Shown here: positions 1 through 64,000 of the stretch, piece after piece
How the letters are laid out: every line of letters begins with the position of its first letter
How positions within the stretch are numbered: the first letter of the stretch is position 1
Assembly (NCBI GenBank): GCA_963924555.1
Contig: OZ004592.1
Location: 5,270,001 to 5,334,000 of the forward strand
Direction of reading: 5' to 3'
From: Crambe crambe
Lineage: Eukaryota > Porifera > Demospongiae > Poecilosclerida > Crambeidae
Length of the DNA: 64,000 bases
Program-made: the position numbers and the translations under genes
Notes under the pieces: generated by a model
What the model saw: the letters and a program-made list of their open reading frames with translations, nothing else
Database searches by the model: none
What the model was told of the DNA's origin: nothing

Positions 1-1672
1 CATATATCTGACTTCCAGCAAAATCTGCTGTGTTGTTGATGAAGAGTACTTTGATTCCACTCAAGACTTCAGTATCATCTATTTCACTACAAGGATCGAT
101 CTGATAGAAGCATATTGGACGTATATTCTGATTGCACTGATCTTGTACAAATATCCCCCCGCCAACTGAAGTTGCATGGTTGTGAGACAGGGTTAGTGTG
201 GTATTGGGAGTCATGATCACGTACGAAGCCTCACAGAGGTGAATCCCACCACCCTTATACCCAGTATTGTTAAAGAGAGTTACGTTTCCTTTGAAGGCTA
301 CAATCGAGTGGAAGGCTGCTATAGCTGTAGCACTGTTATGTTCAAATAAACTGTCCTCGATCAATAATTTACCTGAATACTGGTGCACATAAAGTACAGC
401 ATTGAATTCATTGAGAATATATTTCTCGCAGGCTAGTATCTTGGGAATCGTTTGATTTACAAAACGACATTTATTGATATAAATTGAAACAATTTGGGAC
501 TGTATATTGAAACCTTCAACCATCATAGCAGTCCCAAGATCAGGATTAGTGCAGCTGGCCACAATCCAATTACTGTCAAAGTGAATATTTATTAGAAAAA
601 TTTCCACATCCTTCAAGTACCCCTTTCGTGGGTTCAATCGGATAGAAATACCTCCTCCAACATTCTCGTTAAATCTACAATCTGCAATGTAAAATCTGTA
701 ACTATTACTGTTACTCTTGACTTGTATGAAGATTCCTCCTCCATAAAGTGCTTTCCCTTGAGTGAATGTGCTGTTGATAATACTAATGCTACTTGTACTC
801 AGTGTTGATTCAGAACTCTCATGTGATGTTATTACAGCCAAATTTCCTCCATAAAAGATGTGGCTTAGATGGTGTTTGTTAGTTGAAGCTAAATTGTTAC
901 TCATGGTAGAATTAACAATGTGCACTTGCATACCAGCATACTGCATTAGAACTATCAAACCAGAGGCAAAGAAAGTGTTCGATTCACCTTTTAGAAATCT
1001 TGAGTATTCAATTGTTATGTTTATGTTTCTATTTGAAGGTCCCTCATATTGATGGTACCACAACACAGCATTTCCTCCAATCGATTTATAACCAGTGCCT
1101 TTATTATCTCGAAAAATGGAGTTCTTGATACAGGATGACCCATAAATCTCTTTCATGAAAATCCCGTAGCCATCAGAATTCTGCATGGTGGTGTTAGTGA
1201 TTTCAAGATCGGTTATTTTGTTCAGATATAAACCGATTTTCAAATCTTTATAGAAAGGGTGAGTTTCTATGAATTGTACGTGTTTGCTACATCCAGTGAA
1301 TACCATACCTAAAAGCTTCAAGTATCTGATATTTTGAAATTCAAAACCAACACCTTTTTTATCACATTCAATCTTGGTGATATTGTATGCTTCATTCCTT
1401 CCCTTTCTATAACTTGATAGACTGAGTCTGTGCAGATCAGTGAAGATCACATTTTTATCCAAGTGATGAAGTCCAGGAAAAAAGATGAATTCGGTATAAT
1501 TGGACTCAAAATAAATGCTACTGTTTCTAGCATAATTGGCTAGTGTTTCACATGGTGTCCTGTTGTGGCATGCACAACTTTGATCACTTGGTTTCACATA
1601 GAAACACACTGTACTGGATACTGAGACTATGCATCCAGCAAGAAGCAGAAGTAATACTCTAGTTATGATCAT
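1..1672 (-). CDS. beta-helix multi-TM surface protein, subfamily A (5' part only)
   Basis: The reading frame opens at an ATG at 1672-1670 and stays open to the left edge, giving about 557 residues; the rest lies outside the window. The first about 20 residues (MIITRVLLLLLAGCIVSVSS) form a signal peptide. After it come repeats of the FxxN ... GGGI / GGNLAV type, with many N-x-S/T sequons, as expected for an extracellular right-handed beta-helix. The first 100 residues differ from the copies at 2654-6388 and 10721-14425, so this is a separate subfamily. It still shares the later blocks (GYKGGGIHLCEAS, NTTLTLSHNHA, AGSQIYG). By analogy the missing 3' end should encode the Cys-rich knot and TM bundle. 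The broken copy at 8375-10011 has the same 5' half. Function unknown; cell-surface recognition or adhesion is inference. Confidence 0.8.
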   Translation of the reverse strand, partial: MIITRVLLLLLAGCIVSVSSTVCFYVKPSDQSCACHNRTPCETLANYARNSSIYFESNYTEFIFFPGLHHLDKNVIFTDLHRLSLSSYRKGRNEAYNITKIECDKKGVGFEFQNIRYLKLLGMVFTGCSKHVQFIETHPFYKDLKIGLYLNKITDLEITNTTMQNSDGYGIFMKEIYGSSCIKNSIFRDNKGTGYKSIGGNAVLWYHQYEGPSNRNINITIEYSRFLKGESNTFFASGLIVLMQYAGMQVHIVNSTMSNNLASTNKHHLSHIFYGGNLAVITSHESSESTLSTSSISIINSTFTQGKALYGGGIFIQVKSNSNSYRFYIADCRFNENVGGGISIRLNPRKGYLKDVEIFLINIHFDSNWIVASCTNPDLGTAMMVEGFNIQSQIVSIYINKCRFVNQTIPKILACEKYILNEFNAVLYVHQYSGKLLIEDSLFEHNSATAIAAFHSIVAFKGNVTLFNNTGYKGGGIHLCEASYVIMTPNTTLTLSHNHATSVGGGIFVQDQCNQNIRPICFYQIDPCSEIDDTEVLSGIKVLFINNTADFAGSQIY

Positions 1673-2216
1673 AGCTTAGTGACCAGCTTGATACTTGGAA
1701 GTTCTAGAGCTATCACATTCAATTCAGCAGGGGAAAAAAAAAAAAAAATTATTGTTAGCGGGCGCGCGCGAGACTAACGATAAGGTTGTAGATTTGAGCA
1801 TGCGCAGTTAAAACCTACTGTCTCATGTATGTAAGTTTTCAACCAGTAACTATAGCTTTCCAGGAACCAGTAAGTTAGATAGTTTGATAGTTGATTGACC
1901 GCACAGCATATGAGAATATGCATGACTATCTAGCTTTAGCTAACAGTAAACCTAGCTAGTTATTTCAGAGAATATCTTGGGATTGATTGTAGCTAACTTG
2001 CTCCAGTCTCATGCCCAGTAATGAGTTATTTATCTATTCAATATTTATTTTTTTAGGCTTTAGCTACTTGCCAACTTTGGCTAAGTTTATATGATCTCTT
2101 ACTCTGATTATTATTGTGATCATTGTCTGGATTGAGAGGTTCCACAGTACTATGCCGTATCCATGATCCAATTTCAATAGGAGAAAGTGTACTATCACGT
2201 TAGTAGTAGATCATGT
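1673..2216. other. upstream flank of the subfamily A gene
   Basis: There is no coding signal here. The stretch holds a CG-rich partial palindrome (about 1754-1779) and a GCATGCGC motif (1798-1805), about 125 bp before the start codon at 1672. It is clearly homologous to 10012-10498, upstream of the chimeric pseudogene, so promoter and gene duplicated together. Confidence 0.6.
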
Positions 2217-2640
2217 CAGCACACTGAATGTAGACTATAAATAGAGATATAATAGCATGTAGACTATAAAAAGAGATATATTAGCACACTGAATGTAGAC
2301 TATAAATAGAGATATAATAGCATGTAGACTATAAAAAGAGATATATTAGCACACTGAATGTAGACTATAAGTAGAGATATAATATTAGCACACTGAATGT
2401 AGACTATAAATAGAGATATATTAGCACACTGAATGTAGACTATAAGTAGAGATATATTAGCACACTGAATGTAGACTATAAAAAGAGATATATTAGCACA
2501 CTGGATGTAGACTATAAATAGAGATATAATGGCACACTGAATGTAGACTATAAAATAGACACACTGAGATATAGCTAATAGCACACTGAATGTAGAGATA
2601 TATTAGCACACTGACTATAAATAGAGATATAATAGTACAG
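2217..2640. repeat. 36-bp minisatellite, array 1
   Basis: A degenerate tandem array with a unit of about 36 bp, containing GCACACTGAATGTAGACTAT followed by AAATAGAGATATAATA, roughly a dozen copies with shortened variants. It ends just past the stop codon of the gene at 2654-6388. The same unit occurs at 7959-8340 and 10499-10700. Long frames across it (such as 2300-2584) arise because 36 is a multiple of three, and are not genes. Confidence 0.95.
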
Positions 2641-2653
2641 CATAGTCATGTGT

Positions 2654-5600
2654 TTAGTTCCTGTTAAATGATGTGTTCACTTCATATTCGTCTCCATCTA
2701 CATTATTGGCATATCCTGTTAGTGGCTGATAATTGCTCCTCTTAAATACGCAACATAACTTCCTGAAGATAATCTTCAATTTTTGTGGCAGCAGACGAGA
2801 GATATTAGCAAAACATTTCTTCTTACGAAGTTGCATCAGGATCTGGTATAGCACAGTTCCTAATAGAGTGACAGTAGCTATGGTGATGGATATGCAACTA
2901 GCAGTGATGGCATAAGACCAGTTCCTGTTTATACTAAAATATATCACTGCAATAGAGAGCATACCAAGATTTATTATGTATGAAGAAGATAGATAGTTCA
3001 GATATTTTCGTTCGTACACTCCACCAAGTGCCCAAGCAGTGGCTAGGACAATAATACAGGCTGAATTTATGCCAGCGAGAACCTTCTGGTGATTATATCC
3101 CGTAATGAATGTAATGTACATGAAGGACCGGACGAGAAGAAGAAACCCGTTCCAGAATCTGCAGTGAGGTTTGATGATGTGGGGACAAGTGTAAGCATCG
3201 ATGAGAGGTTTGAATTTGTTGACCCACTTCAAGAGTCTCCAATGAGAGTACCTCTGCAGAGGCTGGATGCAAAGGAGAGTAAGAGTGAAAGTGAAGGATA
3301 AAATGGCGAATATGAGGCCAGCAATGAAGAGGGGAATGTGTTTCTTGTCAAAGTATGGAATATTGCCATCATAAAGCATCACAAATAAACGCTTTTCAGA
3401 TCCAGGAAGATTGAAGTATGTAAATGTTAGTGAATATATGATGCAGAGGTTAACAGACGAATAAGAAAAGAGGAGAATAGTGGCTAAAACTTGTATGGAA
3501 TTGTACCCGATAAAGTTGGCAAATCGTGTGAATTTTCGACACAGTAAGACTATAACGATTGCAATCATCCACAGGTAGATGACAAGAAGAAACTGCAACC
3601 AAGTACGACCAACCATGTCCAGCTTATGATAGAAGCAGTTATTGTATCCATAGTTCAGATTAATGACATAGATGATCGAATTCAGCAGTTGTTGATACGG
3701 TGAATCAAGGTTGGTGTTAGGCAGAAGGGTTGATTTGAATATGAAGAAAATATTAGCATAAAAGAGGAGCTCACTCAGCATTCCTTGGGTAACTGTAAAG
3801 TTAATGAGGAGCAGCAGGAATACAAACACAATTCCACTGAAAAGAAACATTATTGACCATCCGATAGTCTTTGCTATGGGGTAACCTGTGCAATTAATGC
3901 AGATTGATGAGCCTGTCGAGATACTATAGCCTTGTTTACACATGCCACACAATATGCCAGATCTGTTATTGCTGCATTGAAGATCTTGGGAAAAATTAGT
4001 GGAGGTTGTAATAATGGAGACATTATGTGATTGTCCATAGCAGTAATCCAAAGGACAATGTAAGTGTAGTATCAGTCCTGGACTTGATGTGTTGTAAAAC
4101 CCTAACCACTTGGGGGACGGTCGCTGAATCACAGTTGTGTCATTTTCAATAAGACATTTGAATCCTGCCTGAGTGATGTCTGGAGTCTTGGTACATACAT
4201 AAGGCTCATCATCATTTCCTGTTGAAATGAATCCAATAGGTGTATCTTTTATATTGACAATGAGTTGAATGACTTTTGAATTGAGCAAATAATTAGCATG
4301 TTGATTCTTCACTTGTACTTTGACCCATACTTTGTTTTTATTAGTGTACACTGTGACTGGTACAATGGTACAATTTTTCCCCAAAGGTTTCAGTGCATCA
4401 GCCTGTACAATTCCTTGATCTGATTCAGTAACACTTAAATCTACTACTCCTGGAACAGTTCCATTATATTGTCCCACAGTCACTAGAGACACATTAAACT
4501 TTTGTCCTGAGTATACTGAAAAATTCTGACTCTCAATATTGCAGTCTGGGAGCATGCTCTCATTACAGAAACAAACATTCAAGGGATCAGATGAAATATA
4601 TGAAGTGTCATTAAGAGGGTAAGTGAAGTTGAATAGTTCGAAAAAGATGTCATTATGATAATTGGGTATGTGGCAGTTATCCACTGTACCCCCAAAGATC
4701 TGACTACCAGCATAATCAGCTGTGTTATCAATCATGTAAATCTTCGTGGTATCCAAGATCTCAGTAAAGTTTTGATCAGAATCTGTATTTAGTTGGTAAT
4801 AGCATAAAGGTTCTGATTCGGCACATCTGCTTTCAGCAAAAATTCCTCCACCAGAAACATTGGCATGGTTGTTGGAGATGGTGAGTGTTGTGTTGGGGTT
4901 AATGATCATGAAAGAAGCTTCACAGAGGACAATTCCTCCTCCTTCATAGCCTGTGTTGTTGTGAATTGTGACATTCCCACTGAAGTATAAATGTGATCGG
5001 AAAGCTGCCATGGCTGTTACTTTATTATGAATAAAAGTACAATCTTCAATCATCAATCGTCCAACTTGATATGAAGAATATAACACTGCACTCCCAGAAC
5101 TGTATGTTCCATTATAAGGAGTATTAGTGTGGTATTCAAATACACAGTTAGAAAGAAGAATTGAATAGAAAGTATACTGTTTAAAAGAAAATAATTGATC
5201 ATAAAAGTTAGTAACAGTAATGCCAATTCCAGAATCATTATTTGTTTTCACAGTGTTATTGTTAAACAAGCATTCATTCAATTCAAAATTATTTGTAGCA
5301 TTGCAATTCATACTTTTCCCACTGGAAATTCTTCGAATCAACTCAAGATAGATTGCTCCTCCATCTTTATGAGCAATGTTATTAGTGAAGCTGGAATTTT
5401 CCACAATCAGTTGATTGGTGCAATCAATAGTATTGAGGAAGTATTTCACATACATTCCAGCACCCATCAGTGCTTCTCCTCCATCAAACCTGCTGTTGTG
5501 AATCTTCACAGTGTTATTCCTTGAAGTGTTATAATATATCACAGCTAAATTACCTCCTGTGAAGTTACGAGGTTCATAATCCTCACCAGTGTATTTTGCA

Positions 5601-6388
5601 GTATTACCTTTCATGACAACATCGTCGATAGTTACATCAATATTAGGATCTTCCAAGTATATTACCAGTCCTGTGGCATAATAACGGTGAATCGATAGTC
5701 CATGAAGAAACTGTGAGTTGTAGATTTCTACATGAGCATGCCGTGTGTCATAACCATGGCAATCTTGGTATGTGAGTGCAGCATTTCCTCCATGATATTT
5801 CTGGACTGAATCTTTGGCTTGATTACGGTCAAAATTACAACCATCGATGGTTACATGACCATATAAACATAATGAAAAGAGTCCAAATCCTTTAGAATCT
5901 TGTATGTTGACTCTGGACATGCTAAAATTGATGATATCATTCAAGAACAAGCCGACTCTTAATGGTATATCATCTACTATTATGCCAGTCTTAATCATGC
6001 TACAATTTGTGATGGTCAGTCCACTGATCATGAGGTTAGTCACCTTCTCAAATGTCAGTCCAGTATCACCACTGCACTCAATCACCACTTCCTTGCTCTC
6101 ATTAGAACTCTTCAGACATATATCAGCAACATCACTAAAAGCCATGTTTCCCTCCAACAAGTGCATACCAGCCAAGAAGCTGAATATTGTGTTGTTGGAG
6201 CTGAAATACAAGTCAGGATCTGCAGTGTAGTTGGACAGAGTTGGGCAAGCAGCATGTGGTATGGAATAACATTGGCTTGCATAGTGGTCAGGATACACAT
6301 AGTAAACCTTGCCTGCACACATGGCACTTAACAAACACAGAATCAAAGAGAGCACTTTGAACGTTATTTCCTTTCTACGTAACTGCAT
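2654..6388 (-). CDS. beta-helix multi-TM surface protein B (intact, 1244 aa)
   Basis: This is a single-exon frame. I chose the ATG at 6388 over an upstream GTG (6406) because it places a clean signal peptide (about residues 1-25, ending CAGK) at the N-terminus. Residues about 30-620 carry beta-helix repeats (FTNN, GGAIYLE, GGGIVLCEAS, SGGGIFAE) and many N-glycosylation sequons. Residues about 628-720 look like a beta-sandwich. Residues about 803-835 are a Cys knot (SGILCGMCKQGYS...CINC). About nine TM helices follow from 841 to 1185, with the loop KPLIDAYTCPHIIKPHCRFW before helix 7. The tail has YQPL, a YxxPhi sorting-type motif, and an acidic DGDEYEV. The architecture implies a plasma-membrane protein with a large glycosylated ectodomain. 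Ligand and signalling are unknown. The repeats resemble the GGA-I/FxxN repeats of chlamydial Pmp proteins, a fold-level likeness only. Confidence 0.9.
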   Translation of the reverse strand: MQLRRKEITFKVLSLILCLLSAMCAGKVYYVYPDHYASQCYSIPHAACPTLSNYTADPDLYFSSNNTIFSFLAGMHLLEGNMAFSDVADICLKSSNESKEVVIECSGDTGLTFEKVTNLMISGLTITNCSMIKTGIIVDDIPLRVGLFLNDIINFSMSRVNIQDSKGFGLFSLCLYGHVTIDGCNFDRNQAKDSVQKYHGGNAALTYQDCHGYDTRHAHVEIYNSQFLHGLSIHRYYATGLVIYLEDPNIDVTIDDVVMKGNTAKYTGEDYEPRNFTGGNLAVIYYNTSRNNTVKIHNSRFDGGEALMGAGMYVKYFLNTIDCTNQLIVENSSFTNNIAHKDGGAIYLELIRRISSGKSMNCNATNNFELNECLFNNNTVKTNNDSGIGITVTNFYDQLFSFKQYTFYSILLSNCVFEYHTNTPYNGTYSSGSAVLYSSYQVGRLMIEDCTFIHNKVTAMAAFRSHLYFSGNVTIHNNTGYEGGGIVLCEASFMIINPNTTLTISNNHANVSGGGIFAESRCAESEPLCYYQLNTDSDQNFTEILDTTKIYMIDNTADYAGSQIFGGTVDNCHIPNYHNDIFFELFNFTYPLNDTSYISSDPLNVCFCNESMLPDCNIESQNFSVYSGQKFNVSLVTVGQYNGTVPGVVDLSVTESDQGIVQADALKPLGKNCTIVPVTVYTNKNKVWVKVQVKNQHANYLLNSKVIQLIVNIKDTPIGFISTGNDDEPYVCTKTPDITQAGFKCLIENDTTVIQRPSPKWLGFYNTSSPGLILHLHCPLDYCYGQSHNVSIITTSTNFSQDLQCSNNRSGILCGMCKQGYSISTGSSICINCTGYPIAKTIGWSIMFLFSGIVFVFLLLLINFTVTQGMLSELLFYANIFFIFKSTLLPNTNLDSPYQQLLNSIIYVINLNYGYNNCFYHKLDMVGRTWLQFLLVIYLWMIAIVIVLLCRKFTRFANFIGYNSIQVLATILLFSYSSVNLCIIYSLTFTYFNLPGSEKRLFVMLYDGNIPYFDKKHIPLFIAGLIFAILSFTFTLTLLCIQPLQRYSHWRLLKWVNKFKPLIDAYTCPHIIKPHCRFWNGFLLLVRSFMYITFITGYNHQKVLAGINSACIIVLATAWALGGVYERKYLNYLSSSYIINLGMLSIAVIYFSINRNWSYAITASCISITIATVTLLGTVLYQILMQLRKKKCFANISRLLPQKLKIIFRKLCCVFKRSNYQPLTGYANNVDGDEYEVNTSFNRN

Positions 6389-7160
6389 GACAGCTGTCCA
6401 GACCACTTAGACTGAAAATATCAACCTGATTAGGACTTTTTATGAAGTATTTCCAAGGAGTTTTTTTTTTTTTTTTTTTTTTTTTTTCAGTTTGAATGCT
6501 AACTGTGTATCCTTGGGGGAAAAGAATCAGCTTAACATAGAACAATAGCTAATATGTTTAAAAAAACAATTCACACTGTATTTATTCAATTTCATTGAAT
6601 GTTGCATATATGATCCATTCACCCTTTTTTTCCCAATCAAAATGTTATGAAACTGCTGACTGGTACATAGTGCCATAATTCCCAAGTAGAACACTTGACA
6701 AAGCATGCACATGCTATCAGTGCTATAGCTACTTAGCTACTGTAGCTATCTAGTCAACATTTGTGGTGCATTATTGTTCAGCCACGATACTTAAAAATTA
6801 AGCCTTTTTAATAAATAGTGCACCCCAGGATTTTGAAATCCTACTCTAGGGCTTGAATTTCCCCAGCTTATGTTTTACAGAGGAGGTTCTACAGTCCAAG
6901 AGGATGGACAACCTTTCTAAAAAGGACAAAAGACTCGGTCCCAAGTGGCTGTTATAATTTTGTAAATATTTTTTTACTATTGGTGTTGTGCCAAATGACT
7001 TATTATAACATTCAAACATGCATGCATCAGGACATACAAAATTTAATATGAGACATGGCATGAAAATTTAAAAATGCAGTTAGCCAGTAAGCTAAAACAA
7101 GTGCACGATTTTTTTATGAGTTTCTTTCTGAGTTTCTCTGTTCCTGATATAGCTAGAGGC
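6389..7160. other. upstream flank of gene B
   Basis: No gene seen. There is a T27 run at 6461-6487. The stretch aligns along most of its length with 20042-20909, the spacer between pseudogene E and gene F, for example the 'cctctctaaaaaggacaaa' motifs. The B 5' flank and the E 5' flank are therefore duplicates. Confidence 0.55.
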
Positions 7161-7390
7161 TTATGACACATGGTGATGTCTGACGGATGGATGTTGAGTT
7201 CTGTTCTCTCCATATGATATTATTTTGTCTTCATCAGCGTTGGCATACCCTGTCAGTATCTGGTAATCACTCCTCTTGAATACATGGCACAAATCCCTGA
7301 AGGAGTTCCTGATCTTCAATGGCACCAACGCATAGCAAAGTCCTCAGCAAAGTGACAGCAGTTACACTGATGGATATGCAACTGGTAGTG
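7161..7390 (-). pseudogene. 3' relic of an F-type beta-helix/TM gene
   Basis: This matches the 3' end of the intact gene at 20910-24587: the last TM segment, the tail frame (YQILTGYA-like), the stop region and downstream bases. A deletion of about 42 bp removes part of it, and similarity stops abruptly at about 7390. No open frame of useful length remains. It lies to the right of gene B exactly as gene F lies to the right of pseudogene E, which marks it as the leftover of a duplicated block. Confidence 0.8.
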
Positions 7391-7958
7391 TTAGGATGTG
7401 TTAGGATAGAGACTATAGAGATGTTTTGGGATAGATACTAACAATAAGGTTGTACATTTGAGCATGCACAGTTAAAACCTTGGATATATGCTTTGCTTGC
7501 CAACTTCTTTATGATATTTTGCATCTAATCTCATACATGGAAGTATCAAGTACTAGGTAGCATATGTGCCATGGCACCTTTGTGATATACAGTTCATGCT
7601 GGTGTGATCTCAGCAAGTAGTGAGTGTCTCGTTAACAGCTAGCTATGCTCCATGAAGTGTATACAGAACCTCCAATAACGGACCCTCCAAGAAAAGGACA
7701 ATAAAGGACACTCTTTCAGGCCCCTTTCCCATAGCATTACGGTGGAACCTCTCTTTAAGATCAGCCAATTTGTCCTCTATAGAGAGGTTGTCTTTCTTGG
7801 AGGTACTAATGTTATGGGAAAGGGGCCTGATGAGTGTCCTTTGTTAGGAGGTTGTTCCTTTATCGGAGTTTCTACTGTACTACATTTTTAACCTCCGAAG
7901 GACAACCTCTCTATGGAGGACAAAGTGGCTGATCCCAAAGTATCCTTTAATTCATGTC
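7391..7958. repeat. spacer with a foldback MITE-like repeat
   Basis: About 7440-7490 resembles the upstream flank of subfamily A genes (compare 1776-1815). At 7703-7739 and 7807-7842 lie inverted arms around 'aggcccctttcccata', making an imperfect foldback of about 140 bp. It belongs to the 'ggaacctctct' repeat type also seen near 6890, 20630 and 47320. No TSD was identified. Confidence 0.55.
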
Positions 7959-8340
7959 AGCACACTGAATGTAGACTATAAATAGAGACATAATAGCACA
8001 CTGGATGTAGACTATAAATAGAGACATAATAGCACACTGGATGTAGACTATAAATAGAGACATAATAGCACACTGGATGTAGACTATAAATAGAGACATA
8101 ATAGCACACTGAATGTAGACTATAAATAGAGACATAATAGCACACTGGATGTAGACTATAAATAGAGACATAATAGCACACTGGATGTAGACTATAAATA
8201 GAGACATAATAGCACACTGGATGTAGACTATAAATAGAGACATAATAGCACACTGGATGTAGACTATAAAATAGACACACTGAGATATAGCTAATAGCAC
8301 ACTGAATGTAGAGATATATTAGCACACTGACTATAAATAG
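7959..8340. repeat. 36-bp minisatellite, array 2
   Basis: Nine near-identical 36-bp units start at 7959, 7995, 8031 and so on to 8247, followed by degenerate pieces. Each unit contains GTAGACTATAAATAGAGACA, which includes a TATAAATA string. It is more homogeneous than array 1, so it was expanded or homogenised more recently. It abuts the 3' end of the chimeric pseudogene. Confidence 0.97.
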
Positions 8341-8374
8341 AGATATAATAGTTACAGCATAGTTAGTTATGTGT

Positions 8375-10011
8375 TTAGTTCCTGTTAAATGATGTGTTCA
8401 CTTCATATTCGTCTTCATCTACATTATTGGCATATCCAATCAGTTGCTGATAATTGCTCCTCTTAAATATGCAACATAACTTCCTGAAGATAATCTTCAA
8501 ATTTTGTGGCAGCAGACAAGAGATATTAGCGAAGCATTTCTTCCTACGAAGTTGCATCAGGATCTGGTATAGCACAGTTCCTAATAGAGTGACAGTAGCT
8601 ATGGTGATGGATATGCAACTAGCTGTGATGGCATAAGACCAATTCCTGTTTATACTGAAATATGCTATAGCAGTGGAGAGCATACCAAGATTTATTATGT
8701 ACGAAGAAGATAGATAGTTCAGATATTTTCGTTCATACACTCCACCAAGTGCCCAAGCAGTGGCTAGGACAATAATACAGGCTGAATTTATGCCAGCGAG
8801 AACCTTCTGGTGATCATATCCCGTAATGAATATAATGTACATGAAGGACCGGATGAGAAGAAGGAACCCGTTCCAGAATCTGCAGTGAGGTTTGATGATG
8901 TGGGGACAAGTGTAAGCATCTATGAAAGGTTTGAGTTTGTTGACCCACTTCAAGAGTCTCCAATGACTTGTATGAAGATTCCTCCTCCATAAAGTGCTTC
9001 CCTTGAGAATCTGCAGTGAGGTTTGATGATGTGGGGACAAGTGTAAGCATCTATGAGAGGTTTGAGTTTGTTGACCCACTTCAAGAGTCTCCTATGACTT
9101 GTATGAAGATTCCTCCTCCATAAAGTGCTTTCCCTTGAGTCCATAAAGTGCTTTCCCTTGAGTGAATGTACTGTTGACAATACTAATGCTACTTGTACTC
9201 AATGTTGATTCAGAACTCTCATGTGACGTTATTACAGCCAAATTTCCTCCATAAAAGATGCGGCTTAGATGGTGTTTGTTAGTAGAAGCTACATTATTAC
9301 TCATGGTAGAATTAACAATAGTGTTTGATTCACCATTTAGAAATCTTGAGTACTCAATTGTTAAGTTTATGTTTCTATTTGAAGGTCCCTCATATTGATG
9401 GTACCACAACACAGCATTTCCTCCAATCAATTTATCACCAGTGCCTTTATTATCTTGAAAAGTAGACTTCTTGATACAGGATGACCCATAAATCTCTTCC
9501 ATGAAAATCCCATAGCCATCAGAATTCTGCACGGTGGTGTCAGTGATTTCAAGATCAGTTATTTTGCTCAGATACAAACCAATTTTTAAATCGAAAGGGT
9601 GAGTTTCTATGAATTGTACATGTTTGCTACATCCAGTGAATACCATACCTAAAAGCTTCAAGTGTCTGATATTTTGAAATTCAAAACCAACACCTTTTTC
9701 ATCACATTCAATCTTGGTGATATTGTATGCTTCATTCCTTTCCTTTCTGTAACTTGATAGACTGAGTCTGTGCAGATCAGTGAAGACCACATCTTTATCC
9801 AAGTGATGAAGTCCAGGGAAAAAAAGAATTCGGTATAATTGGACTCAAAATAAATGCTACTGTTTCTAGCATAATTGGCTAGTGTTTCACATGGTGTCCT
9901 GTTGTGGCATGCACAACTTTGATCACTTGGTTTCACATAGAAACGCACTGTACTGGATACTGAGACTATGCATCCAGCAAGAAGTAGAAGTAATACTCTA
10001 GTTATGATCAT
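8375..10011 (-). pseudogene. chimeric beta-helix/TM pseudogene C (A-type 5' half, B/D-type 3' end)
   Basis: From the ATG at 10011 the copy follows the subfamily A gene (1-1672) to about 9163, through the signal peptide and the beta-helix up to a GKALYG block. It then jumps to the C-terminal TM region of the B/D type (8375 to about 8965: DAYTCPH, VLAGINSACIIVLATAW, tail with YQQL). The middle of the gene is missing. A net -1 change in a T-run near 9817-9826 shifts the frame after about 60 residues, and stops separate the two halves. The junction carries a 131/132-bp tandem duplication (8876-9006 and 9007-9139) and a further 23-bp duplication (9117-9139 and 9140-9162). It is not expected to make a working protein. 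Confidence 0.9.
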
Positions 10012-10498
10012 AGCTTAGTGACCAGCTTGATACTTGGAAGTTCTAGAGCTATCACATTCAATTCGGCATCGTAACAATAATTGTTAGTCGGGCGCGCGCG
10101 AGACTAACGCGCGATAGGTTGTTGTGGATTTGAGCATGCGCAGTTAAAACCTACAGCTCATGTAAGTTTTTAACCAGGCTTCCCAGGAACCAGCAGAATA
10201 TATAAATTTGATAGTTGATTGACAGCATAGCATGATATGAGAATATGCATGACTATCTAGCTTTAGCTAACAGTAAACCTAGCTAGTTATTTCAGTGGGA
10301 TTGATTGTAGCTAACTTGCTCCAGTCTCATGTCCAGTAATGAGTTATTTATTTTTTTAAGCTTTAGCTACTTGCCAACTTGGCCTAGGCTTTTGTACCTG
10401 ATCTCTTACTCTGATTATTATTATGTGATCATTGTCTGTGTATGTGATCATTGTCTGGATTGGATTGAGAGGTTCTATCAAGTTAGTAGTAGATCATG
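10012..10498. other. upstream flank of pseudogene C
   Basis: Homologous to 1673-2216. It keeps a near-perfect palindrome at 10083-10108 and the GCATGCGCAG motif at 10134-10143. No coding signal. Confidence 0.55.
10083..10108. promoter_or_regulatory. CG-rich palindrome upstream of A-type start
   Basis: GTTAGTC and GACTAAC arms flank a core of alternating CG (gggcgcgcgcga), 72 bp before the ATG at 10011. A mutated version lies in the same place upstream of the gene at 1-1672 (about 1754-1779). Candidate protein-binding site or Z-DNA-prone core; no direct evidence of function. Confidence 0.4.
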
Positions 10499-10700
10499 TC
10501 AGCACACTGAATGTAGACTATAAATAGAGATATAATAGCACGTAGACTATAAAAAGAGATATATTAGCACACTGAATGTAGACTATAAATAGAGATATAA
10601 TACCACACTGAATGTAGACTATAAAATAGACACACTGAGATATAGCTAATAGCACACTGAATGTAGAGCACACTGACTATAAATAGAGATATAATAGTTA
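10499..10700. repeat. 36-bp minisatellite, array 3
   Basis: About four full or partial units of the same repeat as at 2217-2640 and 7959-8340, ending about 20 bp past the stop codon of gene D. Confidence 0.93.
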
Positions 10701-10720
10701 CAGCATAGTTAGTTATGTGT

Positions 10721-13700
10721 TTAGTTTCTGTTAAATGACATGTTCACTTCATATTCATCTCCATCTACATTATTGGCATATCCAGTCAGTGGCTGATAAT
10801 TGCTCCTCTTAAATACGCAACATAACTTCCTGAAGATAATCTTCGATTTTTGTGGCAGCAGACGAGAGATATTAATGAAGCATTTCTTCTTATGAAGTTG
10901 CATCAGGATCTGGTATAGCACAGTTCCTAATAGAGTGACAGTAGCTATGGTGATGGATACACAACTAGCTGTGATAGAGTAAGACCAATTCCTGTTTATA
11001 CTGAAATATGTTACTGCAATAGAGAGCATACCAAGATTTATTATGTATGAAGAAGATAGATAGTTCAGATATTTTCGTTCATACACTCCACCAAGTGCCC
11101 AAGCAGTGGCTAGGACAATAATACAGGCTGAATTTATGCCAGCGAGAACCTTCTGGTGATCATATCCCGTAATGAATATAATGTACATGAAGGACCGGAC
11201 GAGAAGAAGGAACCCGTTCCAGAATCTGCAGTGAGGTTTGATGATGTGGGGACAAGTGTAAGCATCTATGAGAGGTTTGAGTTTGTTGACCCACTTCAAG
11301 AGTCTCCAATGAGAGTACCTCTGCAGAGGCTGGATGCAGAGGAGAGTAAGAGTGAAAGCGAAGGATAAAATGGCGAATATGGAGCCAACAATGAAGAGGG
11401 GAATGTGTTTCTTGTCAAAGTATGGAATATTGCCATCATAGAACATCACAAATAAACGCTTTTCAGATCCAGGAAGATTGAAGTATGTAAATGTTAGTGA
11501 ATATATGATGCAGAGATTAACAGACGAATAAGAAAAGAGGAGAATAGTGGCTAAAACTTGTACGGAATTGTACCCGATAAAGTTGGCAAATCGTGTGAAT
11601 TTTCGACACAGTAAAACTATAACGATTGCAATCATCCACAGGTAAATGACAAGAAGAAACTGCAACCAAATACGACCAACCATGTCCAGTTTATGATAGA
11701 AGCAGTTATTGTATCCATAGTTCAGATTAATGACATAGATGATCAAATTCAGCAGTTGTTGATACAGTGAATCAAGGTTGGTATTAGGCAGAAGGGTTGA
11801 CTTGAATATGAAGAAAGTGTTAGCATAAAAGAGGAGCTCGCTCAGGATTCCTTGGGTGACTGTAAAGTTAATGAGGAGCAGCAGGAATACGAACACAATT
11901 CCACTGAAAAGAAACATTATTGACCATCCGATAGTCTTTGCTATGGGGTAACCTGTGCAGTTAATGCAAATTGACGAGCCTGTCGAGATACTATAGCCTC
12001 GTTTACACATGCCGCACAATATCCCAGATCTATTATTGCTGCATTGAAGATCTTGGGAAAAATCAGTGGAGGTTGTAATAATGGAAACATTTTGTGATTG
12101 TCCATAGCAGTAATCCAAAGGACATTGTAAGTGTAGCATCAGTCCTGAACTAGTGTTGTTTGATGTGTTGTAAAACCCTAACCACTTGGGGACTGGTCGT
12201 TGAATCACACCTGTGTTGTTTTCAATAAGACATTTGAATCCTGCCTGAGTGATGTCTGGAGTCTTAGTACATTCATAAGGCTCATTATCATTTCCTGTTG
12301 AAATAAATCCAATAGGTGTGTCTTTTATATTGACAATGAGTTGAATGACTTTTGAATTGAGCAAATAATTAGCATGTTGGTTTTTTACTTGTACTTTGAC
12401 CCATGCTTTGCTTTTATTAGTGTAGATGGTGACTGATTTGTCAGTACATTCCTTTTCCAATGGTGCCACTGCATCAGTTACAATGACCCCATGATCTGAG
12501 TCACTTAAGCGTAAATCCACTACTCCCGGAACAGTTCCATTATACTGTCCCACAGTCACTAGAGACACATTAAACTTTTGTCCCGAGTATACTGAAAAAT
12601 TCTGACTCTCAATATTACAGTCTGGGACCATTTCATTACAGAAGCAAACATTTAAAGGATCAGATGAAATATATGAAGTGTCATTATGAGGGTAAATGAA
12701 GTCAAATAGTTCGAAAAAGATATCATGATGATAATTCGGTATGTGGCAGTTATCCACTGTACCTCCAAAGATCTGACTACCAGCATAATCAGCTGTGTTG
12801 TTGATCATATTAATCTTTGTAGTATTCAAGATCTCAGTCATGCTTAGGTGAGAATCTTTATTTAGTTGGTAATAGCATAAAGGTTCTGATTGGGCACATC
12901 TGCTTTCAGCAAATATTCCTCCACCAGAAACATTGGCATGGTTGCTGGAGATGGTGAGTGTTGTGTAGGGGTTAATGATCATGAAAGAAGCTTCACAGAG
13001 GACAATTCCTCCTCCTTCATAGCCTGTGTTGTTGTGAATTGTGACATTCCCACTGAAGTATAAATGTGATCGGAAAGCTGCCATGGCTGTCACTTCATTA
13101 TGAATAAAAGTACAATCTTCAATCATCAATCGTCCAACTTGATATGAAGAATATAACACTGCACTCCCAGAACTGTAGGATCCATCACTCAATGGAGTAT
13201 TACTGTTATACTCAAATAAACAGTTGAAAAGAAGAATTGAATAATAAGTGTACTGACTTGAAAAAAACTGATGCAAATAAAAGTTAGTGATAGTAATACC
13301 AATTCCAGCATCATCGTTAGTTTTCACACTGTTATTGCTAAACAAGCATTCATTCAATACAAAATTATTCGTAGCATCGCAATTCATTCTTTCCCTACTG
13401 GAAATTCCTTGAATTAACTCAAGACAGATTGCTCCTCCGTCTTTATGAGCAATGTTATTAGTGAAGTTGGAATTCTCCACAATCAGTTGATTCGTGCATT
13501 CTCTTGTGTTGAGGAAGTATAGCACATACATTCCAGCACCCATCAATGCTTCTCCTCCATCAAAACTGCTATTGCGAATCTTCACTGTGTTATTCCTTGA
13601 AATGTCATAATAGATCACAGCTAAATTGCCTCCTTGGATATCACGAGGTTCATAATCCTCATCAGTGTATTTTGCAATATTACCTGCCATGATAGCATTG

Positions 13701-14425
13701 TTGATACTTACATCAATATTAGGATATTCCAAGTATATTACCAGTCCTGTGGCAATGTGACGGTGAATCGATAGTCCATGAAGAAACTGTGAGTTGTAGA
13801 TTCCTACATGAGCATGCTGAGTGTCATAGCCAGGGCAATTGAGGTATGTGAGTGCAGCATTTCCTCCGTTATACTTCTGGACTGAGTCATTGGCTTGGTT
13901 AGAATCAAAAATACTATCATCAATGATTACATGACCATATAAACATGATGAAAAGAATCCAAATCCTTTAGAATCTTGTATGTTGACTCTGGACATGTTG
14001 AAATTGATAATATCACTCAAGTACAAGCCAACTCTTAATGGTATATCATCTTTTATTATGCCAGTCTTAATCATGCTACAATTCTTGATGGTCAGTCCAC
14101 TGATCATGAGGTTAGTCACATTCTCGAATGTCAGTCCAGTATCAGCACTACACTCAATCACCACTTCCTTGCTCTCATTAGAACTCTTCAGACATATATC
14201 AGCAACATCACTAAAAGTCATGTTTCCCTCTAACAAGTGAGTACCAGCTAAGAAGCTGAATATTGTGTTGTTAGAGCTGAAATACAAGTCAGGAAATGCA
14301 GTGTAGTTAGACAGAGTAGGGCAAGCAGCATGTGGTACAGCCTCAGGGCACACATGGTACACCTTTCCTGCACGAACCACACCAAACAGGCACCAAGTTA
14401 GAAGTAGCACCTCAGAGAGCATCAT
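10721..14425 (-). CDS. beta-helix multi-TM surface protein D (intact, 1234 aa)
   Basis: A single-exon frame from tandem ATGs at 14425. The signal peptide (MMLSEVLLLTWCLFGVVRAG) matches that of gene F rather than gene B, while most of the rest is close to B. The order is the same: beta-helix repeats with GGAICLE, GGGIVLCEAS and SGGGIFAE, the beta-sandwich-like block (SGQKFNVSLVTVGQYNGT), the Cys knot (GILCGMCKRGYS...CINC), about nine TM helices with the invariant DAYTCPH loop, and a tail with YQPL and DGDEYEV. The mixture of an F-like N-terminus and a B-like body suggests exchange between copies. It is probably a plasma-membrane glycoprotein; function unknown. Confidence 0.9.
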   Translation of the reverse strand: MMLSEVLLLTWCLFGVVRAGKVYHVCPEAVPHAACPTLSNYTAFPDLYFSSNNTIFSFLAGTHLLEGNMTFSDVADICLKSSNESKEVVIECSADTGLTFENVTNLMISGLTIKNCSMIKTGIIKDDIPLRVGLYLSDIINFNMSRVNIQDSKGFGFFSSCLYGHVIIDDSIFDSNQANDSVQKYNGGNAALTYLNCPGYDTQHAHVGIYNSQFLHGLSIHRHIATGLVIYLEYPNIDVSINNAIMAGNIAKYTDEDYEPRDIQGGNLAVIYYDISRNNTVKIRNSSFDGGEALMGAGMYVLYFLNTRECTNQLIVENSNFTNNIAHKDGGAICLELIQGISSRERMNCDATNNFVLNECLFSNNSVKTNDDAGIGITITNFYLHQFFSSQYTYYSILLFNCLFEYNSNTPLSDGSYSSGSAVLYSSYQVGRLMIEDCTFIHNEVTAMAAFRSHLYFSGNVTIHNNTGYEGGGIVLCEASFMIINPYTTLTISSNHANVSGGGIFAESRCAQSEPLCYYQLNKDSHLSMTEILNTTKINMINNTADYAGSQIFGGTVDNCHIPNYHHDIFFELFDFIYPHNDTSYISSDPLNVCFCNEMVPDCNIESQNFSVYSGQKFNVSLVTVGQYNGTVPGVVDLRLSDSDHGVIVTDAVAPLEKECTDKSVTIYTNKSKAWVKVQVKNQHANYLLNSKVIQLIVNIKDTPIGFISTGNDNEPYECTKTPDITQAGFKCLIENNTGVIQRPVPKWLGFYNTSNNTSSGLMLHLQCPLDYCYGQSQNVSIITTSTDFSQDLQCSNNRSGILCGMCKRGYSISTGSSICINCTGYPIAKTIGWSIMFLFSGIVFVFLLLLINFTVTQGILSELLFYANTFFIFKSTLLPNTNLDSLYQQLLNLIIYVINLNYGYNNCFYHKLDMVGRIWLQFLLVIYLWMIAIVIVLLCRKFTRFANFIGYNSVQVLATILLFSYSSVNLCIIYSLTFTYFNLPGSEKRLFVMFYDGNIPYFDKKHIPLFIVGSIFAILSFAFTLTLLCIQPLQRYSHWRLLKWVNKLKPLIDAYTCPHIIKPHCRFWNGFLLLVRSFMYIIFITGYDHQKVLAGINSACIIVLATAWALGGVYERKYLNYLSSSYIINLGMLSIAVTYFSINRNWSYSITASCVSITIATVTLLGTVLYQILMQLHKKKCFINISRLLPQKSKIIFRKLCCVFKRSNYQPLTGYANNVDGDEYEVNMSFNRN

Positions 14426-14976
14426 GAAGAAATCGTTACTTCTTGTCAGTAGCTATGTCTTAAGATTAAACTGTGGGGCGATATAGCTCTATTTACAGTG
14501 GTACTAGAGGCAATTCCCAAAGGGCATCAGTTTTCACTGACCATGAATTGAAACTGAAAACTGTAGTCTTAGTTTAACATAACAGATGACAGCGTGCATG
14601 ATAGCACCATGTATTGAAAACAGAGCTATTATATAGTTAAAGCATTTTTTTTTCTGGAATAAAGGAACTTTATCGCAATAAGAAGTGATGGTAATAACCA
14701 CTAGCATCATCAAAAATAATAGCAAGCCAAGTTATTATTTGCATTTCTACATAGACTATCAGTATGCACAACAGGTGCTTTAAAGATCAGCAGTGGGTTA
14801 ACTGTTCATCAGCATGATATCAAAATGCCACACCATTATTCTAACTTCAACCCCATCATAGTCAATGGCTACTTGGAATTATACACAGACAAATAACTTG
14901 GATGATTTACAGCAGTATAAAGTTGTTGTCGTACTTTTGTAAAAAAACCAATGTGTTGCATGGATTGAGCAGTTGC
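14426..14976. other. spacer between gene D and pseudogene E
   Basis: I see no gene, repeat array or clear transposon end here. A short frame at 14534-14725 is low-complexity hydrophobic and unsupported. Confidence 0.4.
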
Positions 14977-15267
14977 TCAGTTTACTCCATCTCTATCATA
15001 CTCATCTCCGTCAAAGTAGTCATTCATAGCCTGATAGTCATTTCTCCTTTTAAAAATGTTGGGTACATTAATATTCTTGAACATATTTTTCAATGAACGT
15101 GGAAGTAAGCAACTTAAGCACTTCCTCTTGTGCACTTGCACTGTGACATGGTACACAATAATTCCAAGTAGAGTTATTGTGGCTATTGTAATGGATACAG
15201 AACCAGCAGTGAAAAGAGAAGAGCTGGAATAAGCTGCGATGAAAGACATAACTCTGATGTTTATTAT

Positions 15268-15625
15268 TGTAACAGTGTTAAGTAGTTTTAATAAGTGTTA
15301 ACTTTAGTTAATACTTTTGTGGCCTAGCCATCCATTGATTGTGGATAGTGACAGTTTAGCTACAGATTGATGTCATGTGTTGTGTCTGAGATTTAGTTAT
15401 ATTTTGTGTCATAGTCCACGACTGACTGTAAACTCCACCATGCATTCACATCAATGGGTCACTGCATACACACATCATACATTAGGTCATCATCTCTCTG
15501 TCTAGTATATAAGTAGTAGTCTTGTCAGTTATTAGTGTGCAATAATTGTGAGTTATAAGATAATATTTGCTGCTGTAAACCTCCTACTCTGATTGCGAGA
15601 TATTCCGCAAGTCGGCCACATTACA
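15268..15625 (+). mobile_element. solo LTR of an LTR retrotransposon
   Basis: A 358-bp insertion begins TGTAA and ends TTACA, flanked by TTAT on both sides (or ATTAT, depending on where the end is placed). Deleting the insert plus one flank copy gives 'gtttattatgaaagaag', which aligns with the uninterrupted paralogs (for example 'atttattatgtatgaag' near 11037). It contains a TATA-like TATATAAG at 15506-15513, in plus orientation, as expected for an LTR promoter. No internal retrotransposon sequence is present, so it is a solo LTR. Confidence 0.85.
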
Positions 15626-16408
15626 TTATGAAAGAAGAAGACAGGTAATTCAGGTATGTTTTAGTGCACACCCTCCAGATGCCCAGTGAACTATCAGACA
15701 TGTGACGCTCATGCCAGTAAGAAGTTTTCTGTGTTCGAATCCTGTGATGATAAACACATCCACAGCAGAGCGGATCAGGAGCAGAAACCCGTTCCAGAAT
15801 CTGCAGTGGGGTTTGATGATGTGGGGACAAGTGTAAGCATCGATGAGAGGTTTGAGTTTGTTGACCCACTTCAAGAGTCTCCGGTGAGAGTACCTCTGCA
15901 GAGGTTGGATGCAGAGGAGAGTAAGAGTGAAAGCCAAGGATAAAACGGCAAATGCACAGGCAATAATGAAGAGAGGGATATGTTTCTTGCTAAAGTAAGG
16001 GACATTGCCATCAAATAACATTACAATTTTTTGTTGTTTTGATCCGGGGAGATCAAAGTGTGCTAATGCAAGTGAATACAAAATGCCAAAGTTAAGTGGT
16101 GAGTATGATAAGAGAAGAATAGTTGCTAAAACTTGTACGGAATTGTACCCGATACAGTTAGCAAATCGTGTGAATTTTCGACACAGTAAGACTATAATGA
16201 TTGCAATCATCCACAGGTAGATGACAAGAAGAAACTGCAACCAAGTACGTCCAATCATGTCCAGTCCATGATAAAAGCAGTTATTGTGTCCATAATTTAA
16301 GTTCACTATATTAATGATCATGTAGAGTACCTGTTTGTAACTTGAGGAACTGATACTGTCATAAGGTAGAAAAGTTGACTTGAAAGCAAAAAATATATTA
16401 GCATAGAA

Positions 16409-17834
16409 CAGTCTAATCGCCAGCGTATATTTACAATACTTTTTATATTACATGATGACGTCATAATTTTTGAGAAAATGGCCGCTGAGGTACATCTCTT
16501 GAGCTCGGCTTTTCATCAGACTAGAAACCTTATAGGTTGTAGGTTTATTCTCAACAGATGGTGATAGGCTTATTCTACCTTACCATCTGCTATGTAAGTA
16601 AACAGTAACTCTTTTTAGCATAGAATAGCCATGGTGGTTGAGAGTCATGGAAGTTTAGATGGCTTTTAAGGGCCCTTCAGAGAGATGAACAGAAGTTATC
16701 TTACTACAAACATATAGTCAGTATGTATTCTAACATGTATGTCCATACTTTAGGTTGATACTTACATTTTACAGCAAATGGCCCATGTTTGTATATATAA
16801 GTGTATGTTTAATATAATCATAGCAGTGTTAGAATCATTCTCAAGTTAGAATTTTTCATCTGTCTCAAATAATTTTCATGTCTACTTTGATAGGGTAGAC
16901 TGTTCATTACTGATCTGGCTCAAATAAGGGTTGATATGTCGGGTGATGGGCAATATTTAGAGTACTGTTCTCTGTGTTGGATCTGATACACATTCACTCC
17001 CTATGAGCTTGCAAGTTGTAAGGTACTGTAAACCTGAATGTAGTGTTCCTTGAAAGTGTGTTTACTATGTTATTCACAGTGAACGCCACCAGTTATTTCC
17101 CTGTTAGAAGGTGTGGCTATGTTAGTATGCTTGTAGACCCTGTTTTGCATTGCAGTTTAATATACCAGTAGTTACTGGTTTAGGCCTTCGGTCCTGGGTG
17201 AAAATTTACATTTCCTGCTACTCGGTTATAGCAAGCTTGACATTGGGTCCAAAATTAACATTTGTTCCATATTCTCTGGATGTATACTGCACGCTCTCCT
17301 TATGACACAAATGTAGCAGGGGCCACGTTTACTCCGATGTACTTTACTTGTCATTGATCACTGCAGGCACTGAAGAAACAAAGCTGTCAAGACTGTAGTC
17401 ATTATAGTGTGTATTGTGTGATTTATTTGTGGCAAAGATATGGTGTCATTTATACTGTGTTATTATGTTTGAACAGAAATGATTGTTGGATATATACATG
17501 CAGTAAGTATTCCTCTATAGAATGTACCTGGTATCAAAATGAAATAACTTGTTTACAGGAAATGGCCCTATAATCCAACAATACACTTGAAATTGAGACA
17601 TGGCTTGATAACTCTCTAGTGGTAATAGCTACGTGTACCAAATTCACACTAAAGGTCATCTGTGCCGGCCTAAAACTGCCGCTCAAGTCTTGTTGATTTA
17701 TGTTGACAGAATCCAGAGATACAAGGTCATAAAAAATTTCCTAGTATCCCAGTGTCCGTATATTCCGCGTGATGAGCATGTAAATGAAATTGTATTGCGT
17801 AAATACAACCGGATGCACGCTGGCGATTAGACTG
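16409..17834. mobile_element. 1.4-kb DNA transposon with 18-bp perfect TIRs
   Basis: The terminal inverted repeat CAGTCTAATCGCCAGCGT is present at 16409-16426 and as its exact reverse complement at 17817-17834. AGAA flanks both ends (16405-16408 and 17835-17838). Removing the element and one AGAA restores a gene alignment with the paralogs at 21990-22060 and 11800-11870. I saw no transposase; a 65-residue frame at 17633-17830 runs into the TIR and is unsupported. The CAGT ends with a 4-bp duplication do not let me name a superfamily. It is probably non-autonomous. Confidence 0.9.
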
Positions 17835-20041
17835 AGAACAGGAATTCACTCATTGTGCCCTGAGTGACTGTGAAGTTGGTGAGCAGCACTATAAGTATAA
17901 TCACCATACCAGCTACAGCAAACATGACTGACCAACCTACGGTCTTTTTTAGTGGGTAATTCATGCAGTCGATGCAAAGACGTGAGCCTATTGCTCTGCT
18001 GTAATTCTGTTTACACTGGCCACATAGTATCCCAGATCTATTATGGTTGCATTGATTATCTTGAGAAAAATATGTGGAATTTATACTGATATAAACAGGA
18101 CCTTTCCGACAAAATTCAAAGGGGCAGTGGTTGTGAAGTATAAATCCTGAAGCATTTGAATCTGGTGATTCATAATAGCCTAACCACTTGGGGGGTGGTC
18201 GTAGAATCACACCTGTGTCGTTTGCAATAAAACATTTGAATCCTTCCTTGGTGATATCAGACACTGGAGTCTTGGTACATATATAAGGCTCATGAATGTT
18301 TCCTGTTGAGTTAAATCCAATTGGTGTGTCATTTATATGGACAATCATCTTAGTCATCTTTGAATTGAGCAAATAATTAGCATGTTGATTCTTCACTTGT
18401 ACTTTGACCCATACTTTGTTTTTATTAGTGTACACTGTGACTGGCACATTGGTGCAATTCTTTCCCGAAGGTTTCAGAGCATCAGCTTGTATACTTCCTT
18501 GATTTGATTCAGTAACACTTAAATCCACTACTCCTGGAACAGTTCCATCATACTGTCCCACAGTCACTAGAGACACATTAAACCTTTGTCCCGAGTATGT
18601 AAAAAAAAAGTCTGATCATCAATATTGCAGTCTGGAAGCATGTTCTCATTACAGAAACAGGCATTCAAGGGATCAGATGAAATATATGAAGTGTCATTAT
18701 GAGGGTAAATGAAGTCGAATAGCTTAACAATCTTCAATCATCAATCGTCCAACTTGATATGAAGAATATAACACTGCACTCCCAGAACTGTAGGATCCAT
18801 CACTCAATGGAGTATTAATGTTATGCTCAAATACACAGTTAGAAAGAAGAATTGAATAGTATGTGTATTTTATTTAAAAAAATAAATAAATTTGTGACAG
18901 TGATTCCAATCCCAGCATCTTTGTTAGTTTTCACAGTGTTATTGGTAAACTGGCATTCACTTAACATGAAATTATTTGTAGCACTGCAATATGTGTAATT
19001 CCCAGTGGATACTCCTTGAACCAACTCAAGATAGATTGCTCCTCCATCTTTATGAGCAATGTTATTAGTGAAGTTGGAATTTTCCACAATCAGTTGATTA
19101 GTGCAATCCATAGTATTGAGAGAGTATATCACATACATTCCAGCACCCATCAGTGCTTCTCCTCCATCAAAACTGCTATTGTGAATCTTCACTTGAAATG
19201 TTATAATAGATCACAGCTAAATTACCTCCTTGGATATCACGAGGTTCATAATCTTCATTGGTATATTTTGCAATATTACCTGCCATGGTAGCATTGTTGA
19301 TGGTTACATCAATATTAGGATATTTCAAGTATATTACCAGTCCTGTGGCAATATGATGGTGAAGTGATAGTCCACGAAGAAACTGTGAGTTGTAGATTTC
19401 TACATGAGCATGCTGTGTGTCATAGTCATGGAAATCTTGGTATGTGAGTGCAGCATTTCCTCCATGATACTTCTGGACTGGATCATTGGCTTGGTTAGAA
19501 TCGAAATTACAATCATCAATGGTTGCGTGACCATAATAAACAGTAATGAAAAGAGTCCAAATCCTTTAGAATCTTGATGTTGACTCTGGACATGCTAAAA
19601 TTGATAACATCATTCAAGTACAAGCCAACTCTTAATGGTATATCATCTTTTATTATGCCAGTCTTAATCATGCTACAATTCTTGATGGTCAGTCCACTGA
19701 TCTTGAGGTTAGTCACATTCTCAAAATATCAGTCCAGTATCAGCACTGCACTCAATCACCACTTCCTTGCTCTCATTAGAACTCTTCAGACATATATCAG
19801 CAACATCACTAAAAGTCATGTTTCTCTCTAGCAAGTGCATACCAGACAAGAATCTGAATGCTGTGCTGTTGGAACTGAAATACAAACCAGGATCCGCAGT
19901 GTAGTTAGACAGAGTTGGGCAAGCAACATATGGTATGGAATGACATTGGCTTGCATAGTGTTCAGGATACACATAGTAGACCTTGCCTGCACACATGGCA
20001 CTTAACAAACACAGAATTAAAGAAAGCACCTTGAATAGCAT

Positions 20042-20909
20042 TATTCTTGATTCTTACAGCTTCTTTTCTAACTGCAGCTGTCCAAACCACTCTGACTGAA
20101 AATACGTAGCTATCAACCTGGTCAGGATTTTTTATGATGCATTTTCAAGGAGTTATTTTTGAAACAATAGTGCCTTGGGGGAAAGATTGAATATGAATTA
20201 GTTAGCACTGAACAATAATGATTTTAAAAACTCATCTATTGTATTTATTGAATGTTGCATATACGATCCATTCATTGAGCTTGAACCTTTCCCCCCCCCC
20301 CCCCCCGATCATAAAACTAAGATTTGGTGGGGCCTGGCCTGCCATACCATTTCTACTGACCATACACCTTTTTTTTTCAGTCAGAGTCAGGATATTCAAA
20401 CTAAGAAATTTTACTGGGACAAGTGCCCCGGTTACCCTAATGGTAGCTAGCTTCTCCTCTGGTGCCATAATTCCCAAGTAGGATACCTTACACATTAGCT
20501 ATGTATGTACATATGCTCTACATGGTCAACATTTGAGATGCATTATTGTTTAGTAAACCTGTGAGAGTTATCCCAGGATCCTAGTTAGTCGATCATGCTA
20601 CTCTAGGCCTTGAACTTCCCCTGCCTATGTTTACAGTGGAGCCTCTGATAAAGGAGGTTCTACACTCTAAGAGGACTACCTCTCTAAAAAGGACAAAATA
20701 CTCAGCCCCAAATGGGTTTCACTGTATTAATTTAGTTATAGGATACTACTCTACTTGGTGTTGTGCCAAATGGCTTTATTATAACAATTAAACATGCATG
20801 CATCAAAACATACAAGATATATGAAGCATGACAGGTAAAGTAAAAATGCAGTATATATTAGCTAAAACAAGTGTATGATTGTGATGAATTTTAAGTTTCA
20901 AGTTTCAGC
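20042..20909. other. spacer between pseudogene E and gene F
   Basis: No gene. It contains C16 at 20291-20306 and 'cctctctaaaaaggacaaa'-type repeat fragments (about 20625-20720). Homologous to 6389-7160. Confidence 0.5.
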
Positions 20910-23900
20910 TTATGACATAATATGGTGATGTCTGATCAATGGATGTTGAGTTCTGTTCTCTCCATATGACATTATTTCATCATCATCAGCGTTGGCATAC
21001 CCTGTCAGTATCTGGTAATCCTTCCTCTTGAATGCAAGACGCAAATTCCTGATGGACTTCCTGACACTCAGTGGCACCAAATGGGATAGGAATCTTCTCT
21101 TCCGAAATTGTGTTAAAATATGGTATAGCAAAGTCCCCAGCAAAATGATAGCAGTTATACTGATGGATATGCAACTGGTAGTGACAGCGGCAGAAGCATG
21201 TGGATCATTGAAGGAAATTGCTAAAATGGAGAGCACGCAACAGTTTATGATGTAAGAGGATGAAATATAATTGAGGTAGCTCCTTTGATACACTCCTCCC
21301 AGTGACAGAGCAGTGGCTAAGACGATAACACAGATGATACTTATGCTTGTGAGAATAACTCGGCTGTTGTAACCTGCAATCAGAAAGATGTAGAATGTGG
21401 ACCTGACTAATAAAAGGAACCCGTTCCAGAATCTGCAGTGGGGTTTGATGATGTGGGGACAAGTGTAAGCATCGATGAGAGGTTTGAGTTTGTTGACCCA
21501 CTTCAAGAGTCTCCAGTGAGAGTACCTCTGCAGAGGTTGGATGCAGAGGAGAGTAAGAGTGAAAGCCAAGGATAAAATGGCGAATATGGAGCCAACAATA
21601 AAGAGGCCAATGTGTTTCTTGCTAAAGTATGGAACATTGCCGTCATAGAGCATCACGATCTTCTTCGACTCAGGAAGTTGGAGGAATGTAAAAGCAAGTG
21701 AATACAGAATACCAAGGATAAGTGATGAATATGAGAAAAGAAGAATAGTTGCTAAAACTTGTACAGAATTATACCCGATACATTTGGCAAATCGTGCGAA
21801 TTTTCGACACAGTAAGACTATAACGATTGTAATCATCCACAGGTAGATGACAAGAAGAAACTGCAACCAAGTACGACCAACCATGTCCATTCCATGAAAA
21901 AAGCAATTTCTGTATCCATAGTTGAGATTAATGATGTTAATGATCAGACTAAGCATTTGTTTGTAAGATGAATCAACAGCTGTACTAGGCAGGAAGGTTG
22001 ACTTGAAAACAAAGACAGTGTTAGCATAGAAGAGGAGCTCACTCAACATTCCTTGGGTGACAGTGAAGTTGATGAGGAGTAGCATGAATACAAACACTAT
22101 GCCGCTTATGATGAATCCCAGTGACCATCCTATAGTCTTTTTCATGGGGTAATCCCTGCAATCAATGCAAACAAATGAACTCATTGAGAGACTGTAGTTT
22201 GGTTTACACTGGCCACAAAGTATCCCAGATCGATCGTTATTGCACTGGTCATCTTGAAAGAAAATCTTGTGAGTTACTTTTATATGAACATTTCTTGCAC
22301 GACAATAATCTAGTGGACAGTGTGGTTGTACAAAAAACTGTGATCTATGGTAGCCTAACCACTTGGGAGTTGGTCGTAGAATCACACCTGTGTCGTTTTC
22401 AATAAAACATTTGAATCCCTCCCTGGCAATATTTTCTGGACATATATAAGGCTCACTACGATTTCCTGTTGAGTTAAATCCAATTGGTGTGTCGTTTATA
22501 TGGACAATCATCTTAGTCATCTTTGAATTGAGCAAATAATTAGCATGTTGATTTTTCACTTGTACTTTGACCCATACTTTGTTTTTATTAGTGTACACTG
22601 TGACTGGCACATTGGTGCAATTTTTCCCTAAAGGTTTCAGAGTATCAGCTTGTACACTTCCTTGATCTGATTCAGTAACACTTAAATCCACTACTCCTGG
22701 AACAGTTCCATTATACTGTCCCACAGTCACTAGAGACACATTAAACTTTTGTCCCGAGTATGTAAAAAAAGTCTGATTATCAATACTGCAGTCTGGGAGC
22801 ATGCTCTTATTACAGAAACAAACATTCAAGGGATCAGATGAAATATATGAAGTGTCATTTTGAGGATGAGTGAACTCGAATAGATCAAAAACAATGTCTT
22901 TATGAACATTCGGGATGTGGCAGTTGTCTGCTGTGCCCCCAAAGATCTGACTTCCAGCATATACAGCTGTGTTGTTAGTTAAATATATTTTAGTTCCATC
23001 CAAGATCTCAGTCACATTCTCGTTGGGTTCTATTATTAGTTGGTAAAAGCACAAAGGTTCTGATTGGGCACATCTTCCTTCAGCAAAGATTCCTCCACCA
23101 GAAACATCGGCATGGTTGTTGGAGATGGTGAGTGTTGTATTGGGGTTAATGATCATGAAAGAAGCTTCACAGAGGACAATTCCTCCTCCTTCATAGCCTG
23201 TGTTGTTATGAATGAGGATATTCCCATTGAAGTATAGATATGATCGGAAAGCTGCCATGGCTGTTACTTCATTATGAATAAAAGTACAATCTTTAATCAT
23301 CAATCGTCCAACTTGATATGAAGAATATAACACTGCACTCCCAGAACTGTAGGATCCATCACTCAATGGAGTATTAGTGTTATACTCGAATACACAATTG
23401 GAAAGAAGAATCGAATAGTATGTTACCCCTGTTAAAAAAACTGGATTTAAAAATAAATTGGTGACGGTTATACCAATCCCAGCATCCTTGTGAGTTTTCA
23501 CACTGTTATTAGCGAACTGGCATTTACTTAATATGAAATTATTTACAGTATTGCAGTGTGTGTAGTTCCTGGTAGAAAGACCTTGAATCAACTCAAGATA
23601 GATTGCTCCTCCATCTCTATGAGCAATATTGTTAGTGAAGCTGGAATTTTCCACAATCAGTTGATTGGTGCAGTCTCTTGTGTTGAGGAAGTATATCACA
23701 TACATTCCAGCACCCATCAGTGCTTCTCCTCCATCAAACCTGCTGTCGTGAATCTTCACAGTGTTATTCCTTGAAGTGTTATGATAGATCACAGCTAAAT
23801 TCCCTCCTGTGATATTACGAGGTTCATAATTCTCATCAGTGTATTTTGCAATATTACCTACCATAGTAGCATTGTTGATAGTTACATCAATATTAGGATA

Positions 23901-24587
23901 TTTCAAGTATATTACCAGTCCTGTGGCAAAATAACGGTGAATTGATAGTCCATGAAGAAACTGTGAGTTGTTGATTTCTACATGAGCATGCTGTATGTCA
24001 TAGCCATAGCAATTGAGGTATGTGAGTGCAGTATTTCCTCCGTTATACTTCTGGACCGGGTCTTTGGCTTGATTAGATTCAAAAATACAATCATCAATGG
24101 TTACATGACCATATAAACATCTTGAAAAAAGTCCAAATCCTTTAGAATCTTGTATGTTGACTCTGGACATGCTAAAATCGATAATATCATTCAAGTACAA
24201 GCCAACTCTTAATGGTATATCATCTTCTATTATGCCAGTCTTAATCATGCTACAATTCTTGATGGTCAGTCCACTGATCATGAGGTTAGTCACATTCTTG
24301 AGTGTCAGTCCAGTATCAGCACTGCACTCAATCACCACTTCCTTGCTTTCATTAGAACTCTTCAGACATATATCAGCAACATCACTAAAAGTCATGTTTC
24401 CCTCCAATAAGTGCTTACCAGTCAAGAAGCTGAATATTGTGTTGTTGGAGCTGAAATACAAGTCAGGATCTGCGGTGTAGTTAGACAGAGTAGGGCAAGC
24501 AGCATGTGGTACAGCCTCAGGGCACACATGGTACACCTTGCCTGCACAAACCACGCACCAAGTTAAAAGTAGCACCTCAGAGAGCAT
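20910..24587 (-). CDS. beta-helix multi-TM surface protein F (intact, 1225 aa)
   Basis: A single-exon frame from the ATG at 24587, with signal peptide MLSEVLLLTWCVVCAGK. The beta-helix part is close to genes B and D. From the Cys knot on (GILCGQCKPNYS...CIDC) it diverges: the TM region has its own sequence (SLGFIISGIVFVFMLLLINF and so on), and the tail is longer and His-rich (ends HHHIMS). It still keeps the DAYTCPH loop and YQIL as YxxPhi. The pattern of a conserved ectodomain joined to a diverged TM/tail, opposite to what separates A from B, suggests modular exchange. A decayed copy of its 3' end lies at 7161-7390. Predicted membrane glycoprotein; function unknown. Confidence 0.9.
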   Translation of the reverse strand: MLSEVLLLTWCVVCAGKVYHVCPEAVPHAACPTLSNYTADPDLYFSSNNTIFSFLTGKHLLEGNMTFSDVADICLKSSNESKEVVIECSADTGLTLKNVTNLMISGLTIKNCSMIKTGIIEDDIPLRVGLYLNDIIDFSMSRVNIQDSKGFGLFSRCLYGHVTIDDCIFESNQAKDPVQKYNGGNTALTYLNCYGYDIQHAHVEINNSQFLHGLSIHRYFATGLVIYLKYPNIDVTINNATMVGNIAKYTDENYEPRNITGGNLAVIYHNTSRNNTVKIHDSRFDGGEALMGAGMYVIYFLNTRDCTNQLIVENSSFTNNIAHRDGGAIYLELIQGLSTRNYTHCNTVNNFILSKCQFANNSVKTHKDAGIGITVTNLFLNPVFLTGVTYYSILLSNCVFEYNTNTPLSDGSYSSGSAVLYSSYQVGRLMIKDCTFIHNEVTAMAAFRSYLYFNGNILIHNNTGYEGGGIVLCEASFMIINPNTTLTISNNHADVSGGGIFAEGRCAQSEPLCFYQLIIEPNENVTEILDGTKIYLTNNTAVYAGSQIFGGTADNCHIPNVHKDIVFDLFEFTHPQNDTSYISSDPLNVCFCNKSMLPDCSIDNQTFFTYSGQKFNVSLVTVGQYNGTVPGVVDLSVTESDQGSVQADTLKPLGKNCTNVPVTVYTNKNKVWVKVQVKNQHANYLLNSKMTKMIVHINDTPIGFNSTGNRSEPYICPENIAREGFKCFIENDTGVILRPTPKWLGYHRSQFFVQPHCPLDYCRARNVHIKVTHKIFFQDDQCNNDRSGILCGQCKPNYSLSMSSFVCIDCRDYPMKKTIGWSLGFIISGIVFVFMLLLINFTVTQGMLSELLFYANTVFVFKSTFLPSTAVDSSYKQMLSLIINIINLNYGYRNCFFHGMDMVGRTWLQFLLVIYLWMITIVIVLLCRKFARFAKCIGYNSVQVLATILLFSYSSLILGILYSLAFTFLQLPESKKIVMLYDGNVPYFSKKHIGLFIVGSIFAILSLAFTLTLLCIQPLQRYSHWRLLKWVNKLKPLIDAYTCPHIIKPHCRFWNGFLLLVRSTFYIFLIAGYNSRVILTSISIICVIVLATALSLGGVYQRSYLNYISSSYIINCCVLSILAISFNDPHASAAVTTSCISISITAIILLGTLLYHILTQFRKRRFLSHLVPLSVRKSIRNLRLAFKRKDYQILTGYANADDDEIMSYGENRTQHPLIRHHHIMS

Positions 24588-24691
24588 TATGAAGTTACTG
24601 TCTCCTGGTAGCTAGCTAACTGCATAGGCCTAGCTAGCTAAGACCTGAGACCTTTATATTAGATAACAAGAACTTCCCAATATTTTCTTTG

Positions 24692-24955
24692 CCTAGGTGG
24701 TGGAACAGGTCAGGCCAGTCAGGCCCAGGCCTGACCAATATTTTGGGAAATAGGTTAATTATTATATTCAGTGGCTATCAATCATATATTCAGTGGCTAC
24801 TGTATCAATCAATAAAATTAGGTTAATTATTATATTCAGTGGCTATCAATCGATAACAAATGAAAGTTCTAGCTAACTGTAGAGTTTCAGTGGTCTGGGG
24901 GATTATATCAATTTTCAGGCCTGATCAATCGAATCTTGCTTCCAGCACCTCTGCT
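24692..24955 (+). repeat. about 260-bp interspersed repeat, copy 1
   Basis: Begins 'ctaggtggtggaacaggtc' and ends 'ttccagcacctctgctg'. The ends are imperfect inverted repeats (AGGTGGTGGAA and AGGTGCTGGAA). It includes repeated 'ttcagtggctatcaatc' units. A closely similar copy lies inverted at 27684-27942. Probably a MITE; no convincing TSD. Confidence 0.75.
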
Positions 24956-25175
24956 GTGTATATGAAGTGGGATAATGCCTTGACAGATAAAGGTGCAATG
25001 GTATGTTAGTTAAAACTTTGAGTCATCTATAAAGTTTATAATAAACCAGTACCATTCTACAATAAACTTTGCCAATTACTAGTATAGAAATAGCTATAGA
25101 TGATTTTAATTTATCATCCAATAATGGCAAGAAAATTTTTCATGTGATACCAGCCAGCTAATAAGAGTTTCTTAT

Positions 25176-26222
25176 CTATTTAAGAGAATTTGAATCTGAT
25201 TCATGGCTATAATAATATGAGTGATGACAAAACAGATTAGTGATACTGTGGCGAACGAGATACTGGATGAAAAAAATAAAGTGAATGGAGCCAACGAGAA
25301 GAACGGCACAGCCAATGGCCAAACCTACAGCTGCTTTAGGGTTGGAGCCATAGTCCAAAAATGGGTAGATGAACTGGTTGCCATCCGGATCTGTCCCATC
25401 CACTGCGTAGTAGATTGCAGTGAATAACACGTAGACACAGCCGAAAGCGATTGAGTAGAGTGCATGATAGAAGCGCACAGGTATTCCTGATACCCACAAG
25501 TCGACCACAGCGAAAATCCCATTGATCATATGCAAGTTGAGGCTATCCAGACTGTACAGGTTCTGCTTTGAGTTAGGGTCGTTAAAGAAGCTCCAATAGA
25601 GAATAGTTATAGCCATGGCATACTCTCCCCCAACAACAAAAAGAGCCCACTGCAACTTGAAAGGTAGTGGTAATGAAGATGTTTCCGCTATAATCTTCTT
25701 GCTGCAGCATCCAGGCCTTGTATTTTCGGTTGTGCTACCTTTTTCCAGTCCTTGATATATATGGCTACTTTTCTTACTATTAAACGTTGAAGACTGACAC
25801 ATAGCAAACGTAGTGACAATAACTGATAAGATTAGATAGCTGTTCCATACAACAAAACCCCAATGGGTGAGGAAAATGAAATACTTAAACTTGATGGAGG
25901 TTGCAGCATGGAAAATCGTTACAACCAGCCAGACTAGGAAATAGAGCATAATGAACCACCGGTACACCAGGTATAATAGTTGATATCTCCATTGTTGTGG
26001 TAGCCACTAGAGTATACAGATTGAGAATGAATATACAGACATTTTATGCATAGTATTCTTAGCTAGAATTGACATGAAGTCTAGCTAGAATTTATATTTA
26101 GCTTTAGCTGAACTCACAGGAGAACTGGTGAAGGCTCTCTTGTTCACGTGACAAAAACACAGCTTTGAGTAGTGGAATTCGGATCTCACTGTCTCGCACA
26201 GCTCGGAGAGTAACTTCCACAT
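25176..26222 (-). CDS. rolling-stone-like multi-TM protein 1 (311 aa, diverged copy)
   Basis: Two exons: 26118-26222 (35 aa, MWKLLSEL... to FTSSP) and 25176-26006 (276 aa plus stop). They are joined in phase 0 by a 111-bp intron with GTGAG donor and CTAG acceptor. Exon 1 carries the family block EFHYSKL. Exon 2 starts WLPQQW and has YRW, then FLTHWGF, then INGIFAVVDLWVSGIPVRF and IYPFLDYGS, which match the rolling stone family (Drosophila Rost, myoblast fusion). About six or seven TM helices are visible, so it is presumably a membrane protein. It lacks the KKPSGCCGFGD block of the five other copies. Its start lies 194 bp from the MFSD10-like stop. Confidence 0.88.
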
Positions 26223-26415
26223 TCTGCTGTTAGCTAGCTACTATTATTACGGACTTAGTCCTTACTTGATCAGCTAGCAGAAAACGCAATTTGACCAAGC
26301 CACACCCACGACCACAGAGGTTTTAAAAAAATAGTAAAAATTCATAATGTCAATGTACATGTAGCCTGTCCCATTGATAAAAATGACAATTCTAGCTCAT
26401 TTTGATTATTAATCT

Positions 26416-33955
<7,540 letters not shown>

Positions 33956-34177
33956 TTCTTCGTCAGCTTAGCCTAGACGTCAAGCAGGAAGTACACACGT
34001 ACGTACGTAAAGGGTCGTCAGGGTTGTCATGACGATCGACCCTTACCAGGTAAAAGCATTATGCATATTGGGACCAGGGACCCCCAGCCCTTGCGTGGTT
34101 TTTGCAGGAGACTGGCTGGTTGGGTAACACCGATCAAGCCCATGTGATAGATTGTATCGTATAAGAAGCGAATACCC

Positions 34178-34189
34178 CGCGCATGCGCC
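34178..34189. promoter_or_regulatory. NRF1-like palindrome upstream of MFSD10-like gene
   Basis: CGCGCATGCGCC, 223 bp before the ATG at 33955, resembles the animal NRF1 consensus (YGCGCAYGCGCR). The surrounding spacer (33956-34463) also has AAGGGTCGTCA at about 34011 and again at about 34226, and no gene. Confidence 0.45.
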
Positions 34190-34463
34190 TAGACATTGTG
34201 GCCCCTCCCCCATGCGCAGTGTATAAAGGGTCGTCAATGATATGGGCGCCGGCCGATGATGATAGGTGTAGGACAAAATTTTAATGTAAAATCAATATGA
34301 GAGTTCACAATAATAATGCATTTGGTAGTTTAAGGGTTAATTAATGTAATCAAAAAGTTAAATGTGTGTAATGTACAATTACATTGTGAGATGAGTCATG
34401 GAGAAGAAGTAGTAGTTAAAATATTTTTTTCTAGCTTCTGTTTGTGATTGATGTTCTCATTAA

Positions 34464-36015
34464 TTAAACTTGTGTTTCGGGATCTTTTTCTATCTGATTC
34501 TTCAGTTTGTCTGATTTATCATCCTGCTTCTTTCCAATGTGATTATAAATGCAATACATGATCCAGAACTTGGCTTTATACTGAAGGAATGTCATAATGT
34601 GCACCAAGGGGACAACACCAAAAATTAGACCTGCACCTATACCAATAGCTCTTCCGAGATTATTTCCATAATCAAGATATGGGTAAATAGCTCTCCGAGT
34701 AACAGAATAATATATTCCAGTAAAAATGCCGTAAATTGCTACATATATCATTAGATATATGAAGTGGAGGAAATTAACTGGTACACCAGATATCCAAATA
34801 TCAGCAAGTGAGATTAAACCATTGACTAGATGAGTGTTAGCATTGACCCCATCAATTTGTCCTCCACTATAAATTGCAATGAAATAGAAAAGGATTATAA
34901 GAAATGCTAGCTCGTTTCCCATGACGTATGTAAACCAGTGCACTGTCTGATACCAGCTCAAGTTATTATCACCAAATCCACAGCATCCTGAAGGCTTCTT
35001 AACCAAAAATTCTTTATTCATTGCATGTTCGTTGCTCCTTGAAAATTCACTCTCTTCTCGCTTGCAGATGAAGTGCACAGAAAGGAATTTTGTGGTAGAT
35101 GATAAAGCAGCAACAAGGAGGTAGATGTTGAAACTAATGAAGGCCCAATAAGTGAGATATGTGAAAAACAAAGGACTCCCTTCTTGTATTCCTGCCACAA
35201 TTAGCCAGGCGAAGAAGTAGATTGCCAGAACCCACCGGTAAGCAAGGTAGGCTAACTGGAAGGGCCATTTGTATGGAAGCAACTGCATGAAGGGGGAGAG
35301 GGGGGGGGGGGGGGGGAGGGGGGGGGGTTACTTGGGGAACCAAAGATTGTATGTGTCTGCCTTATAAATAAACCTTATAGTGTTAATTAACAATAACTGA
35401 GTATTTTTTTAAAGGTGTTATCATGTAATGAGATGGAAGTCATGGAAGTCATGGAAGTCAGATGCTGCGGGTTCAAACTCAGCTGGTGGGTTGCGGGGTC
35501 ACTTGGGTTGCCAGTTTTTCTTCAATCCTCCTTCACCATCTCATTACATGATAACACCTTTAAAACATGCTTAGATGAGAGATAACCATCGTTTGTGAAC
35601 AACTGAGTAGCTTGCTAGAAGCACTAGCAGTGTCATATTATTGTCTGTAGATGACGACTTCCATTTATGAACCTTATAAATGCATGTACTGTATCCTGGA
35701 TGGTACATGCCTTTCTAATTTTTCTAGCTGTTCTCACATGCAAGTAGAAGTGTAGTAGCTAGCTAAGGAAAAATTGGCATTATGATTGCATTTAAAAAAC
35801 TGATGAGATGAGATTATGCAATAATCTAGGTGTTGTCACTGCCCATAGCTAGCTGATACTCTGGCATTAATCTAAGCTTCGATTAGCTAGCTATAACTCA
35901 CTGGAGTATAAGCAAATGCTTTCCAGTTGTGGTGAAAAAATGAAAGCTTGGAGTAGTGGAACTCCAGAAAGAAAGACTTACAGCACTGTTTCCCACAGCT
36001 TGTAGACTCTGCCAT
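34464..36015 (-). CDS. rolling-stone-like multi-TM protein 2 (310 aa)
   Basis: Exon 1 is 35902-36015 (38 aa, MAESTSCGKQCCKSFFLEFH..., ending AYTP). Exon 2 is 34464-35282 (272 aa plus stop), starting LLPYKWPFQ. The intron is phase 0, 619 bp, and a poly-C stretch stands just before its acceptor. Family blocks: YRWVLAIYFFAWL, FLTYWAF-like, KKPSGCCGFGDNN, VHWFTYV, NTHLVNGLISLADIWISGVP, IYPYLDYG. The tail is Lys/Asp-rich and probably cytoplasmic. The central block is practically identical to copy 3, a sign of recent duplication or conversion. Membrane protein of the rolling stone family; cellular role in this animal unknown. Confidence 0.92.
35291..35327. repeat. G-run (poly-C in the transcript)
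   Basis: Runs of G interrupted by single A, directly before the exon 2 acceptor of rolling-stone-like gene 2 on the minus strand, where it serves as the pyrimidine tract. Could form a G-quadruplex on the plus strand. Confidence 0.85.
35407..35565. mobile_element. 159-bp foldback MITE with 30-bp perfect TIR
   Basis: The arm TTTTAAAGGTGTTATCATGT... (35407-35436) is the exact reverse complement of 35536-35565. The loop has three 'atggaagtc' units and GGTTCAAACTC, which resembles a tRNA B box, so a tRNA-derived origin of the loop is possible. Located in the intron of rolling-stone-like gene 2. Confidence 0.85.
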
Positions 36016-36122
36016 TGGCATCATCAATTATTGGCGAGCGGGCGAAGCGAGCGAAGCCCCACACAAATTATTGGTCAAAATGGAAATTCGCGATATTTAT
36101 ATGTAACGTACGTCACTCAAAA

Positions 36123-36142
36123 TGCGCATGCGCATGCGCATG
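36123..36142. promoter_or_regulatory. triple TGCGCA repeat upstream of rolling-stone-like gene 2
   Basis: Three overlapping TGCGCATGCGC-type palindromes, 108 bp before the ATG at 36015. NRF1-like; see the same core before other genes here. Confidence 0.45.
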
Positions 36143-36220
36143 AAATAGCTACTAAGCAACGTCATAATAAGCAATCATTTTCGTTAAGCTTGAAGTTGAA
36201 ACACTATTGTAGCGAGTATT

Positions 36221-36536
36221 ATGGAACCCAGAGAACCAGAAAACAAGCGAAGGAGGGCCCCAGAACACCCTCTAGAAACTGACCAGCAAAGAAGAGCGAG
36301 ACCTCATGAAAGAAATGAAAGAGACAGAGCTAGAAGGAGAACAGAGTCAAAGGAACAGAGAAAAACAAGACTAGCAAAGAAATGCGACAGATAGAGCCAG
36401 GAGGAGGGAATGTACAGAGTCAGCAGAAGATAATGCTGCAAGAGCAGAGCAAATGAGAGCCAGAAGGAGAGCAGAGTCAGCAGAACACAGAGCTGCCAGA
36501 TTAGAGCATATGAGGGCTCATTATTTGAGAGACTAG
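36221..36536 (+). pseudogene. decayed Arg/Glu-rich N-terminal fragment, Helitron/PIF1-helicase type
   Basis: From an ATG at 36221 the sequence reads MEPREPENKRRRAPEHP..., then RDRARRRTESKEQRKTRLAK. After a frame break near 36389 it continues with ARRRECTESAEDNAARAEQ and ARRRAESAEHRAARLEHMRA up to a stop at 36534. Such repeated R-R-x-E-S/T-A-E-x-R-x-A-R-L blocks are typical of the N-terminal part of Helitron-encoded helicase genes in invertebrates (from memory of that family). No helicase domain follows. Confidence 0.5.
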
Positions 36537-37120
36537 CTACTGAGTCTGAACAGGAGTGGTAGCCTGGGTTCAGAGAAGACACTCTAATGTTAACTGGGAA
36601 TGCACCAAGTCAGTTAACAACCTGAATAGCTAGATATCGAAAGTCACTGTTGGGGCTATATAATCATAAGTGAGGGAGGAGCACATTGAAATGACCACTG
36701 GCTGCTTGCTCGCCCAACTAATGCTATACGAGCATCTCTAGTTATGTTAATTGCAGCGAGCGAGCTGACTCTCAGGTCATGACTCATTGAAATTGTACAT
36801 ATTATAGCTATCTAGGTCTACACTCCAAAATGCCCCAGGCGTACGTACGGTACGTACGTGTCCCCATAGATATAAGAGGTTCTATGGTGTCCCGAATTAG
36901 TAGCGCTGTTTTTTTTTTTTTTACATATCAATTAATTTTATCACAAAGGCTAGACTAGCTAGCAACAGTAATAAATATTGGATGAAAAGACAGTTAGATG
37001 CTACCACCCACCCAGGGAGAGTGAGTTGGAAGGCGGTTAAGCCAAAGGGTGGCATTACCCCTCCAGAGGGCCACAGATAGTCTCTGGAAAAGATGACTTA
37101 ACCGCATCTTTTCCAGCATT

Positions 37121-37195
37121 TTCCATTTAACATCTTTTCCAGCATTTTCCATTTAACATCTTTTCCAGCATTATGTACGCTGAGCGTACATAATG
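37121..37195. repeat. 27-bp tandem repeat and 27-bp palindrome
   Basis: 'cattttccatttaacatctt' units repeat in tandem at about 37118-37170. They are followed by a perfect palindrome (37169-37181 and 37183-37195, arm CATTATGTACGCT, one-base loop). The rest of 36537-37692 shows no gene. Confidence 0.7.
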
Positions 37196-37692
37196 CGCAT
37201 GCTCCAATTGTAATTGAGCTAGATTGTTTTCTACAGCCTTTTGTCATAGAGGCGCTAGGCTTATCAAAGTCAATTGTAGGCGCTTGGCTTATATTTACAG
37301 CTTTTTATGTATGGAGCTTCATGGTTGGAATCACCACTTACATGACTCTTGTCTCTGACAGCAAAATCAAGCACTGGAGCCTATCAGCTACTTTTATTGC
37401 TCACTTACTCACTGTCAAATGCTGCACATTGCTAATAGCAAATGAAAATCTTCTAAAGAGTTGAAGAATACTTGCTTGCTCGCTCGCTGTCAACTGAATG
37501 TTGAACATTGCCCTAGTAATTATTGTGAGGAAGTAATGAGTAAGCTTATGCAGTATCTGGAGTTGCTGTTACAGGCCCATGCACTTTTATGTAACCTACA
37601 CTGCAGTCCAGATAATAGCTACTTCCGGAATCCTATCGATTGTATTGCCTGGAAGGTGTGGGTATTCATTTCCTTTTATGTATGGAGACCTT

Positions 37693-38127
37693 TAGGGAGG
37701 TGCACATTCCTCCAATTTTTAAACCTATTATGCTCTGCTCTAATTCCAAGCTTGCTACCTAATATTATGCTAACAACTGTTATCTATTCTGCTCACTCTT
37801 GAGCTACCGATTATATATTTGCTAGTATTCTTATCATTCTATTGTAATGAAACAGAAGCTTCAACATAGTCTTCCAGAGAATTCTCTTGCTGACATGAAA
37901 ATGAATCGGATAATAGTGAAATAGTGAAAAGTTGGGGAGTGAAATACTAGTACTACCGAGATAGTACCAGTGGAGTTTGTAGAAGCATAAAAAATGAAGT
38001 GGCCATGTGCTTGATCACATGATGTAGTTGTGTCTAATATTATGCCAAGCATAATGAGCTTGCCTATTAAGCTAGCTAGCATCCTATTATGCCAAAAGAA
38101 AATGCCAGCAGAATGTGCACCTCCCTA
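37693..38127. mobile_element. hAT-like MITE (435 bp)
   Basis: Ends TAGGGAGGTGCACATTC and GAATGTGCACCTCCCTA are inverted. The flanks GAGACCTT and GCGACCTT (7 of 8 match) look like an aged 8-bp TSD. The interior has the same 'attatgc' strings as the element at 27416-28155, so the two are probably related. No coding capacity. Confidence 0.75.
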
Positions 38128-39822
38128 GCGACCTTGACCTTGACAGGATGAAGAATACATAGCTTACATAGCTTAGATAATTGCCCTGCTGCACATGCGC
38201 AGCAAGGGGTTAAATGACAGCCACAAGTACAGTTTATGGATGCATTCTACTCTACCAGCAAGCAACCCTTTTCTTTGCAACTGTGCTTTCCTCGAATCCA
38301 TCACTGGTCTCGATGGCCTTACCAAAGCAGTGGAATCAGCAACTACGGACATGAGGGATGTGAAAGAAGAAATTGCTATTATGGACAGGAAGAAGTTGCT
38401 GGGATGCTCTAGTAAGCATGACAGTACACCGTGTTTCCTCTAGGGTCAAATTCAAACAGGGTGGCAAAGCCGATCGGCTGCATAGCAGCTGCAGGGGGAG
38501 GGTGTGGGAGGGGGATGTGCACAGAAGCAAAAAAAAAAAGAGATGAATCTTTGTGGTCTCATTTCTGATGTGAATAATAATAATAGAACAAGTCAGAAGA
38601 TGTAACAATTATAACTGTAGGACTAATGTATTAAATTTGTAACTTTCTTTTGCTTCTTTCTGCCCATACTGAGGTTTGCATTGTTAAAATCAAATACTGA
38701 GGGTTCAGGGCCTTCATTTGAAATTCTGATTAGTTTCAGCCTTTAAACAATTTCTCATGGTACTCATAGGGTAGAAAAATCCCTCTCACAATCTGCTGTT
38801 TGAAACAGGTACAATTTTGGTAAGCTTGGGATAAAGTGATAGCTATGGATGTTGAATTAGATGCAAGTGCTTGTAATATTTCATATCCTTGTGGTGCTGG
38901 TGTCCTTGCACCAGGAGTTGCTTAAGGCACGTCCACTCTGTCTCCAGTTGCATGCATGTATAGAAACAGTGAAGTGATCAGCCAATTTTCGCAGCTTTGT
39001 AGCCCCATACAGCCATACTCGTAAATGTAGACTGAGAACTAAGTTCTGATAGATATGGGACCTTGCGGAGTATCCGGCACCATCCATGCAGTCTCTATAC
39101 AGAGAGATGACAAGATCGATCTTAAGGGAGACCCTTTGCCATTGTCGTGATGTAACTTACCTCAAACCACACCACGTCTTCAGGAATCACTCCACTTTCA
39201 CTTTTGCTTCACTAGTATTGTATGAAATACGCTATTTTAATAAAAGGTTTTATTTAAGATTATGCATGAATAAGGCATTTTCTGGATGACTTTATTTGAA
39301 AAAAAATCCACATCTAAAGTATCAGATTCTTATATATCAAGTGGCGAATCCATAATAGAGACTGTGGTCTGGGTTCAATAATTGGACACTTTAGGCTGCT
39401 AGCTTTTGGCCCAAGTGCTACTTGGAGTATACACTTCTAGAATCAAAATTGTATGCGGCTGCTTGAGGCGGTGATGCTCAATAAGAGCAGGAATGTTAAT
39501 TTACTCCTACATACATGTAATTATGGTCTAGATCTAGTTAGGCTTTAAGCCTGAGTAGCTAATTACAAGGCCGATCGATACACTGTTGGGTCGTCACAGT
39601 CAAATGCCAAAGGGCGTGTGTGGACTCATGACTAAGGAAATATCCATGCGTATGCCAGGCCTGTAGCCAGGATTTTAGAAAAGGGATGGTACAGGAAGAT
39701 TAACTAATAATAATAATACTCAGCTAAGATATTTTCAATGTGTGAGAACTAAAACTAATAAAGATAACCCCTACCAGGTTGTGCAGCAATACATTGTAAT
39801 AAATACAGAAGAAACTGTTTAA
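38128..39822. other. spacer without recognisable gene
   Basis: A frame at 38195-38443 has a coil-like stretch but no family, no splice partner and low-complexity flanks; I do not call it. 'gccaggcctgtagccaggat' near 39655 resembles a hAT terminal motif, without a visible partner. Confidence 0.35.
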
Positions 39823-41393
39823 TTAAACTGGTGTTTCAGCACTTGTGGTTTCAGGATCTTCTTCCATCTTCAGCTTGTCTGATTTATCATCTTGCTTCTT
39901 TCCAATGTGATTATAAATGCAGTACATGATCCAGTACTTGGCTTTATACTGAAGGAAGAATATCACTATATGCACCAGGGGAAGAAAGACTAAAACCACA
40001 GCCACACATAAACCGATTGCTAGTCCAAGATTGCTTCCATAATCAAGAACTGGATAAATGGCTCTCTGGGTAGCAGCATAATATATTCCAGTGAAAATCG
40101 TGTAAATTGCTCCATAAATTATGAGGTATATAAAATGGAGGAAATTGACTGGCACCCCAGATATCCAAATATCAGCAAGTGAGATTAAACCATTGACTAA
40201 ATGAGTGTTAGCATTGATTCCGTCGATTTGTCCTCCTCTATAGAGCACAGCAAAATAGATGATGCATATAGAAAATGCAATCTCACTTCCAATTACATAG
40301 GTAAACCAGTGCACTGTCTGATACCAGCTTAAGTTATTATCACCAAATCCACAGCATCCCGAAGGCTTCTTAACCAAAAACTCTTTATTCATCGCATGTT
40401 CGTTGCTCCTTGAAAATTCACTCTCTTCTCGCTTGCAGATGAAGTGCACAGAAAGGAATTTTGTGGTAGATGATAGAGCAGCAACAATGAGGTAGATGTT
40501 GAAACTAATGAAGGCCCAATTTGTCAGGAATGTGAAGTATATTAAACCTCCAGAATTCACTCCTGACACTATCAGCCAGGCAAAGAAGTAGATTGCTAGA
40601 ACCCACCGGTAAGCAATGTAGGCTATCTGGAAGGGCCATTTGTATGGAAGCAACTGCAGGTAGATCGGAAAAAACATAATTATATAAGAGGCCAAAGCTA
40701 TGGAAGTGCATGTCTACAATGCACTTCGACACTAATTAGACTCTACTACTATGACTACATCCTGCCTGATGTAGTCACAAAAAGGTGTGTTGATGCAACA
40801 ATTAGCTTCATTACAAAGTAGCTAGCTAGGTATGACAAAAATTATGATATGCCTTGCTATTTCTTGACAGCTGGGCTATTCTGAATGGTCAAATATTTTC
40901 AAAACTCCTCGAGCTTATGTTTGAAAGACATATTCTACTATTAGCTATAGTAGATTATATCCTCCAACATTGAGCTCAGAAGTCTCAGTAGTTTCAGAAA
41001 TATTTGAACAGTTCGGAATTACCCGCCATTTGTTACCTTACTAATTGTAGACTACACACACCAAATTTGCTGTTTATCATCACAAGATTTTCAGACTCCA
41101 TGAGGGTGGGAGCTATCAATGACAAACTTTAGCTAGCTACATATTTAGCTAATTTCAAGGTCAAAATGCTGAGGATTATGATTACTTTTGTCACTTTTAT
41201 CTGAAATGCCTCATCTAAACTCATTCAAAATTGGATGAGGGAGGTCGGACTCAACCATAAATTTTTTTGGTCAACTCACTGGAGTATAAGCAAATGCTTT
41301 CCAGTTGTGGTGGAAAAAAGAAAACTTGGAGTAGTGGAACTCCAGAAGGAAAGACTTGCAGCACTTCTTCCCACAACTTGTAGATTCAGCCAT
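39823..41393 (-). CDS. rolling-stone-like multi-TM protein 3 (314 aa)
   Basis: Exon 1 is 41280-41393 (38 aa, MAESTSCGKKCCKSFLLEFH..., ending AYTP). Exon 2 is 39823-40653 (276 aa plus stop), entered in phase 0 at LLPYKWPFQ. The intron is 626 bp. Family blocks: YRWVLAIYFFAWLIVSG, FLTNWAFISFNIYL, KKPSGCCGFGDNN, NTHLVNGLISLADIWISGVP, IYPVLDYGS. Residues from ALSSTTKFLSVHF through VHWFTYV are the same as in copy 2, although neighbouring helices differ, which suggests gene conversion. The C-terminal tail is Asp/Lys-rich and ends ETPV. Confidence 0.92.
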
Positions 41394-41883
41394 GATTGAT
41401 CAGCATGCATGCACAGGCACAGGGTTATATATTGACATGAAGACAAACAAGACCATGGCAAGCAGGATCTCACAGTTTCCTGTGCATGAGTAATTAATAG
41501 ACACCTAGACTTCGGCATACAATAATCACACATTTTGAACATACATAATTGACACTTGACACTTGCATGGCCTCCACAACATTGATGCACCATTAGTGTC
41601 CTAATAACACATTATACAGTGATGCCAAGTCAAATAGCATATCAGCCTAATAGCCATGAAAATTTTCTATGCAGGAGGCACTAAGCAGAAGAAACGACAT
41701 AATAACACTCTTCTCTTGAAAATAAATTTTATTGCAGAGAAAGCAGCTATCCACACAATTATGGAGGTGGTATATAGCCTAAATACAAATAGTTATGAGG
41801 CCAGAAATCTGGATTTCCTACATGTATGTATGCATGATATAATAATAATAATAATAACTTATAAAAAATTAATAGCGTGCTGG

Positions 41884-44193
41884 CTAAACAGCTACTTTGT
41901 CAACATCATAACTTTTACTGGGCTGATTTCCATGTTTCTTCTCAAAGTGACGAGAAACGAAGTACAAGATCCAGAACCTAGCCTTATATTGAAGGTAGAA
42001 CACCACACAGTGTACAAAAGGGAGAAAGAGGAGAACAACGCCCACACATATGCCAACGGCTAGTCCAAGGGTTTCTCCGTAATCAAGAGGTCCATAAATC
42101 ACATCTCGAGTGGTGGCATAATATATTCCAGTAAAAATAGTGTAAAGTGCACCATATGTCATGAGATATATGAAATGGACGAAATTAACAGGTATACCAG
42201 ATATCCAAATATCGACAAGTGAAACAAGACCATTGACTAGGTGGACATTGGCGTTTATTCCATCGATCTGCCCTCCCCTGTAGAGTATAACAAAGTAGAG
42301 AATGAAAACAACAAATGCAGCCTCGTTTCCAATGACGAAAGTGAACCAGTGCACTGTCTGATACCAACTTATATCATTATCACCATATCCACAGCATCCC
42401 GAAGGTTTCTTAACCAAAAACTCGTCATTCATTGCATGCTCATTACTCCTCGTGTATTCCTCCTCTTCACGTTTGCAAATGAAGTGAACAGAAATGAACT
42501 TTACAGTGGTCGATACAGCAGCAACAATCAGGTAGGTGTTGAAGCAAATGAAGCCCCAATTAGTGAGAAATACTAGATATCTTGGAGTTGATCCTTCTGC
42601 TGATACAACCAGCCAAGAGAAGAAGTAGATAGCAAGAATCCATCGATAGGCAAGATAGATCAACTGAAACGGCCATTTATAAGGAAGCCACTGCATTGAA
42701 AAGTAGTTATAATGATAATAGTATTTAATAGTTACCGTGTGTACACACATGGTGTGTGTCGATGATATTTCCCCCCTAGCATCCACATCAAAGGTGTCAC
42801 ACCAGCTGTACCATTTTTGTTCTGCTATGAGTACCATGATAATAATAATCATGATGTATCACTAGAGATTTCCTTTGCGTTTCCAAGAGAAACTTGAAGG
42901 AAACGCAGTGTTTTTTTTGTAAGATACACAAGGGCATGGCATATTTCTTGAGATTTTGAATAGGAAATACAGAAACATGCCGCGCCCTTGCATGTTCTAT
43001 GAATTTTCTTACCAAGTTTCCTAGCTAGGATATCTCCTATTTTTCTTAGTGTATGCATTTTCATGCAATTGAATTGAGTGAATTTGGAGCCTAAATAATC
43101 TATAAAACAGCCACATGTGAGTCATGACAATGCATAGCTACTCCTCTCAGTCATATAATATGAAGAAGGAATTCTATGCCACATTGCCATGCAAGGGGGA
43201 GTGAACTAACTAGCTATCATGGGTATACAGTAGGATTCTAATTATATAAAGCCCAGGTTGTCTAAATAACAAATTTATTGTGAAATATGTCATGCATGAA
43301 ACATAATATATCACATGATAATTGTTATAGCTACATCACAAGTTGATAGGAGACCATTTCGAAGACATTCCAGTAATGATTTAGCTAATATAGCTAGCTA
43401 CACTGTTATTACAGCCATATATACAGGGCTTTTGCCACATACCACTTTTATAACTGTATAACTGGTCAGGCAGAGCCATACCATGTTTCAAGTGGTTATG
43501 CCGCCCTGCCATAGATGAGGGACAATACACTTGGCACATAGCTAATTTATTATGTACATTAGCTACTATAACTGCATTTATTACATTGGGGTATGTATAC
43601 TATGTCATATGACATGAGTAGCTAGGCCCAACACATTCTGCTCTTAGCTACTTCTAGCTATTATGTTTTTGAAATTTCAATAGCTGTTAGATTTGGACTA
43701 TTCCATTCCACAATTCTACCATATTGCCATGCTGGCAGAATGTGCTCAACAGATGAGTCTGTTTATGTAGAGCTAAATGACTCAATGTACATGCAACTGT
43801 GATATAATATCCTACAGCACTATCTTTATAAACGTTCAATGTGACTTGGCTGCAGGCAGCTAGCTATACCTACATCAACTCATTCAACTGTTTGCTGCTT
43901 TATATTCCATCAAACTTAATTGGAGCTCAGCAGTGGCAGCACCCCATTCATCCTAATATTATATAATTGACTGAGTTACTTGTAGCAATTCGTCTTCTTA
44001 TATGAATAGCAGCCAAAATATTAACGCATTCTTCAAGATTTTAGCTATAGGTGTTTTAAACGTAGCAGCTTAGCTAAATTGAACTTACTGGAGTATAAGT
44101 AAATGCTTTCCAGTTGTGGTGGAAAAAAGAGAGCTTGGAGTAGTGGAACTCCAGAAGGAAAGACTTGCAAGACTTTTTCCCGCAGCTAGCCAT
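41884..44193 (-). CDS. rolling-stone-like multi-TM protein 4 (303 aa)
   Basis: Exon 1 is 44089-44193 (35 aa, MASCGKKSCKSFLLEFH..., ending TYTP). Exon 2 is 41884-42690 (268 aa plus stop), starting WLPYKWPFQ after an AATGCAG acceptor, phase 0. The 1398-bp intron holds a CACTA-type MITE. Open frame upstream of 42690 is intron read-through. Blocks: YRWILAIYFFSWLVVSAEG, FLTNWGF, KKPSGCCGYGDND, NVHLVNGLVSLVDIWISGIP, IYGPLDYG. Pairs closely with copy 5. Membrane protein; role unknown here. Confidence 0.92.
42859..43051. mobile_element. CACTA-type MITE, copy 2 (193 bp)
   Basis: Starts CACTAGAGATTTCC and ends GGATATCTCCTATTTTTCTTAGTG, with TAT on each side (42856-42858, 43052-43054). Reverse-oriented relative of 29031-29158. 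Lies in the intron of rolling-stone-like gene 4. Confidence 0.75.
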
Positions 44194-44251
44194 TGATCTC
44201 GCCAGTAGCTAAGCAGTGAGTATCTCTGATGACATCATTATGATTGCGTTT

Positions 44252-44261
44252 TGCGCATGCG
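44252..44261. promoter_or_regulatory. NRF1-like motif upstream of rolling-stone-like gene 4
   Basis: TGCGCATGCG, 59 bp before the ATG at 44193, with GCGTTT on both sides. It sits between the gene and the LINE fragment at 44275. Confidence 0.4.
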
Positions 44262-44274
44262 TTTACGCGCACAG

Positions 44275-44708
44275 TTTTTTTTTTTTGTTTTTTGTTGTTG
44301 TTTTTTCATGAAGGGTTACACAAATAGCAGTAAACTGCTAACACCAGTGTGTAACCACAAAAAAACAAACTACATAAATAATGGCAGAGTTAATCTCTTA
44401 AAAGTAACTAGTGACTGAGTCTGCAGTGTATCTGCCGGGAGATTGTTCCATGTTGAAACACTGTTGACAGTAAAAGACATGTTGGAAGCATTAGTTTTCA
44501 CATGTGGTTGAATGAACTGGTTAAGCAGACAACCATCCCTATCAGTTTTACGAATAAAGACATCACTCAGGAAATAAAGCAGACCTGCGTGTATCTTGAA
44601 CAGGGTGCATTGCTTCAGAAACATTCTTCGGTTTCTCAGAGTAGGCAGTCCAGCTTTGTCTAGGAGATCATTGTAGCCACAATCCCACTGACGCAGACAC
44701 ATCCTCAA
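44275..44708 (-). mobile_element. 3' fragment of a non-LTR retrotransposon (LINE)
   Basis: A 112-residue frame (44370-44708) matches the C-terminal end of LINE ORF2 proteins: GYNDLLDKAGLPTLRNRR, then KQCTLFKIHAGLLYFLSDVF, then WNNLPADTLQTQSLVTFK. After the stop, the minus strand reads into an A-rich tail (T-run on plus at 44275-44302). It is 5' truncated, as is usual for LINE insertions, and lies only about 80 bp upstream of rolling-stone-like gene 4. Confidence 0.85.
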
Positions 44709-45188
44709 TATTGATCATGTGCACTCGAAATTTAATGGATTAGTTAATATAGCTAGCTATACTAGCTATGAAGTTCCTATACCTGTGCCACTTTATTCTG
44801 TCCACATAAAAAGAACTATTAGAGCTATCATTAGCTATAGTCCTAAGTCCAACCAATTGATTAGATGCCAGCACACCATGGTGGATACCATACTATGCAG
44901 CTAGCCAGGGGTGCTGGAAGCTATTTTTGACTGAGGGGGCACTTGCATCAATGATTGTACAGTGCACATTTCATGCAATCTATGATGTAATGTACAAACA
45001 AATGTGGAAAATTAGTTATTATTGATCACACCAAAAAATCATTCTCTTCTATCATTTAGCTACGAATTTTTCTTTATGGACATGCAAGAGCATTATATCG
45101 TTGAAATCCACCCAGTTAAAGAACACTGCTTAGCCATTATTAAACTAGCACACAGTCAGGTACAATAATGCAATAAGCATGCACTTCC

Positions 45189-46082
45189 CAGGCCCATAGT
45201 TTAGCGGTAGGGCTGGTAGGGCGATGGCCCTACCACTTTTTGAGCATTACAGTTAATTATGCCGGATTAGATAGGTGGGGTTGCAGGACTAGGACTGGGC
45301 CATGAGGACGAAGGGTGCAAGTTATTTGGAGGCTCCATGTTGGCTTCACTTGCAGGCTGCATTTTTGCTTCATAATTGGATCAATTTTCCCCAAATCTCC
45401 CTAGCACATATTTGTGTGCATTATATGACAGCATTAGTATAGGCAAAGGTGTGAACCATCTCAAAAATTGCAAGCTAGCTATTATACTCAAACTCTGAAG
45501 TGACACATGCAAGGTCACAGTTCACGAAGTTAGTATGCACTGAGTTATCTAATGTGTGACCTTGAAAGTGCAAGCCAAAATGGATGTGTCATGTATAGCT
45601 ACATAGACTGTTTCTTTCTTGACCATAATGATGCCTGCATGTAGATCTAGTAGCCACATTAGTTAAGTTAGCTCATATTATGTTCCTAGAGCAGAAACAC
45701 AAGAAAAATAGATGCAGCCCTGTGTCAGGACTTAATAACCTAATGATTTTGCATGTGCGTAAAGATCACACTGATTTATTGAATGAAATTGATGTGGCTA
45801 ATGAATTTGTGGGTGAAGACTACGGCTGTTTGGAAAATTCAAATAACTTAATTGAAACATTGTTGTGTAGCTGATAATATAATATTTATATAGCTAATGT
45901 CACAAAATAATTTATTCAAAGGGTAACTTAAAACCATATCTAAAGTGTTTCCTAGAGTGCGCCAAATTGAACAAAAATTTTCTGGGGGAGCATGCCCCCA
46001 GACCCCCCTAGATGGCACACTTTGCGTTCATGATTCCACACCTAATGGCCCTACCACTTCAATTCTGCTTGCTACAGGCCTG
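45189..46082 (+). mobile_element. degenerate hAT-type element
   Basis: Left end CAGGCCCATAG and right end CTACAGGCCTG are imperfect inverted repeats of the CAGGCC type, with CTTCC on both flanks. Inside, 45680-45874 encodes NNLMILHVRKDHTDLLNEI and VANEFVGED, reminiscent of the C-terminal end of hAT/TTF-type transposases. 'ggccctaccact' occurs near both ends. Boundaries and family are tentative. Confidence 0.45.
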
Positions 46083-46346
46083 CTTCCTAGCTGCCTGTAA
46101 ATTGCTAGGTTGGCAATTTACTTAATTTAGCAATGTACAAGCAGCTGCTTCTTGCCTGTGCTTGCTCTGTTAATGGCCATTAAAGAGTGCCCCCAAGGCC
46201 CCCCCAGCTCAAAATCTGGGGGGGCAGCTAGCTCGAGTACCCTTTCCCTCAGAATTCGCGGGGCGTGGTCAACTTGTCACGTGACCTTCGATACGCATGC
46301 GCTAACCATGGCTAAAAAATTAATAATCAAACTCAAAGAATCCAGT

Positions 46347-48726
46347 TCATGCAGCTATGTAACGAAGTTCATCTTCAGAATTACCGTCACATTTCTTCTC
46401 AAAGTGACGAGAAATGTAGTACAAGATCCAGAACCTAGCCTTATATTGAAGGTAGAACACCACACAGTGTACAAAAGGGAGAAAGAGGAGAACAACGCCC
46501 ACACATATGCCAACGGCTAGTCCAAGGTTTTCTCCGTAATCAAGAGGTCCATAAATCACATCTCGAGTGGTGGCATAATATATTCCAGTAAAAATAGTGT
46601 AAAGTGCTCCATATGTCATGAGATATATGAAATGGACGAAATTAACAGGTATACCAGATATCCAAATATCGACAAGTGAAACAAGACCATTGACTAGGTG
46701 GACATTGGCGTTTATTCCATCGATCTGCTCTCCCCTGTAGAGTATAATAAAGTAGAGAATGAAAACAACAAATGCAATCTCGTTTCCAATGACGAAAGTG
46801 AACCAGTGCACTGTCTGATACCAACTTATATCATAATCACCACATCCACAGCATCCTGAAGATTTCTTAACCAAAAACTCTTTATTCAATGCATGTTCAC
46901 TAACTCTCGTGTATTCCTCCTCTTCACGTTTGCAAATGAAGTGAATGGAAATGAACTTTACAGTGGTCGATACAGCAGCAACAATCAAGTAGATATTGAA
47001 GCTAATGAAGCCCCAATGGGTGAGAAATACTAAATATCTTGGAGGTGATCCTTCTGCTGATACAACCAGCCAAGAGAAGAAGTAGATAGCCAGAATCCAT
47101 CGATAAGCAAGGTAGATCAATTGAATTGGCCATTTATAAGGAAGCCACTACATTGAAAATAGTTATACATGATCATTAATTAAACAAGGGAAAGTATAAT
47201 ACATGAATGACTGTGTAACTATTAGGAGGGGAAGATGGACCCCACTATACAGGCTGTATAGTGTATCCCTCTAATACTGTATCTTAAATTGTGATCACTG
47301 CTGTATTCTTACAGTTGAAACCTGTTTAGTGACCACCTCTGGGTAGGGTGGTCTCTTAATACAGGTTTCACTGTATAACTGAAAACAGCACATGACAGAC
47401 ACATACAGCCAGAACTGAATTGGTATCAAAATGAATGTTTTTTGTTACAGCAACTTTTGACTGTGGGCCTTTTTTAATAGAAAACTTTCAGCATCCAGAA
47501 GCTAAAAATTAAATGAGCCAAAAATGGTGGCCATGCAGTGCCAGCACCCACAGCCTTCACAAGCACAAATTATATATCTTCTACATTAAATGAGGGCAAA
47601 AAAAAATGCCTATTCAATAACCAAAAAACCTCGATTAAAACAACAACAATAACAACAAAACAAACACTCCCATACAACCCTGTGCAATGAATTATGTTAT
47701 ACTTATGTTATACTTATAATGTCTTTGTTATACTTTATAACAAACATTATCCATATAACACCGATTCTGTTCCATATTATTATCACATAACACCCTTATA
47801 TAGCTAGCTAGTTATCAATCATCATATCATATTTTGTCAAATGTTATCACCATATCAAATTAGCTGTATAGATTGTACTTATACACAAGGTAAAAACCAT
47901 GGCACCTTTGTGATTCCCTGCACAAATAGAGCTGGCTAGCTATGATGCAATCTGAACAAGGACTATAATTATTGCATGTTGCACATCAGGCTTATTGACA
48001 ACCTAGCTGCCTATTTGCTTAACCTGGTTAAGAGTGGGTGAAAAATAACTGTATAAGAGTTGATACAGGCAGCAGCAGTACCTATAGCTGTAGCTTTATG
48101 GAGATATCCCAGTATGCTTACTGTGTATATCACATGCATGCAGACACTCGATCATGATACTGTAGAGTGCTATTGTCATAACACATCAACTACTTCTACG
48201 GATCCTTATATATACACCATTAACTTTTAGTGTTTACTATAATATACTCCATAAAAAGCCTGCCATGATTATTCATGGATAAGAATATTCACGTATCCAT
48301 GACAGAACTTGTCACATGACTAAGTAGCTACTTTTATATGCAGGCATTCAGACAGGCGAAAACTCTTAAATCAAAACTTTTTATAGCTATTGAGGTGAGA
48401 TTTCCCTTCTGAGTCACTTTAATTTATTAGAAGTGCACAGTGGAACCACAATTTAACTGTCATCACTCACCCCCTCCCCCAAAAATAACAATAACAACAA
48501 CACCAAAACCTGGCCTGCTCTATATATATCTATACAGACTGAGCTATAATTATAATCCACTCTTTTAATGTGGATAGCTAGCTACTTCCCAATATACTTA
48601 TGATTATCTTACTGGAGTATATGTGAATGCTTTCCAGTTATGGTGGAAAAAAGAAAGCTTTGAGTAGTGGAACTCCAGAAGGAAAGACTTGCAGCACTTC
48701 TTCCCACAACTTGTAGATTCGGCCAT
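46347..48726 (-). CDS. rolling-stone-like multi-TM protein 5 (304 aa)
   Basis: Exon 1 is 48613-48726 (38 aa, MAESTSCGKKCCKSFLLEFH..., ending TYTP). Exon 2 is 46347-47147 (266 aa plus stop), starting WLPYKWPIQ after a TGTAG acceptor, phase 0. The intron is 1465 bp. Nearly the same as copy 4 through most of exon 2 (VHLVNGLVSLVDIWISGIP, IYGPLDYGENLG), but with KKSSGCCGCGD and a different acidic tail (DGNSEDELRYIAA). An alternating GC palindrome (48815-48839) lies about 90 bp upstream of the ATG. Confidence 0.92.
47318..47376. repeat. 59-bp foldback repeat
   Basis: Arms 'tacagttgaaacctg' and 'caggtttcactgta' flank 'gaccacc...ggtggtc'. A minimal MITE of the 'ACAGT-GAAACC' kind, in the intron of rolling-stone-like gene 5. 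Confidence 0.6.
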
Positions 48727-49309
48727 GATATCTGTTGTCTGCAGAATGTCAACTGCACTGTACTGCATGCACTATACTAGCACTAGCACTGCGAACAACA
48801 ATTAGACTTTTGTAGCGCGCGCTATATAGAAGCGCGCGCGTCATTAAAAATCATTTTAGTTCATGTGCATGTCGAAGAGAGAACTTGAAAGAGAACGAGT
48901 CTAGTCTAGCTTATTGTCCAGTTTTTAAGCTACTGAATCTATGATGCCTGAAGTTATTAGCTCTGCTAAATTCACTGTGCAACAGCGTATGCGTCAGGCA
49001 AAGTGGGCGTGGCCAGGCAAAATTTTTCGGCCCGAAAAGAGTATGGATAAAGCTAACTACGGGAAATATGGGCATATGACCGTGCATAGTATGGACTGTT
49101 ATACATGCAAAATATATAATCAAAATTCTAATTAAAGCACATAATAAAAGTTTTACATAGGTCAAAGATCAATGATGTGCTAATTATGGTCAATTCTAAG
49201 GGCTAAGTAAAGCACATAATAGGTCAAAGGTCAAAATATGCCATATTTTACAGATTGCCATAGACTGCTAGTCTCATACACGCAACTAATAGACAAATAA
49301 AGAATGCAA

Positions 49310-50299
49310 TCATTCTGATTGATCTGATTCACTATTCAGTATGCTGCTCATCTCCAAGCTCACAGCTGCCACTTTCAAGTCTCTTTCACTTGGCCTTCTC
49401 TGGTACACAAAACATCTGCGATTAAGAGCCCACTGCTTGCATAAATATATGGCAAATATCAGAGAATGAATTGCAGGCAAGAGTAGAAATATCAAGGCTA
49501 GATAAAGGCCCACTGCACCACCTGCATTCTCCCTGTAGTCCAACACATAATAAATGACTTCACCAGTGAGTACAAAATAGATTCCAGAGAATGTGCTATA
49601 AATAGCACCAAATATCATCAGATAGACACAGTGTAGGAAATTGACAGGAGTTCCTGATATCCATAAATCAACGAAGGCTAAGAGACCGTTGACAAGATGA
49701 GTGTTTGCATTAACTCCAGTGATGTTCCCTCCACGATAAATGAAGCACCAGTAAAGAAAACAGACGAAAATAGCTGACTCATTCCCAATAGTGTAAAATA
49801 ACCAGTGAATCATTTGGTACCAAGTTAATTGGTTTATGGGAGTAGAGCAACACTTTGTTGTGTTCACCCCATTCCGATTTGACTGCTTGTGTTTGGTTAG
49901 GCAGTGAACATTAACAACCTTGGCAGTTGTGGATAGTGCTGATATGAGGAGATACAAGTTATAGGAGATATGGGCCCAGTTGGTCAAGAAGATGAAGTAG
50001 CGAGGATTACCTGCTTCTTTTCCTGCAATGATGAGCCAAATGAAGAAATACAGAACTAGAAGCCAACGATAGATGATGTAGAGAAGTTGGTGAGGATATT
50101 TACAAGGAAGCCACTGCATAGAAATCCAATACAGATCACATAATTATTAAACTGTGTTTACCAGTGGCCTGTGCCTTTCTCTCTCAATTTATTTAAAACT
50201 TACCAGACTGTAGGTGAAAGCTCTCCAATTATCGTGACAGAGTAATAACTTAGAAGCATGGATCTCTGTGGTAAAGAGAGTCTTCAGCCTTCCACACAT
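49310..50299 (-). CDS. rolling-stone-like multi-TM protein 6 (299 aa)
   Basis: Exon 1 is 50204-50299 (32 aa, MCGRLKTLFTTEIHASKLLL..., ending FTYSL). Exon 2 is 49310-50113 (267 aa plus stop), starting WLPCKYPHQ, phase 0. The intron is only 90 bp. Blocks: YRWLLVLYFFIWLIIAG, FLTNWAHISYNLYL, NTHLVNGLLAFVDLWISGTP, IYYVLDYRENAG. It lacks the GCCGFGD motif but keeps paired Cys (TKCCSTP) in that place. Its short intron, like that of copy 1, and its divergence suggest that copies 1 and 6 are the older members and 2-5 a younger expansion. Head-to-head with the Msx-like gene, 1.28 kb apart. Confidence 0.9.
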
Positions 50300-51576
50300 A
50301 GTAAACAAAAAGAAGGGAAGGGATATCAGGCTCATAAACTATAATGTAGAAGACGTGAATGCAGTCTCGAGAAGTTAACGACCTTTACCAAGTAGATATT
50401 CTGAGTCAAAGTCACTAGTAGCTACACGTATGTCAGAGTCATAGATTTTCTTGCAAATACATAAACTTCCTCCATTGATTCAGTTGTGGCAGAAACAATG
50501 AACCTTGCTATATCAATTCCAGGAAATAAATCATTACTGAACTGGCTGGTAAAACATTGTTTCTACAATATGTCTGTTTTTGCATGCTTCAATGACCATT
50601 GCAAACAATGGGTACTCCTGTGAACTACTTAACCCATCCTCCTAAATCTACAGAAAAAGTTATGCAATAGAAACAAGTTTTTGTTTCCATTCCATCATGC
50701 TCCTTGATTTCAAGCGAATTCATACCACAAATTCCCAGAAGCTGAGCTAATCCATCAAGCCTATTAGGCATTCATTCAAGCAACATTGCCAATGGGCTGG
50801 TTGCCTGGCAATTGGATTAGTTTGCTCTGTCTTCCATACTGATTTTATAGCTGTAGTCTATATAGCCACTACATGAACATTATCTTGTCTGTTTTCACCC
50901 TCGCTACATGCGTTCTTCGAGGAAGGGAGAGAGGGAGGGAAGGAGGGAGGGACGATAACTAGTGACCACAAAAAATAGCCAAAAAAAAATCAACAAATAT
51001 TTCTTTGAATCAAGAACCTTTGGCCACATGTTGTATACATAACACTTGCATAAGATATACCTTGATCTTTTACAGAGATGGAGTCAAGTTGTCTCTGTTT
51101 CTTAAAAGAGTGAATAACATGTGGACCTCATCAAAGATTGCATCAGTGTATCAGTGTGAGAAGAAAAAAAAGACCAAGTTACACCATTTGCATTGATATG
51201 GTGATTGGCATCTACACGAGTTGGCACTTAGCAATGCTTCGTAAACGGTACACAAGGCTGCTGCGGATGGCACTTAACATCCCATGATCCAATAGACTTT
51301 GAGCTATGTGCTTTGGTAAGCTCAACAAAGCATTCCATGTTTAATTTGCGGCCATTCCCCGCCCCGCAGACTGCATCCTAACAGCGCATGCGGAAGATCA
51401 GCTGGAAGTTCGCAGGAAGGATGACGGCGAATATATAATAGCACCAGCTTCCTAAAATCTCTTCACAAAGCACCGATAATTAGTGAACACTGAATTTTGA
51501 GTTCCTAGTTAGCACTAAGTATAAGCATTCAGTGCATAAACGCGTCTGGGGCCTCAAATACTAAGAGGAAGACACT
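50300..51576. other. divergent intergenic region between rolling-stone-like 6 and Msx-like
   Basis: No coding signal. GCGCATGCG at 51384-51392 and a TATA-like 'atatataatag' at about 51431 lie 185 and 145 bp before the Msx ATG. There is a GGGA-rich patch at about 50920-50955. Confidence 0.45.
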
Positions 51577-54934
<3,358 letters not shown>

Positions 54935-57900
54935 TCATGTAGTCCACTGTTATTTTCCACTATTTACTGTCTCTAACAATAATAGCAATCATAAACTCTC
55001 ATAGATGTCCTAAACTACCTAAAATCATTAGAGAAGAATAATATTTTTTTAGTAACTATATGTGTAGCTATTCTTGCAATTTAATCTTTTTTTTTATCAT
55101 GCCCAGCACAAGTATTTCTATACTACTACTCATTTCCTCACTCGATCCATGCTCAACTTCATCCACCCTCAAATGTTTTCATCCTCTCCAACCTGTAGTT
55201 TTCCTCTGGTTATTTGTTTTGTTTTCATGTGGTGCAATCTTGCTCACATTTATCGAATCTTCGATTGATATAACATTATATAACACAATGGAGATCCAAG
55301 GGTAGGAATGAAATGCATGAAAGCTGTTACTGTACTTCTGACATCAGCACTAACCCCCTACAGCTGCAATGTATATATAATAATTCACCCAATATCCTCT
55401 TCAATGGTTGAGTAGAGAGCTTAATTAAGTTAGGACTATCACGTTTAAATGTGGTCACTTTGCAAAGCAACTGGCTTTACATAATAATTGTTATAGCCTA
55501 TAGTTAATTAGGGTGTTAGGTTACAGTACAGATGCAGTAGTTCATGATGATATAGCTATTGCTGCTAATTGACTACATCACTTCACCCCAGAGAATGCTC
55601 AGTGCAGTATGGAAAAATCTATATTGCTAGCCATACATAACTGTGCACTTTACATTGCGACTGCTTAATAGATGGTGATATGATAATGAAAAGTTGTACA
55701 TTTTAATTTTGAGTGAAAATAATAATGTAGTTAATAATAATTATCATCAGCTACATGTCTGGAATCTCTAGTTTAGTGAACTTCATTACTCAGAAACTGT
55801 TATGAATTAACAGATATAGCTAGCATAGCTATATCCTTGCAGAAATGCATGAGGATGCCTGACTTAGTTCACATGCAGAGAATTCAAGGGCTTAGACTTT
55901 CTCATTGGGTTTAGGACTCAGCCACAAGTGTACATGTGGCAACCCACTAAATCATAAAATTATAGGATGATTCTATTTCTTTTTTCGCTTTAGCTAAAAC
56001 ACTGAAGGTGTTAGCTAATATTGAAAAAAAATCTTAATCATTATCCAGAAAATCTAACACCAATTCTGCCCTTGTTGCCAGGTCAGACTTAGAAAAACAA
56101 TCACGGTTCCTTAGAATAACTTTCAGTGCAATATAAAAAAGGTTTCAAAAAACCACACACATCTGATCTGCTACATCATAGAAGTAGCCTGAGCTAATTG
56201 TCTCAACACTTTGCAACCATCATGGCCAAAGGTATAACATGTGGTTACCACTAACATGTTCAAGATGACATACTGGCAACCCAGGTTTTCAGATAACATA
56301 TGGGGGGTGCTTACTACTATCCACCAAGTGGACTTCTATTTCTTCATGTTGGGAAGCCATTTCTTATCCAAGCAAGCCATAAAGGAGACCAGAATCTGGC
56401 CTTTGTGTCATTAGGATGAAATTTTAGCTGTGTCCATACTGTATTGGGGATAAACCAAAGGAAGTACCATGTGTTGTTTGCACATAACTTCTCTAACCAT
56501 ATTGGTATCTTTGAGACCACTAACTAGATGTTTGATGGAGCATCATGGTCATATTATGTACATTATCTATGATATTTTGTATATACACACATAAGAGAGA
56601 GATAATCACATTGAGAGGGTTATACCAAACATGGGAATAACATTGTAACAGTACCTTTAAGTACTTACACAAGGAGAGGTTGAGTCATACAGATATCTTT
56701 TGATATCACAAGCACTACAAAGAGATCGCTAGCCACATAGATAAATTATTTAATAAGATTTTATAACCAAGTGTGGGCCTTGGAAAAAATTTTTTGTAGT
56801 TATACAAGTACCTACATTCCAACTTTGGCATATAAAATGCACTAGGTACATGTTTACATGAGCACAATAACAAAATGACATTTTAGCTATAATATAGCTA
56901 GTTACTATGGAGATATTATTATTATTATACCAAGGACAGGATTTTGAATCTCTTGGTGTGGACACTTAAAAAATGTTCTGATTGGATGGGGAAGTGCCAC
57001 AGGATAGATATAGCTATAAGATTAATTAATGATTTCATTTTTGAAGATGATTGGAGGATAATACCGATCTGGTGCCCTGTAAGAGGCCACAAGAGTGCAA
57101 ATTTAACAGCTTGTTAACATGCAAGAAAAGAAATTCAATTACAGCCCTCAGCTAATTGAATTATGGGTTTGCAGTACTTATCTTCCAGTGTGGTATAATC
57201 TATGCTGTAATTAAGTTAGTGGATGCAGTAGAAGTAGAACTCCTTTGCTCAGTTCTTCTAACTCTGTGTAAATTGTAATGCTCCTAATCAGGATGTATAC
57301 AACACAATTGTGCAGATGGAACACCATGTTCGCCAGTCCTAGTATAGCTCGATAACATGCTAACACACTAGTTGTATGCATCACTTCTCATCTTGCAGAT
57401 GTCCTTGACCTCAACTTGGATACACGTCATGCGTACACATGTGTATAATACGAAGCAAAATACACAATGTGTGCATTATACTGAGTATACTGCAAATTAA
57501 ACTTTCTGCATAAAAACCTGACACACATCAAAGCATTCCAGATTCTTTATAAGATATCAAGGTTTGCAAAAACCTCAAACCACAGCGATAGGAGGACTTG
57601 CTCGAGACCACTTTTGTAGAGCTTTCAGGATTGTGGAGTTTAATTGGAAGTCAACAACCACATGGAAAAGGCCAACACTTATCATGATTTGCTATCTCTC
57701 TCAGAAGGCAGTTTGAATACCCCCACACGGTGAAGAAAGTGCCGCTACGTCTATGCAGGCTTCTTACAAGGCTCTTTGGAGTTATAGCGCTATGCAGTGC
57801 TCTTTGAAAACCGCTTTGCAATGGGTATCATTTTACAGCATAACTCTTAGCCATTAATCTGATATATTACTGCCAAAGTACCAGTTTGTCAGTAGGGTGG

Positions 57901-60900
57901 ACAATGTTTGGTAACTTGCCTTGCAAAGAAGCCTTACTCTGGGCCTTGAAATATTGGATTCACAAAGGACCAAAAGAAATGAAGATTAGGAGGCATGCAT
58001 TGATAAATGCCAATGGATGCTCTTTTACGTGAGATGACTAGTTGCTGTGCTGCTTTCAAACCTTACGCACTTAGCTCTCTAGAGCTTCTGTGGTAAACAG
58101 TAGCATCCTTCCTTGTTTGAACAAAAAGCCATATGAAGGCATAAAATTATACAATGATATGTTTCACTTTTGAGCCAGCCCTGCATGTGGTGTGTGATAT
58201 GGCACAGCTAGTAGCTAGCTATGGCCCTTAAAAAATATGGATTTATGATTGCAGCTAACTAGCTATCCACTAGCCCACTCAATTCAGACTCATTATCAGC
58301 AACCTGTGTTTATACCTGAGCTTAATGAGAAGCGTCTATAAGTGTACGGGTCAGACTCCAGGAAAAAAAATTGACTCCATGCATCCCTCACCTTGCTTGG
58401 CAATGCAACCTTTTTTTAAAGAACCACATCAATGGGCTAAGGGGAGCTCCCACATGCAGGACAGGAAGTTTGTCAGCTAAACTCTATCCACAAGTGGCAG
58501 TTGTGTTTCCCTGGTGTTGAGAGACTCTGTGTCTGTGGCAAATGGAATGTCAAGATACCACTGATAAGGACATACTGCATCTCCACTTTTAGTTTATCTT
58601 CTTTATTAATAAGTCTGTGGTGGTTAGCTTTAAAAATAAACAAGGGGGGCAGCACTTCTTTTTTTTTTTTTTTTTTTTTTTTACATAAAAAAAGAAAAGA
58701 ATTTTATGTATATATATCTGAATATAGACTGCAATTTGAACTATAGGGTTATTAATTGCATATTGAGCTGACCAAAGGGTGATGTATGTAGGACTCAATT
58801 AAGAAAGGATGGGGTGAAGTGTCCTTTGAGTCTTGGAGGGGGAAGATCTGAAAAGAGATAGGGTATAATAAGTGATAAAAGAGTTCAATGAAAGTAGTTT
58901 GTAGTGAAAACCCACTTCATGAAGGCTTATGGGATACTTTGATAGTACTTAATGCTTATTATAGAAGATCAAGAAGAATTATACTGTATGTAGTTAAATA
59001 AGATTATTCCTATACTAAAATTAGGTTTAACACTTATTTTGCCCAATAGGCTCTATAGTAGAGTATATTATACTTACCTGAATGGTGTATACTGCCATCA
59101 AAGAACTATGACAGAATGGAGTGTGATTTCGATATGCCCTCTGTATCAGTGAAGCTTTGATCTATTATCAGGCCTTGATGGTGTATAGAGTTAGCACAAG
59201 ATGCAACAGCTATCAGCAGTTTCAAGACCAGTATTCTGATCAGCCGAGATATTTCTAACTGGCTTTGAAAGGGGGACTGAACCCCTAAACAGTTAAGTTA
59301 ACCATGCACTTGCTTGAATAATAAGCCCTCCCTCTAATCTATGACAGTTTATTGGGATAGGGTGGTAATTGAGGAAATTATGTGGCTCATTGCCATGACA
59401 TTGATATAGCTAGGTGGTGTTGTATTTCCCCTGCAAAGTTAATTAAGTGAATAGGGGGGGGGGGGGGGGGGGGGGGGAAAGGTGTTCTCCCTTTCTCCTG
59501 TTCACTTGTAATTGTAACATATCATTTTTCATTATCATCAGCTTACTTCTTCCTAGAATGGCAGACAGATTAGTGTAAATCAGGTATGACAATAGGATAG
59601 AATTATCATTGAACCATTTTGTACTATGCTATTGAGCAATGTTCTGGGCAGCGAATAACTAATACTACATACCTTGGAGAGACTGCAGTGAACCTTGGAC
59701 AAATATCAGTGCTCTGTGAGTAGCCAGTAGTAAACAAATGGTGCAGAAGTTGGCAGCCAAAATATCCTGCATGTTTTGATAGAGATGGTTCACTGGTGAA
59801 CAATACATTGAGATTCTACTGCCACCATCCCACTTAACAGTGCCACCATAATCCCATCAGAGCAGCTGCTTTTAATTAAATTAATTGCTCTGTAGCCCAC
59901 ATGGAAAGGGTTTGTGTGAAAGGGCTTGCTGGCTCCAGTGGAGTGTAGAGCCGGCTGCAGCTAAATAGAGCGTCATGCTGTACCATGCTGTGTATGTGTG
60001 TAACATGTGGTTGCATGGAGGCCTGCTGGTACATGGTGTGATGCTTCTTACACAAGTGTGGTGTTACTTAGCTACTAATTCCAAAGCACCACGCCAAGAA
60101 ACCTTTAGCGTGCAAGTTTTGGGATAACTAGCTAGCAATGATCCCTATAAAAGACAGAAAACAAAACAAAAAAAAAAACAAACAAAGAAACGAATAAGGT
60201 CAATGAATAAGACAATGGATTTTGAACTAAGAACAGTCTTAATAAGAGTGACTGTTAATATATTTTCACTTCCAAGGAGGACAGCCTCTCAAAATTGTTT
60301 ATTTGTAGCCAGCTACCTATCAACACTCACACCCTTGATGACATGATTGCAACTAAGCTAAGTATTCTCTAGGCCTTTTTGGAATTTCCAGGAACACTAT
60401 CACATTACAATTGCATCGTGCTCTTAGCTATGTGTTAAATACCAATCTTTCAGTGGTATCCCTCACTAGTGTAAGAAGCAGGGGAGCAGGAGGGCTGTCC
60501 CCGCCCCCCCTTCCCCCTGGCCTCATATATATTACTGAGTGAGTAGCTATTAATAGTAAATCTGATATCATCATCGTTGTGTTTATTTAGCAGTCTTTGT
60601 TTTGTAACAGCATAACAGCATGTAAGCACACCTAACCAGCAATGCATACATACAATTGTTATAATAATGACCCTTAACTTCATTAGTACCATAGCCCAAT
60701 GAAATTAGTAACATAGTCGAAAATCAACTTGTATGATGTGGATTTACTAAGATAAACTGTGCCAAGTACAAGTGTAACTAAAGCTCTATAATGAGTAAAT
60801 TGTGTGTAGGTTCATATTACACAAAGTTGTCAGGATTCAAAAAAAGCCGGAAATCATGAGTGTGGTTCCTCCCACAATAAATTCCTGTGGGTCCACCCAC

Positions 60901-61151
60901 AATAGGTACAAGCCCCCCACAATGGGGTGATCTTGTGTGCACCTAGATGTGGGGCATATTACTGGAGCCTAAGTGTAAAGTGTGTGCATGAATCCATACA
61001 GTGAGCTCTCTCCTCAAAGTTAGCTCATGATAATTATAATTTGAGGTGAGATAAAATTCTTGAGAATGATATTACGTAAACAACAACAACAACAATAACA
61101 ACAACAACTACAATAACACAACTGTACAACAGCAATGAAGCACACCAAATA
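54935..61151. other. gene-poor 6.2-kb spacer
   Basis: Nothing coding is supported. It holds T24 at 58659-58682, G24 at 59454-59477 and a CAA-rich patch at 61079-61125. It could contain Msx regulatory DNA or exons of unseen genes; comparison with a related genome would decide. Confidence 0.4.
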
Positions 61152-63499
61152 TTATGACAGTTCCCTAGCCAGTTCGATGGGAGAGTTGACTTTGATGACC
61201 TTTTCTAATCCAAAATGCATTTTTGCTAGTACAGCCCTGGCTAAGTTGATCAGTCTAGGTGGTTGTAACCTGATGTGGGTCCTCAACTCAGCCACGATGT
61301 CCTGGGCCTTCTGTTTAGAGGATCCCGTCATGTACCAAGGTAGGCAGGTCACAAAGTCAATCAGATCTTCCTCCACTAGAACATTGCAGTGGTAGTCCCG
61401 AGTCACTTTTGTGTGAAGGAAGTAAAGGATGATTTCCAAGCTAGCCTGCTGGAGAGATTCAATATCTTTCTTTGATGGAGTCTGAAGAACATTATCAGAT
61501 GAATGTAATTGATCTGGAGAAGGTAGTGTTCTATCATTAGTTGGGGAAGCAGGGCTGAACATTGAATGTTGCTCTGCTGAAGGCTGTGCTCTGGTCAAAC
61601 GGTGGACTTCATCGGAAGCTGATGGTTGCGTGTTGTCATGAGCTGGACTTATGGTGGAATGTTGTTCCGATAACAACACAACCCCACTGACTATCGGAGC
61701 GTTTTGATGCTTCTGGTCACCAGGACACTCACCTCCATCCCGAATCTGCTGGCTTGCCAAAAGAGTGGGAGTATCAAGATAACAGGAACTGTTCCCTCTT
61801 GTTTGTGAGATGTTTGGGTCAGATCTTGCAGAGGAAACTATTCTTTGTGGCAACGTGTTTGTCGTCGTGGGAGGAAGAAAGAGGAGTTTGATGTAAGGGA
61901 GAAGAGTAGCCCACACACAAACCTGGTCCTCTTCATACTCTTTGATGTCTGATGGCTTGGCTATTGACAGGAAGGAACACATGTGTGTGGTGATAGGGAG
62001 TATAAATTGAGCTGGCAGTGGAGACGATGATACTAATGCTATTTGAGCAAACACCATGAGAGTGAAACACCTGCAAAGGAAAGGGATGTCATGCGATCAG
62101 ATCATGTGATCATTATATGCAAGGGGTCAATAACTGTCATGTGATCAGATCATGTGATTATATGTATCATGTGATCATTTCATGCAAGGGGTCAAGAAGT
62201 CAAGAGGCAAAAAAAACCTCTTCTTCCGATATCATTGGTATGGAAAAAGCAAGGCTTGGCAGCAGGCAGGGCTGCTGGGAAAGAAGGGGGAGAGAGAGAG
62301 TTTTAAATACTTTCAAAACCGTAACCATGTCGAAAGATTTCAAGAAATTAATAACTATTTGCAATCAGAAGTGTTCAGAAACTATTTCTGGCCACGGAAA
62401 CTATTATAACAAATAAGAAATTAATTGGATTACACGTGTAGCACTAAATATCGTAATGGGATTCCCTAACTCCCCCTTCCTCCTTCCTCCTCCTCCTACC
62501 CCCTTCCCCTATTAAAATGTATTTAAAAAAAAAAACAACATCAACAACTTGTTTAGCATACATGTTAAAAAGGCATTCACATACCTTAATGCTAAGAATC
62601 GCAAATGGTCCTTCCTTGAAGTATGCTCGTCAGATGTAGATAACCACTTGAACACCACCAGATTAAGAGTCTGGATCACGTGGGGCTGGACTAGGTACTG
62701 GTGGGCACTGGAGCTATGGGCCAAGCAGAGGAACAGTTCGGCCACTAGTACCGAGAGGCTGATGTGATAGAAATCGGAGAGTGATAGGCAGAGTGCTTGG
62801 TGGATGACAGAGGAAGTGGATGCAATGGGAACTTGGCATTCAGGCAATTCAGAAAGGCTGTGATTATTATAAACAGGAGGAGAATGAGAGGGAGGAAGGG
62901 AGGAAAAAGAGGGAGGGGAAGGGAAAAAAGGGAGGGGAGAGAGGGTAATAAGGAAAAGGGAGGGGAAGAGGGAAGGAGGGAGGGAAGGGAAGAGAGAGGG
63001 GAAGAGGGAGGGAGGGAGGGAAAAGAGGGAAGGAGGGAAAAGAGGGAGGGGAAGGGAAGAGGGAGGGGAAGAGGGAGGGGAAGGGAAAGGGGGAGGGAGG
63101 GAGGGAAAAGAAGAGGGGGAGGGAGGGAAAAGAGGGGAGGGAAAAGGGGAAGAGGGAGGAGGGGGAGGGAGGGGAAGGGAAGAGGGAGGGAAGAGGAAGA
63201 GGGAAGGGAAAGGGGGAGGGAGGGAGGGAGGGAAAAGAAGAGGGAGAGGGAGGGAAAAGAGGGGGAAGAGGGAGGAGGGGGAGGGGAGGGGAAGGGAAGA
63301 GGGAGGGAAGGGGAAGAGAGAAGGAGGGAAAAGAGGGAGGGAGGGGAAGAGAAGAGGGCTAAAGGTGACCCTTATACATAGCTAATTATATAGCACACCA
63401 CCAACTCCTTAGAATAAGAGGGATGTACATTTTGCTGGTAATAATGTCTAGGGGCAGCGTGGCAATTATGAAGTAATTAAAGGGGGCCTCCCTTTAACC

Positions 63500-63569
<70 letters not shown>

Positions 63570-64000
63570 TGCAAAATATATGGAGGGCATTTTCAAGTAT
63601 TCTCTTCAGAGCATAACTGCCATAGTCTGGGCCTGCAAGCGAGTTTGTCTCTTCAAAGACTGATTTATCCTTTATCAACAACTTGACTCTGTTTATCGAG
63701 CGTGTAGCCATCTCCAAGATGTTGTGCTTCACCAATACCCTTCGAAAGTAAAAAGTCTCTCCAAAATTAGCACAGGCATGTGAACAGAAACTCTCCAGGT
63801 ACTTGTACGTTGACCGCATGTCTTTCCATTCCAGTTGCAGAATGTGAGCATAAAGAACCAGAATGAAATTCAAACCCCCAATCTCCTTGACATGAACCTT
63901 ATTAACGAATGCCTTAGCATCCAACCAATCAAATATCTCCAATGCTAAGATGATATCGTATTTGTTCCTTGCACCCTGATGTATGAGCAGATCTGTTGCA
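61152..64000 (-). CDS. unidentified helical protein, last three exons (partial)
   Basis: Exons: from the right edge (64000, open) to 63567, then 62585-62857, then 61152-62070. Donor/acceptor pairs are GTGAG/CACAG and GTATG/TTGCAG, and phases match (2 then 2), giving HIFC-N-LSELPE and FLAL-R-CFTLMVFAQ at the joints. About 540 residues are visible. The first two exons look all-helical, like ARM/HEAT-type folds (YDIILALEIFDWLDAKAF, FILVLYAHILQLEW, SLSDFYHISLSVLVAELFLC). The last exon has a Ser/Pro-rich linker and ends with a helical block (LVEEDLIDFVTCLPWYM, PRLINLARAVLAKMHFGLEK). I do not recognise the family. No signal peptide or obvious catalytic motif in the visible part. Confidence 0.75.
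62875..63358. repeat. polypurine tract of about 480 bp
   Basis: Almost uninterrupted G/A (GGGAGGGAAGAG-type) on the plus strand, lying in the intron 62858-63566 of the minus-strand gene. A 194-residue Arg/Gly/Glu frame through it is an artefact. Prone to triplex and G-quadruplex formation. Confidence 0.95.
63503..63566. repeat. (TC)32 microsatellite at a splice donor
   Basis: On the transcript strand this reads GTGAGAGAGAGAG..., so the dinucleotide array starts inside the 5' splice-site sequence of the exon ending at 63567. Confidence 0.95.

Follow-up and report, generated by a model that had tools for sequence, protein, structure and literature searches.

The analysed window, a stretch of 64,000 nucleotides from Crambe crambe, carries in its first 24.6 kb a tandem family of long genes on the minus strand (Table 1). 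Three minus-strand frames stay open over positions 2654–6406 (1250 codons), 10721–14452 (1243 codons) and 20910–24611 (1233 codons); the probability of a 1230-codon open run at this G+C content is about 10^-37. The products of these genes, A, B and C, are 73–87% identical in pairs over nearly their full length. A fourth frame, belonging to gene D (1–1675), is still open at the window edge, the protein being visible to about residue 558. Compared with A, it shows an amino acid identity of 34% (tblastn, 584 columns) or 38% (pairwise alignment, 526 codons), and D represents a divergent subfamily. We infer from the open frames alone that A, B, C and D are single-exon genes. The one-strand tandem of intact and edge-cut genes described in an earlier note on this DNA, together with its two pseudogenes and one relic, was found again, with tblastn among the evidence for the dead copies; the claim that all copies share all parts does not extend to D, cut at the edge, nor to the chimeric pseudogene, which lacks the middle.

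Table 1 Coordinates of the family members and associated features within the window
Feature	Position	Strand	Remark
Gene D, edge-cut, hydrophobic N-terminus and beta-helix	1–1672	−	557 codons open from Met
Minisatellite, 36-bp type	2218–2555		directly 3′ of gene A
Gene A, intact frame	2654–6388	−	1244 aa counted from first Met
Relic, 3′ end of a C-like gene, tail motif YQIL	7167–7389	−	6881–7328 versus 20652–21080: 77%
Minisatellite, 36 bp, 8.9 copies, 98% matches	7959–8279		directly 3′ of the chimera
Chimeric pseudogene, D-like 5′ end and A/B-like 3′ end	8375–10011	−	middle missing
Tandem duplication, 131 bp, at the chimera join	8875–9139		plus a 23-bp duplication at 9117–9163
Minisatellite, 36-bp type	10513–10667		3′ of gene B
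Gene B, intact frame	10721–14425	−	1234 aa counted from first Met
Long pseudogene	14995–20041	−	nine tblastn pieces, eight frame changes
Insert, 1426 bp, 18-bp terminal inverted repeats	16409–17834		TTCT on either flank
Gene C, intact frame	20910–24587	−	1225 aa counted from first Met

Farther along the window, six rolling-stone-like frames lie in tandem on the minus strand within 25176–50143 (25176, 34464, 39823, 41884, 46347 and 49310). The Pfam family Rost (PF21534) matched five of the six above the cut-off, and the frame at 39823, without a Rost match, was placed by similarity to its neighbours. Rolling stone of flies has been connected with myoblast fusion. An Msx-type homeodomain frame was found on the plus strand at 54254–54934 (Pfam Homeodomain, E 3.5e-22; best PDB match Msx-1, E 5e-26). 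This homeodomain and the rolling-stone-like proteins are hallmarks of animal DNA, and the compact layout of the genes would suit a sponge. The window also contains long AG/TC microsatellites at 29365–29556 (96 units) and 63503–63566 (32 units), and a GA-rich low-complexity stretch at 62892–63358 that gives rise to spurious long frames on both strands. Scans for Rfam families and, in the bacterial setting, for tRNAs gave no matches.

The proteins of the family begin with hydrophobic N-termini, which are candidate signal peptides, and each intact protein holds 31–35 N-x-S/T sequons. In the predicted structure of the ectodomain, parallel strands coil over several turns into a right-handed beta-helix. 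The structure model thus agrees with the beta-helix of the earlier note, and its glycosylation is predicted from the sequons. The model is unreliable at residues 540–818. Pfam Beta_helix (PF13229) scored above the cut-off in gene D (E 3.4e-7), and Chlam_PMP (PF02415) above it in C, at it in A and below it in B. Of 205 PDB matches from Foldseek, none reached E ≤ 0.001, the nearest folds being mostly carbohydrate-active enzymes with 8–14% identity to the listed chains, and sequence searches found no PDB match for gene A or for the ectodomain profile. Among BFVD structures nine matches at E ≤ 0.001 were obtained, including giant-virus and phage beta-helix proteins, and no ancestry is claimed from them. 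Since beta-helices match one another generically, this likeness points to no ligand. The ectodomain fold is common to polysaccharide lyases and epimerases, phage tailspikes and pertactin-type autotransporters, but the present family differs from these known proteins in being eukaryotic, rich in sequons, equipped with a Cys module and set on a membrane domain of many passes.

The Cys stretch follows the pattern C-x8-C-x2-C-x12-C-x2-C. It was earlier taken for a Cys knot, an assignment that found no support: instead, the stretch in A, B, C and the long pseudogene matched DUF7630 (PF24633) with E values of 1.4e-4 to 1.7e-2, all below the curated cut-off, and EGF-type matches stayed at chance level (E 1.5 or more). 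The structure model is not reliable over the Cys stretch. A search for DUF7630 by name, mainly in open-access literature, found no paper.

Segments passing a 19-residue mean hydropathy of 1.5, with overlapping windows merged, numbered seven in A, seven in B and eight in C. The segment 876–895 never passes this threshold; when it is added by hand, nine helices are obtained on gene A, with K/R at 24 of 132 inside and 8 of 80 outside residues, and both charge and parity then fit an N-out/C-in arrangement. Nine is therefore the likeliest number of helices rather than a finding, and of the earlier "about nine" the many-pass character stands, but the threshold counts fall below the number. With the N-terminus outside, an even number of helices would mean that the tail is not cytosolic. 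No Pfam family and no PDB sequence relative was matched by the membrane part (12 matches of its profile, all with E of 1 or more), nor was a 7tm Pfam match listed with E limits of 1 or 5. The AlphaFold2 model of the membrane part, with a pLDDT of 37, is too poor for fold comparison. Fragments gave scattered Pfam hits (DsbB, M11L, Rv3651-like and others), which were taken as chance.

FKR-x(2-3)-YQx[L/M] occurs in all six copies with a preserved tail, namely A, B, C, the chimera, the long pseudogene and the relic, the tail of D lying outside the window, while the rest of the tail diverges (A–C dN 0.47, dS 0.91). The six tails amount to two or three independent lineages, because the chimera is closely related to A and B, and the relic to C. 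Motifs of the YxxPhi type are endocytic signals, and YQx[L/M] would fit this type if the tail is cytosolic; such motifs are, however, common by chance. A cytosolic tail would agree with the charge balance and with the basic residues that follow the last helix, the helix count lying between 7 and 9.

The long pseudogene has lost about 133 codons at position 18727, has about 380 extra bp between its last two pieces and carries the insert, which, judged by its terminal inverted repeats (found by script) and flanking TTCT (read by eye), is a DNA transposon placed in the part coding for the membrane domain. The insert fully encloses no stop-to-stop frame of 150 codons, and a blastn search with 16421–17840 detected no further copy elsewhere in the window. 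The pseudogene at 8375 was confirmed as such, but it is a fusion rather than a plain copy: on its 5′ side, 9140–10602 matches the D region 740–2319 at 88–95% nucleotide identity, including sequence upstream of the gene, and its 3′ end is 93–94% identical to A and B. It has a frame change near 9820 and a stop between two frames. Pieces of the pseudogenes compared with live genes gave dN/dS of 0.21–0.68 (12 comparisons), which fits recent death, although constraint on the live copies lowers the ratio too.

Minisatellites of the 36-bp type stand 3′ of A, the chimera and B, and none was reported 3′ of C by the repeat scan of the window. Positions 2411–6261 match 10487–14337 (A and B) at 91.6% nucleotide identity, and the match between D and the chimera extends into the minisatellite beside B; from these two matches we infer that a D–A block was duplicated as a unit. 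Upstream of gene C there is an inverted pair of about 260 bp, 24694–24954 and 27683–27939, 88% identical.

Whole-gene dN/dS values of 0.35–0.38 in all three pairs of A, B and C indicate purifying selection. Pooled over these non-independent pairs, the ratio was 0.42 (95% interval 0.35–0.51) for the ectodomain and 0.29 (0.22–0.38) for the membrane domain, the part under the strongest constraint. With paralogs as a proxy, the ectodomain thus appears under purifying rather than diversifying selection. The earlier note had named purifying selection across the ectodomain as a sign against recognition; at the level of paralogs this sign is present, but not throughout, as core residues 137–316, a stretch picked after viewing the windows, gave 0.71 (95% interval 0.44–1.22), indistinguishable from neutral.

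Divergence is distributed unevenly along the genes. In windows of 60 codons, dS between A and C varied between 0.07 and 1.63; it was 0.10–0.16 over residues 77–316 versus 0.9–1.4 over 1097–1250. When each of the 786 two-state sites was labelled by the odd one out of the three genes, 279 runs were counted, compared with 417 ± 11 in 5000 shuffles (minimum 375), and this deficit, taken with the swings in dS, indicates gene conversion or recombination. Apart from the signal stretch of a few codons, the least diverged domain in A–C and B–C is the beta-helix (dS 0.26 and 0.23), the values being 0.60–0.66 for the membrane domain, 0.8–0.9 for the tail and above 1.4 for the Cys module. The membrane and tail parts of C are farther from A and B than its N-terminal beta-helix is, so conversion has spread ectodomain sequence between lineages instead of preserving its diversity. 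The A–B pair shows the reverse: the membrane domain is the most alike (dS 0.09, dN 0.02), compared with dS 0.19 and dN 0.09 in the beta-helix and dS 0.29 in the post-helix part. As dS rises together with dN, exchange of tracts accounts for both patterns without diversifying selection. Residues 377–436 were considered as a positively selected hypervariable stretch and rejected, dS (0.48–0.96) being raised alongside dN (0.19–0.27); they look like a stretch spared by conversion.

The mosaicism, the chimera and the three dead copies support the claim of the earlier note that this is a tandem, recombining and probably surface-exposed family with pseudogenes. Its suggestion of self/non-self recognition found no support, given the ectodomain ratio between paralogs and the conversion that spreads ectodomain sequence. 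We tentatively favour, as possible rather than probable, a tandem birth-and-death family of plasma-membrane receptors for the uptake or sensing of glycans. In such a mechanism, the glycosylated beta-helix rod would bind extracellular polysaccharides or glycoproteins, and a short Cys-rich stalk would join it to the membrane domain of many, likely nine, passes. In the cytosol, the YQx[L/M] motif would route the receptor through clathrin/AP-type endocytosis, so that it would act in taking up or sensing glycans from microbes, food or matrix. Unequal crossing over would give rise to new copies, and gene conversion would swap pieces among the live ones. The gene anatomy, the beta-helix fold model, the mosaicism and the pseudogenes are observed; the surface location, the helix number, the cytosolic tail and endocytosis are predicted, and the glycan ligand is a guess from the fold alone. 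The A–B pattern counts against this reading, as it is also expected of a recognition family.

The main rival to uptake or sensing of glycans is a signalling receptor or channel, a seven-TM-like or TRP/polycystin-like unit in which the beta-helix would serve as a chemical, matrix or mechanical sensor. A large ectodomain on a Cys stalk, followed by a many-pass domain under the strongest constraint, would suit such a protein, and the hydropathy count of seven to eight is compatible with a seven-helix unit. Adjacent genes for many-pass receptors also occur in the expanded sponge GPCR repertoire, as far as the available part of that study describes it (PMC4302439), but here no GPCR Pfam domain was matched. 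The membrane part has neither a Pfam family nor a PDB sequence relative, and its model is too poor to compare, which does not contradict this alternative; we regard it as rather unlikely.

Allorecognition, or an individually polymorphic set of immune receptors in which alleles and copy number vary and the ectodomain sets compatibility, appears improbable. It would agree with the tandem copies, pseudogenes, chimera, mosaicism and minisatellites at the 3′ ends, with the greater A–B difference in the ectodomain than in the membrane domain, and with the near-neutral ratio of the core stretch, chosen post hoc. Over model residues 1–540, sites that vary between A, B and C are enriched outside the strands (85 of 264, versus 56 of 276 within them; Fisher p 0.0017), but such an enrichment is expected for many proteins. 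Against this alternative stand the overall ectodomain ratio, the joint rise of dS and dN in the stretches that distinguish A from B, which speaks for recombination rather than selection, and the fact that C shares more ectodomain than membrane sequence with A and B. Families that play no part in recognition likewise form tandem arrays that include pseudogenes. The Alr complex of Hydractinia resembles the present locus in its tandem arrangement and pseudogenes, but its receptors are Ig-like and single-pass rather than beta-helix and many-pass, and many-pass anchors set the present proteins apart from the known single-pass allorecognition receptors. To our knowledge, the sea urchin Sp185/333 protein is unrelated to the beta-helix family. 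Its genes, in the available part of the published account, are clustered and similar, with tandem repeats beside them, segmental duplication and suggested gene conversion (PMC5103432), all of which have counterparts here; the same part describes a general lack of pseudogenes, one being known, compared with three dead copies of seven here, and diversity shown between individuals, whereas the present sequence is a single haplotype. A grafting study in Amphimedon, in the part available, gave no lead to the beta-helix family (PMC5450542).

A membrane-anchored polysaccharide lyase or hydrolase, acting in feeding or matrix turnover, would accord with the nearest folds being mostly carbohydrate-active enzymes. 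Two catalytic motifs of PL6/AlgE, YG[KR]D and NEH, are present in none of the three genes, and together with the low identity to the listed chains this makes an enzyme decidedly improbable. Least probable is an ordinary tandem multigene family with no recognition or uptake role, its pseudogenes coming from a recombination-prone stretch: purifying selection in all three pairs and the adjoining rolling-stone-like array agree with it, but on its own it leaves unexplained why the divergent D subfamily is kept in the same array.

Literature searches for proteins of this kind and for sponge recognition families, mainly in open-access articles, named no such architecture among the titles listed. Sponges and cnidarians presumably have numerous similar proteins among their unannotated genes. 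Pattern scans of viral and prokaryotic collections, little informative for this purpose, gave 2 and 235 matches in viral contigs and 52 in genome contigs, none of which encodes a relative.

It is also improbable, though it would be of consequence, that the locus represents a new class of animal recognition receptor, with a beta-helix set on a many-pass unit, diversified through unequal crossing over and conversion, for which minisatellites would be the recombination platforms, at a polymorphic sponge locus for self/non-self or symbiont recognition. Little is known of the molecules behind recognition and glycan uptake in early-branching animals, and a duplicating, recombining surface architecture for which no name was found offers a concrete candidate locus. 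Even as a mere uptake receptor, the protein would bring with it a membrane domain that matched nothing in Pfam or among PDB sequences.
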